From Sphingosinithalassobacter sp. CS137 (GTDB lineage: Bacteria; Pseudomonadota; Alphaproteobacteria; Sphingomonadales; Sphingomonadaceae), in NCBI RefSeq assembly GCF_014334115.1, contig NZ_CP060494.1, forward strand, positions 3,006,501-3,070,500: DNA of 64,000 nt, given 5' to 3'. A model generated the notes under the pieces. That model was given only the letters and a program-made list of their open reading frames with translations, was not told where the DNA came from and searched no databases. The first letter of the stretch is position 1. Each line of letters opens with the position of its first letter. Below are positions 1 through 64,000 of this stretch, piece after piece. The position numbers were made by a program, and so were the translations under genes.

Positions 1-541
1 CGATCAGCAGGTCGATCTGCGGCGGCAACGGGCCATGGTCGTACCAGACGCCTGGCCAGTCGCCGGGCGGACGGCGGAACGGCGTGGCGCGCAGATCGGC
101 CTCGACACCGTTCTCGCGCAGCCATTCGTGCGTCGCGGCGACGAAATCCGCGTGCTGATCGCAGCTGATGAGCTGACCGCTGCCGCTGCCGCTGCTCTTC
201 TGAAGCGCCTTGCCGATCACCAGGCTGGAGGCGCCGGCGCCCAGCTCGACGACGGTTTCGGGCTTCCGCTCGAGAATGTGATCGACGATCAGCGTGAGGA
301 AGCCGGTATCGGCCTTCCAGCTTCCAAGGTTCGGCAGCGCATCGGGCGCGAGATCGAGCCGCTCGAGCAACTCGCGCTTCGCGCGCTTCGATCCGCCCGA
401 AAGACTGCGCGCGAGCCACGGCCAGCCGATCGCGCCGAACGCCAGGACGTGCGCCCAATCCGACGCGGTGCGCTCGACGTCTTCCGGCCACAAGGCATCG
501 TCGGACAGTGGCAGATAGGAAGTCGCCTCGCGGGACGTCAT
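1..541 (-). CDS. Class I SAM-dependent methyltransferase, partial (3' end off the left edge)
   Basis: Open frame on the minus strand from an ATG at 541 to the window edge, about 180 codons with no stop. The N-terminus reads MTSREATSYLPLSDD. Around residues 83-95 the motif VVELGAGASSLVIG is a typical motif I (SAM-binding glycine loop) of class I methyltransferases, followed by ISCDQHADF, a plausible acidic post-I region. A ribosome site (GGGAGAG) lies about 8 nt before the ATG. Substrate cannot be told from the visible part. The downstream neighbour is unseen. The upstream neighbour, the autotransporter gene, is separated by a terminator. Known: class I MTases bind SAM through this loop. Inferred: function as a methyltransferase only. 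Confidence 0.7.
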   Translation of the reverse strand, partial: MTSREATSYLPLSDDALWPEDVERTASDWAHVLAFGAIGWPWLARSLSGGSKRAKRELLERLDLAPDALPNLGSWKADTGFLTLIVDHILERKPETVVELGAGASSLVIGKALQKSSGSGSGQLISCDQHADFVAATHEWLRENGVEADLRATPFRRPPGDWPGVWYDHGPLPPQIDLLI

Positions 542-678
542 GCAGTCGCTCTCCCTCGCAATCCGGTGCTCGTGACGGTGCTGCAAACCGAGCGCCCGAG
601 CAATTCCCGAAGCGGCGTGCGAGACCACTCGCGTCCCGCCGCGTCAACCGAAATTCGACGGTGCGCCCCGCAGGCACG

Positions 679-707
679 AAAAAGGGGCCGCCCCGAAGGA
701 CGACCCC
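679..707 (-). terminator. Rho-independent terminator of the autotransporter protease gene
   Basis: Read on the minus strand, a 10-bp stem (684-693 with 698-707, two G-U pairs) closed by a UUCG tetraloop is followed by a run of five T. It lies 22 bases past the stop codon of the protease gene. Confidence 0.85.
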
Positions 708-728
708 GTTCCCGTTTCGCAGAATGGA

Positions 729-3700
729 TCAGAAGCGGAAGGTGACCGATCCGCGATAGTTCTGTGCCTCGACGTCCTCGCGCTCGATCGTGGTCTGCGC
801 GGAGACCGACAGGTCGACGTTGCCGGTCGAAACCGTCACGCCGCCGGCGATTTCCGCCCAATCCTGATCGGTGCCCGCAAGCGCGAAGATCGCGTTCGGG
901 CCGACGCCGCCCACGAAATTCGCACCGAACGCCGCCGGGCGCTCTTCAAAATCGTGGACATAGTTTGCGCTCAGGTACGGCCGGATCATGCCGGTCTTGC
1001 CCTGCAGCATCGCACCGGCACGCGCCTGAAGGCTCTCGAAGGTGCCCAGATCATACTGCAGCGCCGGACCGCCGCCGGTTTCCGCGGTTGGCGTGAACTG
1101 GATCTCGCTTGCCCGGATCGAGGCGCGCGGCCCGACCGAGAGCGCGCCGAGATCGAAGCTCTTGCCGATACCCACTTCGCTGGTGAAGACGAAGGCAGTG
1201 TCCTCGGCGCGCAGCGTGTAGCCGCCGCCCGGCACCGCGACGTTGCGGATGCTGCGCGTGTCGAAGGCGCCGGCGCTGATCTGCGCATCGAAGGTGAGGC
1301 CGCTTTCCATCATGACCTTGCCGTAGAGGCTGCCCTGATAGAGCTGCCCTTCGGAGGTTTGCGGCGCGCCGCCCACCGATCCGTCGATATCGGCATAGGA
1401 GACCGAGAAACCGATCATGCTGGTGTCGTCGAGCCGTGCCTCGACGCCGGCCGCGGCGAACCAGCCATCGAACTGGTTCCGCTCGGCCGACACGCCGGCC
1501 ATTCCGGCGCTGTCACCGTCGATATAACCGCCGGCGACGAAGACGCTGACGTTGTCGGGCAGGACATTCTCCTGCACGATGTCCTGGTTCGCGTCGCTGC
1601 GGATGTCGGTGGCGCCGAAACCGCGTGCGCTGAGCGCCGCCATTTCGATCGGTCGGCCGATCATCGTCAGCGAACCGCCCGAGCTGCTCGGATCGAGCCC
1701 GGCGATCCGTTCGCTGTTGAACTGCGTCAGCACGTTGACGGCAGCCACGCCGGCGAAACCGGTGAGCGTCTGCGCCTGGGGGGCGAAGCCCTGGAGCGTG
1801 GTGCGGATCGTCTCGGCGTTCTGCACGTCGAGCGTGCCGTACAGCTCGGAGTATTCGCCGTACTGCGTGCGGTTCTGATTGAGCAGCTGCGCATAGGCGC
1901 TCTGGACCGGCGACGAGCTGTCGATGACGTCGGCGTAGCTGCCCGCTTCGATCTCCACCAGCACCGAGTTGGCGGTGTAGCTTACCTGCGGCGTCAGGAT
2001 CGCGCTGATCGAAAGCGCTTCGTCGAACGTGCCCGAAATTCCGCCCTCGGCGGTCAGCACCGTATAGGTGTCGCCGTCACGGACGAGATAGCCCGACACC
2101 GGCGCGATCGCGAGCGTGCCGCCGATCGAGGCCATGCCCTCTGCTTCGATCGTGCCGTAATCCTCTTCCTCATCGACTGCATGGACGGCGAAGAGGTCCG
2201 AGACGCCGTTCGCGCCAACGTCGATCAGCAGCGTGCTGGCCGAGGCCAGAATCGCATTGCCGTAGAGATTGAGCGTGCCCGTGGTGCCCATGGTGCCCGG
2301 TGCGATGCCGCCCATGATGCTGGTGAAATAGGGCGCGACGATATTGCCCGAGCCGGTGAGCAGCCCGTTGAACAGCGTGTAATCGCCATAGGTGCCGATC
2401 GTGCCGTCGACGTTCACGATGCCGGTCGCGTGGCTGATGCCCATCAGGCTCACCAGCTCGCCGCCGGCCGTGATGTCGAGCGTGGTCTCGGCGCCCGCGA
2501 TCGTCAGCTGGTCGATCTCGACGTCGGTGTCCAGCGTGGTCGTGCCCGCCGCGGCGAGCGTGACGTCGAAGTAGCGCGCGTTGATTCCCTCCTCGGGATC
2601 ATAGCCCCGATTGTCCGGCACGAAGCCGCTGCCGCCGGGAAGCCCGTTGGCGAAGGTTGCCGGAGGGAGCGCCATGTTGGTGACGTCACCCGCAGCGTAG
2701 GCGATGTCCTCGACGCCGGTGATCGACGTGCGCGTGCCATGGCCCTCGTTCTCGGCCGCAAGCGTGTCCGCGAAGCGCGAGACGACCTGCGTCCGCACTG
2801 TGCCTTCGCCCTGGGGCTCGGGCTCGGAACCGGGAACCGGCGTGTCGTTCACGTAATAGGTGCGGGTCGCGAGATCATAGCATTCGTTGACGGAGCCCGA
2901 CTGGTAGCAGATCTGGCCGAAGTCGGTCGTGTCGTCGTCGCCGCTGGCGCCGGCGCCCGGATTGGTCGGCACGCCGTTGGCGAGCGCGCCTTCCGGCGTC
3001 AGGATGCGATAGTTCGGATCGAGCGCGAGGACCCAGTGATCCGGATCGCTCCAGTTGCCGTCGCCGGCCACGTTGGTGGCATAGCGATAGGGGTTGTTCT
3101 CGACGATCCAGTCCCAGAACAGATACAGCGGCTGATAGAAGGAGCTGGTGCCGTAGGAGCTGAACGGCTGTGCCCCGAAGAAGCGGCTGCCGCCCGAGAG
3201 CACGCCGATCACCAGTTCCTCGTCGAACGTCTGGTCGAGGATCAGCGGACCGCCCGAATCGCCGCCTGCGGTCGTCGCCTCACGCGGCAGGGCGTCGTCG
3301 CGGAACAGGTTGAAGTCGTGCGCGTCCGAATGATCGGGCGAGTCGAAATCGAGCTGATAGAGGTTCTGCTCGAGCCCGTCGCCCGAGCCGAACAGGAACT
3401 CGTTGCGATCGTCGAGCGAGCCGAGGATGCCGATGAAATTCTCGGCAGCGCGACGGCGGAAGTCGACACCCAGCGTGTCGCCATTCTCGCCGTAGCCGGT
3501 GCCGCCATAGCCGTTCAGCTTGACGTGATAGCCGGTGCCGCTCGTCAGCGAGATCGATTCGGGAGCGGGCAGGGCGGAGAAGAGCAGCGCCCAAGTGGGG
3601 ATGTTTGCCGCGGGCGTATCGAGCGAGGCGATCGCGACATCGGCCTCAAGGAAACCCGTTTCGAGCGAGTCGGGATGGAAGACGATCTGATTGACGTTGT

Positions 3701-4220
3701 AAACGTCAACGTCGGTATTGGTCTCGAAGTTGTTCGCGAACCAGTTCTGGAAGCCGGGAAGCGCGTTGGAGCGGAAGCTGAACGCCGCCGGGATGCCGCC
3801 GGTCGCCGAGCCCCAGTTCTCCGTCTCGACATCGTTCACGCAATGCGCGGCGAAGATGACGGTGCGCGGATTGATCAGCGTACCGGTGCAGACGAAGCCG
3901 TCGGCGCGATAGAACATGCCGACGCCCGTGACGTCGACCGCGGTGTCGCGGATCGTGGTGGGGGTCTCGCCCTGGCCGGGACCGGTGATCACGATCTGCG
4001 GCTGATCCTGCACGCCTTCGATGCTGGCGGCCTGCGGCGTGTTGTGGATGAACTCGACGCCCAGGTTCGCGCCGCCCGCATGGGCGACGTCCTGTGCCAT
4101 TTCCGGTCCCGACTGCGCATGGGCGGCGCTACCAAGCAGGCAGAGTCCCGCCGCCGAAGTGAGAAGAGCCGTCTTCACTGCGCGCGTCGAAGCCGTAGAT
4201 TTCTTTTGCAACATCATCAT
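729..4220 (-). CDS. Autotransporter trypsin-like serine protease
   Basis: A 1163-residue type Va autotransporter. A signal peptide (TALLTSAAGLCLLGSAAHA) precedes a chymotrypsin-fold protease domain with its triad visible: His in VIFAAHCV, Asp in ADVAIASLD, Ser in AGGDSGGPLIL. A middle region rich in Gly/Thr (TLDITAGGEL, GSGNIVAPYF) looks like a beta-helix passenger stem. The last ~280 residues form a beta-barrel ending in SVTFRF, with a terminal Phe as usual for outer-membrane proteins. The start is set at 4220 (MMMLQKK) because GGGGACAAG sits just before it; an ATG at 4298 lacks this. Expected location: protease exposed at or released from the cell surface. Substrate unknown. Monocistronic, with its own terminator. 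Confidence 0.88.
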   Translation of the reverse strand: MMMLQKKSTASTRAVKTALLTSAAGLCLLGSAAHAQSGPEMAQDVAHAGGANLGVEFIHNTPQAASIEGVQDQPQIVITGPGQGETPTTIRDTAVDVTGVGMFYRADGFVCTGTLINPRTVIFAAHCVNDVETENWGSATGGIPAAFSFRSNALPGFQNWFANNFETNTDVDVYNVNQIVFHPDSLETGFLEADVAIASLDTPAANIPTWALLFSALPAPESISLTSGTGYHVKLNGYGGTGYGENGDTLGVDFRRRAAENFIGILGSLDDRNEFLFGSGDGLEQNLYQLDFDSPDHSDAHDFNLFRDDALPREATTAGGDSGGPLILDQTFDEELVIGVLSGGSRFFGAQPFSSYGTSSFYQPLYLFWDWIVENNPYRYATNVAGDGNWSDPDHWVLALDPNYRILTPEGALANGVPTNPGAGASGDDDTTDFGQICYQSGSVNECYDLATRTYYVNDTPVPGSEPEPQGEGTVRTQVVSRFADTLAAENEGHGTRTSITGVEDIAYAAGDVTNMALPPATFANGLPGGSGFVPDNRGYDPEEGINARYFDVTLAAAGTTTLDTDVEIDQLTIAGAETTLDITAGGELVSLMGISHATGIVNVDGTIGTYGDYTLFNGLLTGSGNIVAPYFTSIMGGIAPGTMGTTGTLNLYGNAILASASTLLIDVGANGVSDLFAVHAVDEEEDYGTIEAEGMASIGGTLAIAPVSGYLVRDGDTYTVLTAEGGISGTFDEALSISAILTPQVSYTANSVLVEIEAGSYADVIDSSSPVQSAYAQLLNQNRTQYGEYSELYGTLDVQNAETIRTTLQGFAPQAQTLTGFAGVAAVNVLTQFNSERIAGLDPSSSGGSLTMIGRPIEMAALSARGFGATDIRSDANQDIVQENVLPDNVSVFVAGGYIDGDSAGMAGVSAERNQFDGWFAAAGVEARLDDTSMIGFSVSYADIDGSVGGAPQTSEGQLYQGSLYGKVMMESGLTFDAQISAGAFDTRSIRNVAVPGGGYTLRAEDTAFVFTSEVGIGKSFDLGALSVGPRASIRASEIQFTPTAETGGGPALQYDLGTFESLQARAGAMLQGKTGMIRPYLSANYVHDFEERPAAFGANFVGGVGPNAIFALAGTDQDWAEIAGGVTVSTGNVDLSVSAQTTIEREDVEAQNYRGSVTFRF

Positions 4221-4554
4221 CTTGTCCCCTGTTGCTCGTTCCGGGCGATGGCTTGCCCGACGTGGACCAAGGCTATGGCTCACGTACTTCAGAGACAAGC
4301 CTGAATAGCCGGGGCGGCGAGGCGCGCGAGATCGAACGAATACCGGCGGCCAGGCATGTGGGATTAGGCTATTTCTCCCGGATTTCTGCGATCGATGAAG
4401 ATGCGCAACGAAGCGGATGCCCTGTCACCCGGTTGCAACACTTCGATCGGAAAGCGCAGCTTCGGTGCGGATTTCCGGCCACGCAATCCGGCGCGCACGA
4501 AAAAGGGCGGCCCGTTTCCGAGCCGCCCCTTGGATTTCGGCGTTCGGGAAGCGC
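4221..4554. other. Intergenic region between rpsI and the autotransporter gene
   Basis: 334 bases without a gene. It holds the terminator of the ribosomal operon near 4500-4529 and, toward 4221, the upstream region of the protease gene. No clear -35/-10 pair was found for the protease. The short open frames here look like chance frames. Confidence 0.6.
4500..4529 (-). terminator. Rho-independent terminator of rplM-rpsI
   Basis: On the minus strand a GGGCGGC/GCCGCCC stem (4506-4512 with 4523-4529) is followed by six T (4500-4505). It lies 25 bases past the rpsI stop. Confidence 0.85.
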
Positions 4555-5088
4555 TTAGCGCTTCGAGAACTGAAAGCTGCGGCGTGCCTTGGCGCGGCCG
4601 TACTTCTTGCGCTCGACGGCGCGCGGGTCGCGCGTCAGGAAGCCTGCGGCCTTGACCGGGCTGCGCAGCGCCGGCTCGTAGCGGGTGAGCGCCTGAGCGA
4701 TGCCGTGCTTCACTGCGCCGGCCTGACCGGAGAGGCCGCCGCCCTTGACGGTGCAGACGACGTCATACTGGCCGCGGCGGTCAGCGACATCGAACGGCTG
4801 GTTGATGACGAGGCGCAGCGTGGGGCGCGCGAAATACGTCGCCTGATCGCGGCCGTTGATCGTGATCTTGCCCGAACCAGGCTTCAGCCACACGCGTGCG
4901 ACCGCATCCTTGCGGCGGCCGGTGGCATAGGCGCGGCCATATTGATCGAGCTCCTGCTCGCGCAGGGGCGCGGTCGACTGAGCCGGCGAGGGCAGCGTGG
5001 TCTCGGTGCCCTGCTCGCCTTCGGCGGCGAGCGGCTGACCCTGGACGACGTTGCCCAGGTCGGAAAGGGACTGGCGATTGTCGGTCAT
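4555..5088 (-). CDS. rpsI: 30S ribosomal protein S9
   Basis: Small-subunit protein whose C-terminal tail reaches the decoding region. The core [19 protein letters not shown] and the basic tail [17 protein letters not shown] are S9 signatures. At 177 residues it is longer than the ~130 of E. coli because of an acidic N-terminal extension of about 45 residues, an extension type seen in alphaproteobacterial S9. The start codon overlaps the rplM stop by one base (TAATG), so translation is coupled. Second gene of the L13-S9 operon, followed by a strong terminator. Confidence 0.97.
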
Positions 5089-5567
5089 TACGCGCCCACC
5101 TTGTTCTTGCGGTTCATCGCCGCGATATCGAGGACTTCGGGGTTCTGCGCTTCGTGCGGATGCTCCGAACCGGCATAGATGCGCAGGTTGCGCATCTGCT
5201 GACGGCCGAGCGGGCCGCGCGGGATCATGCGCTCGATGGCCTTCTCCAGCACGCGCTCGGGGAAGCGGCCGTCCAGCACCTTGTCGGCGCGGACTTCCTT
5301 GATGCCGCCGATGTAGCCGGTGTGCTTATAATACATCTTCTGCGTCAGCTTCTTGCCGGTGAAGCGCACCTTGTCCGCATTGATGACGATGACATTGTCA
5401 CCGCAATCGACGTGCGGAGTGAAGCTCGGCTTGTGCTTGCCGCGCAGGACATTGGCGATGATCGCCGCCGCGCGACCGACCACCAGGCCGTCGGCATCGA
5501 CGATGTGCCACTTCTTTTCCACCTCGTGCGGCTTGACCGCCTTGGTGGTCTTCATGAGCGCCTTCAT
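5088..5567 (-). CDS. rplM: 50S ribosomal protein L13
   Basis: Large-subunit assembly protein. Signatures seen: [18 protein letters not shown] near the N-terminus, [20 protein letters not shown] near the end. The start is placed at 5567 ([10 protein letters not shown]), with GAGAGG 9 nt upstream; the internal ATG at 5555 is an alternative and the longer frame to 5660 has no site. About 159 residues, close to the family norm of ~142-155. First gene of the rplM-rpsI operon. Its leader holds a hairpin whose loop can pair with the ribosome site (see separate entry). Confidence 0.97.
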
Positions 5568-5576
5568 GGGCGTGGA

Positions 5577-5622
5577 CCTCTCGGATTGAAATGCAGCGCG
5601 CCGCCCGATGAGGAGCGGCGCG
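5577..5622 (-). promoter_or_regulatory. Candidate translational control element in the rplM leader
   Basis: In the minus-strand RNA an 8-bp hairpin (5615-5622 with 5597-5604) exposes a 10-nt loop UCCUCAUCGG. Twelve nt downstream lies CCGAGAGG (5577-5584), which includes the ribosome site of rplM. The loop can pair with it over 8 bp with one bulged A (CCUC-A-UCGG against CCGA-GAGG). L13 autoregulation of rplM-rpsI is known in E. coli; that this element does the same is inference. Confidence 0.4.
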
Positions 5623-5680
5623 ATCAGAGGCGCTTTGGCGAAAGCGAGCGAATTAGTCAAGCGTTCGTGCAGGTTGCGCG

Positions 5681-5700
5681 ACGGGTATCATCATACCCGT
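5681..5700 (-). terminator. Hairpin over the stop codon of the 5691-6530 gene
   Basis: A perfect 8-bp inverted repeat ACGGGTAT / ATACCCGT with a 4-base loop spans the stop codon. There is no T run after it, so it may be a mRNA end stabiliser or a rho-type end rather than an intrinsic terminator. Confidence 0.4.
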
Positions 5701-6530
5701 TCGATGTGGACGGTGCTGACGACTGAAAGCTCGCGTCGTGCGTCATCCTCTCCGATCGAGGTGCGCACCGTCTCCCGCGCGTTGCGGAGGAGCCCGGTGG
5801 CGGGATCGGCGGTCCGCTCGATCGCGATCGTCATCACCGCGCTTTCCGCTGTGCCCGCGGCGGGCGGAAGCGGCACCGTGCCGCTGGCCTCGGTCGTACT
5901 GCGGAGCAGGCCCTCGGCACGATCGACGCGGCGTATGCCCTGCAGCGTCACGGCACCGCCGAACGGCGTCCGGCCGGGCACTTCGACCGACAGCGGTATG
6001 CCATGCGGCTGGGCGAAGCCATCGTTGGCAATGGCCTCGCTCACGAGCGTCGCGAAGGCGGCGCGGCGGCGGGCGATCGGCGAGGCGCGCAGCGTGGCCG
6101 CGATCCGCTCCGCAAAGGCCCCGCGCTCCTCGGCACCCGCGTCGGTACGGCGCGAGGCGGCCATCGCCGCGACGCCGCGGCAGAAGGCCTCCCAAAGCGA
6201 GTCGAGATCCTCGATTTCGCTGACGTTGCCTGACTCGTCGAGCCGCAGCACGATCGTCCGGCCGAGAAGTCCGCGATAGCCTGCTTCGAACATATCGGCC
6301 GCGTCGCCCGGCGTAGGGGCGGTCGCCGCGATCAGCGTCACTTCGGCATAGAGGCCGAGAGCGTTGCGCCCGAAGCGCAGCATGCGTTCGGTGCGATGGT
6401 GCTGTTGCCGGTCGCCTCCGATCTGGATGCGCTCGGTGACGATGCGGAACGGCGTGGCGAGCGGCGGCGCGAAGGCAGGGGCGGGCACGGCTGCCTGAGC
6501 GATCAGCAGCGGCGCCAGCAGTGCGTTCAC
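5691..6530 (-). CDS. Secreted protein of unknown function
   Basis: A 279-residue protein with a signal peptide (NALLAPLLIAQAAVPAPAFA). The mature part has no motif I recognise. It is rich in beta-type segments with an internal helical region around residues 110-165. The GTG start at 6530 overlaps the cutA stop by four bases (GTGA), so it is the third gene of a ctaA-cutA operon and translationally coupled. Probably periplasmic or envelope-associated. A link with metal or haem handling is suggested only by the operon. Confidence 0.7.
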   Translation of the reverse strand: MNALLAPLLIAQAAVPAPAFAPPLATPFRIVTERIQIGGDRQQHHRTERMLRFGRNALGLYAEVTLIAATAPTPGDAADMFEAGYRGLLGRTIVLRLDESGNVSEIEDLDSLWEAFCRGVAAMAASRRTDAGAEERGAFAERIAATLRASPIARRRAAFATLVSEAIANDGFAQPHGIPLSVEVPGRTPFGGAVTLQGIRRVDRAEGLLRSTTEASGTVPLPPAAGTAESAVMTIAIERTADPATGLLRNARETVRTSIGEDDARRELSVVSTVHIERV

Positions 6531-6844
6531 CCTTCGGTTTCCGCCTCGACCCAATCCGAAACCGCCGCGGCGGCGGCCGCGGGCCAGGCTTCGATCACCG
6601 GCAGGTCATAGGAATGGAGTTCGGCGATGCGGCTTCGCAGGCGTTCGACCAGCGCGGGTGTCGTCTTGAACAGCGCAGGCACTTCGCTGCCCTGAACCAC
6701 GGCGCCTTCCCAGCGATAGACCGAGGTGCAGGACGCGAGCAGATGAACGCAGGCCGCAAGCCGCTCGGCGACGACGGCCTCGGCGGCAGCAGCCGCATCG
6801 GCATGGCTCTCGAAAGTCGTATAGACGAGCGCGATATCGCTCAT
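6527..6844 (-). CDS. cutA: Divalent cation tolerance protein CutA
   Basis: Small trimeric ferredoxin-like protein of 105 residues, family-typical. Signatures: ALVYTTFESHADA at the N-terminus, LAACVHLLASCTSVYRWEG, and ELHSYDLPVIEAWPA near the end. CutA has been linked to copper tolerance and signalling, with the biochemical role unsettled. The ATG at 6844 overlaps the ctaA stop (ATGA). Longer upstream frames overlap ctaA and are not needed. Confidence 0.93.
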   Translation of the reverse strand: MSDIALVYTTFESHADAAAAAEAVVAERLAACVHLLASCTSVYRWEGAVVQGSEVPALFKTTPALVERLRSRIAELHSYDLPVIEAWPAAAAAAVSDWVEAETEG

Positions 6845-7872
6845 CGCCGGCCAGCCGCATGCGCCGCCCATGCAGTGGCCGCGACGACCAGCGCGCCGGT
6901 AAGCTGATGCGCCGCCGCCAGTACGAGCGCGACGCTCGACCATACGGTGGCGATGCCGAGCAGGATCTGGATGCCGAACGCGCTGTGCAGCGCGATCGAC
7001 GCGGGGCGGCACCCCGCGCGCCGAGCATGCCGCGCGAGCACGACGAGTCCGGCGACTGCGAGCCAGGCCCACCAGCGGTGGATCCAGTGAACCATCGCCG
7101 GATCATTGACGAGCGCGTCGAAAAAGCCGCGCACTTCCAGAACCTCGGAGGGGAAGAAGCGGCCGTTCATCAGCGGCCAGTCGTTCGCGACGAGGCCGGC
7201 GTTCAGCCCCGCCACGAAGGCGCCGAAGAGCAATTGGACGAACAGCAGCCCGGAAACGATCGCCGCGGTGCGCGTGAAGCGCGCCGGTCGGGCCGCCGGG
7301 TCGCGGTGCAACGCCAGCAGGTCGAGCGCGGTCCAGATCGTACCCGCGAGGATGAACAACGCGGTGAGCAGATGGACCGCCAGTCGGAAATGGCTGACGT
7401 CGGTGCGCTCGCTGAGGCCCGAAGTCACCATCCACCAGCCGATCGCGCCCTGCAGCGCGCCGAGCGCGAAGAGCGCGCCCAGCCGCCAGCCATAGCCTTG
7501 CGGAATAGCCTTGCGCACCGCGAACCAGACGAGCGGGACGAAAAAGGCGAGGCCGATCAGCCGGCCGAGCAGCCGATGGACATATTCCCAGAAGAAGATC
7601 GTCTTGAACTCGGCGAGCGTCATGCCCTGATTGACGAGCTGATATTCGGGAATGCGCTGGTATTTGGCGAATTCGGCCTGCCACTGGGCGTCGCTGAGCG
7701 GCGGTACCGCACCGGTCACCGGCTTCCATTCCGTGATCGACAGGCCCGATTCGGTGAGGCGCGTGATGCCACCGACCAGCACCATCAGGACGATCAGCGC
7801 GGCAACGGCGAACAGCCAGTGCGCGATCGCGCGGGGGCGGGCAGTGGCGGAGGGGCGAGTCGGCTGGAGCAC
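6841..7872 (-). CDS. ctaA: Haem A synthase (COX15/CtaA)
   Basis: Membrane enzyme that oxidises the methyl group of haem O to give haem A for aa3-type cytochrome oxidase. Eight hydrophobic segments are visible. Diagnostic stretches: GGITRLTESGLSITEWKP after the first membrane segment, EYVHRLLGR with a haem-ligand His, and MVHWIHRWWAW. The GTG start at 7872 gives 343 residues, near the usual ~350; longer frames run into the divergent MerC promoter. First gene of ctaA-cutA-unknown, divergent from the MerC-zur operon. Confidence 0.93.
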   Translation of the reverse strand: MLQPTRPSATARPRAIAHWLFAVAALIVLMVLVGGITRLTESGLSITEWKPVTGAVPPLSDAQWQAEFAKYQRIPEYQLVNQGMTLAEFKTIFFWEYVHRLLGRLIGLAFFVPLVWFAVRKAIPQGYGWRLGALFALGALQGAIGWWMVTSGLSERTDVSHFRLAVHLLTALFILAGTIWTALDLLALHRDPAARPARFTRTAAIVSGLLFVQLLFGAFVAGLNAGLVANDWPLMNGRFFPSEVLEVRGFFDALVNDPAMVHWIHRWWAWLAVAGLVVLARHARRAGCRPASIALHSAFGIQILLGIATVWSSVALVLAAAHQLTGALVVAATAWAAHAAGRR

Positions 7873-7939
7873 GGCTGCCGTCCTAGGCCGCGTCCGAGGC
7901 AAATTCCAGCGGCAGGATGATGCCCTATTTGCGACCAAT

Positions 7940-7974
7940 GATATGTTGTAACTTGCACTGCGGGCGCCTATAGG
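7940..7974 (+). promoter_or_regulatory. Promoter with Zur-box-like operator for MerC-zur
   Basis: TTGTAA (7946-7951), 17-bp spacer, TATAGG (7969-7974). The -35 is overlapped by GATATGTTGTAAC (7940-7952), whose reverse complement GTTACAACATATC resembles the Zur-box pattern GTTATAATATAAC at 10 of 13 positions by eye. The predicted transcription start falls at about 7981, one base before the MerC ATG, so the message may be leaderless. Confidence 0.55.
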
Positions 7975-7981
7975 GAGTCGC

Positions 7982-8368
7982 ATGCCAGCTGTGCTCTCCC
8001 TTTCCCGCATGTGGGGCGGCGTCGATTCGCGTCTCGATCGCTGGGCGATCGGGATCAGCGGCCTCTGCCTTGCGCATTGCCTGGCGACCACGGTCTTTCT
8101 GGCGCTGCTCTCTTCGGCGGGCGCGCTCTTCAACCCCCTGATCCACGAAGTCGGGCTGGTGCTGGCAATCGCGTTCGGCGTGCTGGCGCTCGGCCGCGGG
8201 ATCGTGACTCACGGCTATTTCACGCCCGCGGTTGTGGGCGCCTTTGGCCTGGGCATGATGGCGGGTGCGCTTTCGCTGCCGCACGGCGGCCACGAGACTT
8301 TCTGGACGATCGCCGGTGTTGCGCTGGTGGCGCTTGGGCACGACCTCAATCGCCGCGCCGCTCGTTGA
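7982..8368 (+). CDS. MerC-family membrane protein
   Basis: 128 residues with four hydrophobic segments. The motif CLAHC (residues ~30-34) gives the Cys pair expected in the first membrane segment of MerC, a metal-ion transporter family. Co-oriented and 44 bp upstream of a Fur-family regulator, behind a Zur-like operator. This context fits zinc (or other divalent metal) handling better than mercury resistance, as no other mer gene is present. That reading is inference. Confidence 0.85.
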   Translation: MPAVLSLSRMWGGVDSRLDRWAIGISGLCLAHCLATTVFLALLSSAGALFNPLIHEVGLVLAIAFGVLALGRGIVTHGYFTPAVVGAFGLGMMAGALSLPHGGHETFWTIAGVALVALGHDLNRRAAR

Positions 8369-8412
8369 GCGCCGCGCTTGCCGGAAGTCCGCTGCGTACC
8401 TAAGTTTGGCCC

Positions 8413-8871
8413 ATGCACGCGCACGATCATCATGAACCTCAGGGCGCCGAGCTGACGCGCGCCGCCCGGACCACGCTCGAGAAGGCCGGCGAGCAATGGA
8501 CGGCGATGCGCGAGCGCGTGTTCGAGGCGCTGGCGGGCTTCGACAAGCCGGCTTCGGCCTATGATATCGCGGAGGCGGTTTCCAAGTCGGAAGGGCGTCG
8601 GGTCGCGGCGAACAGCGTCTATCGTATCCTTGATCTGTTCGTGACTGCGAATCTCGCGCGGCGAGTGGAAAGCGCCAACGCCTATGTCGCGAACGCGCAT
8701 CCCGATTGCCTGCACGATTGCATCTTTCTGGTGTGCGATTCGTGCGGCCAGACCACGCACCTCGACGACGACAGGATCACGCGCAACGTGCGCGCGGCGG
8801 CGAAGGACGCCGGCTTTTCGCCGATTCGCCCGGTGATCGAAGTGCGCGGAAAATGCGGCGCCTGCGACTAG
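8413..8871 (+). CDS. zur: Fur-family regulator, probably Zur
   Basis: 152 residues. The N-terminus is His-rich (MHAHDHHEP). A winged-helix domain contains KPASAYDIAEAVSKS and RVAANSVYRILDLF. The dimerisation part carries DCIFLVCDSCGQTTHL and ends KCGACD, giving two CxxC pairs for the structural zinc. The HPDCLHDCIFL stretch fits Zur rather than Fur, which usually has HHHDH. Second gene after MerC, likely autoregulated by the Zur-box-like site at 7940-7952. Confidence 0.85.
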   Translation: MHAHDHHEPQGAELTRAARTTLEKAGEQWTAMRERVFEALAGFDKPASAYDIAEAVSKSEGRRVAANSVYRILDLFVTANLARRVESANAYVANAHPDCLHDCIFLVCDSCGQTTHLDDDRITRNVRAAAKDAGFSPIRPVIEVRGKCGACD

Positions 8872-8874
8872 TAT

Positions 8875-8904
8875 GAAGCGCGCGGGAACGCCGCAGCGCG
8901 CTTC
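8875..8904 (+). terminator. Hairpin downstream of zur
   Basis: A perfect 9-bp stem GAAGCGCGC / GCGCGCTTC with a 12-nt loop, starting just past the zur stop. It has no T run. It may end the MerC-zur transcript or lie in the dxs leader. Confidence 0.4.
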
Positions 8905-8944
8905 GGGGTTCGACTTGCACAGCGACTGCGAGTAGACAGCCGCA

Positions 8945-10876
8945 ATGGCCGATCATCCCAAGACTCCGCTGCTCGACACGGTCAGCACGCCGGACGACCT
9001 TCGCAAGCTCGAACCCAACCAGCTCCGCCAGCTCGCCGACGAGCTTCGCCAGGAGATGATCTCCGCGGTCGGTGTCACCGGCGGGCATCTGGGATCGGGG
9101 CTCGGCGTCGTCGAGCTGACGGTGGCGATCCACTATATCTTCAACACCCCCGACGACCGGCTGATCTGGGACGTCGGGCATCAATGCTATCCGCACAAGA
9201 TTCTCACCGGCCGGCGCGATCGCATCCGCACGCTGCGCCAGGGCGGGGGCCTCTCCGGCTTCACCAAGCGCAGCGAGAGCGAATATGACCCGTTCGGCGC
9301 CGCGCACAGCTCGACTTCGATCTCGGCGGCGCTGGGCTTTGCCGTCGCCAACAAGCTGAACGACAAGCCCGGCAAGGCGATCGCGGTGATCGGCGACGGC
9401 GCGATGAGCGCCGGCATGGCCTATGAGGCGATGAACAACGCCGAGCAGGCGGGCAACCGGCTGGTCGTGATCCTGAACGACAACGACATGTCGATCGCGC
9501 CGCCCGTGGGCGGGCTTTCCGCCTATCTCGCGCGGCTGATCTCGTCGTCGGAATATATCGGGCTGCGGAGCCTGGCGAGCCGGATCACGCGCAAATTCTC
9601 GCGCCGCGTGCACAAGTCGCTCGGCAAGGCGGAAGAATATACGCGCGGCATGGTGACTGGCGGAACGCTGTTCGAGGAGCTGGGCTTCTATTATGTCGGC
9701 CCGATCGACGGCCACAATCTCGACCATCTGATCCCGGTGCTCGAGAATGTCCGCGACGCCGAGGAAGGCCCGATTCTGGTCCATGTCGTGACCAAGAAGG
9801 GTAGGGGCTATGCCCCGGCCGAAAACGCCGCCGACAAATATCATGGTGTGCAGAAGTTCGACGTGATCACCGGCGCCCAGGCCAAGGCGCCGCCGGGACC
9901 GCCGAGCTATCAGAATGTCTTCGGCGAGACGCTGGCGAAGCTGGCGGAGAAGGACGAGCGCATCTGCGCGATCACCGCGGCGATGCCGTCGGGCACCGGC
10001 GTCGACAAGTTCGCCAAGGCGCATCCGACCCGCGCGTTCGACGTCGGCATCGCCGAGCAGCATGCGGTGACCTTCGCCGCCGGGCTCGCCGCGCAAGGGA
10101 TGCGGCCGTTCTGCGCGATCTATTCGACCTTCCTGCAGCGCGCCTACGATCAGGTGGTCCATGACGTGGCGATCCAGAACCTGCCGGTGCGGTTCGCGAT
10201 CGATCGCGCCGGACTGGTCGGTGCCGACGGCGCGACCCACGCGGGCAGCTTCGACGTGACCTATCTGGCCACCTTGCCCAATTTCGTGGTGATGGCGCCG
10301 GCCGATGAGGCCGAGCTGGCGCACATGACCTATACCGCCGCCGAGCATGACAGCGGGCCGATCGCCGTGCGCTATCCGCGCGGCAGCGGCGTTGGCGTGG
10401 CGCTCCCCGAAACTCCCGAGCAGCTGCCGATCGGCAAGGGCCGGATCGTGCGCGAGGGCAAGAAAGTAGCGATCCTGTCGCTTGGCACGCGGCTGGCGGA
10501 GGCGCTCAAGGCGGCCGACGCGCTGGAGGCGAAGGGGCTGTCGGCGACGGTTGCCGACCTGCGCTTCGCCAAGCCGCTCGACGAGGAGCTGATCCGCCGG
10601 CTGCTGACCACGCACGAAGTGGCAGTGACGGTCGAGGAGGGCGCGGTCGGCGGGTTGGGTGCGCATGTGCTCACGATGGCCAGCGACCAGGGGCTGATCG
10701 ACGCCGGACTGAAGCTGCGGACAATGCGGCTGCCCGACATCTTCCAGGATCAGGACAAGCCGGAAAAACAATATGACGAGGCGCGGCTGAACGCCGAGCA
10801 CATCGTCGAGACGGTGCTGACCGCGCTGCGGCACAACACGGGCAGCGCCGAAGTGATCGAAGGCGCGCGGGCCTGA
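8945..10876 (+). CDS. dxs: 1-deoxy-D-xylulose-5-phosphate synthase
   Basis: Thiamine-diphosphate enzyme that joins pyruvate and glyceraldehyde 3-phosphate, the first step of the MEP isoprenoid pathway. 643 residues, full length. Visible: [36 protein letters not shown], the ThDP site [17 protein letters not shown] with NDNDMSI, and the catalytic Glu region [13 protein letters not shown]. Cytoplasmic. In sphingomonads this pathway also feeds carotenoids. The gene stands alone, with the convergent hydrolase gene 64 bp past its stop. Confidence 0.97.
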
Positions 10877-10940
10877 TCGGCTGGGCGAGCGCGGCGGCGT
10901 ACCGTTCGCGCCAGCGCGCGGCGCCGCACAAGTGAGCGGC

Positions 10941-11906
10941 TCAGCCGAGAAGCCCGTGATGGCCCGCCCATCGCAGGAATAGTTCGGGCCAGTTCTCGAC
11001 CGGCTTGCCGCGGGCCAGCCGCAGGCCGAAGCCGTGGCCGCCTTCGGAAAAAAGGTGGGTGTCGACCGAGACGCCGGCTGCCTTGGCGGCAGAGCGCAGG
11101 CGGAGGCTGTTGTCGACCGGCACGACTGCGTCGTCTTCGGCATGGACGAGGAACAGCGGCGGCGTGGCGGCAGTGACTTGCCGGTCGGGCGAATGCTCTT
11201 CCTCCAGTATCGCGCCGGCGGTCGCTCCGATCAGGCGCTCGCGCGAGCCGGGATGGGCGATCGCCGGGTCCATGGAGATCACCGGATAGATCGGCGCAGC
11301 GAGTGCCGGACGGGCGCTCAGCGCGTCGTGGGTATCGACGGCCGAATAGACGCTCCGGCCGAAGCGGGTCGCCAGGTCGGCGCAAAGATGGCCGCCGGCG
11401 GAAAAGCCCAAGGCGGCCACTCGCGCCGGATCGAACGCATAGTCCGCCGCGCGGCCGCGGATCAGCCGCATCGCGCGCTGCGCGTCGGCGAGCGGCACGT
11501 TGCGTCCCCGGTCCCAGCCTTCGGCGGGAAGGCGGTAAAAGAGAACGAAAGCAGTCACACCGCGCTCGGCCAGCCAAGCGGCGAGTTCATGCCCCTCACG
11601 GTCGATCACCACGCGCTGATAGCCGCCGCCCGGCATGATGAGCACGGCGGCGCCGTTCGGTCGAACCGCGGGGAAGACGTCCAGATAGGGTGTGCGGATC
11701 CGATCGAGCGCCCGGTCGCGAAGCGCCGGATCGGTGCTCCGTTCCGTGATTCGCTCGGAGAGGAGGGCGGCAGCGCCCATGCCGGGCGCGGCGCCCGGCC
11801 ACAGCGCGATTCGCATGGCCGGGAGGGCGGCGGCGCGGGCAGCCCGCGGCGCGAGTGCCGCCGCGCCGGAAGCGGCCAGCAGCGTTCGTCTGGTAAGCGG
11901 TGTCAT
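10941..11906 (-). CDS. Exported alpha/beta hydrolase (esterase-like)
   Basis: 321 residues. A Tat-like signal (TRRTLLAASGAAAL) starts at the ATG at 11906. The catalytic set is visible: oxyanion stretch MPGGGYQ, nucleophile GFSAGGHL, acid HAEDDAVVP, and the His in EGGHGFGL. This layout fits the carbohydrate-esterase/BD-FAE branch of the fold (acetyl-xylan or feruloyl esterase-like enzymes). Likely periplasmic, acting on plant or polysaccharide esters. The substrate is inferred only from family resemblance. Confidence 0.85.
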   Translation of the reverse strand: MTPLTRRTLLAASGAAALAPRAARAAALPAMRIALWPGAAPGMGAAALLSERITERSTDPALRDRALDRIRTPYLDVFPAVRPNGAAVLIMPGGGYQRVVIDREGHELAAWLAERGVTAFVLFYRLPAEGWDRGRNVPLADAQRAMRLIRGRAADYAFDPARVAALGFSAGGHLCADLATRFGRSVYSAVDTHDALSARPALAAPIYPVISMDPAIAHPGSRERLIGATAGAILEEEHSPDRQVTAATPPLFLVHAEDDAVVPVDNSLRLRSAAKAAGVSVDTHLFSEGGHGFGLRLARGKPVENWPELFLRWAGHHGLLG

Positions 11907-12130
11907 CCGCCGAGACTGCGACGGAGGGCGAGGCATTGCAAGGCGGGGAGCTGCAATGCGGGGATGGCAAGGCGCGGGAGATGCGGGAGGGCCGCGCGAC
12001 GCTCTAGGGGGGACGCCGCTCGACCACACCCGCAGTTCCACTATAGGAACGATGGCCCGGTTCGCCCACTTCGGCTGCGCTGAGCCGGCCCTGCCTTGCG
12101 GCGGCCTGAGCGCGCGTGCAGGAGGCAAGC

Positions 12131-12862
12131 ATGGCCAAACAACGTGCCGATCAGATGCTCGTCGACCGCGGGCTCGCCGAAAGCCGGACCCGCGCGCAGG
12201 CGTTGATCATGGCGGGGCTGGTGTTTGCCGGCGACCGAAAGGTGGAGAAGGCGGGTCAGACGCTTGCGCCAGAGACCGTGCTCGACGTGCGCGGGCGCGA
12301 CCATCCCTGGGTGTCGCGTGGCGGGATCAAGCTGGCGCACGCGATCGACCATTTCGGCCTGGACCCCGCCGGCGCCGTGGCGATCGACGTCGGCTCCTCG
12401 ACCGGGGGGTTCACCGATGTGCTGCTGAGCCGGGGCGCGGCGCGCGTCTATGCAGTGGACAGTGGTACCAACCAGCTCGCCTGGAAGCTGCGTCAGGATT
12501 CGAGAGTGGTTGTCCATGAGCAGACCAGCGCCCGGATTCTCACCGATGCGCACGTGCCTGAGCCGGTCGACTGGATCGTCTGCGACGCGAGCTTCATCGC
12601 GCTTTCGAAGGTGCTCGAGGTGCCGCTGGGGTTCGCCCGGCCCGGCGCGCGGCTGGTCGCGCTCATCAAGCCGCAGTTCGAGGCAGGGCGCGACGAAGTG
12701 GGAAAGGGTGGGGTGGTCCGCGATCCCGCCGTGCATGCGCGGGTGTGCGATGCCGTCGCGCGGTGGCTCGGCGGGATCGGCTGGAATGTCGACGGGATCG
12801 TCCCGAGCCCGATCCAGGGTCCGGAAGGAAACATTGAGTTTCTGGTCGCCGCGCATCGCTGA
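12131..12862 (+). CDS. tlyA: TlyA-family rRNA (2'-O-ribose) methyltransferase
   Basis: 243 residues. An N-terminal S4 RNA-binding domain (RADQMLVDRGLAESRTRAQAL) is followed by an FtsJ-like SAM domain with AIDVGSSTGGFTDVLLSRGA, the linker WVSRGGIKLAHA, and LIKPQFEAGRDEVGKGG, which holds the catalytic Lys. TlyA enzymes methylate rRNA and some members have been reported as haemolysins. The start at 12131 has AGGAGG six nt upstream, which decides it over the frame from 12116. Confidence 0.92.
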   Translation: MAKQRADQMLVDRGLAESRTRAQALIMAGLVFAGDRKVEKAGQTLAPETVLDVRGRDHPWVSRGGIKLAHAIDHFGLDPAGAVAIDVGSSTGGFTDVLLSRGAARVYAVDSGTNQLAWKLRQDSRVVVHEQTSARILTDAHVPEPVDWIVCDASFIALSKVLEVPLGFARPGARLVALIKPQFEAGRDEVGKGGVVRDPAVHARVCDAVARWLGGIGWNVDGIVPSPIQGPEGNIEFLVAAHR

Positions 12863-12907
12863 TGGGTTGCCTTCGTTCTATCTGCGGAATAGCTGCGATT
12901 CATTCTC

Positions 12908-14008
12908 ATGAGACGGGCATTGGCATTTCTCGCGCTCGGCGCGCTCCTCACCGGGTGCGGCGATCAGGCGAATGGCGGCGCAGCCAAGGGTCGCGACGCG
13001 CCGCTCGTGCGCGCGTCGGCGGTGATGCCCGCGCGCTTCGTCGAGCGCATAGAGGCCGTGGGCACCGCGCGCGCCAACGAGCAGGTGACGCTCGCCGCGC
13101 CGGTGACCGAGCGGATCGTCCGGCTCAATTTCGATGACGGCGCCTATATCCGCCGGGGCCAGGTGGTGGCGGTGCTCGCCAGCAGCCAGGAAAGCGCGGA
13201 GCTTGCCGAAGCTGCCGCGCGCGAGCGCGAGGCGCGGCAGCAGCTCGATCGGCTGAGCGCGCTGCGCGAGCGGGGCTTCGCGACCAACAGCTCGGTCGAT
13301 TCGCAGACCGCGCTTGCCGCACAGGCGTCGGCACAGGCGTCGCAGGCGCGTGCCTCGATCGGCGATCGCGTCATCACCGCGCCCTTCTCCGGATGGGTGT
13401 CGCTGCGTACCATCTCGGCGGGCGCAGTGGTGAGCGCGGGAACCGAAATCGCGCAGATCAGCGATCTTTCGCGAATCAAGCTGGACTTCGCAGTCCCCGA
13501 GACGCTGTTGCCGCAGATCGCGCAGGGGCAGTCGATCGAGGCGCGCTCGGCGGCCTTTTCCGATCAGCCGTTCCGCGGCACGATCGCCAGCATCGATCCG
13601 GTACTCAATCCGCAGACCCGCGCGGCAACGGTTCGGGCGATCCTGCCAAATCCCGATCGCAAGCTGAAGCCGGGCATGCTGCTGACGGTCGACATCGAAT
13701 CCGCCGCGCGCACTGCGCTTGCCGTGCCGGAACTGGCTGTGATCGGCGATGGCGAGGATAGTTTCGTCTTCGTCGTGGAAGACGGCACTGCGCGGCGGGT
13801 GCAGGTCCGCACCGGGCTGCGCCAGAACGGCATGGTGGAGATTCGTGAAGGTCTCGCGCGCGGCCAGCGCGTAGTGACCGAGGGCGTGGTGAAGGTGACC
13901 GACGGGCGCGAAGTCCGACTTGCCGGGCCTGAAAACAGCGCGCCGCGCGAAGCGCCCGCGACCGCGCCGGGACCCGGTTCCGCGCTTCGGAACGAGAGCA
14001 CCGGCTGA
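12908..14008 (+). CDS. RND efflux periplasmic adaptor (membrane fusion protein)
   Basis: 366 residues. A lipoprotein signal (LGALLTGCG) anchors it to the inner membrane. The order is that of AcrA/MexE-type adaptors: lipoyl halves (VTLAAPVTERIVRL, GDRVITAPFSGWV), a helical hairpin (ESAELAEAAAREREARQQL), and a beta-barrel domain (KLDFAVPETLLPQIA). It overlaps the pump gene by one base (TGATG). It should bridge the pump at 14008-17109 to an outer-membrane channel, which is not encoded here. No specific regulator is adjacent. Confidence 0.93.
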   Translation: MRRALAFLALGALLTGCGDQANGGAAKGRDAPLVRASAVMPARFVERIEAVGTARANEQVTLAAPVTERIVRLNFDDGAYIRRGQVVAVLASSQESAELAEAAAREREARQQLDRLSALRERGFATNSSVDSQTALAAQASAQASQARASIGDRVITAPFSGWVSLRTISAGAVVSAGTEIAQISDLSRIKLDFAVPETLLPQIAQGQSIEARSAAFSDQPFRGTIASIDPVLNPQTRAATVRAILPNPDRKLKPGMLLTVDIESAARTALAVPELAVIGDGEDSFVFVVEDGTARRVQVRTGLRQNGMVEIREGLARGQRVVTEGVVKVTDGREVRLAGPENSAPREAPATAPGPGSALRNESTG

Positions 14009-17000
14009 TGCAGCTGTCGGACCTGTCCGTCCGCCGCCCCGTCTTCGCCGCGGTGCTGGCGATTCTGCTCGTCATCGTCGGCTTCGTCGCTTTCACCAGC
14101 CTTTCGGTTCGCGAATATCCCGATACCGATCCGCCGATCGTCTCGGTCGAGACCGCCTATACCGGTGCCGCGGCGAGCGTGATCGAAGCGCGCATCACCC
14201 AGCCGCTCGAGGAAGTGCTGTCGGGCATCGAGGGCATCCAGACGATCACCTCGCGCTCGACCGATGGCGAATCGGATATCTCGATCGAGTTCAGCCCCGG
14301 CCGCGATGTCGATGCCGCGGCAAACGACGTGCGCGACCGGATCGGCGGGGTCGCCGACAACCTGCCCGAGGAAGCGCTCGCGCCCGAGGTGCGCAAGGTC
14401 GACGCCGATGCCTCGCCGATCATGTTCATCACCATCGCCCGGCCGGGCTGGACTCCGCTCCAGCTTTCCGACTGGGTGGACCGCAATCTGGTTGACCGCT
14501 TCTCGACGATCGACGGCGTGGCGCGTGTTTTCGTGGGCGGCGATCAGCGGCCGTCGATGCGCGTCTGGCTTCAGCCCGAGCGGCTTGCCGCCTTCCAACT
14601 GACGCCGGGTGACATCGAAAGCGCGCTGCGCAGCCAGAACGTCGAGCTGCCCGCCGGCCGAATCGAATCGCAGCAGCAGAACGTCACTTTGCGTGTCGAC
14701 CGCCAGTTCCAGTCGGCGGACAGCTTCGCGCAGCTCGTCGTCGGCCGCGGACCCGACGGCTATCTCGTGCGGCTGGGCGATATCGCCCGGGTGGAGGAAG
14801 GCGCGGAGAATCCCTACACGCGCTTCCGGCTGAACGGCGATCCCGGCGTCGGCCTCGGCATCGTGCGACAGTCGGGTGCGAACACGCTCGCGGTCGCGCA
14901 GGCCGCGAAGGAGCGGATGGAGGAAATCCGCCCCGAGCTGCCCGAAGGCATGGTGATGATGGTCGGGTCGGACGATTCGCTCTTCATCGACCGCGCGATC
15001 GAGAAGGTGTGGCACACGCTCGCCGAGGCGGCGCTGCTCGTGGTGCTGGTCATCTTCCTGTTCCTCGGGTCGTGGCGGGCGACGCTGATCCCGGCGGTGA
15101 CGGTGCCGATCTGCCTGCTCGGCAGCTTTGCGGTGCTGTGGCTGTTCGGCTTCTCGATCAATCTGCTGACCTTGCTCGCGCTCGTGCTGTCGATCGGCCT
15201 GGTCGTCGACGATGCGATCGTGGTGCTCGAGAACGTCTATCATCGGATCGAAGAAGGCGAGCCGCCGCTTGTCGCTGCCTTCAAGGGCACGCGGCAGGTG
15301 GGCTTCGCGATCATCTCGACCACGCTGGTCGTCTGCGCCGTGTTCGTCCCGGTGTGCTTTCTGGCGGGTCAGACGGGGCTGCTTTTTCGGGAGCTGGCGG
15401 TAGCGATGATCGCCGCGATCGCCTTTTCCGGGTTTCTGGCGCTGAGCCTCACGCCGATGCTCTGTTCCAAGCTGCTGCGGCGCGAGAGCCGGGGGCGGAT
15501 CACCGGTTGGGTGGACGATCGTTTCCGTGCGCTCGAGCGGTTCTACGCAAGGCAGCTCGACCGGACGCTCCGCAAGCCGCTGCTGCCGTTGCTGCTGGTC
15601 GGATTGTTCCTGACCGCAGCGGGCCTCGCCTTCACCACATTGGAATCCGAGCTGGTGCCCGCCGAGGATCAGGGCGGCATGTTCGCCAGTCTTTCGGCGC
15701 CGGAGGGGACCGGCTTCGACCAGATGGACCGCTATGTCCTCGACGCGCAGGAGAAGCTGCTGCCGCTGCTCGAGGAAGGCGCCGTGCGCAGCATCATCGC
15801 GCGCACTCCGGGAGGCTTCGGCGCCAGCGACGATTTCAACAGCGGCATGTTCATCATCTTCCTGGAAAACTGGGAGGATCGCGATGCGACCACGCAGGAA
15901 GTGGCGGAGGAGGTGAACGCGATCCTCCAGACGCTGCCGGCGGTGCGCGGCAATGCCCAGGTCCGTTCGGCGCTCGGGCGCGGACGCGGCCAGCCGATCA
16001 ACTTCGTGCTCGCGGGCAACAGCTATGAGGATCTCGCCCGCGCGCGCGACCGCATCCTGGCCGCCGCGGCGGAGAACCCCGGCATCGTCAACCTCGACAG
16101 CGACTATAAGGAAACCAAGCCGCAGCTGCGCGTGGATGTGAATACCACGCGGGCAGGCGATCTGGGCGTTTCGGTCGAGGCAGTGAGCCAGGCGCTGCAG
16201 ACGCTGCTCGGCAGCCGCCGCGTCTCCACCTATGTCGATCGCGGCGAGGAATATCGCGTGATCGTGCAGGCCGAGGACCAGAGCCGCGCCGCGCTCTCCG
16301 ACCTCGCCTCGATCTACGTTCGCGCGCGCGACGGCAGTCTCGTGCCGCTGTCGAACCTCGTCACTACGCGCGAGGTGGCCGGGCCGCGTGACCTCGGCCG
16401 CTACAACAAGCTGCGCGCGATCACGCTGTCGGGCGGGCTGGCGCCGGGCTATTCGCTGGGCGAGGCGCTGACCTTCCTCGAGGAACAGGCGCGGGCGGCA
16501 CCCGAAGTAACTGCGGTGGGCTATCGCGGCGAAAGCCAGGCGTTCATCGAGACGGGCGGGTCGATCCTGCTCGTGTTCGGCATCACGATCCTGATCGTCT
16601 ATCTGGTGCTCGCCGCGCAGTTCGAGAGCTTCGTGCATCCCGCCGTCATCATCACCACCGTGCCGCTGGCAGTCGCGGGCGGGCTGATCGGGCTGGCGGT
16701 GTTCGGCCAGTCGCTCAATCTCTACAGCCAGATCGGGATCGTCATGCTGGTCGGCCTGGCCGCCAAGAACGGCATCCTGATCGTCGAATTCGCTAACCAG
16801 CTGCGCGACGAGGGGCTGGAGATCGCCGACGCGATCCGCCAGGCCTCCAGTCGGCGCCTGCGCGCGATCCTGATGACCTCGATCGCCACCGTGGCCGGCG
16901 CGGTGCCGCTGGTCGCTTCCGGCGGTGCGGGTGGCGCGGCGCGGGCGGCGATCGGCGTCGTGATCATTTCCGGCGTGACGCTCGCTACGTTGATCACGCT

Positions 17001-17109
17001 TTTCCTAATCCCGATTCTGTATAGTAGGCTGGCACGCCGCACCCGCTCGCCGCAGGCGGTGAGCCGGGAACTCGATGCCGCGCTCGGGGGGGCGCAGCCG
17101 GCGGAGTAG
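14008..17109 (+). CDS. RND multidrug efflux pump, inner-membrane component
   Basis: 1033 residues, the normal size of HAE1-family (AcrB/MexF-like) pumps. Starts LSVRRPVFAAVLAILLVIVG, with twelve hydrophobic segments in two sets of six separated by two large periplasmic loops. The proton-relay motif in TM4 reads GLVVDDAIVVLENVYH with the Asp pair present, and the second half carries MLVGLAAKNGILIVEFAN. A proton-driven exporter of drugs, detergents or solvents; the substrate range cannot be read from sequence. Second gene of the pair with the adaptor. Confidence 0.95.
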   Translation: MQLSDLSVRRPVFAAVLAILLVIVGFVAFTSLSVREYPDTDPPIVSVETAYTGAAASVIEARITQPLEEVLSGIEGIQTITSRSTDGESDISIEFSPGRDVDAAANDVRDRIGGVADNLPEEALAPEVRKVDADASPIMFITIARPGWTPLQLSDWVDRNLVDRFSTIDGVARVFVGGDQRPSMRVWLQPERLAAFQLTPGDIESALRSQNVELPAGRIESQQQNVTLRVDRQFQSADSFAQLVVGRGPDGYLVRLGDIARVEEGAENPYTRFRLNGDPGVGLGIVRQSGANTLAVAQAAKERMEEIRPELPEGMVMMVGSDDSLFIDRAIEKVWHTLAEAALLVVLVIFLFLGSWRATLIPAVTVPICLLGSFAVLWLFGFSINLLTLLALVLSIGLVVDDAIVVLENVYHRIEEGEPPLVAAFKGTRQVGFAIISTTLVVCAVFVPVCFLAGQTGLLFRELAVAMIAAIAFSGFLALSLTPMLCSKLLRRESRGRITGWVDDRFRALERFYARQLDRTLRKPLLPLLLVGLFLTAAGLAFTTLESELVPAEDQGGMFASLSAPEGTGFDQMDRYVLDAQEKLLPLLEEGAVRSIIARTPGGFGASDDFNSGMFIIFLENWEDRDATTQEVAEEVNAILQTLPAVRGNAQVRSALGRGRGQPINFVLAGNSYEDLARARDRILAAAAENPGIVNLDSDYKETKPQLRVDVNTTRAGDLGVSVEAVSQALQTLLGSRRVSTYVDRGEEYRVIVQAEDQSRAALSDLASIYVRARDGSLVPLSNLVTTREVAGPRDLGRYNKLRAITLSGGLAPGYSLGEALTFLEEQARAAPEVTAVGYRGESQAFIETGGSILLVFGITILIVYLVLAAQFESFVHPAVIITTVPLAVAGGLIGLAVFGQSLNLYSQIGIVMLVGLAAKNGILIVEFANQLRDEGLEIADAIRQASSRRLRAILMTSIATVAGAVPLVASGGAGGAARAAIGVVIISGVTLATLITLFLIPILYSRLARRTRSPQAVSRELDAALGGAQPAE

Positions 17110-17122
17110 GGAGGGACAGTCG

Positions 17123-17677
17123 TTGAGGGAAATCGCGTCGAAAAGTCAGCTCAGGCTCGCCTATCTGCGTTGGGCGATCGTAACCGTGCCGTTCATTCTG
17201 CTGCTCGGCTTCACGTCGGCCCGGCTCGTGCCGAGCGGTTCGGACAATCTTTGGTTCGCGCGGCTGGTGAAGCCGGAGATCATGCCCCCCGAATGGGCGT
17301 TTCCGGTTGCCTGGACGATCATCTACATCCTGCTGGGGCTGGCGCTGGCGATGATCATCAATGCGCGCGGATCGCGGCTGCGCGGCCCGGCGCTCGTGCT
17401 TTTCGCGGTCCAGATGGCAGTGAACCTGGTGTGGACGCCGCTGTTCTTCGGCATGCATCAGGTGGTGGCATCGCTGGTGGTGATCGGGGTTCTGTTCGTG
17501 CTGGTGCTTGCCACCATCGTGGTTTTCGGCCGGATTCGTACGGGCGCGGCGTTGCTGCTGCTGCCCTATCTCGCCTGGCTCGGCTTCGCCTTCGTCCTGC
17601 TCTGGCAGATCCACGGGCTCAATCCGAACGCGGCAACCCTTGTGCCATCGACCTCGACTGACCAAATTCAGATCTGA
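17123..17677 (+). CDS. tspO: TspO/MBR family membrane protein
   Basis: 184 residues with five hydrophobic segments. Signatures: LWFARLVKPEIMPPEWAFPVAWTI in loop 1 and VNLVWTPLFF. TspO proteins bind porphyrins and influence tetrapyrrole and stress metabolism. A TTG start at 17123 is favoured because GGAGGGA lies about 8 nt upstream. The in-frame ATG at 17075 lies inside the pump gene with no site. It follows the pump gene by 13 bp and may share its transcript. Confidence 0.85.
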   Translation: MREIASKSQLRLAYLRWAIVTVPFILLLGFTSARLVPSGSDNLWFARLVKPEIMPPEWAFPVAWTIIYILLGLALAMIINARGSRLRGPALVLFAVQMAVNLVWTPLFFGMHQVVASLVVIGVLFVLVLATIVVFGRIRTGAALLLLPYLAWLGFAFVLLWQIHGLNPNAATLVPSTSTDQIQI

Positions 17678-17703
17678 AGATCAGCGATCGCAAGGACCGA
17701 CCA

Positions 17704-17994
17704 ATGCAAACCGAGAACCGCCTGTTCGACGATTTCGTCAAGTTCGTGAATGGAGCCGCGGGCACCATGGCGGGCATGGCGCGCGAAGGCGAAGCCACTG
17801 CGCGCGAGCGCGCGCGCGAGTGGATCGGCGGACTCGATTTCGTGAGCCGCGACGAATTCGAAGCAGTCAAGCAGATGGCCGCCGCGGCGCGTGACGAGGC
17901 CGATGCGCTGAAGGCGCGCATCGCCGAGCTCGAGGCGAAGCTGGCCGCCACGCCGGCGGCGGCACGCGCCAAGAAGTCGACGGGGCAGGCCTGA
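17704..17994 (+). CDS. ubiK: Ubiquinone biosynthesis accessory factor UbiK (YqiC/BMFP family)
   Basis: 96 residues. It starts with an amphipathic stretch (LFDDFVKFVNGAAGT) and has a C-terminal coiled coil (EADALKARIAELEAKLAA), the layout of the BMFP/UbiK family. In enterobacteria UbiK assists aerobic ubiquinone synthesis together with UbiJ. The motif FVSRDEFEAVKQMA matches the conserved linker of the family. Follows tspO by 26 bp. Confidence 0.85.
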   Translation: MQTENRLFDDFVKFVNGAAGTMAGMAREGEATARERAREWIGGLDFVSRDEFEAVKQMAAAARDEADALKARIAELEAKLAATPAAARAKKSTGQA

Positions 17995-18097
17995 TCCAGC
18001 TTGTCCACAGTTTTTCGACAGGGTTGCCCACGCTGCGCTTGTCCCGCGCCGGAGCGGTTGGCAGGGTTCGGCCGATGATGGCCGGCCGGAGAATCTG

Positions 18098-18598
18098 ATG
18101 CTCGACGAAGCCGAGTTCGACCGCGACGACGCGGCCCCGATCGACATGCTCGAAACCTATTTCGCCGCCCATGGCTGGAGCCATGAGCGCGAGGACGACG
18201 AGATCGTCGCGAAGGTAAAGGGCAGCTGGACCGAATATGAGCTGCGTGCGATCTGGCGCGAGGAGGACGGCGTTCTCCAGTTCCTCGCCTTTCCCGACAT
18301 CCGGGTCGCCGACGAACGGCGCGTCGCGCTGTACGAGACGGTGGGGCTGGTCAACGAGCAGCTCTGGATTGGTCATTTCGAGCTGTGGTCGCAAAGCGGC
18401 ATTCTGCTGTTTCGCCACGCCGCGATGATCGACGGCGGCGACGGCACGTTGACGCTGGCCCAGGCCGAGCTGCTGGTGGAAAGCGCGATCGACGAGTGCG
18501 AGCGCTTCTATCCCGTGTTCCAGTTCGTGCTGTGGGGCGGAAAGACGCCGCAGGACGCACTCGCCGCGGCACTCATCGAAACCCAGGGAGAAGCCTGA
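18098..18598 (+). CDS. YbjN domain-containing protein
   Basis: 166 residues, no signal peptide or membrane segment. The YbjN (type III secretion chaperone-like) fold is suggested by DMLETYFAAHGWSHERE, LQFLAFPDIRV and LVNEQLWIGHFELW. Molecular function is unknown. Its stop overlaps the probable start of proC, an arrangement that couples the two genes. Confidence 0.85.
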   Translation: MLDEAEFDRDDAAPIDMLETYFAAHGWSHEREDDEIVAKVKGSWTEYELRAIWREEDGVLQFLAFPDIRVADERRVALYETVGLVNEQLWIGHFELWSQSGILLFRHAAMIDGGDGTLTLAQAELLVESAIDECERFYPVFQFVLWGGKTPQDALAAALIETQGEA

Positions 18599-19413
18599 TC
18601 ACAGACCAGCCCGAATCCATCCGGCCCGACTCGATCTGGCTCATCGGCTGCGGCAACATGGGCGGGGCGATGCTCCGCCGCTGGGTCGAGAGTGGTATCG
18701 ACGCGGCCCGATTCACGGTGATCGATCCCGGCACGCCGCAGCTTCCCGAAGGCGTGCGGCACGTCGCTGAGCCCCCCGAGGGGCTGCCTCAGGCGATGAT
18801 GCTCGGCGTCAAGCCGCAGCTGATCGACAAGGTCGCGCCGCTCTATGCCGGGCGCGGGCAGGTGCCGATCCTGCTGTCGATCCTCGCCGGCGTGGAGGAG
18901 GCGGCGCTCGCGAAGCGTTTCGACGCGCGAACCGTGGTGCGCGTGATGCCGAATCTGCCCGTGGCGCTCGGGAAGGGTGTGGTCGCGCTTTACACCAGCG
19001 GCGGCGAGGCGGCCGACCGGGACGCGACCGGCGCGCTGATGGATCCGCTTGGCCAGGTCGAATGGATCGAGAGCGAAGATCTGTTCCATGTGGTGACGGC
19101 GCTGGCGGGCAGCGGCCCCGGCTATGTCTATCGGTTCATCGACGCACTGGCGGCGGGCGCGGCCGAGCTCGGCCTGCCGCACGATCAGGCGCTGCGCTTC
19201 GCGACTGCGATGGTGGAAGGCGCCGCGGCGCTGGCGGGCGATGCGGATGCGACTCCGGGCGAACTCGCCGATCGTGTCGCCAGCCCTGGCGGAACGACGC
19301 GCGCGGGCATGGACGTGCTCGACGAGGGAGATGCGCTGAAGCGGCTGATGCGAGCGACGCTGGAGGCCGCGGCGACGCGCAGCGAGGATCTGGCCGGAGC
19401 CGCGCGCGGCTGA
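18595..19413 (+). CDS. proC: Pyrroline-5-carboxylate reductase
   Basis: NAD(P)H-dependent last step of proline synthesis. About 272 residues. Rossmann motif IGCGNMGGAML near the N-terminus, MLGVKPQ, VRVMPNLPVALGKG, and the C-terminal ALAGSGPGYVYRFIDALA and SPGGTTRAGM. Between the ybjN stop and the Rossmann motif there is no in-frame ATG, GTG or TTG. The best start is CTG at 18595, five nt after an AGGGAG site and overlapping the ybjN stop (CTGA). ATC at 18598 is an alternative. An ATG further in would cut the nucleotide-binding loop. Confidence 0.9.
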   Translation: MITDQPESIRPDSIWLIGCGNMGGAMLRRWVESGIDAARFTVIDPGTPQLPEGVRHVAEPPEGLPQAMMLGVKPQLIDKVAPLYAGRGQVPILLSILAGVEEAALAKRFDARTVVRVMPNLPVALGKGVVALYTSGGEAADRDATGALMDPLGQVEWIESEDLFHVVTALAGSGPGYVYRFIDALAAGAAELGLPHDQALRFATAMVEGAAALAGDADATPGELADRVASPGGTTRAGMDVLDEGDALKRLMRATLEAAATRSEDLAGAARG

Positions 19414-19492
19414 GAGCACCGGGCCGAGAGCTCGGGAACGTCGGTCCCGCCAAGGTGTTGAACCGCTTGACGGTACAGCACAGGAGGCGAGC

Positions 19493-20104
19493 ATGGCCAC
19501 GGCTACACGCGACAGCAACGGACGGTTCACCAGCAACGAAGCGCAGGAAGAGCACGGTCGCGGCCGCAGCCTCGGCGTGATCGGCGCCGCAGTGGCGGGT
19601 GGCGCGGCGATCGGCGCGCTCGCGATGCTCGGCCGCAAGGCCGCGGTCCAGGCGCCGACCGCACTCTCGGGCAATTGGGCCGAGGCGCTGGCAACCGAGC
19701 ACAAGGCAGTGCTCAAGCTGTTCGACGCTCTCGAAAAGACCACCGAAACCTCGACCGCCAAGCGCAACGTGATGCTGGCGCAGCTCAAGCATGCGCTGGT
19801 CAAGCACGATGTTCAGGAAGGCAACGTGATCTATCCCGCTCTGCGCGAGGCTGGCTATGCGGACGAAGCCGATCACCTGACCAAGGACCACGGCTATGTG
19901 AAGCAGTATCTCTACGAGCTGGAGATGACGCCGACCAGCTCGCCGGACTGGATCGTGACGCTGCGCAAGTTCCGCAGCGACATCGAGCGGCACATGCAGG
20001 AGGAAGAGACCGATCTCTTTCCGCGACTCCGCGCGCAGCTTTCCGAGGAAAAGAACAAGGCGCTGACCGCGACGATGAACAAGGAAGGCTTTAAGGTCGC
20101 CTGA
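19493..20104 (+). CDS. Hemerythrin-like HHE domain protein
   Basis: 203 residues. A Gly/Ala segment (LGVIGAAVAGGAAIGALAML, residues ~26-46) may sit in or on the membrane. The rest is a four-helix hemerythrin domain with di-iron ligand candidates in LATEHKAV, LKHALVKHDVQEGNVIYPAL, LTKDHGYVKQY and IERHMQEEETDLFPRL. Such proteins are tied to oxygen, NO or oxidative-stress responses. A good site (CAGGAGG) precedes the ATG. Single gene, ended by the hairpin at 20106-20137. Confidence 0.85.
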   Translation: MATATRDSNGRFTSNEAQEEHGRGRSLGVIGAAVAGGAAIGALAMLGRKAAVQAPTALSGNWAEALATEHKAVLKLFDALEKTTETSTAKRNVMLAQLKHALVKHDVQEGNVIYPALREAGYADEADHLTKDHGYVKQYLYELEMTPTSSPDWIVTLRKFRSDIERHMQEEETDLFPRLRAQLSEEKNKALTATMNKEGFKVA

Positions 20105-20105
20105 C

Positions 20106-20137
20106 CGCCGCGCCTTCTTCGACCGGGAAGACGCGGC
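20106..20137. terminator. Shared hairpin between the convergent hemerythrin and MarR genes
   Basis: Inverted repeat with GCCGCG (20107-20112) and CGCGGC (20132-20137) arms and further pairing of CTTC with GAAG inside. It sits in the 36-bp gap between convergent stops. There is no long T run on either side. Confidence 0.5.
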
Positions 20138-20140
20138 GCA

Positions 20141-20644
20141 TTAGCGGCCGAGTCCGGCGACGCGGCCGCGCTCTTCCTCGGGGATCAAGCCTTCCAGCAC
20201 TGCCCAGAAACCGCCTACCGCACCCTGGCCGGCGCTGGAATAAGCCGCCGAGAGCTTTTCGCGCAGCGCGTCGAACAGCTCGGCCTCCAGCGTCGTTCCG
20301 CTTTCTGTGAGGCGCAGCAGCCGCTGCCGCCTATCCTGCACGCCGGTGCGCGTTTCCACCAGCCCGCGCTCCGACAGATCCGTGAGAACCCGGCCGAGCG
20401 ACTGCTTGGTGATGGCGAGCAGCGCCAGCAGCTCGCTGACGGTGAGGTCCGGCTTGCGCGCGATGAAATAGAGCGCGCGATGATGCGCCCGGCCGAGCCC
20501 CGAAGTCGCCAGCCGCTCGTCGATCGATCGGGTGAGATGGCTATAGCCGAAATAGAGCAGCTCGATCCCGCGGCGGAGCTCGGGCTCGCGCAGGAAAAGG
20601 GGCGAGGCGGGAATTGGGGCAGCCATGTTGACCGATGTTGCCAC
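20141..20644 (-). CDS. MarR-family transcriptional regulator
   Basis: 167 residues. The winged HTH is seen in LTVSELLALLAITKQSLGRVLTDLSERGLVETRTGVQDRRQ, with the wing DRRQRLLRLT. The start is GTG at 20644 (AGG four nt upstream) or ATG at 20626. The gene is divergent from ilvE and its start region overlaps the probable ilvE promoter, so regulation of that promoter is possible. Ligand unknown. Confidence 0.88.
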   Translation of the reverse strand: MATSVNMAAPIPASPLFLREPELRRGIELLYFGYSHLTRSIDERLATSGLGRAHHRALYFIARKPDLTVSELLALLAITKQSLGRVLTDLSERGLVETRTGVQDRRQRLLRLTESGTTLEAELFDALREKLSAAYSSAGQGAVGGFWAVLEGLIPEEERGRVAGLGR

Positions 20645-20656
20645 TCTGCCTAGGTT
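20628..20656 (+). promoter_or_regulatory. Candidate ilvE promoter
   Basis: TTGACC (20628-20633), 17-bp spacer, TAGGTT (20651-20656). Good -35, weak -10. It overlaps the start codons of the divergent MarR gene. Confidence 0.45.
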
Positions 20657-20700
20657 CGCGCAACCCGAAGGCGCCCCGGTTCGCGAGAGAGGCGCCGTGC

Positions 20701-21819
20701 ATGATCCGGAGCCCTAGTCGCATGTCCGAAGCGTCGAATCCAACTTTCGCCTTCGAGCCGCATGCAAATCCGGTCCCGGCAAGCGAGCGAAGCGCGATCC
20801 TCGCCGATCCAGGCTTCGGCAAGGTCTTCACCGATCATATGGCGCTGATCCGCTATTCGGCGGACAAGGGCTGGCACGATGCGCAGATCACTGCCCGCCG
20901 GCCGCTCGAGCTCGATCCGGCATGCGCGGTGCTCCATTACGCGCAGGAGATTTTCGAGGGCATGAAGGCCTATCGCCTGCCCGACGGCGGCGCGGCGCTG
21001 TTTCGCCCCGATCGCAACGCCGCCCGTTTCCGCGAATCGGCCGAGCGGATGGCGATGGTGCCGCTGCCCGAGCCGCTGTTCCTCGAATCGGTCCGAGCAC
21101 TGGTGCGTGCCGATCGCGACTGGATTCCCGAAGCCGAGGGCGGGGCGCTCTATCTGCGGCCGTTCATGTTCGCCAGCGAAGTGTTCCTTGGGGTGAAGCC
21201 GGCCTCGGAATATCTCTATCTGGTCATCGCCTCGCCGGTCGGCGCCTATTTCAAGGGCGGTGCGCCGTCGGTCACGCTCTGGGTTTCGCAGGATTACACG
21301 CGCGCGGCACCTGGCGGCACGGGTGCGGCCAAATGCGGCGGCAACTATGCCGCGAGCCTGATCGCCCAGGCCGAAGCGATTCGCGAAGGATGCGACCAGG
21401 TGGTGTTCCTCGACGCGGCCGAGCGCCGTTATGTGGAGGAACTGGGCGGCATGAACCTGTTCTTCGTCTTTGACGACGGCACGATGATCACGCCGCCGCT
21501 GGGCGGCACGATCCTGCCGGGCATCACGCGCGATTCGGTGATCGCGCTGGCGCGCGACGCCGGGATCGCCGTCCGCGAGGAACCCTATTCGCTCGATCAA
21601 TGGCGCAGTGATGCGCAGAGCGGACGGCTGCGCGAGACCTTTGCCTGCGGGACGGCGGCGGTGATCACTGCGGTGGGAACGGTGCGCGGCGAGGGTTTCG
21701 AGTTCAGCATCGGCAACAAGGGGCCGGGCATGGTGACCGAGCAGCTGCGCGAGCGGCTCGTCGGCATCCAGCGCGGTACCGTCGCCGATCCGCACGGTTG
21801 GGTCGAAACGCTGTTCTAG
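20701..21819 (+). CDS. ilvE: Branched-chain amino acid aminotransferase
   Basis: PLP enzyme (fold IV) for the last step of Leu, Ile and Val synthesis and the first of their breakdown. 372 residues from ATG 20701, with AGAGAGG eight nt upstream; ATG 20722 is a close alternative. Signatures of the long BCAT type: HYAQEIFEGMKAYR, the PLP-lysine region GTGAAKCGGNYAASL, VEELGGMNLFFVF, and FACGTAAVITAVG. Cytoplasmic. Expressed from a promoter overlapping the MarR gene start. Confidence 0.94.
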   Translation: MIRSPSRMSEASNPTFAFEPHANPVPASERSAILADPGFGKVFTDHMALIRYSADKGWHDAQITARRPLELDPACAVLHYAQEIFEGMKAYRLPDGGAALFRPDRNAARFRESAERMAMVPLPEPLFLESVRALVRADRDWIPEAEGGALYLRPFMFASEVFLGVKPASEYLYLVIASPVGAYFKGGAPSVTLWVSQDYTRAAPGGTGAAKCGGNYAASLIAQAEAIREGCDQVVFLDAAERRYVEELGGMNLFFVFDDGTMITPPLGGTILPGITRDSVIALARDAGIAVREEPYSLDQWRSDAQSGRLRETFACGTAAVITAVGTVRGEGFEFSIGNKGPGMVTEQLRERLVGIQRGTVADPHGWVETLF

Positions 21820-21889
21820 GTGCGGAGGCGAGGCGCACCCCCTTCCATCCGCCGCCCGCGGCTCTATAAGCGCAAGCCCACGCCGATGC

Positions 21890-21964
21890 TGGGGCGTCGC
21901 CAAGTGGTAAGGCAGCGGCTTTTGGTGCCGCCATTCGCAGGTTCGAATCCTGCCGCCCCAGCCA
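21890..21964 (+). tRNA. tRNA-Gln (TTG anticodon)
   Basis: Complete cloverleaf. The acceptor stem TGGGGCG pairs with CGCCCCA. The anticodon stem GCGGC/GCCGC holds the loop TTTTGGT with anticodon TTG. The T arm is GCAGGTTCGAATCCTGC. The 3' CCA is encoded. The only RNA gene seen in the window. Confidence 0.97.
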
Positions 21965-22126
21965 GTCGTCGTGATTCCCCGGTTCCGGTCGCTTATGGAA
22001 CCTCGCGTTGGCGACGGGTGCTGGCCATCGGCGCTCGCTCCAGCGCGATGATTGTCTTCGATCGCTGAAAAATCGTGCTGTTCCCGCACGATAGCAGGTT
22101 GCAACCGCCGCGGCGGCGGAATAGCT

Positions 22127-22474
22127 GTGGCTCCCGTGAAGAATGATTTGATTGCCGCAGTCGACCGCGCCTCGGATTTCCTGAAGGCGCTTTCGGGCCG
22201 AAGCAGATTGTTGCTGCTCTGCCATCTTCTGGAGGGCGAGAAGTCGGTCGGCGAGCTCGCCCGGCTGACGGAGGCGCGCGATACCGCCGTCTCGCAGCAA
22301 CTCGCGCTGCTCCGGCGCGAGGGGATGGTGCGCGCGCGCCGGTCGGGCCAGACGATGTATTATTCGCTGTCCAGCAAGGACGCCGAACGCATGCTGGAGA
22401 TGCTGCACGGCATGTTCTGCGCCGATGCGGTCGTGGTGACGAGCCAACCCGCGCTGCGCGACGCGGTCAGCTAG
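22127..22474 (+). CDS. ArsR-family winged-helix regulator
   Basis: 115 residues from a GTG at 22127 with GGCGGA six nt upstream. The HTH lies in EGEKSVGELARLTEARDTAVSQQLALLRREGMVRARRSGQTMYYSL. There is no metal-binding ELCVCDL box, but it ends HGMFCADAVV with one Cys, so a sulfide or redox-type sensor (BigR/SqrR-like) is possible. The longer frame from 22052 lacks a site. It overlaps the convergent PfkB gene by 8 bp. Confidence 0.8.
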   Translation: MAPVKNDLIAAVDRASDFLKALSGRSRLLLLCHLLEGEKSVGELARLTEARDTAVSQQLALLRREGMVRARRSGQTMYYSLSSKDAERMLEMLHGMFCADAVVVTSQPALRDAVS

Positions 22475-23393
22475 CGCCTGCGGCGAGCCGCTCGACGTCG
22501 GCGCGGCGGACGAGTTCGGTCGCGGGCGTCATCAGCGCGGCCGCGCCCGCGGCAATCCCGTATCGGACCGCCTCGCGTACCGACTTCCCCTGCGACAACG
22601 CCAGAGTGATTGCGCCGACCATCGAATCGCCCGCCCCGACGGCGCTCGCGATCGGGACTTCGATCGCCGGAAAATGCTCGACGCCTTCGTTCGTCACCAG
22701 CAGCGCGCCCCGTTCGGCCAGCGAAACGACGATCGATTGGGCGAACCCGCGGGCGAGCAGCTCGCGTGCGGCGGCCGCTTCATCCTCCGCCCCGATCAAC
22801 GGGCGTCCGGTCACCGCTTCGAGTTCGCTGCGGCTCGGCTTTATCAGGAAAGCGCCGGCGCCTTCCGATGCCTTCAGCGCGGCGCCCGAGGTGTCGAGGA
22901 TCAGCCGCGCGCCCATTTGGCGCGCGGCCGCCGCGACGTTGCAATAGAAATCGGGCGCGACGCCGGGAGGCAGGCTGCCGCTGGCGACGATCCACTGTGG
23001 CGGGCCAGGCAGTGCGGCGAGCGCATCGAGCAGCCGTGCCTGCTCCGCAGCGGCGAGTTCAGGGCCGGGGAGGACGAAGCGGTATTGAAGGCCGCTCCCG
23101 GTTTCGTCGATCGTGATGCTCTCGCGCGTGTCGCCCGCGATCGGCACTGCATGGACGGGAACCGCCGCATCGCGCAGCAGGGCCTCGACCCGTGCTCCGG
23201 TCGGCCCGCCGGCAGGGAAGACGGCAATGGCCTCGCCGCCCAGCGCGTGGAGAACACGCGTGACGTTGATGCCGCCGCCGCCGGGATCATAACGCGCCGC
23301 CGTGCAGCGCAGCTTGTTCGTCGGGCGCACCTCGGGCGTGCCGGTCGTCACGTCCAATGCAGGATTCATTGTGAGCGTTGCGATCGTGGTCAT
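22467..23393 (-). CDS. PfkB-family sugar kinase (phosphofructokinase-type)
   Basis: 308 residues. N-terminus TIATLTMNPALDVTTGTPEV and DPGGGGINVTRVLHALGGE match the 1-phosphofructokinase/6-phosphofructokinase-2 branch. The catalytic base region reads VGAGDSMVGAI. The exact substrate (fructose 6-phosphate, fructose 1-phosphate or tagatose 6-phosphate) cannot be set; no PTS gene is adjacent, which favours a PfkB-like 6-phosphofructokinase. Sphingomonads often rely on Entner-Doudoroff, so this may be a side activity. Confidence 0.85.
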   Translation of the reverse strand: MTTIATLTMNPALDVTTGTPEVRPTNKLRCTAARYDPGGGGINVTRVLHALGGEAIAVFPAGGPTGARVEALLRDAAVPVHAVPIAGDTRESITIDETGSGLQYRFVLPGPELAAAEQARLLDALAALPGPPQWIVASGSLPPGVAPDFYCNVAAAARQMGARLILDTSGAALKASEGAGAFLIKPSRSELEAVTGRPLIGAEDEAAAARELLARGFAQSIVVSLAERGALLVTNEGVEHFPAIEVPIASAVGAGDSMVGAITLALSQGKSVREAVRYGIAAGAAALMTPATELVRRADVERLAAGAS

Positions 23394-23426
23394 GGCCCGG
23401 GGGCTAGGCAGGCGAGGGGCCTGGGG

Positions 23427-24983
23427 TCAAGCGCGGGTCGGCCGATCGAGGATCGCGCGCACTGCCGCGATGACGCGATCGATCGGCCGGTTCACGCGGA
23501 TCCGGTGCCAGCCGGAGAGATCGCCGGTCGAGCGGCGCGATTGCTCGCGCGCGATTTCGGGCCCGGCGTCCGAGGCGTCGCCGGTGCGGCCGCTCACGCG
23601 CGCCACACGCTCATGCTCCGGCGCCTCGAGCCAGATGCCGGTAAACGGCAGGCGGCTGCGGTCCGCCAGGATTTCGGCGACTTCGCGCTCATGCCGGCGG
23701 TGGAAAACCGCGTCGAGGATCACTCCGGTGCCGCAGCCGAGATGGTCCTCGGCCGATTCGAACAGCGCCTCATAGGTCTCGGCCGCCGCCGCGCTGGTGT
23801 AGCTCGAAGGCGGCAGCCGCGTCTCCGGAGCGACGCCGGCGAGACGCTTGCGGAAAACATCGCTTCGGAGCACGCGCGCGCCGGGCACGCGCCCGATCCG
23901 GGCGCCGACGGCGCGAGCGATGGTCGTTTTGCCCGTGCCAGAGAGGCCGCCGATCGCGACCAGCCGCGGCGGCACGGCCAGGAGCGCCGCGCGTGCGAAA
24001 GCGAGATACCCCTGGGCGTCCTCGGCGGCACTGGAATCGCCGTTGCGGAGGCTTTCCGCGGCGCGGACATGGGCACGGATCGCGGCACGCACCGAAACGA
24101 ACAGCGGCAGCAGCGCATAGCCCGAGGCGCCCTGCGGCGCGACGTCGAGATAGCGGTTGGCGACGATGTTCGCCTCGGCCGCCATTCCCCGGTGCCACAG
24201 GTCCATCAGCAGGAACGCGACGTCGTAGAGAATGTCGGTGGTCGCGAGCTGCTCGTCGAACTCGAGGCAGTCGAACAGCACCGGCTCGCCGTCGATCAGC
24301 GCGATGTTGCGCAGGTGCAGATCGCCATGGCCGCGCCGAACGCGCCCGCCACGCGCGCGTGCGTCGAGCCGATCGGCATGACGGTTCAGCTCGGTGCGCT
24401 GCGCGGCGTCGAGCGCTGCGACTTCGGCGGGATCGAGCAGTTCGGAGACGGCGGCGAAGCTTTCGGCATTGCCGTCCAGGATCTGCCGGATTGCGGCGGC
24501 GCCTTCGATCCGGGAGGGCTCGGCGCGCGCATGCAGCTCCTGAATCCTGTCGGTGAGGCGGAGCAGCGTCGCCGTGTCGATCCACCCGCCGGCGGCCTGC
24601 TTCTCGAGAAGCGCGTCGTCGGGGAAGCGCACCATTTCCAGCACCCAATCGACCGGCTCACCCTCACCGCCCAGCTCCAGGCCACCGTCGGCCATGCGCA
24701 CGATCGGATGAACCGCGCGGTAGAGCGCTGGCGCGGTGCGGCGATTGAGCGCCAGCTCGGCGTCGAGCGCCGCACGGCGCCGTTCCGGCGTGGAGAAATC
24801 GAGATAGGGAAAGCGCACCGCACGCTTCATCTTCCAGGCACGGTCGGCGGTCAGGAAGACATGCGCGGCATGTGTTTCGAGATGCTCTGGGCGTACGCCA
24901 CCGAAGGCGGCGCCCCCGGCGAGGAAAGCGACTGCTTTCGCGTGCGTCTCTCGTGATTCCCCCTCCGCCGGGCCCGCGGCCAT
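23427..24983 (-). CDS. Fusion of APH-like kinase and P-loop kinase domains
   Basis: 518 residues. N-terminal half: aminoglycoside phosphotransferase-like fold with the catalytic loop RRGHGDLHLRNI and the metal site LFDCLEFDEQL. C-terminal ~170 residues: a P-loop kinase domain with GGLSGTGKTTIARAVGARIG and LRSDVFRKRL. This bifunctional architecture is widespread in proteobacteria but its physiological substrate is not established. A role in antibiotic resistance should not be assumed. It lies 33 bp upstream of the PfkB gene on the same strand. Confidence 0.85.
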   Translation of the reverse strand: MAAGPAEGESRETHAKAVAFLAGGAAFGGVRPEHLETHAAHVFLTADRAWKMKRAVRFPYLDFSTPERRRAALDAELALNRRTAPALYRAVHPIVRMADGGLELGGEGEPVDWVLEMVRFPDDALLEKQAAGGWIDTATLLRLTDRIQELHARAEPSRIEGAAAIRQILDGNAESFAAVSELLDPAEVAALDAAQRTELNRHADRLDARARGGRVRRGHGDLHLRNIALIDGEPVLFDCLEFDEQLATTDILYDVAFLLMDLWHRGMAAEANIVANRYLDVAPQGASGYALLPLFVSVRAAIRAHVRAAESLRNGDSSAAEDAQGYLAFARAALLAVPPRLVAIGGLSGTGKTTIARAVGARIGRVPGARVLRSDVFRKRLAGVAPETRLPPSSYTSAAAAETYEALFESAEDHLGCGTGVILDAVFHRRHEREVAEILADRSRLPFTGIWLEAPEHERVARVSGRTGDASDAGPEIAREQSRRSTGDLSGWHRIRVNRPIDRVIAAVRAILDRPTRA

Positions 24984-25166
24984 TCAGCTACTCCGCGCGA
25001 ACGGAATCTTGCGGCTGCGCGCCTCGGCGTTCGCTCCCCCGGCGCGTGTGCGTGTGCCGACCGCAGAAACGCTGGGCTGGGTGCGGCGAATCGGCGCTAG
25101 GCTGTCTCTGCCCATAGAACCAGCCTTGTCGCGGCGACAGACTTTTCGATGTGGCCGCGCGGTGCC

Positions 25167-25394
25167 TCACGCAAAGAGCGCGCGCTCGCCCGTGTCCTCG
25201 ATCGGCTCGGGGACGTGCAGCTCGTGCACGTCATCCGCGTGATGCTGCGTCGCTGTCGGGCGGGGGAGCCACCAGCCGCCGAGCATCGCATCGCACCACG
25301 CGGCGAAGAACATCGCAGGCATCAGCGCCGCGGTTTGCGCCTGTTCCATCAACTGCGCGTGGACCGTTGCGCCTGGGGGCAAGTCGCTGGACAT
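25167..25394 (-). CDS. Small conserved-looking protein, unknown
   Basis: 75 residues from ATG 25394, with AAGGAG eight nt upstream. It has a hydrophobic Trp/Met-rich helix (LMPAMFFAAWCDAMLGGWWL) and a hydrophilic tail rich in His, Asp and Glu. Possibly a membrane-associated or phasin-like small protein. It stands alone between the fusion kinase and the patatin gene. I do not recognise the family. Confidence 0.55.
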   Translation of the reverse strand: MSSDLPPGATVHAQLMEQAQTAALMPAMFFAAWCDAMLGGWWLPRPTATQHHADDVHELHVPEPIEDTGERALFA

Positions 25395-25538
25395 GGCGGG
25401 ACTCCTTCGTCGATCGGGCAGCAAGGCTAGGATGGGCCGGTTGCCGCGACTATCGGGAAACAGCCGTACCTCATCACGGCCCGACGGGCAGCGGCCAGGA
25501 TGCAGGGCGCCCGGCTGATGCGACGAACTGCTACCGGC

Positions 25539-26831
25539 TCATTGCGGCGCGGTCGCGATCGACGAGAGATGTATCCACGGATCGCGCGCCGAGGCTGCTC
25601 GCGCGCGGCCGAAACGCCGCAGGCACTGCATGAATTCGGGATCGAACATCACGGACGGAGGCTTTTCGCACGCGCGGCCCGGAGAACTCCATCCGTCCGC
25701 CGTCACCAGCCGCAGCGGTCCGCTCGGATGTTCCAGGCGAATCGCGGCGATCGAACCCACTTCGAGCTCGTTGACGACGATCGCCTCCGCTCGCAGCGCC
25801 GCCGACAATGCGCCGCCGCTCGTGTCGATGCCCGGATCCGCCTCGACGGTGGTCGGGCCGTTCCGCACGACATAGATCGGCAGTCGCGCCTCCTCCGAGG
25901 GGATTGGCCGGCCGGGATTGAGACTTTCCTCGATCTCCAGCGCCGCCTTGGCGGATGCCGCGACGCTCGCTTCGAATACCGAGGCGCGAACGCCGCCGTC
26001 GAAATAGGTTTCGCCTTCGATTTGCACGGGCTCGAAGAACACCGGCATCGCCGCGGAGGCCAGCGCGGCGCCGGTGAGGCAGGCGCGGGCGCGGCGGCGG
26101 GGCAGCTGAGCGACTTCGACGGCGTCGACATACTGGAATTTGCCCGACGCAGCGTTGACGAAGCCGAGCAGCACGGACTTGCGCCCGTCGAGCGCACGGA
26201 TCGCATCGAGCATGCACGGGCGCGCTGGGTCGTCGATCACCGCATCGGGGCAGAGCGCCTCGGCAATGCGCTGCTCAAGCGGGCGCAGGCCGGCGATCGA
26301 ACCACGGAACAGCGCCTGCCACTCGGGCCGCCTGTTCACGACATCCTGTTCGCGTGCGGGGGAATAGGCGGCGATCAGCGCGTCCCATGCCTCGGGGGTG
26401 TCGACTGCGACGAAGAGCGACTGGAGCGCACCGGTGCTCACTCCGGTGATCAAGACGAATTCGGGCAAGCGGCCGCTGGCGTGCATCGCTTCCAGGAAGC
26501 CAGCGCCGAAGGCACCCCATTGCCCGCCGCCGGAGAGCAGCAGCACCGCTTCGCCCGGCGCCGCCGTCGTCAGCATCGCGTCCGGCCGCGCCCGTTGCAG
26601 TGCAGGGCGCACGAGACGGTGAATCCGCCGGTCGAGATCGCTCGCCGCCGAACCGGCCTGCGATGCGGCGAGCGCATCGGCAGACGCCTGGCGCTGTATC
26701 TCTCGCTGCAGTGTCGAGGGCGGCAGATCGTGACGAAGCGACGCGAACTCAGGGCAATTGACCGAGAGCGCGCCGCCGCTGCACCCTCCAAGCAGCATCG
26801 CGAACAGGCAGGCAAGGATCAGCGCGCGCAT
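25539..26831 (-). CDS. Patatin-like phospholipase, lipoprotein
   Basis: 430 residues. The lipobox LLGGCSG anchors it to the envelope. Patatin signatures: oxyanion LLLSGGGQWGAFGAGFLEAM, nucleophile ITGVSTGAL (GxSxG), catalytic Asp in TYFDGGVRASVF. Family members hydrolyse acyl esters of phospholipids. Acting on membrane lipids in the periplasm or outer membrane is inferred from the lipobox. Monocistronic. Confidence 0.9.
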   Translation of the reverse strand: MRALILACLFAMLLGGCSGGALSVNCPEFASLRHDLPPSTLQREIQRQASADALAASQAGSAASDLDRRIHRLVRPALQRARPDAMLTTAAPGEAVLLLSGGGQWGAFGAGFLEAMHASGRLPEFVLITGVSTGALQSLFVAVDTPEAWDALIAAYSPAREQDVVNRRPEWQALFRGSIAGLRPLEQRIAEALCPDAVIDDPARPCMLDAIRALDGRKSVLLGFVNAASGKFQYVDAVEVAQLPRRRARACLTGAALASAAMPVFFEPVQIEGETYFDGGVRASVFEASVAASAKAALEIEESLNPGRPIPSEEARLPIYVVRNGPTTVEADPGIDTSGGALSAALRAEAIVVNELEVGSIAAIRLEHPSGPLRLVTADGWSSPGRACEKPPSVMFDPEFMQCLRRFGRARAASARDPWIHLSSIATAPQ

Positions 26832-26991
26832 CGACTCTCCCCCCGAGAGATCATTTGGCGTTGCCGGACGGCACGATTGTCGGCTCTGTCCGATGTGGCT
26901 GCGGCCCGGAGCGCAGCATAACGGCGGGTGCTGACGGACGCCAGAAGGGGATCACGCCGTTTCGGACGTGCCGTTCTGCAGCGCCCGCTGC

Positions 26992-27657
26992 TCAGAGCGA
27001 CCGCAGATGCTCGCGGATTTCGGCGGCGATGGTTTCCGGCGGGCGCATCGCGCCATCGCTGCTGGCATGCACGATGCGCCAGGGCCCCAACAGGCCGGCG
27101 GCGACCATCGCTTCATAGTTGGTGCGGACGCGCAGCTGGAGCGCGGCATCCGCCTCATGCTCGTCGTAGCGGCGGTCGGTGTAGCTGCGTTTGCGTTTCT
27201 GGAGAATCAGCGCCTTGGCGATCTCCCACGGCGTATCGAGGTAGATGCTGAGATCCGGGCGCGGCAGCACGAACTGCCGGGTTTCGAGTGCTAGGATCCA
27301 CTCCATCATCGCCCGCGCTTCGCCTTCCGGCTCCTTCGCCGCCTGATACGCCATGTTGGAGGCGATGTAGCGATCGAAGACCACGACATCATGCGCGTCA
27401 GCCGCTTCGGCGATGGCGCGGCGCCACTCCAGCCGATCGAGCGCATAGAGCACGGCGGCAGCCTGTGTGGAAACCGGCACGGGAAGCTCGCCCGCAAGGA
27501 ACTTCCCGAGCGTCACTCCCGCCACCGTCTCGGCATAGCGGGGGAAGGCGATCATCGTCGCACGCGTGCCCGCGGCGTTCAGCTGCTCGCAGAGCAGGGT
27601 CGAAGCGGTGTTCTTGCCGACGCCGTCGGCGCCTTCGATGGCGACGAGGATGCCCAT
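26992..27657 (-). CDS. tmk: Thymidylate kinase-like protein
   Basis: 221 residues. Phosphorylates dTMP to dTDP. The P-loop reads EGADGVGKNTASTL (GKNT instead of the common GKST/GKTT). AFPRYAETVAG, the DR-type motif VVFDRYIASNMAYQAA and a lid-like KRKRSYTDRRYDEHE are visible. The AFPRY segment and the GKNT loop resemble actinobacterial Tmk more than the usual proteobacterial form, so this may be a second or alternative dTMP kinase. ATG 27657 is chosen; longer frames have no support. Confidence 0.82.
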   Translation of the reverse strand: MGILVAIEGADGVGKNTASTLLCEQLNAAGTRATMIAFPRYAETVAGVTLGKFLAGELPVPVSTQAAAVLYALDRLEWRRAIAEAADAHDVVVFDRYIASNMAYQAAKEPEGEARAMMEWILALETRQFVLPRPDLSIYLDTPWEIAKALILQKRKRSYTDRRYDEHEADAALQLRVRTNYEAMVAAGLLGPWRIVHASSDGAMRPPETIAAEIREHLRSL

Positions 27658-27715
27658 GACTGGCTGACCCTTCTGTGGCGAAAGAGCGGCCTCTCTAGCA
27701 GCGCCGTCGGGCTTG

Positions 27716-29350
27716 TCACGCCACTGCGGATCCTGCCTCGCGGAGCGGCGGCCGGATCTCGCCGGCCACGGCGGAGGCGGCGGGTGCGAAGCCGGATGAA
27801 TGCGCCAGCTGCAGTGCCCCCTCGGCATCGACCGGGCGGCTGTAGAGATAGCCCTGGCCATAGTCGCAACCCAGCGCAGCCAACGGAGCCGCGGTTTCCG
27901 CCGTCTCGATCCCCTCGGCGGTGGTGGGCAGGCCGAGCCCTCTGCACAGCCGGAAAATCGCTCGAACGATCTCGCCGTTTTCGGCCTCGTCGAGGTTTCC
28001 GATGAAGCTGCGGTCGATCTTCACTCGGTCGAAACGCAGCTCGCGCAAATGTTTCAGGCTGGCATAGCCCGTGCCGAAATCGTCCAGGGCGATCTGCACA
28101 CCAGCATTCTTGAGCGACTCGAGAATGGTTTTCGCGGTCGGCAGATCGCCGAACAGCCGGCTCTCGGTGACTTCGATGATCAGCCGCGCCGGTGCGATGC
28201 CCGTGCTGCACAGGTGACGCAGAACACGCTGGGGCAGCCAGCGATCGTTAAGCTGAAGCGGCGATATGTTGAACGAAAGCGTCATGTGCGGCGGCCACCT
28301 GCGGGCAGCGCGACAGGCGCGGTCCAGAAGTGCGAAAGCGAGCTCCTGGATCATGCCGGCTTCCTCCGCGATCGGGATGAAGTCATTCGGGCCGATCAGC
28401 CCGCGCCTGGGGTGCTGCCAGCGGGCGAGGCATTCAAATCCGGCGATGGCACCGGTCTGGAGATCGACGATCGGCTGAAAATAGGGGACGAATTCGCCGC
28501 GATGGATTCCCGCCCGCATGTCGATCTCGAGCTGCGCGCGATCGCGCATCTCGTGATCCAGCTCGGCCTCGAAGTGACACCAGCCGCGTTCGGGAAAGCG
28601 CTTGGCCCGATACCGCGCGAATCCGGCGGAATGAAGCAGCTGTTCGGCCGAGCACGAGTCGCCGGGCGCCGTTCTGATACCGATGCTGGCGCTGATCTCC
28701 GCCATGCCGCCGCGGAGCTGGATCGGCTTTGCGACGGCGGTGCGGATGCGCGCCGCCATCGCTTCCGCAGCCTCGGGGCCGGCGGGATGGGGCAGGATGC
28801 AGGCAAATTCGTCGCCGCTGATCCGTCCGGCGGTCGCGCCGTCCGGGAGCGCCGCCAGCAGTCGCTGCGCCACCGCCTGCAGCACATGATCGCCGCCCTG
28901 ATGGCCGTAGCTGTCGTTGATCGGCTTGAACCGGTCGAGATCGACCAGCAGGACGGAGAGGAGGCCATCATTCGCCTCGTCCTGTGCGCGACGGATCGCC
29001 TCGAGGAGAGCCGTGCGGCTGGCAAGGCCCGTGAGCGTGTCATATTGGATGAGGTCGTCCGCGCGCGCTTCGGCAGCGTTGCGCGAGTGAAGCGCCTGGC
29101 GCAGCAGGCGGCGTTGACGGATCAACAGGACGAAATAGGCGAGGCCCGCGCCCAGCATCGCAGTGAAGAGTTCGTCGAGCTCGAGCTTTTCGTGTTGCTC
29201 GGCGAAGTTGGCGAAGCGTTCGAACACGTCGAAGACCGAGCCGAGGGCGGCCGCCACCATGAACGGCGCGACGAGCAGGATTTCGTCACGATGCCGCTCG
29301 AATTCCTCTGCGAGCCGCCTTCGGATATTTCCGATCCGTTCTTCGCTCAT
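27716..29350 (-). CDS. GGDEF-EAL cyclic-di-GMP protein
   Basis: 544 residues. Two N-terminal hydrophobic segments (LLVAPFMVAAALGSVFDVF, FTAMLGAGLAYFVLLI) place it in the inner membrane. The GGDEF domain has RISGDEF in place of RxGGDEF, so cyclase activity is uncertain. The EAL domain keeps the key elements with a Cys in the signature (FECLARWQHP), plus FNISP, EVTES, LDDFGTG, KIDRSFI and TAEGIET, so phosphodiesterase activity is likely. Lying next to the flagellar island, it could favour motility by lowering c-di-GMP; that is inference. Confidence 0.9.
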   Translation of the reverse strand: MSEERIGNIRRRLAEEFERHRDEILLVAPFMVAAALGSVFDVFERFANFAEQHEKLELDELFTAMLGAGLAYFVLLIRQRRLLRQALHSRNAAEARADDLIQYDTLTGLASRTALLEAIRRAQDEANDGLLSVLLVDLDRFKPINDSYGHQGGDHVLQAVAQRLLAALPDGATAGRISGDEFACILPHPAGPEAAEAMAARIRTAVAKPIQLRGGMAEISASIGIRTAPGDSCSAEQLLHSAGFARYRAKRFPERGWCHFEAELDHEMRDRAQLEIDMRAGIHRGEFVPYFQPIVDLQTGAIAGFECLARWQHPRRGLIGPNDFIPIAEEAGMIQELAFALLDRACRAARRWPPHMTLSFNISPLQLNDRWLPQRVLRHLCSTGIAPARLIIEVTESRLFGDLPTAKTILESLKNAGVQIALDDFGTGYASLKHLRELRFDRVKIDRSFIGNLDEAENGEIVRAIFRLCRGLGLPTTAEGIETAETAAPLAALGCDYGQGYLYSRPVDAEGALQLAHSSGFAPAASAVAGEIRPPLREAGSAVA

Positions 29351-29421
29351 CCAACTCTTCCTTCCCTCCCCACATCTTAGGATGGGCGGAAGTGCGAGTG
29401 AGTTGGGGGATGTGCGGAGGC

Positions 29422-30546
29422 CTATGGAAAGATTGCGCTAACCACTGTTGCCAGGCTCTCGCGATCGCAATCGTCGAGCGATATCTCGAGCTCGGGGTTC
29501 GTGCTGTAGCCGACGACCTGCCCCTCGCGCGTCAGCCCGACCGAAAGCAGGCGCCAGCCGTCGCCGTCGCGCAGCGCCGTGAGCCCGCCGGGTGTCGGAC
29601 TCCGATCCGGATCCAGGATGACGATCGACTGCACCGGCAGCCCCGCGCCAAGCGTCGCGCGCGAAACGCGCAGCGCGAAGGCGCGCGGCCCGACGCCGCT
29701 CGGTGCTTCCACTTCGTCACCCGTGACTGCGTCGGCGATGCGGCCGGCCGGCATCGGTCCGCCACGCACCTGGAGCATGCGGGCAGCCGCAGCGAGCGGC
29801 AACTTTGACGGCGGAACCGCTGCGGCAGGGGCAGGACCGGCCACCGGGCTCTGAAGCTCTTCGGCGAGCGCCTGGACGCGTGCCCGGGTTCGCTCCATGC
29901 GCGCGATGGGATCGACCACGTTGCCGATCGCGGAATCGAGCGCGCCTGCGCGGTGCTGCGCTTCGATCTGCGCGCGCAGTGCCGGCTCGTCGGCGACATC
30001 GAAGATCGCGAAGAGCGCGCGCCGGATCGCGGCGTTCCAGCGCCCGAATGGCTTCACGGCATTCTCGATCCGCGAAAGATTCACGGGCGGAAGCCCATAG
30101 TCCTGGTCGATCGTCGCAATGGTCAGCGCCGGATCGGCCGCACGCCGTGCCCGCAATGCGGCGGCGAGCAGCACGGCGAAGCGCTCCTCGGTCAGATCGG
30201 GCGAATTGCCGTCCCTGAACGGCTCAACCCAAGCATCGAAATCGAACCCGGGTGCGGCAAGATCGATCAGCAGATCGGTCGGCTCCAGTCCTAGCGCGTG
30301 CGCGACTCGGCGAATCTCGTCCGGTCGCGCGAATACTTCACCGCGTTCGATTTTCGAAAGACGGATATAGGGTACATCGGGAATCCGCATCGCGAGCGGC
30401 AGTAACTTGGGATAGCCGAGTCGTTGCCGCAACTCGCGCATGCGGTTCGGAAAGACGATTCCACGGTGCAGGTCGAGCGGTACCGGCCGCTGTCCAGTGC
30501 CGCCGCTCTCACTGCTTGTCCTTCGTTCTCGTCTGACCTTGACCAT
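29422..30546 (-). CDS. XRE-type regulator with S24/LexA-like C-terminal domain
   Basis: 374 residues. A first HTH-like region reads RMRELRQRLGY and YIRLSKIERGEVFARPDEI, typical of Cro/CI proteins. A second, similar helical module (IDQDYGLPPVNLSRIENAV) follows around residue 150. The C-terminal part (AFALRVSRATLGAGLPVQS, SIVILDPDRSPTPGGLTALR) resembles the LexA/CI S24 fold; Ser/Lys catalytic residues are not obvious. It borders the flagellar island and is preceded by an AT-rich 60-base region. A role in flagellar control is possible but unproven. Confidence 0.7.
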   Translation of the reverse strand: MVKVRRERRTSSESGGTGQRPVPLDLHRGIVFPNRMRELRQRLGYPKLLPLAMRIPDVPYIRLSKIERGEVFARPDEIRRVAHALGLEPTDLLIDLAAPGFDFDAWVEPFRDGNSPDLTEERFAVLLAAALRARRAADPALTIATIDQDYGLPPVNLSRIENAVKPFGRWNAAIRRALFAIFDVADEPALRAQIEAQHRAGALDSAIGNVVDPIARMERTRARVQALAEELQSPVAGPAPAAAVPPSKLPLAAAARMLQVRGGPMPAGRIADAVTGDEVEAPSGVGPRAFALRVSRATLGAGLPVQSIVILDPDRSPTPGGLTALRDGDGWRLLSVGLTREGQVVGYSTNPELEISLDDCDRESLATVVSAIFP

Positions 30547-30644
30547 TGCCGCTCCTGCCTCTCTCCGTTTGTGGAGGCTTGGCGGCTAGTCCTGAACCAC
30601 GTTTAGGAATAACACAAGGTAAACAAAACGTTCTTCACGATTTC
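30547..30644 (-). promoter_or_regulatory. AT-rich upstream region of the XRE/S24 regulator gene
   Basis: About 60 bases of clearly lower GC (30600-30650) than the surroundings, with several TTGT and TTAT elements on the minus strand. It probably holds the regulator promoter. No confident -35/-10 pair can be fixed. Confidence 0.35.
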
Positions 30645-31166
30645 TTAATGGAGCGCTTCGAAGCTCCGAGTGCCGGGTCCGGCGAGCAACGCGCAGGGAC
30701 CGGTCGGCTCCATCGGCAGGATCGCCCGGAGCCCCTCGCCGTTAAGCGCATGATGCTGCATCCACCCGGGTGCCGCGGGCGCCGGGCGGGAAGGAGCGAA
30801 CACCACTCCGCGGCCGTCGGTGATAACGCCCAGTTCAGTAGGCGCCGCACCTGCCGGCCAGCGACCCTCCAGCCAGTCGATGAACGCCGACCCGGTGCGC
30901 TGGAGCCTGCCCTCGGCGCTGTCCGCGGGGCAAAATGCGTCCGGCGCTGCAGTGATCTCCATGGCCGGCACGAAAGCGGGGCCCCACCAATGAATGTGGA
31001 GCAGCCCGGGCGTGCGCGTGACGCTGAGAAACATCGCGCTCGGCAGCAGCGGGCGCGCGGCCCCGGCCAGCGCCTCGGCAAGCCGAGTCAGCCGATAATT
31101 CGGCTGGAGCGGCGCGGGGGTTGCGCTCGCCTCCTGCCAATCCTCGAGGGTGCCGTGCACCTTCAC
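30645..31166 (-). CDS. Unknown protein, predicted flagellar regulon member
   Basis: 173 residues from a GTG at 31166. No signal peptide, membrane segment or motif I recognise. Composition is Trp/Pro-rich (LLHIHWWGPAFVPAMEI, FIDWLEGRWPAG). A flagellar-type TATAAT box lies 26 nt upstream of the start, the same box that precedes the hook, filament-cap and motor genes, so it is probably co-expressed with them. First or last gene of the island depending on strand. What it does is unknown. Confidence 0.65.
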   Translation of the reverse strand: MKVHGTLEDWQEASATPAPLQPNYRLTRLAEALAGAARPLLPSAMFLSVTRTPGLLHIHWWGPAFVPAMEITAAPDAFCPADSAEGRLQRTGSAFIDWLEGRWPAGAAPTELGVITDGRGVVFAPSRPAPAAPGWMQHHALNGEGLRAILPMEPTGPCALLAGPGTRSFEALH

Positions 31167-31192
31167 TCTCCCGATCTCGATCCGTCTGCTTC

Positions 31193-31198
31193 ATTATA
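31193..31198 (-). promoter_or_regulatory. Flagellar-type -10 box, gene 30645-31166
   Basis: Minus strand GGATCCTATAATGAAG. TATAAT with CC before and G after; no TTGACA-like element 16-18 nt upstream. Confidence 0.7.
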
Positions 31199-31238
31199 GG
31201 ATCCCGCGCAGGCGCGGACCCGATTTTCGCGGCCGATA

Positions 31239-32270
31239 TCAGTGGCGTGTCTCGGATGCATGAAGGGCGATCCGGCCGGCCGCTTCCACGGTTTCGGTCG
31301 CGGCGGTGGCGAGCGCGGAGGGCTGAACGGCCGTAACGCGTGCGAGGCGGTTGTGCGGCTGACCGGCATCCGGAAGCAGCGGCGCTCTGGTCTCTGCCGG
31401 TGCGGGGGCGGGGCGACGCCGGGCCGGAGCCGCGGCATAGTCCGCCATCACCGCAAAGCGCGGATCGCTGGCTGCCAGCTCGGTGAGCGCCTTGGTCGCG
31501 CGCTTGGTGATCTGGCGCACGCGCTCCTTGGTCACGCCGGTGTCGTTCGAAACATCGTCGAGCGTGCCGGTATCGAACAGACGGCGGGCGATGATCTCAC
31601 GATCGCGCGCCAGCTTGGCGTCGAGCTTTTCCAGTTCCGCGGGATCGATGCCATGGGTGGCGACGCGCAGGCGCGGTCCCTCGGCGACCGGGCGCGGCTC
31701 GGTGCGGCTGCGCGGCCGGCGACGCAGCTGCTGGATGCCGACCTTACGCAGATTCGCGACGTAGACGTCGATGAGCGATTCGACGGCGCCTTCCGCGAGA
31801 TAATCGGAAGCGGCGGATTCGGTGCGGCCCAGGGCATCCTCGTCCTCGATCAGCGCCTCGGGAGACAGTTCCTCGCCATCGGCACCGGTGGCAAGCGCGT
31901 TCAGCGAAACGGTGGTGGCTTCCACCTTCTTCGCCGACGGGCGCTGGTCGGTCATCAGGCGGAAACGCAGGCTCTGCAGTTCGCCGCGGATCTGCCAGTT
32001 CACGAAGGTCGTGAACTGCGCCTTTTCAGGGTCATAGGCCTGGATCGCGCGGTGCGCTGCGATCGCGCAGCACTGCTCGGCATCGTCCCAGTGTGCGGTG
32101 AGGCCATATTGGCGGATGAAGTGGCGGATGCGCGGAGCGATCAGCTTGAGGATCGATGCGAAGGCACGGTCGACATTGGCGCGCTGACGGGCGGTCTGGC
32201 TCCCTTCGGCGGGCGTATTCTCGAGCACTACGGCGACGGCAGCTTCGAGTGCGGCGGTGATCTTCGACAT
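31239..32270 (-). CDS. Sigma-70 family RNA polymerase sigma factor of the flagellar island
   Basis: 343 residues. Region 2 is seen as WDDAEQCCAIAAHRAIQAYD followed by FTTFVNWQIRGELQSLRFRL (-10 recognition helix). Region 4.2 is seen as TLDDVSNDTGVTKERVRQIT and RATKAL. A long acidic/basic linker between them and a Pro/Ala-rich tail after region 4 are unusual. It is not FliA-like in sequence and not a small ECF factor. It sits among flagellar genes and its own upstream region carries the same TATAAT box as the other flagellar units. Inference: a dedicated flagellar sigma factor, perhaps autoregulated. RBS AGGGGA lies seven nt before the ATG. Confidence 0.8.
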   Translation of the reverse strand: MSKITAALEAAVAVVLENTPAEGSQTARQRANVDRAFASILKLIAPRIRHFIRQYGLTAHWDDAEQCCAIAAHRAIQAYDPEKAQFTTFVNWQIRGELQSLRFRLMTDQRPSAKKVEATTVSLNALATGADGEELSPEALIEDEDALGRTESAASDYLAEGAVESLIDVYVANLRKVGIQQLRRRPRSRTEPRPVAEGPRLRVATHGIDPAELEKLDAKLARDREIIARRLFDTGTLDDVSNDTGVTKERVRQITKRATKALTELAASDPRFAVMADYAAAPARRRPAPAPAETRAPLLPDAGQPHNRLARVTAVQPSALATAATETVEAAGRIALHASETRH

Positions 32271-32477
32271 GGACGGTCCCCTGTTTGCGGGCGGCGGAAC
32301 CCCTGCGGACCGCCGTTCACAAGAGGAACCTTGCCTCCGATACTCCTAACAAAATCCTTAACATCCTATATGGGCGATCCCGTATCCAACACACGACAGC
32401 GGATCGGAACGGGTGCCAACCGCAGAAAGCTGGCGAATAACAAGTATTTCCAAGAGCCGGAGGGGTGCTGGTCCTCC

Positions 32478-32483
32478 ATTATA
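32478..32483 (-). promoter_or_regulatory. Flagellar-type -10 box upstream of the sigma-factor gene
   Basis: Minus strand ATTCTCCTATAATGGAG. It lies 40 bp past the muramidase stop and about 200 nt before the sigma-factor ATG, giving a long leader. The ATTCTCCTATAATG core is shared with the fliK box. Confidence 0.7.
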
Positions 32484-32522
32484 GGAGAATCCCGGAGTAG
32501 CGCGGCGCGCGCGCCAAAAAAT

Positions 32523-33578
32523 TCACCCGGCAAAACGATCCGGTTGGATTCGGCGATCGATGTAGGCGAGCAGCCATTCGCGATGCGCCTCGGTCGCATT
32601 GCCCGTGCGAGCGATGCGCTGTTCGGCGGCTGCGCCTCCGATCTGCGCGACGAGCAGAGTGCGGGCGCGGTCGGGGACCAATCCGCCCCGCAGGAAGCGG
32701 CGCGCGTCGCCCAGCCCGAGGTGATGGCTGAGGTACGCCGCCTTCGCCAGCGCTTCCGGATCGGCACGGACGCGCAGCCCGTCGCTTTCCAGCCGATCGA
32801 GATTCAGCCGCGCGAAATCGGCGACCGTGCGTATCGATGCTTCCGGATCGTAGCGCAGCTGCAGCAGCGCCGAGCGCGCCTGCGGCCGAATCCGGCCCTG
32901 TCCGTCGAGCCAGCCGTGCGAAGCGGCGGTTTCGTTGAGCCACGTGCCCGGCGTGCGGGCCATATCCTGCCAGGTGCCGCTCAGAAACTGTCCGAGACCC
33001 GCTGCGCTGGAACGGGGATTGCGCGAGAGCGGATTCCAGCTTCCGTCGGCGCGACGCGCGGCCTCCGCATCGACGATCGCCGCGATCGCTCCGGCGGGGA
33101 CGCCCGTGGCTTCGGCGGCGCGAGCGAGGGCCGGGGCGAATTGGGCATTGCTGCCCAGCGCCAGCAATCCGCCGCGGGCCTCGCCAACGGCATCGGCTGG
33201 TCCGCCCTGCGGAAAGACCGTTCCGGGGACGGTGATCGTCGGCGCGCTTGGCGCAGCCCTCGCCGCGGCGGCAGGCGTCGCTCCCGGCGCGGCGTCGCCA
33301 TGATGGTGGCGGCAGCAGCAGCAATGATGCGGATGGCCGGCGGTCGTCGCCCCGGTGGCCGCAGTGCCAGGCTGGGCCGAGCCGCCGCCCATCATTTCGA
33401 CGAGCGAACCGAGCGGCAGTCCTGGCCGGCCGGCCGGATTGCTGGCGCTGTTTCCCGAATCCGAGTCGCCGAGCGCAGCGCGCCACAGCCGGTTTGAAAG
33501 TTCCGAACGTGCGGTGGCGTAGATCAGTTCGGCGCGGCGCGCAGGCGGCAGCGCGGCGAGTGCTTCGGGGCCGTTCAT
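32523..33578 (-). CDS. Flagellar lytic transglycosylase-like muramidase with His/Cys cluster
   Basis: 351 residues. The C-terminal half is an SLT-type domain: catalytic Glu in AIVDAEAARR, then WNPLSRNPRSSAAGLGQFL and SGTWQDMA. No signal peptide, so export by the flagellar type III system (FlgJ-like) is possible. Around residues 82-93 a striking run HPHHCCCCRHHH looks like a metal-binding cluster. It overlaps fliJ by four bases (ATGA) as the last gene of flbT-fliI-fliJ. Expected job: open peptidoglycan for the rod. Confidence 0.75.
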   Translation of the reverse strand: MNGPEALAALPPARRAELIYATARSELSNRLWRAALGDSDSGNSASNPAGRPGLPLGSLVEMMGGGSAQPGTAATGATTAGHPHHCCCCRHHHGDAAPGATPAAAARAAPSAPTITVPGTVFPQGGPADAVGEARGGLLALGSNAQFAPALARAAEATGVPAGAIAAIVDAEAARRADGSWNPLSRNPRSSAAGLGQFLSGTWQDMARTPGTWLNETAASHGWLDGQGRIRPQARSALLQLRYDPEASIRTVADFARLNLDRLESDGLRVRADPEALAKAAYLSHHLGLGDARRFLRGGLVPDRARTLLVAQIGGAAAEQRIARTGNATEAHREWLLAYIDRRIQPDRFAG

Positions 33579-34000
33579 CGCACATCTCCGGGCCGCAGCC
33601 GATTGCGGACCAGCCGCGCCGCGACGACGTCGTCAAGGCCGGTCTGCTCGGCAGTTGCGGCCGTGCGCTCGCTTTCCGCGCGATAGTTGTCGGCGGCCTG
33701 TTCGATCGCGCGCATCGTTCCATAGAGTTCGGTTGCCTGGGAGCGAAGCTGCGCCAGCCGCGCCTCGGCGTCGCCCGCGTCCCGCAGCAAGCGCGTGCGC
33801 TCGGCCCGCATCCGCGCCGCCCAGGCATCGGTGGGTACCCAGATTTCGTTCGTGCTCGCGCGTTCCCGCCGCGCGGTATCGATATTCTCGCGGTGGCTGC
33901 GTTCCAGGTCGCTGAGCCGCTCCACGGCGACGCTGATCGAAATCCGCAGCGAATCCACTTCGCGCCGTTGCACGCGAAGCGCAGTGTCGAAGGGAGTCAT
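33575..34000 (-). CDS. fliJ: FliJ-like export chaperone
   Basis: 141 residues, almost wholly helical with heptad patterning (LRISISVAVERLSDLERSH, RLLRDAGDAEARLAQLRSQA), as in the coiled-coil FliJ that sits in the FliI ring. Sequence identity to FliJ is low, but the position directly after fliI with a four-base overlap is typical. Cytoplasmic component of the export gate. Confidence 0.72.
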   Translation of the reverse strand: MTPFDTALRVQRREVDSLRISISVAVERLSDLERSHRENIDTARRERASTNEIWVPTDAWAARMRAERTRLLRDAGDAEARLAQLRSQATELYGTMRAIEQAADNYRAESERTAATAEQTGLDDVVAARLVRNRLRPGDVR

Positions 34001-35322
34001 TCCGCTTCCTCCAGGATGGCGGCAAGCGCTGCAAAGCCGTCGGCGGCGCTACCCTGCTCGTTCTTGCCCTGGCCGAGCAGCTTCTCGATTGCCGGGGCGA
34101 GCGCGACCGCCCGATCGACGTCCGGATTGGAGCCGGCCTTATAGGCGCCGAGTCGCACCATTTCCTCCATGTCGCCATAGGTGGCGAGCAGGCGGCGCGC
34201 GGCGACGCGCGTTTCGTTCTGATCCTCGGGGAGACAGTGCGGCAGCGTCCGCGATACGGATTTCAGCAAGTCGATCGCCGGATAGCGGCCGCGCTCGGCA
34301 ATGGCGCGGCGCATCACGACATGCCCGTCGAGAATGCCGCGCACGGCATCCGCGACCGGCTCGTTGTGATCGTCGCCGTCGACGAGGACAGTGAACAATC
34401 CGGTAATGCTGCCTTGACCCGGAAGGCCGGGCCCGGCGCGCTCGAGCAGCCGCGGCAGCTCGGCGAAGACGGTGGGGGTGTAGCCCTTCGTCGCGGGCGG
34501 CTCGCCGCTGGCGAGGCCGATCTCGCGCTGCGCCATGGCGAAGCGCGTGACCGAATCCATCAGGCAGAGCACGTCGAGCCCCTGGTCACGGAAATGCTCG
34601 GCGACGGCGAGCGTGGTCCAGGCCGCCTGGCGGCGCATCAGCGCGGGCTCGTCGGAGGTGGCGACCACGACGACCGAGCGGGCCATGCCTTCGGGCCCAA
34701 GATCGTCCTCGATGAATTCCTGCACTTCGCGGCCGCGCTCGCCGATCAGGCCGATCACGGCGACGTCGCATTGAGTCCAGCGCGCGAGCATCGAGAGCAG
34801 TACCGACTTGCCGACGCCCGAGCCTGCGAACAGGCCGAGGCGTTGCCCACGGCACAATGGCACGAAACAGTCGAGCGCGCGGACGCCGGTTTCAACGCGC
34901 GCGCCGACGCGGGTGCGATGCGCAGCGGCGGGCGGTAGCGATTTGACCGGCTGGGGATCGGCGCCAAGCGGCAGCGGGCCGAGACCATCGACCGGGCGGC
35001 CGAGACCGTCGATCATGCGACCGAGCCATCCGGCGGACGGGCGGATCGAAAGCTGGCCCGCGGAAAGGTCGGCACGCGCGCCCAGGCCCACGCCCTGCGG
35101 ATCGGAGAAGGGAAGGCAGAGCGCGACGTCGCGATCCAGCGCGGTCACTTCGGTTTCGACTTTGCCGGACATCGAAGTGATCGTGACGCGGCTGCCGATC
35201 TGGGCCGCGCCCATCAGCCCTTCGACTTCGATCAGCGCACCGCGCACCGCGACCACGCGGCCGAAGCGGCGATCGGGTTCGAGCGCGCGGATCGCGCGGG
35301 CGGCGCTGGCGAGTGTCTGCAT
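33997..35322 (-). CDS. fliI: Flagellar export ATPase FliI
   Basis: 441 residues, full length. Walker A GLFAGSGVGKSVL, then VIGLIGERGREVQEF, Walker B region LDVLCLMDSVTRFAMAQREI, and the type III ATPase signature GEPPATKGYTPTVFAELP. Energises export of rod, hook and filament subunits. Follows flbT by 12 bp and overlaps fliJ. Confidence 0.96.
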   Translation of the reverse strand: MQTLASAARAIRALEPDRRFGRVVAVRGALIEVEGLMGAAQIGSRVTITSMSGKVETEVTALDRDVALCLPFSDPQGVGLGARADLSAGQLSIRPSAGWLGRMIDGLGRPVDGLGPLPLGADPQPVKSLPPAAAHRTRVGARVETGVRALDCFVPLCRGQRLGLFAGSGVGKSVLLSMLARWTQCDVAVIGLIGERGREVQEFIEDDLGPEGMARSVVVVATSDEPALMRRQAAWTTLAVAEHFRDQGLDVLCLMDSVTRFAMAQREIGLASGEPPATKGYTPTVFAELPRLLERAGPGLPGQGSITGLFTVLVDGDDHNEPVADAVRGILDGHVVMRRAIAERGRYPAIDLLKSVSRTLPHCLPEDQNETRVAARRLLATYGDMEEMVRLGAYKAGSNPDVDRAVALAPAIEKLLGQGKNEQGSAADGFAALAAILEEAE

Positions 35323-35334
35323 CGCTGCCTCGCC

Positions 35335-35727
35335 TCAGGCTGCCTGCGGTTCGGCTGCAGCGCCTTCGAGCGCGATCAGTTCGCGCGCGGCGGCAAGTGC
35401 GCGATAATGATTGCCGCCTGCGATTTCGCTGGCGAAACGGACGCAGGTTTCCCGCGCGCCGGGTGCAGTCACGCTCGCCAGCACGTCGGCGAGCAGGGCT
35501 ACCACGGCATCCTGGTGGCCTGCGCGGCCTTCCTCGTCGATATAGGCGAGCATGGCCGCAAAATAGAGCTGGCGAGCGGGCGTGGTCGCATCCTCAGGAC
35601 GCATGACTTCGCGGCCGCGCAGGATGGCGACATGGTTCTCGATGACGATCTGGGTCTTGCCGACCGAGCGCAGCACGGCGCCGTTGACGACTGCCTTCTC
35701 GCCGTCGCGCAGCGTGATCCGGAGCAT
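35335..35727 (-). CDS. flbT: Flagellin mRNA regulator FlbT
   Basis: 130 residues from ATG 35727, with AGAAAGG upstream. Signatures: MLRITLRDGEKAVVNGAVL, IVIENHVAILRGREVM, and the ATTPARQLYFAAMLAYID core. In Caulobacter FlbT binds the flagellin mRNA leader and limits its stability until the hook is finished. The usual partner FlaF is not seen here. First gene of flbT-fliI-fliJ-muramidase, with a flagellar-type box 30 nt before the start. The longer frame to 35799 would start upstream of that box. Confidence 0.93.
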   Translation of the reverse strand: MLRITLRDGEKAVVNGAVLRSVGKTQIVIENHVAILRGREVMRPEDATTPARQLYFAAMLAYIDEEGRAGHQDAVVALLADVLASVTAPGARETCVRFASEIAGGNHYRALAAARELIALEGAAAEPQAA

Positions 35728-35757
35728 GAGCGTGCCTTTCTGAAGCGTTTCGCAGGC

Positions 35758-35763
35758 ATTATA
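35758..35763 (-). promoter_or_regulatory. Flagellar-type -10 box, flbT operon
   Basis: Minus strand TTCCTATAATGCCTGCGAA, the same sequence as the flgE box facing the other way. A palindrome lies 31 nt upstream. Confidence 0.75.
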
Positions 35764-35794
35764 GGAAGAAAGCGCTCCGGGCGGGGCAGGGGGC

Positions 35795-35807
35795 GGCAAA
35801 TTCTGCC
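35795..35807. promoter_or_regulatory. Palindrome GGCA-N5-TGCC between flbT and flgE
   Basis: GGCAAATTCTGCC, an ftr-like inverted repeat, 31 bp upstream of the flbT box and 146 bp from the flgE box. Candidate FlbD binding site. Confidence 0.5.
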
Positions 35808-35953
35808 TAGCGCGGCGGCCGAGGCGTGCGCCGCCGCTGCTGCGGCCGGTTTTTTCGACCAGTGAGCCACTCGGGCCCAGGCCTTCAGAGGAGCGCGGGA
35901 AGCGCGGCGAACTGATTCTTTCGCGCCTGCGACCGCCTTCGCCACTCTCTTCC

Positions 35954-35959
35954 TATAAT
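35954..35959 (+). promoter_or_regulatory. Flagellar-type -10 box, flgE operon
   Basis: TTCCTATAATGCCTGCGAA on the plus strand. Transcription should start near 35966, which rules out the TTG at 35974 as an efficient start and leaves TTG 36001. Confidence 0.75.
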
Positions 35960-36000
35960 GCCTGCGAAGGGCCTTGCGCCTGCATCCGGGAGACACTGAG

Positions 36001-37263
36001 TTGAGCCTCTATTCCGCACTCTACGCCGGCGTTTCTGGTTTGAGCGCGCATGCGAGCGCGATGGCCACCGTCGCGGACAACATCACCAACATCAACACCG
36101 TGGGCTACAAGGGCACCGAGGCCCAGTTCCGCACGCTGGTGACCGATGGCCGCGGTGGCAGCAGCTATTCGGCAGGCGGCGTCGCCGCCGCGCCGATCTC
36201 GCAGGCGACCAAACAGGGCTTGCTTCAGGCATCGGGCAGCAACACCGACCTCGCGATCGACGGCGGCGGCTTTTTCGTCACCCGCACGGGTTCGGGTAAC
36301 GACAGCGCCGTCGCGTTCACGCGTGCGGGCTCGTTCAAGGCAGACGAGCAGGGCTTCCTGCGCAACGCCTCGGGCCTCTACCTCCAGGGCTGGCCGCTCA
36401 AGAACACGACGCCGGCCTATGTCAACACCGGGAGCCTCGATGATCTGCAGCCGATCCGGCTCAGCGACCTGACCGGCACCGCGCAGCCGACCACGCGGCT
36501 GATGATGCGCGCCAACCTCCAGTCGGACGCCGCCGTCGGCGCGACGTTCGAGCGTTCGTTCGAAGTCTATGACGCGCAGGGCGGCTCGCGCACGCTGAGC
36601 ATGACCTTCGAGAAGACCGCGGCGAACACGTGGAGCTTCGAGGTCGAGGGCGACACCTCCGCCTCCAACCCGCTGGCATCGGGCACGATGACCTTCGGCG
36701 GTGACGGCAGCCTCGCCGGGATCACGGGCACCAAGTACGACGGTTCGGCCATCACCGATCCGTTCACGCTCACGCCCGACTGGACCGGGGGCGCGGGCAC
36801 TTCGGAAATCACGCTGGAGCTCGGCGACATCGGCGGCATCAACGGCATCACGCAGTTCGGGCAGCCGTCCTCGGTGATCTCGTCGGACGTCAACGGGGGC
36901 CTGCTCGGCAACCTGGCCACGGTCGACGTCAGCAAGACCGGCCGAGTGACCGCCGTGTTCGACGACGGCACGACCCGCGAAGTCTTCCAGCTTCCGATCG
37001 CCACCTTCCAGAACCCGGACGGTCTCACGCGCCTGTCGGGCAATGCCTATACCGCAAGCAAGGGCTCGGGTGGCGTGACGCTGAACGAACCCGGTTCGCT
37101 CGGCGCCGGCAATGTGGCGTCCAATTCGCTCGAAGCCTCGACGGTCGACCTCGCCGGCGAATTCACCAACATGATCCGGTTCCAGCGCGCCTACAGCGCC
37201 TCGTCCAAGATCATCACGACGGTGGACGACATGCTGCGCGAAGTGAGCGATCTGAAGCGCTGA
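36001..37263 (+). CDS. flgE: Flagellar hook protein FlgE
   Basis: 420 residues from a TTG start at 36001, with GGGAGA seven nt upstream. It begins with the classic LYSALYAGVSGLSAHASAMA and DNITNINTVGYKGTEAQF of axial proteins and ends EASTVDLAGEFTNMIRFQRA, the C-terminal D0 helix. The middle (GTMTFGGDGSLAGITG) is the surface domain. Forms the universal joint. First gene of flgE-flgK-flgL; a GC hairpin separates it from flgK. Confidence 0.96.
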   Translation: MSLYSALYAGVSGLSAHASAMATVADNITNINTVGYKGTEAQFRTLVTDGRGGSSYSAGGVAAAPISQATKQGLLQASGSNTDLAIDGGGFFVTRTGSGNDSAVAFTRAGSFKADEQGFLRNASGLYLQGWPLKNTTPAYVNTGSLDDLQPIRLSDLTGTAQPTTRLMMRANLQSDAAVGATFERSFEVYDAQGGSRTLSMTFEKTAANTWSFEVEGDTSASNPLASGTMTFGGDGSLAGITGTKYDGSAITDPFTLTPDWTGGAGTSEITLELGDIGGINGITQFGQPSSVISSDVNGGLLGNLATVDVSKTGRVTAVFDDGTTREVFQLPIATFQNPDGLTRLSGNAYTASKGSGGVTLNEPGSLGAGNVASNSLEASTVDLAGEFTNMIRFQRAYSASSKIITTVDDMLREVSDLKR

Positions 37264-37276
37264 TGATCTGACGAAA

Positions 37277-37298
37277 CCCCCGCGCTTCGGCGCGGGGG
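37277..37298 (+). terminator. Intercistronic UUCG hairpin between flgE and flgK
   Basis: A perfect 9-bp stem CCCCCGCGC/GCGCGGGGG closed by TTCG, 13 bases past the flgE stop. No T run follows, so partial termination or 3'-end stabilisation of the flgE message is more likely than full termination. Confidence 0.6.
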
Positions 37299-37322
37299 CA
37301 CCAGCGAACAGGGCGGGGTCCA

Positions 37323-39419
37323 ATGGCGCTCAACGACATTCTCAGCACGGCCGTATCCGGCCTCGCCGCATCGCAGGCGGGGCTGAAGTCGGTTTCGAAC
37401 AATATCGCGAACGTCGGCGTCTCGGGCTATGCGCGCGAGCGCGTCAACCTGTCGACGGGCGTGTCCTCCGGCCGTGTCTCGGGCGTGGTGGTGGGCGAGC
37501 CGACGCGCGTCGCCGATCGATTCCTCGAGGCCACCGTCTATCGCCGCTCGGGCGACTATGGCCGGGCCGAGGTGAGCGCCAATTATCTCGACCGGCTCCA
37601 GTCGCTGCTCGGCCAGCCCGGCGCAGCGTCGGGCCTGCCCGCGCGGCTCGACTCGATTTCGGCTTCGGCGGTCGCAATGACGGGATCGCAGGCATCCGAA
37701 CAGACCGTTGCGGCCTTCACCGCCGACGTCCAGGACGCAATCACCTCGATGCAGCAGCTCGACGACGATGTCGCCGGCCTGCGCGGCGATGTCGAAAGCG
37801 AAGTCGGCTACACCGTCGATCGCATCAATAGCCTGCTCACCCGTATCCACGATCTCAATGGCACGGTCGCACGCCTCGAAGGGCTGGGGCGGAGCGCCAG
37901 CGGATCGGCCGACCAGCGCATGAGCGCCATTCAGGAGTTGAGCTCGCTCGTCAACGTGACTGTCCGGGACCAACCCGACGGGCGCGTGACGATCGAAACG
38001 GCCTCGGGCGCGATGCTGCTCGACCGGCGGCTGCGCCAGCTCTCCTATCCTTCGGGCGGCGGCGGCATGTCTCAGCCGATCTACCCGACCATCGACATTC
38101 GCTTTGCCGATGCGAACGGTGCGCCCGGCGCGGCAACCGGCGAGCGGATCGATTCCGCGGCGGTCGGCGGCAAGCTGGGCGGGCTGCTCGACCTGCGCGA
38201 CCGGCAGCTTCCCGAGTTTTCCGAGAAGCTCGGCGTGCTGTTCGGCGGTCTCGCCGAGGCGCTGAACAGCGTCGCCAACGAAGGCACCACCGTGCCGCCG
38301 CCCGCCAGCCTCAACGGACGCGCCACCGGGCTCGTCGGCAGCGATCGCCACGGCTTCACCGGCTCCGCCACCTTCGCGGTGACGAAGGCGGACGGAACGT
38401 TGGTGGCGAGCACGAGCATCGATTTCGCGAGCACTCCGGGGCTGAACACCGTCGATGACATTGTCGCGCGGATCAACACGGATCTTGGGGGCGCGGCGAC
38501 CGCCAGCTTCGTCGACGGGCGGCTCAGCATCACGGCTTCCGGCGGCAACGGCGTGGTCGTCGCGCAGGACGCGAACGATCCCAGCGCGCGCGCCGGCGTC
38601 GGCTTCTCGCAATATTTCGGGTTGAACGATATTGTCCGCAGCGATGCCAGCGCGCTCGTGCCCTCGGGCTTCGATGCCAGCGACCCGCACGGATTCGGCG
38701 CGGGAGAATCGGCGGAGATCGTGCTGCGCGACACCTCCGGCCGCGCGCTGACCCGCTACACGCTCACCGGCTCCACCGGATCGACCTTCGGCGACGTGAT
38801 CGGCGAGCTGAACGCCAGTCCGCTGGGACAGTTCGGTACCTTCTCGCTCGACGATCGCGGCCGCGTGCGTTTCGCGCCAGCGGCGGCACTTTCCGGGGCG
38901 ACGCTGTCGATCCCCTCGGATTCGACCGACCGCTTCGGTTCGGGCCGGTCCTTCTCCTCGCTGATGGGGCTGAGTGGCGGCGCCAGCGGGCTCTCGAGTG
39001 CCGAGGTGCGCCCCGAGGTGCTTGCCGATCCGTCGAAGCTGCCGCTCGCGCGGCTGCAACCCGGCGTGGCCATCGGCGCCAAGGCGCTCGGCCCAGGCGA
39101 CGTGCGCGGCGCCACGGCGTTCGTAGAGCGGCTCGGCCAGCCCGTCGATCTCGGCAAGGACGGCGTGGCGACGATGGAGCGCTTCTCGAGCCTGCTGCTT
39201 GGCCGCACGGGCCTCGTGGCGTCGCAAGCGACAGATTCTTTCGCCGATGCAACGGCCCGGCGCGATGACGCGGTCAACCGCCGCGACAGCTTTTCGGGCG
39301 TCAACATCGACGAGGAACTGGCGCAGATGGTGGTGTTGCAGAACAGCTATTCCGCCGCTGCGCGCGTACTGACGACTGCCAGCGAAATGTACGACACGCT
39401 GATCGCAATGGTCCGCTGA
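37323..39419 (+). CDS. flgK: Hook-associated protein 1 FlgK
   Basis: 698 residues. N-terminal D0: LNDILSTAVSGLAASQAGLK with NNIANVGVSGYARERVNLS. C-terminal D0: GVNIDEELAQMVVLQNSYSAAARVLTTASEMYDTLI. A hook-IN-type repeat is seen in the middle (GSATFAVTKADGTLVASTS, GRLSITASGGNGVVVAQD). Longer than the E. coli protein (~547) owing to the central domain. Forms the first hook-filament junction. Followed 14 bp later by flgL. Confidence 0.95.
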   Translation: MALNDILSTAVSGLAASQAGLKSVSNNIANVGVSGYARERVNLSTGVSSGRVSGVVVGEPTRVADRFLEATVYRRSGDYGRAEVSANYLDRLQSLLGQPGAASGLPARLDSISASAVAMTGSQASEQTVAAFTADVQDAITSMQQLDDDVAGLRGDVESEVGYTVDRINSLLTRIHDLNGTVARLEGLGRSASGSADQRMSAIQELSSLVNVTVRDQPDGRVTIETASGAMLLDRRLRQLSYPSGGGGMSQPIYPTIDIRFADANGAPGAATGERIDSAAVGGKLGGLLDLRDRQLPEFSEKLGVLFGGLAEALNSVANEGTTVPPPASLNGRATGLVGSDRHGFTGSATFAVTKADGTLVASTSIDFASTPGLNTVDDIVARINTDLGGAATASFVDGRLSITASGGNGVVVAQDANDPSARAGVGFSQYFGLNDIVRSDASALVPSGFDASDPHGFGAGESAEIVLRDTSGRALTRYTLTGSTGSTFGDVIGELNASPLGQFGTFSLDDRGRVRFAPAAALSGATLSIPSDSTDRFGSGRSFSSLMGLSGGASGLSSAEVRPEVLADPSKLPLARLQPGVAIGAKALGPGDVRGATAFVERLGQPVDLGKDGVATMERFSSLLLGRTGLVASQATDSFADATARRDDAVNRRDSFSGVNIDEELAQMVVLQNSYSAAARVLTTASEMYDTLIAMVR

Positions 39420-39433
39420 AGGAGACGGAGACA

Positions 39434-40339
39434 ATGACGAGAGTTGCCACCATTCCGCTCCAGCGCGTCATGGCCGACGCGATCCAGCGTTCGCAGGAGA
39501 AGCTGGCGATCACGCAGACGCGGCTGTCGACGGGCAAGAAGGCGGCGAATTTCGCCGACCTTGGCACCGAGACGGTGCGCAACCTTTCGGCGCACAGCCT
39601 GCTCGCGCGACAGGAGGCGGAAGCCACCGTCGCCAAGCGCGTGGGAACGACGCTGTCGCTCTACGAGGGCCATCTCACCGGCATCGAGGAATCGGCGAGC
39701 ACGCTGAAGACCGACGTGCTCACGGCGATCGGCACCGGCCGCGCCGCCGGGCTTCAGGAGGCCATCGAGACGGCCTTTCATCAGTTCCGCACCTCGCTGA
39801 ACGCATCCGAAGGCGGCACGCCGCTCTTTGCCGGATCGCAGACGGGCGGCAAGCCTTTCCGTCCCGACGCTCTTTCCGATCTCGTCGGGCTGGCGCCCGA
39901 CGATGCCTTCGCCGACGATGGCGTCCGTGCATCGGCGCGAGTGGCCGACGGAGTCGACGTGACCTATGGCATCACTGCCAGCGCCACTGGCCGCGACCTG
40001 TATCAGGCGCTCCGTACGCTCGCCGAGGCCGGGCCGATCGGCGAGGTTCCGACCGACACCCAGATCGCCGCGCTGCGCACCGCGGTCGACCAGCTGGAGA
40101 CCGGGCTTGGCAGCCTTCGCTCGGTGAACGCCGAGAACGGCCGCAAGCAGGCGCAGGTGGAGACGCTGTCGACGCGCGGCGAAGAACGCGCGCTGCTGCT
40201 CAAAGGCGTGATCGAAAGCAACGAGGACGCCGACCTGGGCCAGGTGGCGGTCGACCTCGCCCAGCAGAAATCGATGCTGGAAGCGAGCTATTCGGTGTTC
40301 GCCCAGCTTTCCGGGCTCAGCCTGGTCCGCTTCCTCTAA
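39434..40339 (+). CDS. flgL: Hook-associated protein 3 FlgL
   Basis: 301 residues of the flagellin/HAP3 family. N-terminus RVATIPLQRVMADAIQRSQE and LAITQTRLSTGKKAANFADL; C-terminus DLGQVAVDLAQQKSMLEASY and SVFAQLSGLSLVRFL. Second junction protein, binding the first flagellin ring. RBS AAGGAGA precedes the ATG. Last gene of the flgE-K-L run, ended by a GC hairpin. Confidence 0.93.
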   Translation: MTRVATIPLQRVMADAIQRSQEKLAITQTRLSTGKKAANFADLGTETVRNLSAHSLLARQEAEATVAKRVGTTLSLYEGHLTGIEESASTLKTDVLTAIGTGRAAGLQEAIETAFHQFRTSLNASEGGTPLFAGSQTGGKPFRPDALSDLVGLAPDDAFADDGVRASARVADGVDVTYGITASATGRDLYQALRTLAEAGPIGEVPTDTQIAALRTAVDQLETGLGSLRSVNAENGRKQAQVETLSTRGEERALLLKGVIESNEDADLGQVAVDLAQQKSMLEASYSVFAQLSGLSLVRFL

Positions 40340-40350
40340 GGAACCGCGCC

Positions 40351-40380
40351 GGCGGCGGCTGCCCCTCGGGCGCCGCCGCC
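40351..40380. terminator. Hairpin between convergent flgL and TPR gene
   Basis: A perfect 9-bp stem GGCGGCGGC/GCCGCCGCC with a 12-nt loop, 12 bases past the flgL stop. There is no T tract. Confidence 0.5.
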
Positions 40381-40497
40381 GCATCCAAGCACCCTCTCAG
40401 AACATCGTTTCGGCGGTGCCGCGCGCTTCTGGCGTCTGCCGGAAAGGCTCGCGCAACGCTGTCAGCGGCGCGTCCTTGGGCGCGCCGGGAGCGGCCC

Positions 40498-42297
40498 TCA
40501 GCCCTGAGGCGCCGCCGCTTCCTCGCTTGCGTCGAGCAGATCCGCCAGCCCACCGGCGGGCGATGCAGCGGGAATCGCGGCGAGGGCGCGGCCGAGCACT
40601 TCGGGATCGACGCTTCCGCTCGGCTGCGTGAGCGCATCGAACACGCTTGCCGTGGGAAGCGCCGCGAAACGATCGGCATAGCGGCCGCGCAGCGCGGCAA
40701 GCGCCGGCTCCTGCCCGAGCATGGCGAGTGCCACTGCATGACGCAGCACAGCGGTCTGCGCCTCGGGCTCGAGCCTGCCCCCGCCGGGGAGGGCGGCGGC
40801 GTTTGCAGCGACGAAGCTGCCCCATTCCTTGCGGCGCCAGAGGAGTTCGGCACGGATGGCGCCGTTGGCGGGAACGCTTTCCAGCGCCGCCATGGCCGCT
40901 TCGTATCGGCCGAGCCGCTGAAGCGCCACTGCCTCGATCCGCTTGCGATCGTGCAGCATCGCGGGCGAATAGCCGGGCTGCTCGGTGTCGCGCAGCGTGC
41001 GCAGCGCGCGATCCGGATCCCCGGCGAGGACATGGAGCGTGGCGACCTGGACCGACAAGGGGCCCTGCGCCACATCCTGGGTGCGCTCGCTCAGCTGATA
41101 TTGCAGCAGCTCGGCGGCGCGGCCGTAGAGGCTCTCGCTCTGCAGCCGCTCGGCGAGGCGGCGTACCATCGCATCGCCCTCGGCACCGGCGGGGGCCAGC
41201 TCGCGATAGTCCCAATAGAGGCCCGCCGCCTCGGCTACCGGAAGCGCGCTGTCGGCGGCGAGCAGACTCGCCAGCACCGACTGCAGCTGCGCGAGCAGTT
41301 CGCCGGCTTCGCTGCCGGGATTGAAATAGCGGAACAGCGCCGCGCCCGCGCGCAGTGCCGCGCGCGGATCGTTCAGCTCCTCGGCGAGCCGTACCGACAG
41401 GCGAAGCGCCCGCCGTTCGACCGGACCGCCGCGCCAGCCGAAGCGGAGCGCGTCGAGCTTCTCCAGCGCGGCGGCGCCGGCGATGTTGCCTTGCTTCAGA
41501 TCGGCCTCGATCATCGCGAGCCGCGCGTCGGCGCGCTGCTCGGCCGTACCGCTCACCAACGCCCGCTCGAGGCGAAGCCGGCCGTCCTGCAACGCGCCGG
41601 TCGCGATCAGCGCGCGACCGCGCAGCAGGTTCACGGCGGGGTCGCGGTCCGGCAGGGGCTGCAGCCACGGCAGCGCGTTCTGCGGTCGCCCGGCATCGAT
41701 CACCTGTTCGGCGGCGGCGACCACGAAGGGAGTGCGCGCATCGCCCTGGCGGCTGTTGATCGCCGGAAGCGCGCAGGGGAGTTCGGCCAGCGCCGTCTCG
41801 GCCTCGCCGGCACCGGCGAAAGCCCGCAGGCGCCATGCGCATGCCTCTGGATTGGTGGCGAGCCCGGGCGCTGCGAGCGCCACTGCGGCATCGCTCCAGC
41901 GGCGAAGCTGCGTGAGCGCCACTCCTTCGGCAAGGCGGAAGGCGGCGACACGGTCGAGATCGGCATCGGCGCCGCGCATCACGGCCAGCACGCCGAGCGC
42001 TTCGGCGGCGCGTCCGCGACCAAGCAGCGCGCGGGCATGATCCCAGCGCGCTTCCTGCCGTCGTTCGGGCGCTGCGACAAGCAATGCATTCCAGCTGGCG
42101 GTGCCCTGCCACGCGGAGGGGCCGGTCGGCGGCGGAAGCTGGGCCAGTCGCGCGGCGAAGCCGGGAAGGTCGAGCGGCGCCATCGGCGCGGGAGCCGCGG
42201 GGGGCGGGCTCGCGGTGCCGGCCTGCGGCGTCTCCTCGGCCTGCGAGGGCGCGGCAAGCGCCAGTACTGCGGCGGCCGTGAGCAACATCTGCTTCAT
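40498..42297 (-). CDS. Exported TPR-like repeat protein of the flagellar island
   Basis: 599 residues. Signal peptide MLLTAAAVLALAAPSQA, a Pro/Ala linker, then an all-helical repeat region (WDHARALLGRGRAAEALGVL, RLQSESLYGRAAELLQYQL) resembling TPR/Sel1-type solenoids. Probably periplasmic. Its start overlaps the upstream small membrane protein gene by four bases and both follow a flagellar box. Rhizobial MotC is also a periplasmic protein working with MotE and MotB, and a motE gene lies nearby, so a MotC-like role is possible. This is a guess from context. Confidence 0.7.
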   Translation of the reverse strand: MKQMLLTAAAVLALAAPSQAEETPQAGTASPPPAAPAPMAPLDLPGFAARLAQLPPPTGPSAWQGTASWNALLVAAPERRQEARWDHARALLGRGRAAEALGVLAVMRGADADLDRVAAFRLAEGVALTQLRRWSDAAVALAAPGLATNPEACAWRLRAFAGAGEAETALAELPCALPAINSRQGDARTPFVVAAAEQVIDAGRPQNALPWLQPLPDRDPAVNLLRGRALIATGALQDGRLRLERALVSGTAEQRADARLAMIEADLKQGNIAGAAALEKLDALRFGWRGGPVERRALRLSVRLAEELNDPRAALRAGAALFRYFNPGSEAGELLAQLQSVLASLLAADSALPVAEAAGLYWDYRELAPAGAEGDAMVRRLAERLQSESLYGRAAELLQYQLSERTQDVAQGPLSVQVATLHVLAGDPDRALRTLRDTEQPGYSPAMLHDRKRIEAVALQRLGRYEAAMAALESVPANGAIRAELLWRRKEWGSFVAANAAALPGGGRLEPEAQTAVLRHAVALAMLGQEPALAALRGRYADRFAALPTASVFDALTQPSGSVDPEVLGRALAAIPAASPAGGLADLLDASEEAAAPQG

Positions 42298-42533
42298 TGG
42301 CCGAACATTCCCGAATGCGCGGCCATGGCCACGGCGACGCCGCCACCGGCGCTGCCAAGCAGGAAGAGGCCGATCAGCAGCAGCGACAGGCCGCGCGGCT
42401 TCGCCGGAACGGCGTCGACGGCAGGCAGCTGTGCGGCATCGCTCTCTTGCGGGCTGTCGCCCCGTCTGCGCTGCGGCTGAGGCGTGCTCTGCCCGACGAC
42501 GCGCATGCGTCCGGGGCGTTGATCGTAGCTCAT
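42294..42533 (-). CDS. Small single-pass membrane protein, flagellar regulon
   Basis: 79 residues. A basic, Gln/Arg-rich N-terminus (VVGQSTPQPQRRRGD) precedes one membrane helix (GLSLLLIGLFLLGSAGGGVA). First gene of the pair with the TPR-like protein, overlapping it by ATGA. A flagellar box lies 28 nt upstream of the ATG. Function unknown. Confidence 0.65.
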   Translation of the reverse strand: MSYDQRPGRMRVVGQSTPQPQRRRGDSPQESDAAQLPAVDAVPAKPRGLSLLLIGLFLLGSAGGGVAVAMAAHSGMFGQ

Positions 42534-42560
42534 GTCGAGTCCTGTCGGCTGCCGTTCCTC

Positions 42561-42567
42561 TATTATA
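42561..42567. promoter_or_regulatory. Near-palindromic flagellar box between divergent genes
   Basis: CTCTATTATAGAG. Minus strand TATAAT (42567-42562) points at the 42533 gene. Plus strand TATTAT (42561-42566) points at the 42612 gene. One box could serve both directions. Confidence 0.6.
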
Positions 42568-42580
42568 GAGAGGGGCGCGC

Positions 42581-42593
42581 AGCAGGGCGTGCC
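42581..42593. promoter_or_regulatory. ftr-like palindrome near the 42533 gene
   Basis: Minus strand GGCACGCCCTGCT, one mismatch from GGCA-N5-TGCC, 13 nt upstream of the minus-strand TATAAT. Confidence 0.4.
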
Positions 42594-42611
42594 GATGCGA
42601 GGGAGATTTGC

Positions 42612-43010
42612 GTGCGTAAGCTGATGGCCGGAGCGCTGGCGCCGATGCTGCTGGTACCGGGCGGTGGTGCGGCCGCCGCGGGTGACGGCGGCGTGCAGGC
42701 GCTGCACCTGGTCGATATGGCGCCGCTCAGCCTGCCGATCGTCGATACCGGGCGCCTCGAAGGCGTCCTGCAGCTCAAGCTCGTGCTCGATCTCGCCGAC
42801 GACGCTGCCGCGTCGCGTGCCGAGGACAGGATGCCGGTGTTGCGTTCCGCCGCGCTTTCCGCGGGGCTGGAGTTCGCACGGCTGCACGCGTCCGGCCTGC
42901 GGCCGGTGGATGCGGTGCGGCTCGATGCCGATATGACCGCCGCGATGCAGGCGGCCGATCCTGCGATCACCCGTGTGCTGATCGTCGAAGTCGCCGCGAC
43001 CCGCGGCTGA
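42612..43010 (+). CDS. Exported FliL-like protein
   Basis: 132 residues from a GTG at 42612, with AGGGAG eight nt upstream. Signal-like N-terminus (LMAGALAPMLLVPGGGAAA). The remaining pattern, LSLPIVDTGRLEGVLQLKL followed by VLRSAALSAG and ITRVLIVEVAA, resembles the periplasmic domain of FliL, but without the FliL membrane anchor. A distinct FliL is encoded at 45053-45580. Possibly a stator-associated periplasmic protein. Converges on motE across a strong terminator. Confidence 0.5.
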   Translation: MRKLMAGALAPMLLVPGGGAAAAGDGGVQALHLVDMAPLSLPIVDTGRLEGVLQLKLVLDLADDAAASRAEDRMPVLRSAALSAGLEFARLHASGLRPVDAVRLDADMTAAMQAADPAITRVLIVEVAATRG

Positions 43011-43024
43011 TGAAGAAAGAGACT

Positions 43025-43054
43025 GGGCCGGCGCAGTAATCCTGCGGCCGGCCC
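43025..43054. terminator. Bidirectional hairpin between the FliL-like gene and motE
   Basis: GGGCCGGCGCAG (43025-43036) pairs with CTGCGGCCGGCCC (43042-43054) with one bulge. It lies in the 47-bp gap between convergent stops. Confidence 0.6.
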
Positions 43055-43057
43055 GAT

Positions 43058-43621
43058 TCAGCGCGGCCGCGTCTGCGGTTGCGGGCGCCGCATTGCCTGA
43101 CCGGCATCGGCGCGACCCCGCGCGAGCGCCATGCTGAGCGCCGCGGCGCCCTGCGGAGTCATCGCTGCCAGGATCTGTGCGGTCGAGCGCTCGCGCATGC
43201 GCTGTGCGATCTGCATCTGCACGTCGAGTTCGAGCTGTTCGAACACCACTGCCGCCTTGCCCGGCTTCATCGCCTGATAGATTCGGGCGAGCTCGTCGAA
43301 CTGCGCGCCTTCGGGCGGCGCCTCGGCATTCGCGCCGGCAGCTGCCGGTTGCTGCTGCTGCTGCTGGGCGCCCATCTGCGCCTGCAGCCGCGCCTCGGCC
43401 GCGCGTGCGGCTTGTTCGCGCAGATCGAGCGCCCGGCGCCGGCGCGCCGCTGCGGCGTCGCGTGCGCTCAGATCCTGCTCGATCTCGTTGCCGAGCCGGG
43501 TGCTGGCTGCCGGAGCGCTCTGTGCCTGGGGCTCGGGCGTGGCGGCAGTGACGCCGTTCGCCACGACCGCCAATGCCGAAGCGGCGGCGGTGAGCAGCAG
43601 CAGCGAAGGGCGGGGGATCAT
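43058..43621 (-). CDS. motE: MotE-like flagellar protein (MgtE N-like domain)
   Basis: 187 residues. Signal-like start (LLLLTAAASALAVVANGVTA), a coiled-coil middle with a Gln-rich run, then the MotE/MgtE-N motif FDELARIYQAMKPGKAAVVF and VQMQIAQRMRERSTAQILAA. In rhizobia MotE is the periplasmic chaperone of MotC, needed for stator function. Its start overlaps the DUF6468 gene by four bases. Last gene of fliL-fliM-DUF6468-motE. Confidence 0.8.
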   Translation of the reverse strand: MIPRPSLLLLTAAASALAVVANGVTAATPEPQAQSAPAASTRLGNEIEQDLSARDAAAARRRRALDLREQAARAAEARLQAQMGAQQQQQQPAAAGANAEAPPEGAQFDELARIYQAMKPGKAAVVFEQLELDVQMQIAQRMRERSTAQILAAMTPQGAAALSMALARGRADAGQAMRRPQPQTRPR

Positions 43622-44034
43622 GCCGCTTCCGCCACAACCGGGGCGATCGACGCGACGGTCGCCTCGCTCTCGTCCTCGTCGGCCGCATCTTCGGCTGACT
43701 CGGCCTCGCTGCGGGCGGCGTTCGCCGTGCCGACGGCTTCGACGATGCGTTCGGCGGTGGCGTCGGCAATGCCGATCATCACCGAAAGCTCGTCGCGGAG
43801 GCCGCGGGCCTCGGCCACCAGCCGCGCATTGTCGGCACATTCGCGCCCCAGCGTCGACTTCATGTCGGAAAGCACGGTGCGCGCTTCGCCGGTCGCCTTT
43901 TCGAGCGCGGCGACCACCTCGGTCAGCGCACCGTCCTTCACTCGGCGAAGGCTCCGCATCATCCGCACGCTTTGCACCAGCACGGCCAGGCACAGCGCCA
44001 TCGTGAGGAGATTGGTCGTTACTGCGATGCTCAT
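43618..44034 (-). CDS. DUF6468-like flagellar protein
   Basis: 138 residues. One N-terminal membrane helix (TTNLLTMALCLAVLVQSV) then RMMRSLRRVKDGALTEVV and a helical region. A gene of this kind between fliM and motE is a standard feature of alphaproteobacterial clusters (annotated DUF6468). Function not established. Overlaps both neighbours by ATGA. Confidence 0.75.
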   Translation of the reverse strand: MSIAVTTNLLTMALCLAVLVQSVRMMRSLRRVKDGALTEVVAALEKATGEARTVLSDMKSTLGRECADNARLVAEARGLRDELSVMIGIADATAERIVEAVGTANAARSEAESAEDAADEDESEATVASIAPVVAEAA

Positions 44035-45056
44035 CGCTTTCCCTTTGCTTCCCTGGAGATTCTGCTGACGAGCCGCACGGCCACCTTGCCGCCGCGCTGC
44101 CCGATCTGGGCGAGGCCCAGCGGGACGCCGCCGCATTGCAGTTCGAGTGCATCGTCGGGGTTCTTGTGGAGCTGGATGGTCTCGCCGACCTCCAGCGCAC
44201 GCAGCTTGGCGAGCGGCATCGGCTCCTCGCCCAGCAGCACATTGACCGTGACTTGCGTCTTGCGGATCTCGGAGGCCATGTGCGCCTCCCAGATGCTGTC
44301 CCGGCCGCTCTTCTCGCCCATGAAGCGCTGGAGCAGCTTCTCGCGGACCGGCTCGAGCGTGGCATAGGGCAGCAGGATGGTGAACTGGCCGCCGCGCCCG
44401 TCCATGTCGACGCGATAGCTGGCGCTGGCGCACAGGTTCGACGATCCCGCGATCGCGGCGAAGCGCGGATTGGTCTCGATCCGCTCGAGCTTCATCGTGA
44501 TCGGTTCGATCGGGCTGAACGCCTCGGCGAAGTCGTCGAGCGCGAGCTCGAGCATGCGCGAGACGAGCCCCGTCTCGATCGTGGTGAAGGCGCGGCCGTC
44601 GATCGTCATCGGCGGATTGCCGCCTCGTCCGCCCAGCAGCGCATCCACCACGGCATAGATCAGCCCGGATTCGACGGTGATCAGGCCGTAGCTCTCCCAC
44701 TCCTCGATCTTGAAGACGCCGATCATGGCGGGAAGCGCTACATTGCCCATGAACTCGCCGAAGCGAGTCGAAGTGACTTCCTCGAGGCTGACGTCGATCG
44801 AATCCGATGTGAGATTGCGCATCGAGCTGCCGAAGGCGCGGACCACTCGGTCGCAAACCACTTCCAGCATCGGCAGCCGCTCGTGGCGGATGACCTTGGA
44901 TTCGATGACGGCGCGCAGGCCTTTCTTGGGCGCGGCCGCACCACCGACATCGCCGAACAGCGCGTCGATATCCGCCTGATCGAACTTGCCGTCGCCGCCC
45001 AGTCCCGGCGCAGAGGGCGGTTCGGGCAGCTCGAAATCGTCGAAATCGTCGCTCAT
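44031..45056 (-). CDS. fliM: Flagellar motor switch protein FliM
   Basis: 341 residues. The N-terminal CheY-binding segment is KFDQADIDALFGD. The middle CheC-like domain contains VFGSSMRN-type sequence (AFGSSMRNLTSDSIDV, VYALLGGRG-like VVDALLGGRGGNPPMT). The C-terminal SPOA domain contains LAKLRALEVGETIQLHKNPD. Forms the C ring with FliG and FliN. Overlaps fliL and the DUF6468 gene by four bases each. Confidence 0.95.
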   Translation of the reverse strand: MSDDFDDFELPEPPSAPGLGGDGKFDQADIDALFGDVGGAAAPKKGLRAVIESKVIRHERLPMLEVVCDRVVRAFGSSMRNLTSDSIDVSLEEVTSTRFGEFMGNVALPAMIGVFKIEEWESYGLITVESGLIYAVVDALLGGRGGNPPMTIDGRAFTTIETGLVSRMLELALDDFAEAFSPIEPITMKLERIETNPRFAAIAGSSNLCASASYRVDMDGRGGQFTILLPYATLEPVREKLLQRFMGEKSGRDSIWEAHMASEIRKTQVTVNVLLGEEPMPLAKLRALEVGETIQLHKNPDDALELQCGGVPLGLAQIGQRGGKVAVRLVSRISREAKGKR

Positions 45057-45580
45057 TGCTGAACCATGTCCTGGATGAGGATATCCGAAACCACGTCACG
45101 TCCGACGACGTCGGTGGCGCGGAGGAGCATTTCCTCCTTGATGCGGAACACCGCGGCGGATCCGGCGAGATCCTCCGGGCGCAGCTCGCGCAGGAACGGC
45201 TGATAGGCATCGAGGATCAGCGGCAGCTTCGCCGTGATCGCGTCGCTGCTTCCGGCGGGGCCGGGCACGAGCATGAAGTGCAGCTTCAGAAAGCGCGGGG
45301 CGCCATCGGGCGAGCGCAGGTTCACCACCATCGGCGGCACGTCGACGAAAGAGGCGGCATCGGCTTCGGCGCCGGCCTCGCCCGCGGGGGCAGGGGCAGC
45401 GTGCGCGCTTTCCTCCGCGGCCGCGCTGTCGCCGCCCGACAGGAAGAAGGCGCCCGCGCCGCCGCCGCCCAGCAGCAGCACCGCACCGGCCGCGCCGATC
45501 ATGATGAGCTTCTTCTTGCTCTTCTTGGCCGGCGCCTCCGCCTGATCCCCGGCTTCAACGATTTCCGATGATTCTGCCAT
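45053..45580 (-). CDS. fliL: Flagellar basal body-associated protein FliL
   Basis: 175 residues. Basic cytoplasmic start (APAKKSKKKLIMIGAAGAV) with one membrane helix, a Ala/Glu linker, and the periplasmic domain with PPMVVNLRSPDGAPRFLKLH and VLLRATDVVG-like LRATDVVGRDVVSDILIQDM. Supports the stator. ATG 45580 gives the usual size; the longer frame to 45901 has no support. First gene of the fliL-fliM operon. Confidence 0.9.
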   Translation of the reverse strand: MAESSEIVEAGDQAEAPAKKSKKKLIMIGAAGAVLLLGGGGAGAFFLSGGDSAAAEESAHAAPAPAGEAGAEADAASFVDVPPMVVNLRSPDGAPRFLKLHFMLVPGPAGSSDAITAKLPLILDAYQPFLRELRPEDLAGSAAVFRIKEEMLLRATDVVGRDVVSDILIQDMVQQ

Positions 45581-45637
45581 GGCCGTCTGCTTTCCCTGAA
45601 AAGCTGCGCTGCCGCACCCGCGACTGCGATTTCTTCC

Positions 45638-45644
45638 TATTATA
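45638..45644. promoter_or_regulatory. Near-palindromic flagellar box between fliL and flgF
   Basis: CCTATTATAGG. Minus strand TATAAT points at fliL (58 nt to the ATG). Plus strand TATTAT points at flgF (54 nt to the ATG). Confidence 0.65.
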
Positions 45645-45656
45645 GGATCGTTGCCC

Positions 45657-45669
45657 GGCAAAAAGTGCC
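45657..45669. promoter_or_regulatory. ftr-like palindrome in the fliL-flgF intergene
   Basis: GGCAAAAAGTGCC, 12 nt upstream of the fliL box, but downstream of the box for flgF. A bound protein could help fliL and hinder flgF. Confidence 0.5.
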
Positions 45670-45697
45670 TAGTGGCGAAAGGAAAAAAGAGGCGCGG

Positions 45698-46441
45698 ATG
45701 GATATCTCCTCTTATGTGCTGCTGAGCCACGAACAGGCGCTGCGCCGCCGGCTCGATATCGCGGCGAACAATCTGGCGAACATGAATACGGTGGGATTCC
45801 GCCGGGAAGAGCCTGTGTTCCGCGAATATATCCAGGACGGCGAGTCCGTCGTCGATGCGGCACGCAAGACGTCGTTCGTGCTCGATTATGGCGCCGTTCA
45901 TGACACCGCGCCCGGCGGCTTTCAGGCCACGGGCAACCCGCTCGACGTGATGATCGAAGGCCCCGGCTATCTTGCCGTGGAAGCGCCTGATGGCGGCACT
46001 GCCTATACGCGCGCGGGCTTTGTGAAGGTGCTCGAGAGCGGCGAACTGGCGACCGCCGGCGGGCAGCGGCTGCTGGGCGAGGGCGGCCAGCCGATCGTCG
46101 TGCCGCCCGAGCAGGCGGCGAGCCTCACCATCGCGCCCGACGGCACGGTGATGGGCACGGATGGCCCGCTCGGACGCATCGCAGTGACCATGTTCGATAA
46201 TGAGGCAGGCGTCACTCCGCGGGGCGACGGCCTGTTCGACGGCGCCGACGGACGCGAGCTCGAAGCCGGCGAAACGCGGCTTCGCTCAGGCGGCGTCGAG
46301 GGATCGAACGTCAATGCGATCGTCGAGACCACCGACATGATCGAGATTCTGCGCGCCTATCAGACCAGCCAGCGCATGAACGAGAGCATGACCGAAATGC
46401 GCAAGCGCGCGATCGAGAAACTGGGCCGCGTTTCGCCCTGA
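45698..46441 (+). CDS. flgF: Proximal rod protein FlgF
   Basis: 247 residues. N-terminus DISSYVLLSHEQALRRRLDI and NLANMNTVGFRREEPVF; C-terminus VIVETTDMIEILRAYQTSQR-type D0 helix. Between them is the FlgE/F/G core with GPGYLAVEAPDGGTAYTRAG. First gene of flgF-flgG-flgA-flgH. The ATG at 45698 is preferred over a frame from 45665. Confidence 0.94.
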   Translation: MDISSYVLLSHEQALRRRLDIAANNLANMNTVGFRREEPVFREYIQDGESVVDAARKTSFVLDYGAVHDTAPGGFQATGNPLDVMIEGPGYLAVEAPDGGTAYTRAGFVKVLESGELATAGGQRLLGEGGQPIVVPPEQAASLTIAPDGTVMGTDGPLGRIAVTMFDNEAGVTPRGDGLFDGADGRELEAGETRLRSGGVEGSNVNAIVETTDMIEILRAYQTSQRMNESMTEMRKRAIEKLGRVSP

Positions 46442-46479
46442 TCTCTCCCTGAACCGAATTCCCACCGGAGGAACTGAAG

Positions 46480-47262
46480 ATGCGTACTCTTTCCATCGCG
46501 GCGACGGGCATGCTCGCGCAGCAGACCAACGTCGACGTCATTTCGAACAACATCGCCAACATGAACACCACTGCCTTCAAGCGGCAGCGCGCGGAATTCC
46601 AGGACCTGCTCTATCAGCAGGTCGTCCGCCCGGGCTCGGCGACCGGCGAAGGCACGATGGCGCCGGCGGGCATTCAGATCGGTGCCGGCGTTCGCACCGG
46701 CGGCGTCTATCGCATTCTCGAACAAGGCGCGCTGACCCAGACCAGCAACCCGCTCGACGTGGCGATCCAGGGGCGCGGCTATTTCCAGATCACGCTGCCG
46801 TCGGGCGAGACCGGCTATACGCGCGACGGCTCGTTCCAGCTTTCCGACCAGGGCGAGCTGGTGACGCAGGACGGCTATCCGGTCCAGCCCGGCATCAACA
46901 TTCCGCAGGAAGCAGTCGATGTCACCATTTCGTCGACCGGGCAGGTCCAGGTGAAGCTCGCCGGCGATCCCGAGCCGCAGAATGTCGGTCAGCTCGAACT
47001 CGCCACCTTCATGAACGAAAGCGGACTCGAAGCACAGGGCGGCAACCTGTTCCTCGAGACCGCGGCATCGGGCCAGCCGACGATCGCACCCCCGGGCGAG
47101 CCGGGCACGGGCACGCTCACGCAGGGCTTCGTCGAAGCTTCCAACGTCAATCCGGTTGCGGAAATCACGGCGCTGATCACTGCCCAGCGCGCCTATGAGA
47201 TGAACAGCCGCGTCGTGAAAACGGCAGACGAAATGCTGGCAACGACCAGCCAGCTGCGCTGA
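46480..47262 (+). CDS. flgG: Distal rod protein FlgG
   Basis: 260 residues, exactly family size. RTLSIAATGMLAQQTNVDVI with NNIANMNTTAFKRQRAEFQD, then VAIQGRGYFQITLPSGETGY, and the end EITALITAQRAYEMNSRVVK. A GGAGGA site precedes the ATG. The stop overlaps the flgA start by one base. Confidence 0.97.
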   Translation: MRTLSIAATGMLAQQTNVDVISNNIANMNTTAFKRQRAEFQDLLYQQVVRPGSATGEGTMAPAGIQIGAGVRTGGVYRILEQGALTQTSNPLDVAIQGRGYFQITLPSGETGYTRDGSFQLSDQGELVTQDGYPVQPGINIPQEAVDVTISSTGQVQVKLAGDPEPQNVGQLELATFMNESGLEAQGGNLFLETAASGQPTIAPPGEPGTGTLTQGFVEASNVNPVAEITALITAQRAYEMNSRVVKTADEMLATTSQLR

Positions 47263-47711
47263 TGTCGCGCGCGCTTCTTCTCGCCACCGGCCTGGCGCTC
47301 GCGCTGCTGCCGCGTCCGGCGGCCGCGCAGGACGGCGAAGTGGCGGTGCTCGACAGGGCGGTCGTGCGCGGCGAGCTGCTTGCCGCCGGCGACTTCTCGT
47401 TCGAATCGCTGCCGGCTGCCGCGGCACGCGGTGCGCTAGGCGCCGATGAAGCAGCGGGCATGGAGGCACGCCGCAACCTGCGCGAAGGCGCGGTCGTGCG
47501 CCGCAGCGACGTGCAGCCGCCGCAGCTCGTTCGCCGGGGCGAGCCCGTGACGATCCGGGTTGTGCGCGGCGCGATGGTGATCGCCACGAGCGGCCGCGCG
47601 CTTTCGAACGGGGGCGAGGGCGATCTCGTCCGCGTGGTGGCGACGTCGACCAACCGCACGCTGGACGGAATCGTCGACGGATCGGGCAGCGTGCGCATCG
47701 CCGCGCCCTGA
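47262..47711 (+). CDS. flgA: P-ring assembly chaperone FlgA
   Basis: 149 residues with a signal peptide (LLLATGLALALLPRPAAA). SAF-like domain with ARRNLREGAVVRRSDVQPP and VRRGEPVTIRVVRGAMVI. Shorter than enteric FlgA (~219), having essentially the C-terminal half, as often in alphaproteobacteria. Helps FlgI form the P ring in the periplasm; flgI itself is not in this window. Confidence 0.9.
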   Translation: MSRALLLATGLALALLPRPAAAQDGEVAVLDRAVVRGELLAAGDFSFESLPAAAARGALGADEAAGMEARRNLREGAVVRRSDVQPPQLVRRGEPVTIRVVRGAMVIATSGRALSNGGEGDLVRVVATSTNRTLDGIVDGSGSVRIAAP

Positions 47712-47737
47712 ACCGCCGCAACACAGGGATTGAACAG

Positions 47738-48487
47738 ATGAAGAAAGCAATTGCGATCGTGGCGCTCGGCGCCACGCTGTCGGGCTGCGGCGCGGTGGGT
47801 CGGCTCAAACAGGTCGGCAGGGCGCCCCAGCTGACTGCGATGGAGCCGGTCGCTGCGCCCGCGTTCGAGCCTTCGCTGGCGGCGCCGGCCGATCGCTCGG
47901 GCCGCGCCGTGCCCATCGCCTCGGCGCCAAGCGCATCGTTGTTCCGCACTGGTGCCGGGGGCCTGTTCCGCGACCAGCGCGCGGCGACGGTGGGCGATAT
48001 TCTCACAATCCGGATCGAGATCGCCGACCAGGCGAATCTGGGCAACAACACCTCGCGGACCCGCGGCGGATCCGAGTCGGGCGGCGTCACGGCGCTGCTG
48101 GGACTGGAGACGCCGCTCGCGAACGTGTTGCCGGGCAATGTCGATCCGTCGCAGCTGGTGGAGGCGGAATCGGGTTCGCGCTACGCCGGCGGCGGCACCA
48201 CCGCGCGCTCGGAAACCGTCAACATGACGATGGCGGCGATCGTCACCCAGGTGCTGCCCAACGGCAATCTGATGGTGCGCGGGCGACAGGAAGTGCGCGT
48301 CAACTTCGAGATGCGCGAGCTGATCGTCACGGGCATCGTCCGGCCGCAGGATATCGAGCGCGACAATTCGATCCAGCACAGCAAGATCGCCGAAGCGCGG
48401 ATCATCTATGGCGGCCGCGGCCAGCTGACCGAGGCGCAGCAGGCGCGCTGGGGGCAGCAGATCTACGACGCGCTTTTCCCGTTCTGA
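47738..48487 (+). CDS. flgH: L-ring lipoprotein FlgH
   Basis: 249 residues. Lipobox ATLSGCGAVG. Core signatures: LFRDQRAATVGDILTIRIEI, SRTRGGSESGGV and RQEVRVNFEMRELIVTGIVR plus PQDIERDNSIQHSKIAEARI. Forms the outer-membrane ring. Last gene of the flgF run, followed by a strong terminator. Confidence 0.95.
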   Translation: MKKAIAIVALGATLSGCGAVGRLKQVGRAPQLTAMEPVAAPAFEPSLAAPADRSGRAVPIASAPSASLFRTGAGGLFRDQRAATVGDILTIRIEIADQANLGNNTSRTRGGSESGGVTALLGLETPLANVLPGNVDPSQLVEAESGSRYAGGGTTARSETVNMTMAAIVTQVLPNGNLMVRGRQEVRVNFEMRELIVTGIVRPQDIERDNSIQHSKIAEARIIYGGRGQLTEAQQARWGQQIYDALFPF

Positions 48488-48513
48488 CGGGCGGCGCTAC
48501 GGTCGCAATCTGA

Positions 48514-48548
48514 GCCGGCTCCGCCACCAGGGCGGGGCCGGCTTTTTT
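48514..48548 (+). terminator. Rho-independent terminator of flgFGAH
   Basis: A 12-bp stem GCCGGCTCCGCC/GGCGGGGCCGGC (one T-G pair) with a 5-nt loop, followed by six T. Confidence 0.9.
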
Positions 48549-48612
48549 CATTTCGCCGCGTGCGCAGGCACCGGTTCGGACGCGAGCCGAGCAGTGAAAA
48601 TCAGCTAAACCA

Positions 48613-48625
48613 GGCAATTTTTGCC
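48613..48625. promoter_or_regulatory. ftr-like palindrome upstream of flagellin
   Basis: GGCAATTTTTGCC, a clear GGCA-N5-TGCC site about 200 bp upstream of the flagellin ATG and 53 bp before a TATACC element. Confidence 0.5.
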
Positions 48626-48738
48626 GCATCCGTGTTGCCGCTAGGAAAACTTTTCCGGTTCTTCAAGTTAATTGAGAGTATACCGCAAAAAAAAGATGTA
48701 CTTTGTTTTGTCGCGTCGAAAAGTCTTTCCAGAATGAA

Positions 48739-48783
48739 CTTGCGGATGCGCAAGAGCTTCCGTCGCGGGCCGGCGTCACCGGC
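48739..48783 (+). promoter_or_regulatory. Structured flagellin mRNA leader
   Basis: Two hairpins: CTTGCG-GATG-CGCAAG (48739-48754) and GCCGG-CGTCA-CCGGC (48769-48783). They lie in what is probably a long 5' leader. In Caulobacter FlbT acts on the flagellin leader, and flbT is in this window. Confidence 0.45.
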
Positions 48784-48824
48784 TCAGGCCGCAGAAGCGG
48801 TCTTATTCCGAGAAGGACAAGAGC

Positions 48825-49655
48825 ATGGGTTTTTCGGTCAACACCAACGTCGGCGCGATGGCGGCTCTCCAGAGCCTCAACCAGACCAATAAGGGCCTCG
48901 CCACGACCCAGAGCCGCATCAACACCGGCCTGGCCGTGTCGTCGACGAAGGACGACTCCGCTTCGTACACCATCGCGCAGACCCTGCGTGGTGATGTCGG
49001 CAGCCTCAAGGCGGTCAACTCCTCGCTCGCTCGCGCGAAGAGCACCGTCGACGTGGCAGTTGCCGGCGCCGAGGGCGTCTCCGACCTTCTGAACCAGATG
49101 AAGGCGAAGGCAACCGAAGCTTCGGACGCGGGTCTCGACACGACGAGCCGCGCGGCGATCGCCAAGGACTTCACCGCGCTCAAGGAGCAGATCACCACGA
49201 TCATCGACTCCTCCGAGTTCAACGGCACGAACCTGCTGAAGGCTTCGGGCGGCACGGTGGCTGCGCTTCAGTCGACCGACACGGCGGCGGCGACGCTCGA
49301 CGTGGCGAACCAGGACATGGGCGCAGTGACGACGGCGATCAACGCGTCGAACAGCGGCACCTTCACCACGGCCGCTCAGGCCGAGGCGATGGTCACCGTG
49401 ATCGACACGCAGGTCACTGCAGTGAACGGCAAGCTCAGCACGCTGGGTGCCGCTTCGAACAAGATCGACGCGCAGATGGAGTTCACGAACAAGCTGTCTG
49501 ACGTCATCGAAGCCGGCATCGGCAACCTGGTCGACGCCGACCTCGCGAAGGAATCGGCGAACCTCCAGGCGCTGCAGGTCAAGCAGCAGCTGGGCGTGCA
49601 GGCTCTGTCGATCGCCAACCAGGCGCCGCAGACGATCACGTCGCTGTTCCGTTAA
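48825..49655 (+). CDS. fliC: Flagellin
   Basis: 276 residues, the short alphaproteobacterial type. N-terminus GFSVNTNVGAMAALQSLNQT and STKDDSASYTIAQTLRGDVG; C-terminus ESANLQALQVKQQLGVQALS and IANQAPQTITSLFR. The surface domain is small and Thr/Ala-rich. RBS GAAGGA lies seven nt before the ATG. The only flagellin in the window. Ended by a strong terminator, as expected for an abundant message. Leader and palindrome are listed separately. Confidence 0.97.
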   Translation: MGFSVNTNVGAMAALQSLNQTNKGLATTQSRINTGLAVSSTKDDSASYTIAQTLRGDVGSLKAVNSSLARAKSTVDVAVAGAEGVSDLLNQMKAKATEASDAGLDTTSRAAIAKDFTALKEQITTIIDSSEFNGTNLLKASGGTVAALQSTDTAAATLDVANQDMGAVTTAINASNSGTFTTAAQAEAMVTVIDTQVTAVNGKLSTLGAASNKIDAQMEFTNKLSDVIEAGIGNLVDADLAKESANLQALQVKQQLGVQALSIANQAPQTITSLFR

Positions 49656-49693
49656 GGGCGTATCGCGCTTTTCCCTGGAAGCGCGGACACCTC

Positions 49694-49728
49694 GGGCCGG
49701 AGCGGGAAACCGCTCCGGCCCTTTCCTT
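49694..49728 (+). terminator. Rho-independent terminator of the flagellin gene
   Basis: A perfect 12-bp stem GGGCCGGAGCGG/CCGCTCCGGCCC with a GAAA tetraloop, followed by TTTCCTTT. Confidence 0.95.
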
Positions 49729-49765
49729 TGCGCCGCTCCGGCGCCCGCGCCCTCCTCGTCCCCTC

Positions 49766-49771
49766 TATAAT
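49766..49771 (+). promoter_or_regulatory. Flagellar-type -10 box, gene 49793
   Basis: GTCCCCTCTATAATGGGG on the plus strand. Only 21 nt separate it from the TTG start, leaving room for just the AGGAGG site. Confidence 0.7.
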
Positions 49772-49792
49772 GGGGATAGCCAGGAGGTTCGC

Positions 49793-50197
49793 TTGTTTCC
49801 CCGTATCCGTGAAATCACCGACGCCCTGGGCGATCGTCTGCGCCTGAGCGTCGAAGAGCATCCCTCCGGCGCGCTGATCGTGCTGGAACGGCCCGATCTG
49901 CCCGAGTGCTCGCGAGTCCTGCTCGACGGCTACGGCGCCGATGTCCTTGCCGGCTATATCATGTCTGCGCGTCTTTCGGTGCCGCATCCGCTGCCCGACG
50001 AGCTCGTCGACGGAGCGTTCGGGATGCAGTTCCATCTGTTGCTCGATCCGTGCGTCGCGCTTGCATTGCGCCAGCCGGGTGAAAGCGAGGCTCTCGAGAT
50101 CCCGGCTCCGTTCTGGGACCGGCTTTACGCCGAACTCTGCGTGGTGGGGGCGCATGCCCGCGAGCTCAGCCGAAGGGCCGAGGCACGAATTCATTAA
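49793..50197 (+). CDS. Unknown protein downstream of flagellin
   Basis: 134 residues from a TTG at 49793 with a perfect AGGAGG five nt upstream. No signal peptide or membrane helix. Contains LIVLERPDLPECSRVLLDGY, AGYIMSARLSVPHPLPDELV and FHLLLDPCVALAL. I do not recognise the family. It has its own flagellar-type box and sits right after flagellin. A cytoplasmic role such as a filament regulator or chaperone is possible, by position only. It does not resemble FlaF. Confidence 0.7.
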   Translation: MFPRIREITDALGDRLRLSVEEHPSGALIVLERPDLPECSRVLLDGYGADVLAGYIMSARLSVPHPLPDELVDGAFGMQFHLLLDPCVALALRQPGESEALEIPAPFWDRLYAELCVVGAHARELSRRAEARIH

Positions 50198-50307
50198 CCC
50201 CGAAGTCGCTTGCGTAGGGATTTCTCCTGAATACGCGTAGAACCGGGGCACGGGCATTGAGCTTGTGAGGGCGCGGGGTTGGCGCCGAAGGGTAAAGGGG
50301 GTGGAGA

Positions 50308-50721
50308 ATGGATCCGAACGATTCCGATATCGTACCGGGCACTACGACGCCGATCTACACGGTCACGCTCACGCTGAGCGTCGATGATATGAACGCCCTT
50401 TGGGAAGCGGCGGCCGAGCGCGCGCTGCGGGCCCCGGGCATGACGCTCGCGAATGTGCTCGATACGCTTGGTCCGCGTGAGGATCCGTCGATCAGCGACT
50501 GCATCGCGATGCTGACCGCCCCCGCGCCGGTCGCAGGTTGCACCGCAAGCGACTTCGTCGTGGAAGAAATTCGGTCCGTCGCCGCCGCCGCCGCCGGGGA
50601 TGGCCCTGTCGAGGGAGGGCTTCCGTCTGCCGCGCGCGCAATTCTGCTGCGTTCGATCCCGGCGGCCTCGTCGCGCCGCCTGCCGTCCTGGCCGGAGGCC
50701 GATGCGATGTCGCTCGGCTAA
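50308..50721 (+). CDS. Hypothetical protein
   Basis: 137 residues with a good site (GGTGGAG) before the ATG. The first ~90 residues (YTVTLTLSVDDMNALWEAAA, NVLDTLGPREDPSISDCIAM) look like a real folded domain. The last ~45 are Ala/Arg-rich and low in complexity, so a late frameshift or a decayed tail is possible. Followed by an intrinsic terminator. Function unknown. Confidence 0.55.
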   Translation: MDPNDSDIVPGTTTPIYTVTLTLSVDDMNALWEAAAERALRAPGMTLANVLDTLGPREDPSISDCIAMLTAPAPVAGCTASDFVVEEIRSVAAAAAGDGPVEGGLPSAARAILLRSIPAASSRRLPSWPEADAMSLG

Positions 50722-51029
50722 CCGGTAGATCTCGTTGCCAGCGATGCGCCGCGCGCCCAATGGGATGTCGCGGCGTTTTTTTTTGCGTTCCGGGCCTGCC
50801 GGTGCAGGGCTTTGGCCGGAATCGCAAACGGCAGGCCGGATGGGGTTCCGGCCTGCCGCGCAATCCTCGATACGAACACGAAACTCAGTATGGAGGCAGA
50901 GATACAGAAGTCATCGAGGGGATCGGTTTATGGCCCCTGCATCTCACACCTCAGTATAGAATAGTATCCAAGCCGATACCTACCGTATGAGTGCGGTAGG
51001 TGTTCTTACCTAGCCAGCGCGTCGACCGA
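50722..51029. other. Intergenic region with several dyads, between the hypothetical gene and flgD
   Basis: 308 bases without a gene. Contents: the terminator at 50747-50784; a 10-bp inverted repeat GGCAGGCCGG/CCGGCCTGCC (50830-50857); a lower-GC stretch from about 50885 to 50970 with two CTCAGTAT copies; and an 8-bp dyad ACCTACCG/CGGTAGGT (50978-51001). The 50830 repeat may end the fliK-flgD transcript. The rest is unexplained. Confidence 0.5.
50747..50784 (+). terminator. Rho-independent terminator of gene 50308
   Basis: CGCCGCG (50747-50753) pairs with CGCGGCG (50769-50775), followed by nine T. Confidence 0.8.
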
Positions 51030-51683
51030 TCAGCCACCGCCGATGCGGACGAGCTTGCCGACAGGAACCTGAAGTCCGTTGATGCCGACCGTGGTGCCCC
51101 CGTTGCCGCCGCGCGCATCGGACACGGTGCCGATGCCGTGAATAGCGACAGGGATGGCGTTTCCGCTCGTATCCTCTGCCTTCAGGCTGAGCGTGTAGGT
51201 GCCGGCCGGCGCCGTGCCGCCATTCGTCAGCGTGCCGTCCCAGGCGAGCTGTCCGCTGGCGGCTGGATCGATGGCGCGCGTCTCGACCGTGCGTCCGCTC
51301 GCATCGGTCAGCGTGGCGACCAGCTTGGCCGGGGCTCGATCGGCGGACCAGCTCCAGGCTGCGGGAGCATCGCCCAGCGCCGCGTCGGGCGAGTCATATT
51401 CGACCGTGCTGCCGACCAGTGCCGAAGCCTGAAGCAGATCCTGCGAGCCCATGCCCGCAAGCATCTCCTTCAGCGTGGCGGTCTGCTCGATCGCCTGCTC
51501 GACCTGCGAATATTGGACCAGCTGCTCGGTATATTGCGCCGTATCCATCGGATCGAGCGGGTCCTGATTCTGCATCTGCGCGGTCAGCAGCTTCAGGAAC
51601 ATGTCGAAATCGGCATTGAGCTTCCCGATCGACGAGTTGGTCTCGGGCGTAAGGCCTGCACTTGTGGCGGACGAAACGGTCAT
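51030..51683 (-). CDS. flgD: Hook capping protein FlgD
   Basis: 217 residues. N-terminal scaffold FDMFLKLLTAQMQNQDPLDP with MDTAQYTEQLVQYSQVEQAI, then the FLG/Fn-like pair (VGSTVEYDSP, GTYTLSLKAEDTSGN) and the end VPVGKLVRIGGG. Caps the growing hook. Lies 12 bp after fliK in the same operon. Confidence 0.95.
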   Translation of the reverse strand: MTVSSATSAGLTPETNSSIGKLNADFDMFLKLLTAQMQNQDPLDPMDTAQYTEQLVQYSQVEQAIEQTATLKEMLAGMGSQDLLQASALVGSTVEYDSPDAALGDAPAAWSWSADRAPAKLVATLTDASGRTVETRAIDPAASGQLAWDGTLTNGGTAPAGTYTLSLKAEDTSGNAIPVAIHGIGTVSDARGGNGGTTVGINGLQVPVGKLVRIGGG

Positions 51684-51695
51684 TGCTAAAGCCTC

Positions 51696-53195
51696 CTAGG
51701 CGAGCAGATCGACGCGGCCGGTGCCGCGCAGGGTGGGACGCGGCGCTTCGGTCGCGCTCGGTTCGGGATCAGCGTTGCGGCCGGTATGGTTCGGCTGGGG
51801 CTGGCCCCCCGAGCGACCCTGGCCGCCGTCGCCGGCGCGGCTCTCGAAGCGGAAGCTCTGCGCGTCCGAACGGACCCCTGCCTGGTCGAGCGCGCGGCCG
51901 AGATCGGCGGTGTCGCGGCGCAGCAGTTCGAGTGCGGCGGGGCTTTCAGCACGGACCGTCGCGCGCAGGGCGCCGTCCTCGAAGGCAAGGGTCACGTCGA
52001 TCCGGCCGAGTTCGGCGGGATTGAGCCGCACTCGCACCACATCCTCGCCGCCGGCGACGCCGCGCGCGATCTCTACGCCCAGTTCACGGCCGAACACGCC
52101 GGGCCGCGCAGTGACGCTGGGCTCGCGCGCGGGCGCCGGAGCGGCGCTCGCTGGTTGCGGAGCGGGCGAAGTGGGCGTGCTTGCCTCCGTCTGCACCGGC
52201 GGCGGAGCCAGCGGCGCGGCGGGGTCGCGCATCCGCGCCACTGCCTCGGGCTGGGGCCGCGAATTGGCGTCACCCGCAGGCAGCTCGGCCTGCGGCATCT
52301 CGCCCGCGCTCATGCCGCCCGCTGCCGCATCGGCGGGAGCCGGTGCGGCAGCCGGAAGATCGGTTGCGGCGGCCGGCACCGCAGCACCGCCGGCGGTCGG
52401 CGTGGCGGCACTGGTGGCAGGCGGTTGCGCGGGGTCGCGAGGCGGCGGCGCCACCGGCGGCATGGCGAGTGCAGCGGCTTGCGGCACAGGCTGCTCGCCA
52501 CCGTTGCCAGCAAGTTCTTCAGGCGCTGCTTCGGCCGTGGGGTCGGACAGGGGAGCGGCTTCCTCCGCCGCCGCGTCGATCGGCGCGGCGAGGAGCGTTT
52601 CCCCGAGCGGACCGGGAGGCGCGGTTTCGGCTGGCATATCCGAGGTGCCAGGCAGCGAGGGCGAGAGCCCATCCTTTGTCGCTCCAGCGCGAGCCATGGG
52701 CGGCTTGCTCGCCATGGGAGCTGAAGCGGGTTGCGCCGTCGGCAGCTTCGATGCGCTTGCGAGGAGTTCCGGCAGCGACGGTGGCGCCGCGGCCTGCGTC
52801 GCCGCGCCAGCGACGCGCGCGTCGGGAGCGGCTGCGATCGGCAGGTCGAGGTCGCTTTCGACGGTCCGAGAGGTCGACAGGTTGGGCTCGACAAGGATCG
52901 GCGTTCCGTCCGCCGGCTGCGGCGCGGCGGGGGAAGCGCCGGTGCCGGCAGGAACCGTGCTGGGAACCACGGCCGGAACTGCCACCGTGCTTTCGACGGT
53001 TGCGATCTGGATCAGGCCGCCGAGTTGCGGACCGGCGATCCCGCCCGTCGGCATCATACCGGGAAGCGGCGTCGGCTGCGCTGTCGGCGGCATGCCCTGC
53101 ATCCCCACCAGCGCTCCGAAACCCGGTTGGCCGATCGTCGCGGCCGCCGGCATGGGCTTGGAGCCCGGTGCGAAACTCACGTCGGCAATCTGCAT
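51696..53195 (-). CDS. fliK: Hook-length control protein FliK
   Basis: 499 residues. The long middle is Ala/Pro-rich and disordered-looking, as expected of the molecular ruler. The conserved C-terminal domain reads VVRVRLNPAELGRIDVTLAF and EDGALRATVRAESPAALELL, after which a Gln/Gly tail follows. The start at 53195 (MQIADVSFAPG) lies 40 nt from a flagellar box; frames extending to 53402 run into flhA. A very long open frame on the opposite strand is a composition artefact. Confidence 0.9.
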   Translation of the reverse strand: MQIADVSFAPGSKPMPAAATIGQPGFGALVGMQGMPPTAQPTPLPGMMPTGGIAGPQLGGLIQIATVESTVAVPAVVPSTVPAGTGASPAAPQPADGTPILVEPNLSTSRTVESDLDLPIAAAPDARVAGAATQAAAPPSLPELLASASKLPTAQPASAPMASKPPMARAGATKDGLSPSLPGTSDMPAETAPPGPLGETLLAAPIDAAAEEAAPLSDPTAEAAPEELAGNGGEQPVPQAAALAMPPVAPPPRDPAQPPATSAATPTAGGAAVPAAATDLPAAAPAPADAAAGGMSAGEMPQAELPAGDANSRPQPEAVARMRDPAAPLAPPPVQTEASTPTSPAPQPASAAPAPAREPSVTARPGVFGRELGVEIARGVAGGEDVVRVRLNPAELGRIDVTLAFEDGALRATVRAESPAALELLRRDTADLGRALDQAGVRSDAQSFRFESRAGDGGQGRSGGQPQPNHTGRNADPEPSATEAPRPTLRGTGRVDLLA

Positions 53196-53235
53196 GCGGC
53201 CCCTCGTTCGCAGTGCCGATGCGGCACTGCCTTTC

Positions 53236-53241
53236 ATTATA
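53236..53241 (-). promoter_or_regulatory. Flagellar-type -10 box, fliK-flgD
   Basis: Minus strand AATTCTCCTATAATGAAAG, placed in the 71-bp gap between flhA and fliK. Shares its ATTCTCCTATAATG core with the sigma-factor box. Confidence 0.75.
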
Positions 53242-53266
53242 GGAGAATTGACGCCTCCGCGGGCGC

Positions 53267-55348
53267 TCAGGCGATCGAGCCCAGTGCGCGGATCCGCGCG
53301 CGCGCATGAATCTCGTTCTGCGAGAGCACCACGGTCGCCGGCCGCACCCGCTCGATGATCGAGCGGACGAAGGGGCGAATCGACGGGCTGGTGAGCAGGC
53401 ACGGAATCTCGCCGTCCTGCGCCAGCCGGTCATAGGTCTCGCGCACCGAGGCGATGAACTGCTGAAGCGACGATGGGGCCATGGCGAGCTGGCGGTCGTC
53501 GCCCGAGCCGACGATGCTCTCGGCGAAGGCTGCGTCCCAGTCTGGCGAGAGAGTGACGATCGGGATCGCCTCGCCGCGCACCTGCGATGCCGAGATCTGG
53601 CGAGCGAGGCGCCCGCGCACATGCTCGGTGATCTGGGTGAGGTTGTTGGTCAGCGGCGCCGCTTCGGCGATGCCTTCCAGGATCGTAGGAATGTCGCGAA
53701 TCGAGATGCCCTCGGCGAGCAGGTTCTGCAGGATCCGCTGGATGCTCGAGATCGACACCTTCGACGGCACGATGTCGGCCACCAGCTTCTCGGATTCCTT
53801 GTGGACCTCGGTCAGCAGCTTCTGCGTCTCGGTGTAGGAAAGCAGGTCGGCGATATTGTCCTTCACCAGCTCGGTGAGATGGGTGGTGATGATCGTGCCG
53901 CAATCCACCACGGTGAGACCACGGAAACCCGCCTCGTCGCGCAATTCGCGATCGATCCACAGCGCCGGCAGGTTGAACACGGGCTCGCGCGTCTCTTCGC
54001 CCGGCAGGCCGGACGGACCGCCGCCGGGATTGATGAGCAGCAGCTTGTCGAGCCGGATTTCGCCGCGTGCCGCTTCGGTCTCCTTGATGTAGAGGACATA
54101 TTCGTTGGGCTTCAGCCCCATGTTGTCGATGATGCGGACCGACGGCAGCACGAAGCCATATTCGGTGGCCATCTGACGGCGCAGTGCGCGAACCTGATCG
54201 TCGAGCCGCGGCTCGCGCTCGGCGTCGTTGATCATCGGCAGCAGCGCATAGCCGATCTCGATGCGCACCGCGTCGATCGCCAGCGTCTGGCCGATCGGCT
54301 GTTCGGCGATCGCCTGCTGCTCGGCGGCAACGGCTTCGGCGATTCGTTCCTGCGCCGCATCGGCCTCGGCCTTCTTGCTCATCTTCCAGGCGATCCAGCC
54401 GGCCAGCAGCGCAAAGCTGATGAACGGCAGAAAGGGGAGACCGGGCATCAGCGCCAGCGCGCCCATCAGGAAGGCGACCATGCCGAACGCCTTGGGGTGA
54501 CGGCCGAGCTGATCGCTCAGTGCCTTGCCCGCCTTGCCCTTCATGCCGCCCTTCGAGACGAGCAGGCCCGCGGCGACCGACACGATCAGCGCCGGGATCT
54601 GGCTGACCAGTCCGTCGCCGGCGGTGAGGATGGTGTAGGTGGAGAAGGCCTCGCCCAGGGGCACGCCATGCGCGAACACGCCGAGGCCCAGCCCGACCAG
54701 GATGTTGACTGCAGTGATGATGAGGCCCGCGATCGCGTCGCCCTTCACGAACTTCGACGCGCCGTCCATCGCGCCGTAGAAGCCGCTTTCGGCTTCGATT
54801 TCGGCGCGACGGGTCTTGGCGGTCTCTTCGTCGATCATGCCGGCGTTGAGATCGGCGTCGATCGCCATCTGCTTGCCGGGCATCGAATCGAGGCTGAAGC
54901 GCGCCGCGACTTCGGCGATGCGGCCCGCACCCTTGGTGATGACGACGAAGTTGATGATCACGAGGATCATGAAGATGGTGAGTCCGATCACCACCTGGCC
55001 GCCCATCAGGAACTCGCCGAACGCGCCGATCACGCCGCCCGCGGCGTCGGGCCCCTCATGGCCGTGGCTGAGGATCAGGCGAGTCGAGGCGATGTTGAGG
55101 CCCAGCCGCAGCATCGTCGCGATCAGCAGGATCGTCGGAAAGGACGAAAGCTCAAGGGGCTTGTCGATGAACAGCGCGGTCATCAGGATCATGACCGAGA
55201 TGGTGATCGAAAATGCCAGGCCGAGGTCCAGAAGCCAGGCCGGCATCGGCAGGATGAGCATCGCGATGATCGCGACGACGCCGATCGCCAGCGCCAGGTC
55301 GCGGCTGGCACCCATGCGATCGAAGAACTGTGTGAGGGCGGGAGACAT
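53267..55348 (-). CDS. flhA: Flagellar export gate protein FlhA
   Basis: 693 residues, family size. Eight N-terminal membrane segments begin with LALAIGVVAIIAMLILPMP. The FHIPEP signature region RIAEVAARFSLDSMPGKQMA and IDADLNAGMIDEETA is intact. The cytoplasmic C-terminal domain docks chaperone-substrate pairs. Last gene of fliF-fliN-flbD-flhA, 68 bp after flbD. Confidence 0.97.
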   Translation of the reverse strand: MSPALTQFFDRMGASRDLALAIGVVAIIAMLILPMPAWLLDLGLAFSITISVMILMTALFIDKPLELSSFPTILLIATMLRLGLNIASTRLILSHGHEGPDAAGGVIGAFGEFLMGGQVVIGLTIFMILVIINFVVITKGAGRIAEVAARFSLDSMPGKQMAIDADLNAGMIDEETAKTRRAEIEAESGFYGAMDGASKFVKGDAIAGLIITAVNILVGLGLGVFAHGVPLGEAFSTYTILTAGDGLVSQIPALIVSVAAGLLVSKGGMKGKAGKALSDQLGRHPKAFGMVAFLMGALALMPGLPFLPFISFALLAGWIAWKMSKKAEADAAQERIAEAVAAEQQAIAEQPIGQTLAIDAVRIEIGYALLPMINDAEREPRLDDQVRALRRQMATEYGFVLPSVRIIDNMGLKPNEYVLYIKETEAARGEIRLDKLLLINPGGGPSGLPGEETREPVFNLPALWIDRELRDEAGFRGLTVVDCGTIITTHLTELVKDNIADLLSYTETQKLLTEVHKESEKLVADIVPSKVSISSIQRILQNLLAEGISIRDIPTILEGIAEAAPLTNNLTQITEHVRGRLARQISASQVRGEAIPIVTLSPDWDAAFAESIVGSGDDRQLAMAPSSLQQFIASVRETYDRLAQDGEIPCLLTSPSIRPFVRSIIERVRPATVVLSQNEIHARARIRALGSIA

Positions 55349-55416
55349 CAGCGGATCTCGAACCTTTTCCAGCCGAACTCACAGAGAGGCCGGAGCGTGG
55401 CGATTGGAGGTTTTCG

Positions 55417-56754
55417 TCAGGCGGCCGGCGACACGGCAATGCCCGCCTCGACGAAGCTCTTGAGCTTGTTGCGCATGGTGCGCACCGAGATGCCCAGGAT
55501 GCTCGATGCCGAGGTGCGGTTGCCGTGGCAGCGCTCGAGAGTCTGCAGGATCAGCTCGCGCTCGACTTCCTCGACGGTCCGGCCGACGAGATTCTCGACC
55601 TGGAGCCGCGAGGCGCCTTCACCGGCGTCGCGCTCCGCGATCCGCGATCCGTCGATCAGCACCAGATCCTCGGGTTCGATCCGTGCGCCGCGGGCGAGCA
55701 GCACGGCGCGGTGCACCGCATCCTCGAGCTCACGAACGTTGCCCGGCCAGCTGTAGCGCCGCAGCAGCGCAAGCGCGGCGTCGCTCAGCGGCCGGAACGG
55801 AAGCCCGTCGGATACCGCCATCCTTTCGGCGAAATGCTGCGCCAGCAACGCGATATCGTCGCCGCGCGCGCGCAGCGGCGGAACCTCGATGCGCGCGAAA
55901 CCGAGCCGCGCGAGAAGATCAGCGCGGAAGGCCCCTTCGGCGACGCGCGCTTCCAGATCCATGCCGGTCGAGGCGATGATCCGGGCGCGGAACGGCACGA
56001 GCTCGGCGCCGCCGACGCGGCGGAAGCGCTGTTCCTGGAGCACACCGAGCAGCTTCGCCTGTGTGGCCGGTGCCACGGCGCCGACTTCGCGCAGCAGCAC
56101 CGTGCCTTCACCTGCCTTCTCCAGCCGACCGAGACGACGCGCTATTGCGCCGGGGAAGGCGCCTTCCTCATGGCCGAACAGCTCGGATTCGAGCACTTCG
56201 GCGGCGACGCCCGAGCATTCGACGACGAGCAGCGGATCGGGACGGCCCGAGGCGGCGTGGATGGCGCGCGCCATCACTTCCTTGCCGGTGCCTTTCTCCC
56301 CGGTGACGAGCACGGGCGCGCCGCTCGGCGCCACTGCGACCGCAAGTTCGGTAGCACGCATGAGGGCGGGGTGTTCGCCCAGGCCGCGCGGCACGCGGCG
56401 CGCCACGACCGACGCGATCGCTGCGGCGATCAGTTCGCGCTGCGGCGGCAGCGGCACATAGTCGCGCGCGCCGGCGCGGATCGCCGCGACCGCGCGTTCG
56501 GCGGGCGCGTCGACTCCGCACCCCAGCACCGGAACGATGAAGCGTTCGGCGCGAAGCCGCTCGAGAAAGCCGACGATGTCGAGCCCGACATCGAACATCA
56601 CCAGATCGCAGCCGCTCTCGCGCAGCAGTGCCAGCGCCTCGGCAGGGCCGTCGGCCATCGCGGCCTCGGCACCCGCATCGCGCGCCAGCTCGGCGGCAAG
56701 ACGGAATTCGCCGCCAGGCGCGCCGACCAGCAGCATACGGATCGGTCCGGCCAT
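55417..56754 (-). CDS. flbD: FlbD-type flagellar response regulator with altered AAA+ motifs
   Basis: 445 residues: degenerate receiver (MLLVGAPGG, no acidic pair; FDVGLDIVGF), AAA+ domain, Fis-type HTH (NRTSASSILGISVRTMRNKL). The receiver and HTH match Caulobacter FlbD closely. Walker A GEKGTGKEVMARAI is intact. Two normally invariant sites differ: the sigma-54-contacting loop reads GAFPGA instead of GAFTGA, and Walker B reads TVLLREVG instead of hhhhDE. I checked both from the bases. Such a protein should not remodel sigma-54 normally. It overlaps fliN by one base. Inference: a DNA-binding regulator working with a sigma-70-type polymerase. Confidence 0.9.
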   Translation of the reverse strand: MAGPIRMLLVGAPGGEFRLAAELARDAGAEAAMADGPAEALALLRESGCDLVMFDVGLDIVGFLERLRAERFIVPVLGCGVDAPAERAVAAIRAGARDYVPLPPQRELIAAAIASVVARRVPRGLGEHPALMRATELAVAVAPSGAPVLVTGEKGTGKEVMARAIHAASGRPDPLLVVECSGVAAEVLESELFGHEEGAFPGAIARRLGRLEKAGEGTVLLREVGAVAPATQAKLLGVLQEQRFRRVGGAELVPFRARIIASTGMDLEARVAEGAFRADLLARLGFARIEVPPLRARGDDIALLAQHFAERMAVSDGLPFRPLSDAALALLRRYSWPGNVRELEDAVHRAVLLARGARIEPEDLVLIDGSRIAERDAGEGASRLQVENLVGRTVEEVERELILQTLERCHGNRTSASSILGISVRTMRNKLKSFVEAGIAVSPAA

Positions 56755-57110
56755 CAGCGGTCCGCCCGAACGATTTCGGTGAGCGTCACGCCGAGAGCTC
56801 CGTCGATCAGCACAACCTCGCCGCGTGCGATCAGCCGATCGTTGACGAAGATGTCGACCGGTTCACCGACCCGCCGATCGAGTTCGAGTACATGCCCCGG
56901 CCCAAGCTGGAGCAGTTCGCCCACCGGCATCCGCGTGCGGCCGAGTACGGCCTGCACCTTCACCGGGACGTCATGAACAGCTTCCAGCTCCTCCGGCGTG
57001 CCGGCGCCAGGCGCCTCGCGTTCCGGGGCGGCGTCGAAATCCTCGAGGATCGGCGCACCGGTTTCCTCGGCGGGGGCGGCTTCGGCGGGAATGATATCGT
57101 GCGGTTCCAC
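56754..57110 (-). CDS. fliN: Flagellar motor switch protein FliN
   Basis: 118 residues. The acidic N-terminal part is followed by a C-terminal SPOA domain: HDVPVKVQAVLGRTRMPVGE, GHVLELDRRVGEPVDIFVND, RGEVVLIDGALGVTLTEIV. Forms the base of the C ring with FliM. Thirteen bp after fliF and one-base overlap with flbD. Confidence 0.94.
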   Translation of the reverse strand: MEPHDIIPAEAAPAEETGAPILEDFDAAPEREAPGAGTPEELEAVHDVPVKVQAVLGRTRMPVGELLQLGPGHVLELDRRVGEPVDIFVNDRLIARGEVVLIDGALGVTLTEIVRADR

Positions 57111-57123
57111 GTACGGGGCTCCT

Positions 57124-58725
57124 TCAGGCGTTCATCCAGTGGCGGATCACCGACGCGGCCTCGGGGGGGCTCGCGGCGATGGCGTCGCCGATGCGCTTCA
57201 GCGCGGAGAGTTTGATGCGGCCGTCGACCTGCGCCATCTCGATCTCCTGATCGAGCATCGGATGCTGGCGGCCGGCTTCGAGTGCGGCGAGCTCCTGCTG
57301 CGCTTCGGGATCGCCTTCGGCGGCGCGGCCGGCCAGCGCGATCATCTCGGGGGATTGTTCCTCGATCATCGCCGGTTCGGCCACGGCGGGCGCGATCTTC
57401 GGCTTCAGCATTCGCAGAGCGATCAAGCCGGCAGCGGCGATCACGAGCAGCTGAAGCAGCCCGAACACCCGATCCATGGAAAGGAGCGACAGGAAGCTGT
57501 TCTCGCCCTCGGCCAGATCCTCGACCGGTGCGAAGGCCATGCTCTCGACGACCACGCTGTCGCCGCGTTCGGCGTCGATGCCGACGGCGTTCTCGACCAG
57601 GCGAGTCAGCCGCTGGACCTGTTCGGCGGGCAGGCCCGCTTCGCCGCCATCGACCATCACCGCGACAGTGAGGCGCGTGACCTTGCCCGGCGCGCGCACC
57701 GTGACCGTGCGGCGCGAGCTGTTCTGATAGGTCGTGTCCTCGGACGTCTGGTTGCTCGCCGACCGGCGGCTCTCGCCGGGCAGGCCGGCTGCAGCGCCTT
57801 CGTTCTCGGGCAGCTGCTCGGCAACGGTGGCGGCAGGAGGCGCGGCGCCGTTCTCCTCGTCCTGGCTGCCGTTCTCGACCGTCACCTGACGGGCGATCAC
57901 CTGCGTATCCGGATCGAAGATATTCGCTTCCTCGCGCGTGGCATCGCGATCGATCTGGGCGGAAACCTCGGCACGCACCTTGCCCTGGCCGACGATCGGC
58001 TCGAGCAGCGATTCGATTTCGTCGCGCATCCGCGTCTCGACCTGCGTCTGGCGTGCGTCGGCGTCGCCGGCAACGGCGGCATCGGGATCGCCGGCGCGAG
58101 CGAGCAGCGCGCCCGACTGATCGACGATCGAAACCGACTCGGGCGACAGCTCGGGCACCGAGGACGAAACGAGATAGCGTATCGCGGCGATCGTTTCGGC
58201 GGGCAGGCGGCCGCGCGTCTTCACCGTCACGGCGGCCGAGGCCGGCCGCCGCTCGGCGGCGAACATCGCCCGCTCGGGCATGACGATATGGACGCGTGCG
58301 CGGGCGATGCTCTCAAGGCTCTCGATCGAGCGGACGAGCTCGCCTTCGATCGCGCGCGTCTCGTTCAGCTTGGCGCGGCTGGCGGAAACGCCGAACGATT
58401 CCTCCTGGTCGAGCACGTCATAGCCGATCGCGCCGCCCAGCCGTTCGCCGGCCAGGCTCATGCGCAGCTCGGCGAGTCGGTCCTGCGGCGCCATCACCGA
58501 GCTGCCGTCGGCGGAGAGGCGATATTCGACGCCCTGCGCTTCCAGCTTCTCGACGATCGTCTGCGCCGCGCCGGGATCGAGATCGGTGTAGAGAAAGCCC
58601 ATCTGCGGGTCCGAGCCGCGCGTCGCCACGAATGCGAGCGCCGCCAGCAGCGCCAGTGCGACGCCCCCCATCAGCATCAGCCGCTTGGGCCCGAGCTGCT
58701 CCGCGAATTTTCTGATTGCTTCCAA
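57124..58725 (-). CDS. fliF: MS-ring protein FliF
   Basis: 533 residues. A first membrane helix (KRLMLMGGVALALLAALAFV), periplasmic ring-building domains (FLYTDLDPGAAQTIVEKLEA, TRAIEGELVRSIESLESIAR), a second helix (FGLLQLLVIAAAGLIALRML) and a short cytoplasmic tail that binds FliG. First gene of fliF-fliN-flbD-flhA, preceded by a box and two palindromes. Confidence 0.95.
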   Translation of the reverse strand: MEAIRKFAEQLGPKRLMLMGGVALALLAALAFVATRGSDPQMGFLYTDLDPGAAQTIVEKLEAQGVEYRLSADGSSVMAPQDRLAELRMSLAGERLGGAIGYDVLDQEESFGVSASRAKLNETRAIEGELVRSIESLESIARARVHIVMPERAMFAAERRPASAAVTVKTRGRLPAETIAAIRYLVSSSVPELSPESVSIVDQSGALLARAGDPDAAVAGDADARQTQVETRMRDEIESLLEPIVGQGKVRAEVSAQIDRDATREEANIFDPDTQVIARQVTVENGSQDEENGAAPPAATVAEQLPENEGAAAGLPGESRRSASNQTSEDTTYQNSSRRTVTVRAPGKVTRLTVAVMVDGGEAGLPAEQVQRLTRLVENAVGIDAERGDSVVVESMAFAPVEDLAEGENSFLSLLSMDRVFGLLQLLVIAAAGLIALRMLKPKIAPAVAEPAMIEEQSPEMIALAGRAAEGDPEAQQELAALEAGRQHPMLDQEIEMAQVDGRIKLSALKRIGDAIAASPPEAASVIRHWMNA

Positions 58726-58775
58726 GATCGCCCCGCCATTCGCCGGATACCCTGGGCACGCGGCCCGATAGCTCT

Positions 58776-58781
58776 CTTATA
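58776..58781 (-). promoter_or_regulatory. Flagellar-type -10 box variant, fliF operon
   Basis: Minus strand GCTCCTCCTATAAGAGAG: TATAAG instead of TATAAT, 50 nt before the fliF ATG. Confidence 0.65.
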
Positions 58782-58795
58782 GGAGGAGCGACGGC

Positions 58796-58826
58796 GGCAG
58801 ATTCTGCCGGGTGGGAAATTTTTGCC
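58796..58826. promoter_or_regulatory. Tandem ftr-like palindromes upstream of fliF
   Basis: GGCAGATTCTGCC (58796-58808), a perfect 13-bp palindrome 14 nt upstream of the TATAAG, and a weaker GGAAATTTTTGCC (58814-58826). Centres are 18 bp apart. Confidence 0.6.
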
Positions 58827-58858
58827 GGGCTTGGGTCCGGCACATGCCGAACATGGCT

Positions 58859-58888
58859 CGACCGCGGCGGCACGGGCCGCCGCGGTCG
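58859..58888. terminator. Long GC hairpin after fliH
   Basis: A perfect 13-bp stem CGACCGCGGCGGC/GCCGCCGCGGTCG with a 4-nt loop, 55 bases past the fliH stop. No T run. Probably marks the end of fliG-fliH. Confidence 0.5.
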
Positions 58889-58943
58889 TCCGGGCAGGTC
58901 AGGGCTGCCGTCCGCGAAGGGCAGCGGCAGCCGATGAGTAGGG

Positions 58944-59597
58944 CTAGAGGTCCTTGGGCAGCAGCGTCTCGAGCTCGGCCGCGATTTCCGCGCGCCGCGC
59001 TGCGGCATCAAGCACAAGGCCCCCTTGTTCCCAAACGATGTGCGCATCGCCAGGGACCAGCGCCGGATCGGGCACGACGGCCAAATTCAGCCGGCGGCGG
59101 TCCTTGCTCTGGCGGTCGGCGATCCGTGCCTCGATCTCGGAAACCAGATCGGGATGGACGCGGATCAGCAGTTCGGTGCCGCGTGCCACCTGTTCTAGCA
59201 CACGCCCGATCGCACCGTCGATCGCCGCCGCGGGAGCCGCTTCGAGCGCGCGTCCGGCGAGCAGCTCGGCTGCGGCGAGCGCCACATCGGTCGCTTCGCC
59301 GGTGAGGCGCTCGGCGGTCTCGGCGAACTGGCCGTCGAGCGCCTCGATCCCCGCCTGCAGCGAATCCACGGCGCTCAGCAATGCGGTGTCGCGTTCGGTG
59401 CGGGCGTGGGTCAGCCCTGCCTCGAAGCCGTCGGCCCGTGCCATTGCCAGCGCGCCTTCGTGGTCGGCGCGCAACACCGCCAGCTCCTTGCGCAGCGCCG
59501 CGAGCTCGAGCGTGAGATCGCTGCGCGGCGCCTCGCTCTCGGGCATGGCGGCCGTGAAGACCCGATCGAATGCGAAGCGCTGAACGTGCAGACTCAT
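58944..59597 (-). CDS. fliH: Flagellar export regulator FliH
   Basis: 217 residues. Helical N-terminal stalk (LTLELAALRKELAVLRADHE) and a C-terminal domain with LLIRVHPDLVSEIEARIADR and GDAHIVWEQGGLVLDAAARR, which are FliH/SctL signatures. Holds FliI in an inactive form and guides it to the gate. Ten bp after fliG. Confidence 0.88.
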   Translation of the reverse strand: MSLHVQRFAFDRVFTAAMPESEAPRSDLTLELAALRKELAVLRADHEGALAMARADGFEAGLTHARTERDTALLSAVDSLQAGIEALDGQFAETAERLTGEATDVALAAAELLAGRALEAAPAAAIDGAIGRVLEQVARGTELLIRVHPDLVSEIEARIADRQSKDRRRLNLAVVPDPALVPGDAHIVWEQGGLVLDAAARRAEIAAELETLLPKDL

Positions 59598-59607
59598 CGC
59601 CGACTCC

Positions 59608-60642
59608 TCAGATGATCATCGCATCGTCGCTCTTGGGATCGACGAGCAGAATCTCGCCGCGATCCGCAAGCGACTTGGCGAGACGGACGAGCGCGGTCTG
59701 CGCTTCCTCGCAGTCGCGCGCACGGACGGGGCCCATCGCGGCCATGTCCTCGCGCATCAACTTGGCGGCGCGCTCGGTCATGGCGCCGAAGAAGAGGTTC
59801 TTCATCTCTTCCGGGGCGCCCTTGAGCGCCAGCGCCATCTCGCGCTTGTCCGCATTGCGAACGATGACGGCGATCGCGGCCGGCAGCAGATTGCCCAGAT
59901 CCTCGAAGGTGAACATCAGCGCGCGAATGCGTTCGGCGCTCTCGGGCGCCTTTTCGTCGAGCGCGGTCAGCATCGCCTCTTCGGTCGAGCGATCGAGCGC
60001 GTTGAACATCTCGGCCATGGCCTCATGCGGATCGCGCTTGTTGGTGCGCGACAGATTGGTCATGAATTCGGTCTTCAGCGTCTGCTCGACCTGCTGGATG
60101 ACTTCCTTCTGCACCGTCTCCATGCGCAGCATGCGCATCACGACGTCGGTGGAGAAGTCGCGCGGCAGTTCGGCGATCACGCGTGCGGCATGATCGGCGC
60201 GCAGCTTGGAGAGGATCACTGCAACCGTCTGCGGATATTCCTGCTTGAGCGCGCCGGCGAGCACGGTTTCGGATACGTTGGAGAGCTTGTCCCACATCGT
60301 CCGGCCGCTCGGCCCACGCAGATCCTCCATGATCTCCTTCACGCGGTCGCCCGGCAGCACGCTGGTAAGCAGCCGCTCGGTCGTCTCGTAGCTGCCGTGC
60401 AGCGAGGCCATGCTCGACACTTCGCCGGTGAACTGGACCAGCAGATGCTCCACCACCGCCGCGGGGATGCGGCCCAGCCCGGCGATCACGCCCGAAAGCT
60501 CCTTGATTTCGTCTACCGAGAGCTGTTCCCAGATGGGGGCTCCATGGTCCTTGCCCAGCGCCAGCATCAGTGCGGCGGCGCGCTGGGGGCCGGAGAATCG
60601 CTTCAGTTCGGGCGGCTCGGCCACCGGCGTCATCACGGTCAT
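59608..60642 (-). CDS. fliG: Flagellar motor switch protein FliG
   Basis: 344 residues. FSGPQRAAALMLALGKDHGA at the start, the middle PQTVAVILSKLRADHAARVI (EHPQ-type loop), and the C-terminal torque domain FTFEDLGNLLPAAIAVIVRN with charged helix AAKLMREDMAAMGPVRARD. Transmits torque from the stator. ATG 60642 is used. A flagellar box lies 54 nt upstream in a divergent intergene. Confidence 0.96.
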   Translation of the reverse strand: MTVMTPVAEPPELKRFSGPQRAAALMLALGKDHGAPIWEQLSVDEIKELSGVIAGLGRIPAAVVEHLLVQFTGEVSSMASLHGSYETTERLLTSVLPGDRVKEIMEDLRGPSGRTMWDKLSNVSETVLAGALKQEYPQTVAVILSKLRADHAARVIAELPRDFSTDVVMRMLRMETVQKEVIQQVEQTLKTEFMTNLSRTNKRDPHEAMAEMFNALDRSTEEAMLTALDEKAPESAERIRALMFTFEDLGNLLPAAIAVIVRNADKREMALALKGAPEEMKNLFFGAMTERAAKLMREDMAAMGPVRARDCEEAQTALVRLAKSLADRGEILLVDPKSDDAMII

Positions 60643-60695
60643 GCAACTTCCCTGAAAATTGCGTCCGCGCGCACCCGCATGGGCACGCACCCCTC

Positions 60696-60702
60696 TATTA
60701 TA
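60696..60702. promoter_or_regulatory. Near-palindromic flagellar box between fliG and the propeller gene
   Basis: CCTCTATTATAGAAGGG. Minus strand TATAAT points at fliG; plus strand TATTAT points at the gene at 60733. Confidence 0.6.
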
Positions 60703-60718
60703 GAAGGGGGGAAAGAGA

Positions 60719-60736
60719 ATGGGCTCGCGGAGATGA
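60719..60736 (+). promoter_or_regulatory. Five-codon leader ORF coupled to the propeller gene
   Basis: ATG GGC TCG CGG AGA TGA encodes MGSRR. It has a strong GGGGGGAAAGAG site just upstream, and its stop overlaps the propeller gene ATG (ATGA). The big gene has only a GGAG touching its own ATG, so its translation may depend on the leader ORF. Confidence 0.45.
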
Positions 60737-63501
60737 CGCTAAATTTGTCGAACGGCCTGGTGGGCCTCAGCCTGATGACGGGCGGCAACGCCTTCGCGAC
60801 GGTGGGCGCGGGAATCGCGTTCGAGAGCCGCGCGGTGCGAACGGCGAAGGCGCAGTTCACAGCCGAGCCGACAACGCCGCCGTGGAAGCAGCCGGCGGAC
60901 AGGCTGCCCTTCTCGGCGCAGCTTTCCGCGATCAAGGCGATGCGGACGATCATCGACAAGTCCGGCACGGGCGTCGATCTGCTGCCGCCCGATATCCAGA
61001 CGAGCTTCACTACCTATAAGGCGCTCGATCGCCTGCGCACGCTGGCCGAGGCGGCGGCGTCGACCACTGCCTCGGATGCGCAGCGCAAGTCGATGCAGAC
61101 TGCCTTCGCCAAGGGCATGACCGATCTCGAGACCTTCCTCTCCAAGGCGCCTTCGGATCAGGTGAACATCGCCTTCGGCCAGCCCAGCCGCTATACGAAG
61201 AGCGTCGGCATCGCCGCTCCGGACAAATATGCGATGAAGGGCCCTGTGCTCGTCGAGCAGCGGGCCGATGCGATTCCGGGGCTGACGGGGCAGGAGAGGT
61301 TCACCATCGCCCTGTCGAAGCCCGGCGGGAGCGACAGCATCACCGTCGATCTCGCGACCGGTCCCCAGCCGCCGACGCTGGATTCGATCGCCGACGCGTT
61401 CAACCAGGCGATCGCCGCGGTGCCGATGCGCAATCCGGACGGCAGCCTATATCTCGATGCGAACGGCGAGACCCAGCCGCGCTGGCTTGTCCGCTTTGTT
61501 CCCGAAAAGGGGGAGGACGGCTGGGGCTTCAACATCAAGACGCCGATGGGCGTCGAGCAGGTCGCGATCACCGAAGCGAGCGCCAAGGACAGCCTGATCG
61601 TCGCCGCCGGCCAGACCGCGTTGGATGCGCCCACCTCGGCCCAGGTTTTCCGGATCGACGATCCGGCAGGCGCGGCGTCGCGCACGACAATCGCCGGCAT
61701 CTCCTCGCTCGATCGCGTCGCCACCGAGCGCGCCGAGCTGCTCGCCAAGAACGCGCCGCCGAGCAAGCTCGTCCTGCCGGTCAAGAAGGGCGACGAGCCG
61801 CCGCCTCCGCCCAATTATGACGTGAACGCAGATACCGATGCGGCGGCGATCGCCACCGATGCCTATGGCAACAGCTATATCGTCGGCACGACCGCGGGCG
61901 ATTTCGGCGCGATCCGCTCGGACGGCGACGACAATCTCTTCCTCACCAAAGTCGATTCCCAGGGAAGGGTGCTCTGGCAGCGCGGGCTTGGCGCGGGCGG
62001 TTCCTCCGAAGGCGCGGCCGTAACGGTCGGTGCCGACGGCAGCGTCACGGTCGCCGGCACGGTCAACGGCAAGTTCGACGGTGCGAGCACCGACGGGGAC
62101 ATGCTCGTGGCGCGCTTCAGCGCCGACGGAGACGAAGAGTTCGCCACGGTGGTGCGCAACGCCGGCGCCGATGTCGCGCAGGCGCTTGCCGTCGGAAGCG
62201 ACGGCAGCGTCTATGTGGGTGGCCGCGCCTCCGGGAACGGCGGCGACGCCTATCTCGCCAGGCTCGATGCCTCCGGCCGGATTACCGAGCGGCGGAAGAT
62301 CGATCTCGGCGGCAGCGAGCGAATCACCTCGCTCGCGGTGGACGGCGACGGCAACCTGCTCGCGTTGATGAACGCCAACGGGGTGGCCTCCGTCCGCAAG
62401 ATGGATGGCGGTTCGCTGGCGACCGATCTTGCGAGCATCGATCTGGGCACCGCCGATGCGCGGGCGCTGGCAGTGGCCGCGGACGGCAGCATCGCCGTCG
62501 GCGGCATGACGTCGGCCGCGCTGGCAGGCACGCAGGTCAACGGCACCGGCGGCGGCCGCGACGGCTTCGTCGCGACGCTGGATGCGGGGCTCGCCTCGGC
62601 GCGGGTCACCTATCTCGCGACGGCCGAGGAGGATCAGGTCGACAGCCTGACCTTCCTCGATGGCACGCTTTACGCCGGGGGCCGCACGACGGGCGCGCTC
62701 GGCGGCGATCCTCGCCGCGGCGCCGTCGACGGCTTCGTCGCACGGATCGACGCCGCCACCGGCACGGTCGCGGGCGTGACTCAGTTCGGCCAGCCGCAGC
62801 TGCGAACCGAGCCGGTGCAGGTCGCCGTGGCAAAGGGCGCCGACAGCGCAGTTTCTGCGCTCGGCTTCGCCGCCGGCCCGATCAATCCGCCGGTTTCCGA
62901 CAAGCTCGTCGCGCAGACCGCGCTTCGTGCGGGCGATCAGTTCGCCGTGCGCGTGAACGACGGCACGGTGCGCAAGATCACCATCGGCGAAGACGATACG
63001 CTAAAGAGCCTCGCCGATCGCCTGCGCACGATCACGGGATCCAAGGTGAAGCTCACGACGCCGCTGGTGGATGGCGAGCGGACGCTGCGGATCGATCCCA
63101 AGGCGGGCAATTCGATCGAGCTGATCGCGGGCCCGGAGGGCAGCGACGCGCTTTCCAAGCTGGGCCTCGATGCCCAGCGGATCGTCGTGCCGCCGTCGGT
63201 GGACGATGATGCGCCGAAGGTGCGACCGGGCGGCAGCTTCGGTCTCGGCCTGACGCATGCGTTCAACCTCTCGACGCTCGACGACGCCAAGCTGTCGCTC
63301 AAGAAATTGAAGGAGGCGGTTTCGATGAGCCAGACCGCCTATCGCTCGCTCTATTGGGACGACACCAAGGCGATGATGGTCGACGGCACGGCGGGCGCGC
63401 TTCGCAAGGGCGGTTCCACTGCGCGCCAGCAGTCGCAGCTCGCCAATTATCAGGCCGCGCTCAACCGGCTTGCCACTCCCAACACCAGCTTCGGATTCTG
63501 A
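60733..63501 (+). CDS. Large flagellar beta-propeller protein (FlaEY-like)
   Basis: 922 residues, no signal peptide. Order: helical N-terminal part (60-146); a hook-IN-like module (185-292; GQERFTIALSKPGGSDSITV); six or seven beta-propeller blades (361-690) of the type AYGNSYIVGTTAGDFG then DNLFLTKVDSQGRVLWQRGL; a second hook-IN-like module (732-817; FAVRVNDGTVRKITIGEDDT); a helical C-terminal part (844-922). Axial-protein-like ends with a propeller inserted suggest a secreted filament- or hook-associated protein. Size and context recall Caulobacter FlaEY; that match is from memory. Its ATG overlaps the stop of a 5-codon leader ORF. Confidence 0.75.
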   Translation: MTLNLSNGLVGLSLMTGGNAFATVGAGIAFESRAVRTAKAQFTAEPTTPPWKQPADRLPFSAQLSAIKAMRTIIDKSGTGVDLLPPDIQTSFTTYKALDRLRTLAEAAASTTASDAQRKSMQTAFAKGMTDLETFLSKAPSDQVNIAFGQPSRYTKSVGIAAPDKYAMKGPVLVEQRADAIPGLTGQERFTIALSKPGGSDSITVDLATGPQPPTLDSIADAFNQAIAAVPMRNPDGSLYLDANGETQPRWLVRFVPEKGEDGWGFNIKTPMGVEQVAITEASAKDSLIVAAGQTALDAPTSAQVFRIDDPAGAASRTTIAGISSLDRVATERAELLAKNAPPSKLVLPVKKGDEPPPPPNYDVNADTDAAAIATDAYGNSYIVGTTAGDFGAIRSDGDDNLFLTKVDSQGRVLWQRGLGAGGSSEGAAVTVGADGSVTVAGTVNGKFDGASTDGDMLVARFSADGDEEFATVVRNAGADVAQALAVGSDGSVYVGGRASGNGGDAYLARLDASGRITERRKIDLGGSERITSLAVDGDGNLLALMNANGVASVRKMDGGSLATDLASIDLGTADARALAVAADGSIAVGGMTSAALAGTQVNGTGGGRDGFVATLDAGLASARVTYLATAEEDQVDSLTFLDGTLYAGGRTTGALGGDPRRGAVDGFVARIDAATGTVAGVTQFGQPQLRTEPVQVAVAKGADSAVSALGFAAGPINPPVSDKLVAQTALRAGDQFAVRVNDGTVRKITIGEDDTLKSLADRLRTITGSKVKLTTPLVDGERTLRIDPKAGNSIELIAGPEGSDALSKLGLDAQRIVVPPSVDDDAPKVRPGGSFGLGLTHAFNLSTLDDAKLSLKKLKEAVSMSQTAYRSLYWDDTKAMMVDGTAGALRKGGSTARQQSQLANYQAALNRLATPNTSFGF

Positions 63502-63504
63502 ATC

Positions 63505-63924
63505 ATGCGCGACGTGCCCCCCGTTCTGGCCGGCATCAAGGCCAGCATGCAGCATATGTCGCAGCGCCAGCAGGTGCTCGCACAGAATATCGCGAACAGC
63601 GAGACGCCGGGCTATCGCGGGCGCGAGCTCGAGGCACCGGACTTTTCCAGCCTGGTGCAGGGCGCCGGCGGCACGCCGCGCGTCGCCGCGCCGCGCGTAA
63701 TGCTGACCGACGCGATGCAGGGGCTGGGGGCGGTGCAGCCGGCCGGCGCCAACGGTGTCATCTTCGACACCGACATCGCCGAGACCAAGCCCGACGGCAA
63801 CAATGTCACGCTGGAAGACCAGCTGCTCCGCATGGGCGAGCTGCAGGCGGATTTCACTGCGATGGCAGGGCTCTACCGCAAGCAGATGGATCTGATGCGC
63901 AAGGCGCTCGGCCGCAGCGGCTAA
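63505..63924 (+). CDS. flgB: Proximal rod protein FlgB
   Basis: 139 residues. QRQQVLAQNIANSETPGYRG at the N-terminus is the rod-protein signature, and NNVTLEDQLLRMGELQADFT with GLYRKQMDLMRKALG the C-terminal helix. Starts 3 bp after the propeller gene stop with no good site of its own, so probably coupled. It suggests flgC and fliE continue to the right of the window. Confidence 0.94.
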   Translation: MRDVPPVLAGIKASMQHMSQRQQVLAQNIANSETPGYRGRELEAPDFSSLVQGAGGTPRVAAPRVMLTDAMQGLGAVQPAGANGVIFDTDIAETKPDGNNVTLEDQLLRMGELQADFTAMAGLYRKQMDLMRKALGRSG

Positions 63925-64000
63925 GCCCGGGCGGCACTGCCGGCGCGCTGCTTCCGCTTGCGGCAGGCAAGCGTCGCGGGTGAAGCGGGATCGATACTCA

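Follow-up and report, generated by a model that had tools for sequence, protein, structure and literature searches.

TATAAT-type boxes in front of flagellar genes in a sphingomonad island, and a candidate sigma factor that may read them

Promoters recognised by FliA (sigma-28) combine a −10 element, GCCGATAA, with a −35 element, TAAA. The −10 consensus for RpoD is TATAAT, and T4 gp55 is a box-only sigma factor. In Caulobacter, where the flagellar hierarchy comprises CtrA, sigma-54/FlbD and FlbT, FlbD represses fliF and activates later genes. Passages of one paper state that Caulobacter FlbD keeps its GAFTGA loop, and that NtrC of Caulobacter and of Rhodobacter capsulatus, as well as VspR, have no GAFTGA and are reported at sigma-70 promoters (PMC10274813). 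Regarding sphingomonads, FlbD of Sphingomonas sp. WG is treated as a sigma-54 activator in part of another paper (PMC8921679). A 2026 preprint describes two Sphingomonas flagella that were independently acquired and are differentially expressed; neither ‘sigma’ nor ‘promoter’ turned up in a term search of its text (PMC13015449). Among the titles and opening lines of abstracts listed by searches of the open-access literature, none describes the sigma-like protein or the box discussed here.

The window, i.e. the whole 64-kb stretch of Sphingosinithalassobacter sp. CS137 DNA that was analysed, contains a flagellar island that, like the Caulobacter system, includes flbT and an FlbD-type gene; in contrast to Caulobacter, sigma-54 promoters and a working FlbD motor were not found. 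As with FliA, an alternative sigma-70-family factor would serve motility genes, and the −10 element of FliA promoters has CC and ATAA in common with the core of the box, TCCTATAA. The two differ in that the full core here is TCCTATAA(T/G) and no TAAA-type −35 was seen. T4 gp55 offers a further parallel, an AT-rich −10 box that has no real −35, whereas the island sigma still has a region-4-like helix-turn-helix.

Boxes in the flagellar island

TATAAT occurs ten times in the window, compared with an expectation of 0.78 (mean of 100 shuffles, the largest giving 4). The copy at 5327, inside rplM, is the only one outside the island, as an earlier note on this DNA had said; the other nine, together with one TATAAG, stand exactly where that note had placed ten shared boxes. 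On the minus strand, TCC-TATAAT is found at 31193–31198, before an ORF at 30645–31166 (start at 31166 or 31160); at 32478–32483, 207 nt before a sigma-like gene; at 35758–35763, before flbT (35335–35727, minus strand); at 45639–45644, before fliL; and at 53236–53241, before fliK. The same strand has CTC-TATAAT at 42562–42567, before a 79-aa ORF (42294–42533), TCC-TATAAG at 58776–58781, before fliF, and TTC-TATAAT at 60697–60702, before fliG (59608–60642; model score 224.3 bits, slightly below the cut-off of 226.7). The plus strand carries TCC-TATAAT at 35954–35959, before flgE, and CTC-TATAAT at 49766–49771, before a 134-aa ORF. ORFs 30645–31160 and 32523–33578 gave no Pfam match (E up to 1).

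All ten boxes are oriented towards island genes, and the first plausible start follows the hexamer at 21–207 nt. In ten of ten cases the hexamer is preceded by C, and this C in turn by C or T, in agreement with the pyrimidine-then-C pattern described earlier. While these ten boxes are real, the class is wider than the ten members first proposed: it comprises 19 boxes, reaches to ~89 kb in window coordinates and includes, past the window's end, boxes ahead of flgI, motA and chemoreceptor genes. The 19 were retained from 24 CTATAA in 124 kb scanned; those at 16104 and 21864 (ahead of the island) and at 34139, 61014 and 95701 (within called genes) were dropped, and that at 60698 was kept because fliG follows, though a called gene without a Pfam match spans the site. 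The last base of the box is variable (12 T, 5 G, 1 C and 1 A among the 19). The flagellin gene here has no exact box ahead of it.

The reported lack of a TTGACA-like element was borne out: an RpoD-type −35 at ~17 bp is absent from the aligned profiles of 19, 35 and 97 sites, in which the core columns are set by the search pattern and only the flanks are informative. The sole upstream feature in these profiles is a weak CC ~20 nt ahead of TATAAT.

The boxes might instead be operators or RNA elements, not −10 elements. Some copies are near-palindromic (e.g. TCCTATAATAGGA), and TATAGGA, in the reverse sense, recurs upstream of the sigma gene. Many sites, however, have no symmetry, the conserved part is itself asymmetric (YYC before the core and R after it), and each of the ten listed boxes points at a gene; this explanation is very unlikely.

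Specificity and conservation of the boxes

Throughout the genome CTATAAT occurs 57 times; 12 copies lie in this island, and 37 of the other 45 appear to be coding. Two box-like exceptions, TCCTATAAT at 611631 and CTCTATAAT near 2674151, belong neither to the island nor to coding sequence, and the genes downstream of them have no evident motility role. The proposed restriction of the box to motility genes is therefore strong, but not absolute. The same genome encodes a second flagellar system, with a true FliA and a regulator with intact GAFTGA; boxes were looked for in this system and none was found.

Comparison with other sphingomonad genomes shows that the genes preceded by boxes are the same ones in related islands. 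CTATAA precedes flbT in 12 of 13 named loci, and five more genomes contribute 35 promoter-placed sites, orthologous promoters being non-independent samples. These 35 were retained from 67 CTATAA in five fetched regions; those dropped were within homologous genes, too distant, or before homologues of genes g43 and g92. Counts of TCCTATAAT are higher in three same-genus island genomes than in 26 others. As an order-wide diagnostic this count was rejected, since it works within the genus only: genome G275 has 10 copies compared with 12 for the reversed-pattern control, i.e. no excess, and G290, G253 and G190 have only 5, 4 and 3.

The genome-wide specificity, the shared placement of boxes across related islands, the absence from the second flagellar system and the higher same-genus counts all support the suggestion, made in the earlier note, of a dedicated promoter class, the boxes being predicted promoter elements.

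The sigma-like gene and the palindromes

The candidate reader of the boxes is a divergent sigma-70-family protein of 343 aa (P0001), encoded at 31239–32270 on the minus strand. Its Pfam score for region 4 is 32.3 bits (cut-off 24.1), and that for region 2 is 20.9 bits (cut-off 24), or 24.2 bits with neighbours in frame. Both regions are confidently folded in the predicted structure, and the protein, with regions 2 and 4 of the sigma-70 family, would bind core polymerase and direct initiation. Foldseek returned one match at E ≤0.001 with low global TM-scores, a result taken only as support for sigma-type domains. Region 2 is conserved far better than region 4, and the poor conservation of region 4 suits a box without TTGACA. 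FliA identity was rejected, as the FliA_WhiG model gives 27 bits compared with a cut-off of 189.6; the promoters, moreover, have neither a TAAA −35 nor GCCGATAA as −10, and it is the second flagellar system that contains the true FliA.

All 13 loci whose FliI is closely related (≥75%) have the sigma-like gene, compared with none of 67 other loci. In a sample of 296 genomes, the six with FliF of the island's own type are the same six that have the sigma-like gene in a flagellar cluster. Relatives of the protein also occur outside flagellar loci, and G138 has the protein and no FliF. Only closer relatives retain the distal box of the sigma gene itself. In G233, a full-length divergent sigma homologue accompanies three GGCTATAAC boxes at a locus from which flbD is absent; this co-variation concerns three sites, and the GGCTATAAC 9-mer occurs 14 times in the G233 genome. 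A search for CtrA-type sites revealed TTAA pairs of varying spacing upstream of the sigma gene in several relatives. The earlier note did not mention the gene, despite listing the box 207 nt ahead of it, nor the palindrome and the degenerate FlbD described below.

A palindrome, GGCAAAnTTTGCC, recurs upstream of the boxes at two fixed spacings. The distal place lies ~37–38 nt ahead of the box, which would put it near −50 should the box be a −10 element; here GGCAAATTCTGCC (35795–35807) precedes the flbT box. The proximal place, ~18 nt upstream and near −31, is occupied at fliL (45657–45669) and fliF (58796–58808), the latter having a second, weaker palindrome in the distal place (~58814–58826). 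A further copy, GGCAATTTTTGCC (48613–48625), lies upstream of the flagellin gene. Palindromes were found in 31 of 96 box promoters, compared with 0.7 by shuffling. The case rests on spacing and conservation, because the window count of GGCA-N5-TGCC alone is insufficient (4 compared with 1.64 expected, 13 of 100 shuffles reaching 4).

The main rival to a sigma factor that reads the box is that the boxes are ordinary RpoD −10 elements, with no −35 because an activator near −50, derived from FlbD or of another kind, recruits the polymerase; the island sigma-like protein would then serve otherwise. TATAAT is a perfect RpoD −10, and a palindrome at fixed spacing is compatible with an activator. Precedent comes from enhancer-binding proteins without GAFTGA at sigma-70 promoters, as related in passages of PMC10274813. 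Against this stand the rarity of non-coding CTATAAT outside the island, the 65 of 96 box promoters that have no good palindrome, the persistence of boxes in G233, whose locus has no flbD, and the linkage of the sigma-like gene to the island at each of the 13 close loci. The RpoD explanation is somewhat unlikely.

FlbD decay and proposed regulation

The FlbD-type protein (55417–56754, minus strand), whose gene is located between fliN and flhA, has GAFPGA in place of GAFTGA and an arginine where Walker-B should have its aspartate; it therefore has neither the GAFTGA loop nor the Walker-B acidic pair of a sigma-54 activator. Its best NCBIfam model is FlbD, at 464.6 bits and below the cut-off of 750. 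Among the 120 nearest homologues, the GAFTGA threonine is retained in 2 and the first Walker-B aspartate in none (arginine in 114), while both motifs are intact in 15 of 15 controls. Both the threonine that contacts sigma-54 and the aspartate of Walker-B have been lost from FlbD in this clade. The AAA+ domain is missing altogether in G190 and G290. Loss of the sigma-54 contact recalls NtrC and VspR; FlbD differs from these in being the flagellar regulator, in also lacking the Walker-B aspartate and in the two domain deletions.

Continued sigma-54/FlbD control of the flagellar genes, with incidental boxes, would fit the FlbD-type gene in the island and rpoN in seven of seven genomes tested. It is extremely unlikely in view of the decayed motifs, the lost AAA+ domains and the missing flbD at the G233 locus. 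Sigma-54-like sites in the window are also at chance level (19 compared with 21.85 expected, ≤2 mismatches), so that sigma-54 promoters were rejected there, as the earlier note had judged of the boxes.

The preferred reading, with a probability of roughly 0.6, is that control of the flagellar regulon passed from sigma-54/FlbD to a dedicated sigma factor that is encoded in the island and would read the boxes. These would serve as −10 elements, TCC-TATAA(T/G), in a class of promoters specific to motility, and RNA polymerase with the protein of 31239–32270 is their most likely reader. Region 2 of this protein would bind the box, and the weakly conserved region 4 fits the absence of a real −35. 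The palindrome GGCAAAnTTTGCC is probably bound by FlbD, which may act as a plain DNA-binding activator from the distal site or a repressor from the proximal one; such a role is suggested by the loss of the sigma-54 contact and the Walker-B aspartate, along with the whole AAA+ domain in two genomes. The two palindrome places resemble the two roles of Caulobacter FlbD, repression of fliF and activation of later genes.

In evolutionary terms, the chances are about even that a new flagellar sigma with box-only promoters replaced sigma-54 in one sphingomonad lineage. FlbD would have been reduced to binding DNA without a motor, some genomes having a truncated form and one having none at the locus, and the box would have changed in step with the sigma (most islands having TCCTATAAT, and G233 GGCTATAAC). 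The FlbD sequences make the sigma-54-activator role assigned to FlbD of Sphingomonas sp. WG doubtful for this clade. The sigma-like protein and its boxes provide a concrete candidate for the separate running of two flagella in one sphingomonad, and the states of FlbD across genomes (intact relatives, motor-dead, truncated and absent) may allow the rewiring from sigma-54 to sigma-70-type control to be studied.

Boxes in the flagellar island and across the genome

CTATAA(T/G) elements resembling −10 promoter sequences (hereafter boxes) precede many genes of the flagellar island in the 3.19-Mb single-contig genome of Sphingosinithalassobacter sp. CS137, of which the window covers positions 3006501–3070500 (gene names from Pfam and NCBIfam). 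The nine TATAAT copies described in the earlier note (31193, 32478, 35758, 35954, 42562, 45639, 49766, 53236 and 60697) and the TATAAG at 58776 were all recovered at these positions, each oriented toward a flagellar-island gene. TATAAT occurs 10 times in the window, compared with a mean of 0.78 in shuffled sequences; the sole copy outside the island lies inside rplM, as had been claimed. The island extends beyond the window, with more CTATAA boxes as far as ~89 kb (window coordinates). They precede flgI; a rod gene and a fliN-type gene; motA; two chemoreceptor genes; ORF 83438–85327; a gene whose 798-aa product has a HAD-hydrolase match; and an alginate-export-type gene whose membership of the island is doubtful. 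The last base of the 19 boxes taken is T in 12, G in 5, C in 1 and A in 1. A weak CC (~0.2–0.3 bits) is seen at the −35 place, in the columns 19–20 nt before CTATAA (97 sites). The divergent flbT and flgE boxes (35755–35966) have a longer identical stretch in common, TTCCTATAATGCCTGCGAA, which may be a local duplication.

Genome-wide, CTATAAT is found 57 times, versus 20 for the reversed pattern. The island holds 12 copies, 11 of them outside called genes; the remaining one (60697) sits under an opposite-strand ORF call that is taken to be over-long. All 45 copies outside the island were retrieved and scored by codon use: 37 are coding-like and 8 are not, 2 of the latter being borderline. TCCTATAAT has nine copies, eight within the island; the ninth (611631) is box-like, yet lies upstream of a gene without an evident motility role. 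The same holds for CTCTATAAT near 2674151.

Near 2.05 Mb (contig C1, about 2.03–2.06 Mb; loci L217 and L218) lies another flagellar system, the genome's second, with a genuine FliA (205.3 bits against a cut-off of 189.6) and a regulator whose GAFTGA motif is intact. The 80 kb around this system contain three CTATAA, none before a flagellar gene.

The sigma-like protein and its distribution

The candidate reader of the boxes is a divergent sigma-70-family protein of 343 aa encoded in the same island (31239–32270, minus strand). It matches Pfam region 4 above the cut-off and region 2 somewhat under it; its FliA model score is far under the cut-off. The AlphaFold model, built from 36 sequences, is confident at residues ~3–107 and 210–268. 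The matches listed by Foldseek are mostly chains of polymerase–promoter complexes and other sigma factors, with low TM-scores and E ≤0.001 for only one among them, and a profile search of the PDB returned RpoS region 4 as the best match (E 1.4e-5). Among 31 homologues, 11 of them from non-flagellar loci, region 2 is strongly conserved and region 4 retains little except E249, R252, Q253 and R257. Source annotations of such proteins use general sigma-factor terms only. On either side of the sigma-like gene lie two genes of unassigned family (30645–31166 and 32523–33578) that also accompany it elsewhere; they may encode proteins with an anti-sigma role. Directly before the sigma-like gene (~32280–32380), TATAGGA and TTAA elements recur in many relatives (orthologues at L037 and L106–L117), and this stretch is perhaps a CtrA-type promoter.

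The comparison with other sphingomonads proposed earlier was run, and the boxes recur. Searching with FliI yielded 80 named loci: 13 with FliI of at least 75% identity (Sphingomonas, Novosphingobium, Stakelama and Sphingobium) and 67 with at most 66%, the latter including some short loci and two MAGs labelled Sphingomonadales. The sigma-like gene is present at 13/13 of the close loci and 0/67 of the rest; promoter-placed CTATAA(T/G) occurs at 12/13 versus 4/67, and CTATAA lies upstream of flbT at 12 of the 13. FliF of the island's own type (at least 58%) was found in 6 genomes of the 296-genome order sample, the same six whose flagellar clusters include the sigma-like gene. Related clusters with this gene near fliI occur in genomes G278, G290, G275, G253 and G190, the flagellar genes of G190 being divided between two places; of their 35 promoter-placed sites, 26 carry T at −2 and all 35 a pyrimidine at −1. 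Counts of TCCTATAAT are 9, 11 and 10 in the three same-genus island genomes (reversed-pattern controls 1, 0 and 12), 5, 4 and 3 in G290, G253 and G190, and 0–5 in the 26 other same-genus genomes, all but one of these 26 having a different FliF.

Shorter sigma-like relatives in other sphingomonads occupy non-flagellar loci (L043–L064), several with common neighbours, which we take to be electron-transfer flavoprotein genes. In genome G138, the sigma-like gene (C2:52728–53615; L042) and its neighbour are both present; the 70 kb read around it hold no flagellar genes, and FliF was not found in this genome. G278 has a second sigma-like gene copy (C6:339956–340906; 70% identity) away from its flagellar island.

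The related island of genome G233 encodes a full-length, divergent sigma homologue (32% identity; hhalign probability 97.9) and has three boxes, GGCTATAAC; this 9-mer has 14 copies in the genome, three within 8 kb in the island. This suggests that box and sigma co-vary (n = 3).

FlbD and the upstream palindrome

At the motor motifs of sigma-54 activators, the island's FlbD reads GAFPGA and LLRE. Among the best 120 of 7808 FlbD homologues, the GAFTGA threonine is kept in 2, the Walker-B aspartate in none and the Walker-A lysine in all 120; all three positions are intact in the controls, which comprise the FlbD-type protein of the second system, one from genome G053 and 13 encoded at other loci. 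Searches at the locus found the AAA+ domain missing in G190 and G290, and no flbD between fliN and flhA in G233. Since rpoN is present in 7/7 genomes tested, sigma-54 itself has not been lost.

Alignment of 96 boxes from 19 genomes places an A/T tract ~36 nt before the box, in the middle of a palindrome, GGCAAAnTTTGCC. With at least 10/12 matches, it occurs at 31 of the 96 box promoters versus 0.7 in shuffles, these promoters not being independent because they are partly orthologous. Its centre lies 35–39 nt before the box in 20 of the 31, 17–20 nt in nine (the proximal place, seen at fliL and fliF) and elsewhere in two.

A proposed mechanism and the known relatives of its parts

A search of the open-access literature found neither the combination of ingredients nor any link of this sigma family to motility. 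Taken singly, the ingredients all have known relatives: there are sigma factors for flagellar genes, enhancer-binding proteins are reported to act at sigma-70 promoters (PMC10274813), and two flagella are reported in sphingomonads (PMC13015449). The main rival explanation is that RpoD, together with an activator, reads the boxes. Most likely, the island sigma would read TCCTATAA(T/G) as the −10 element, without a standard −35, and FlbD, having lost ATPase-driven sigma-54 activation, would assist or hinder it from the palindrome.
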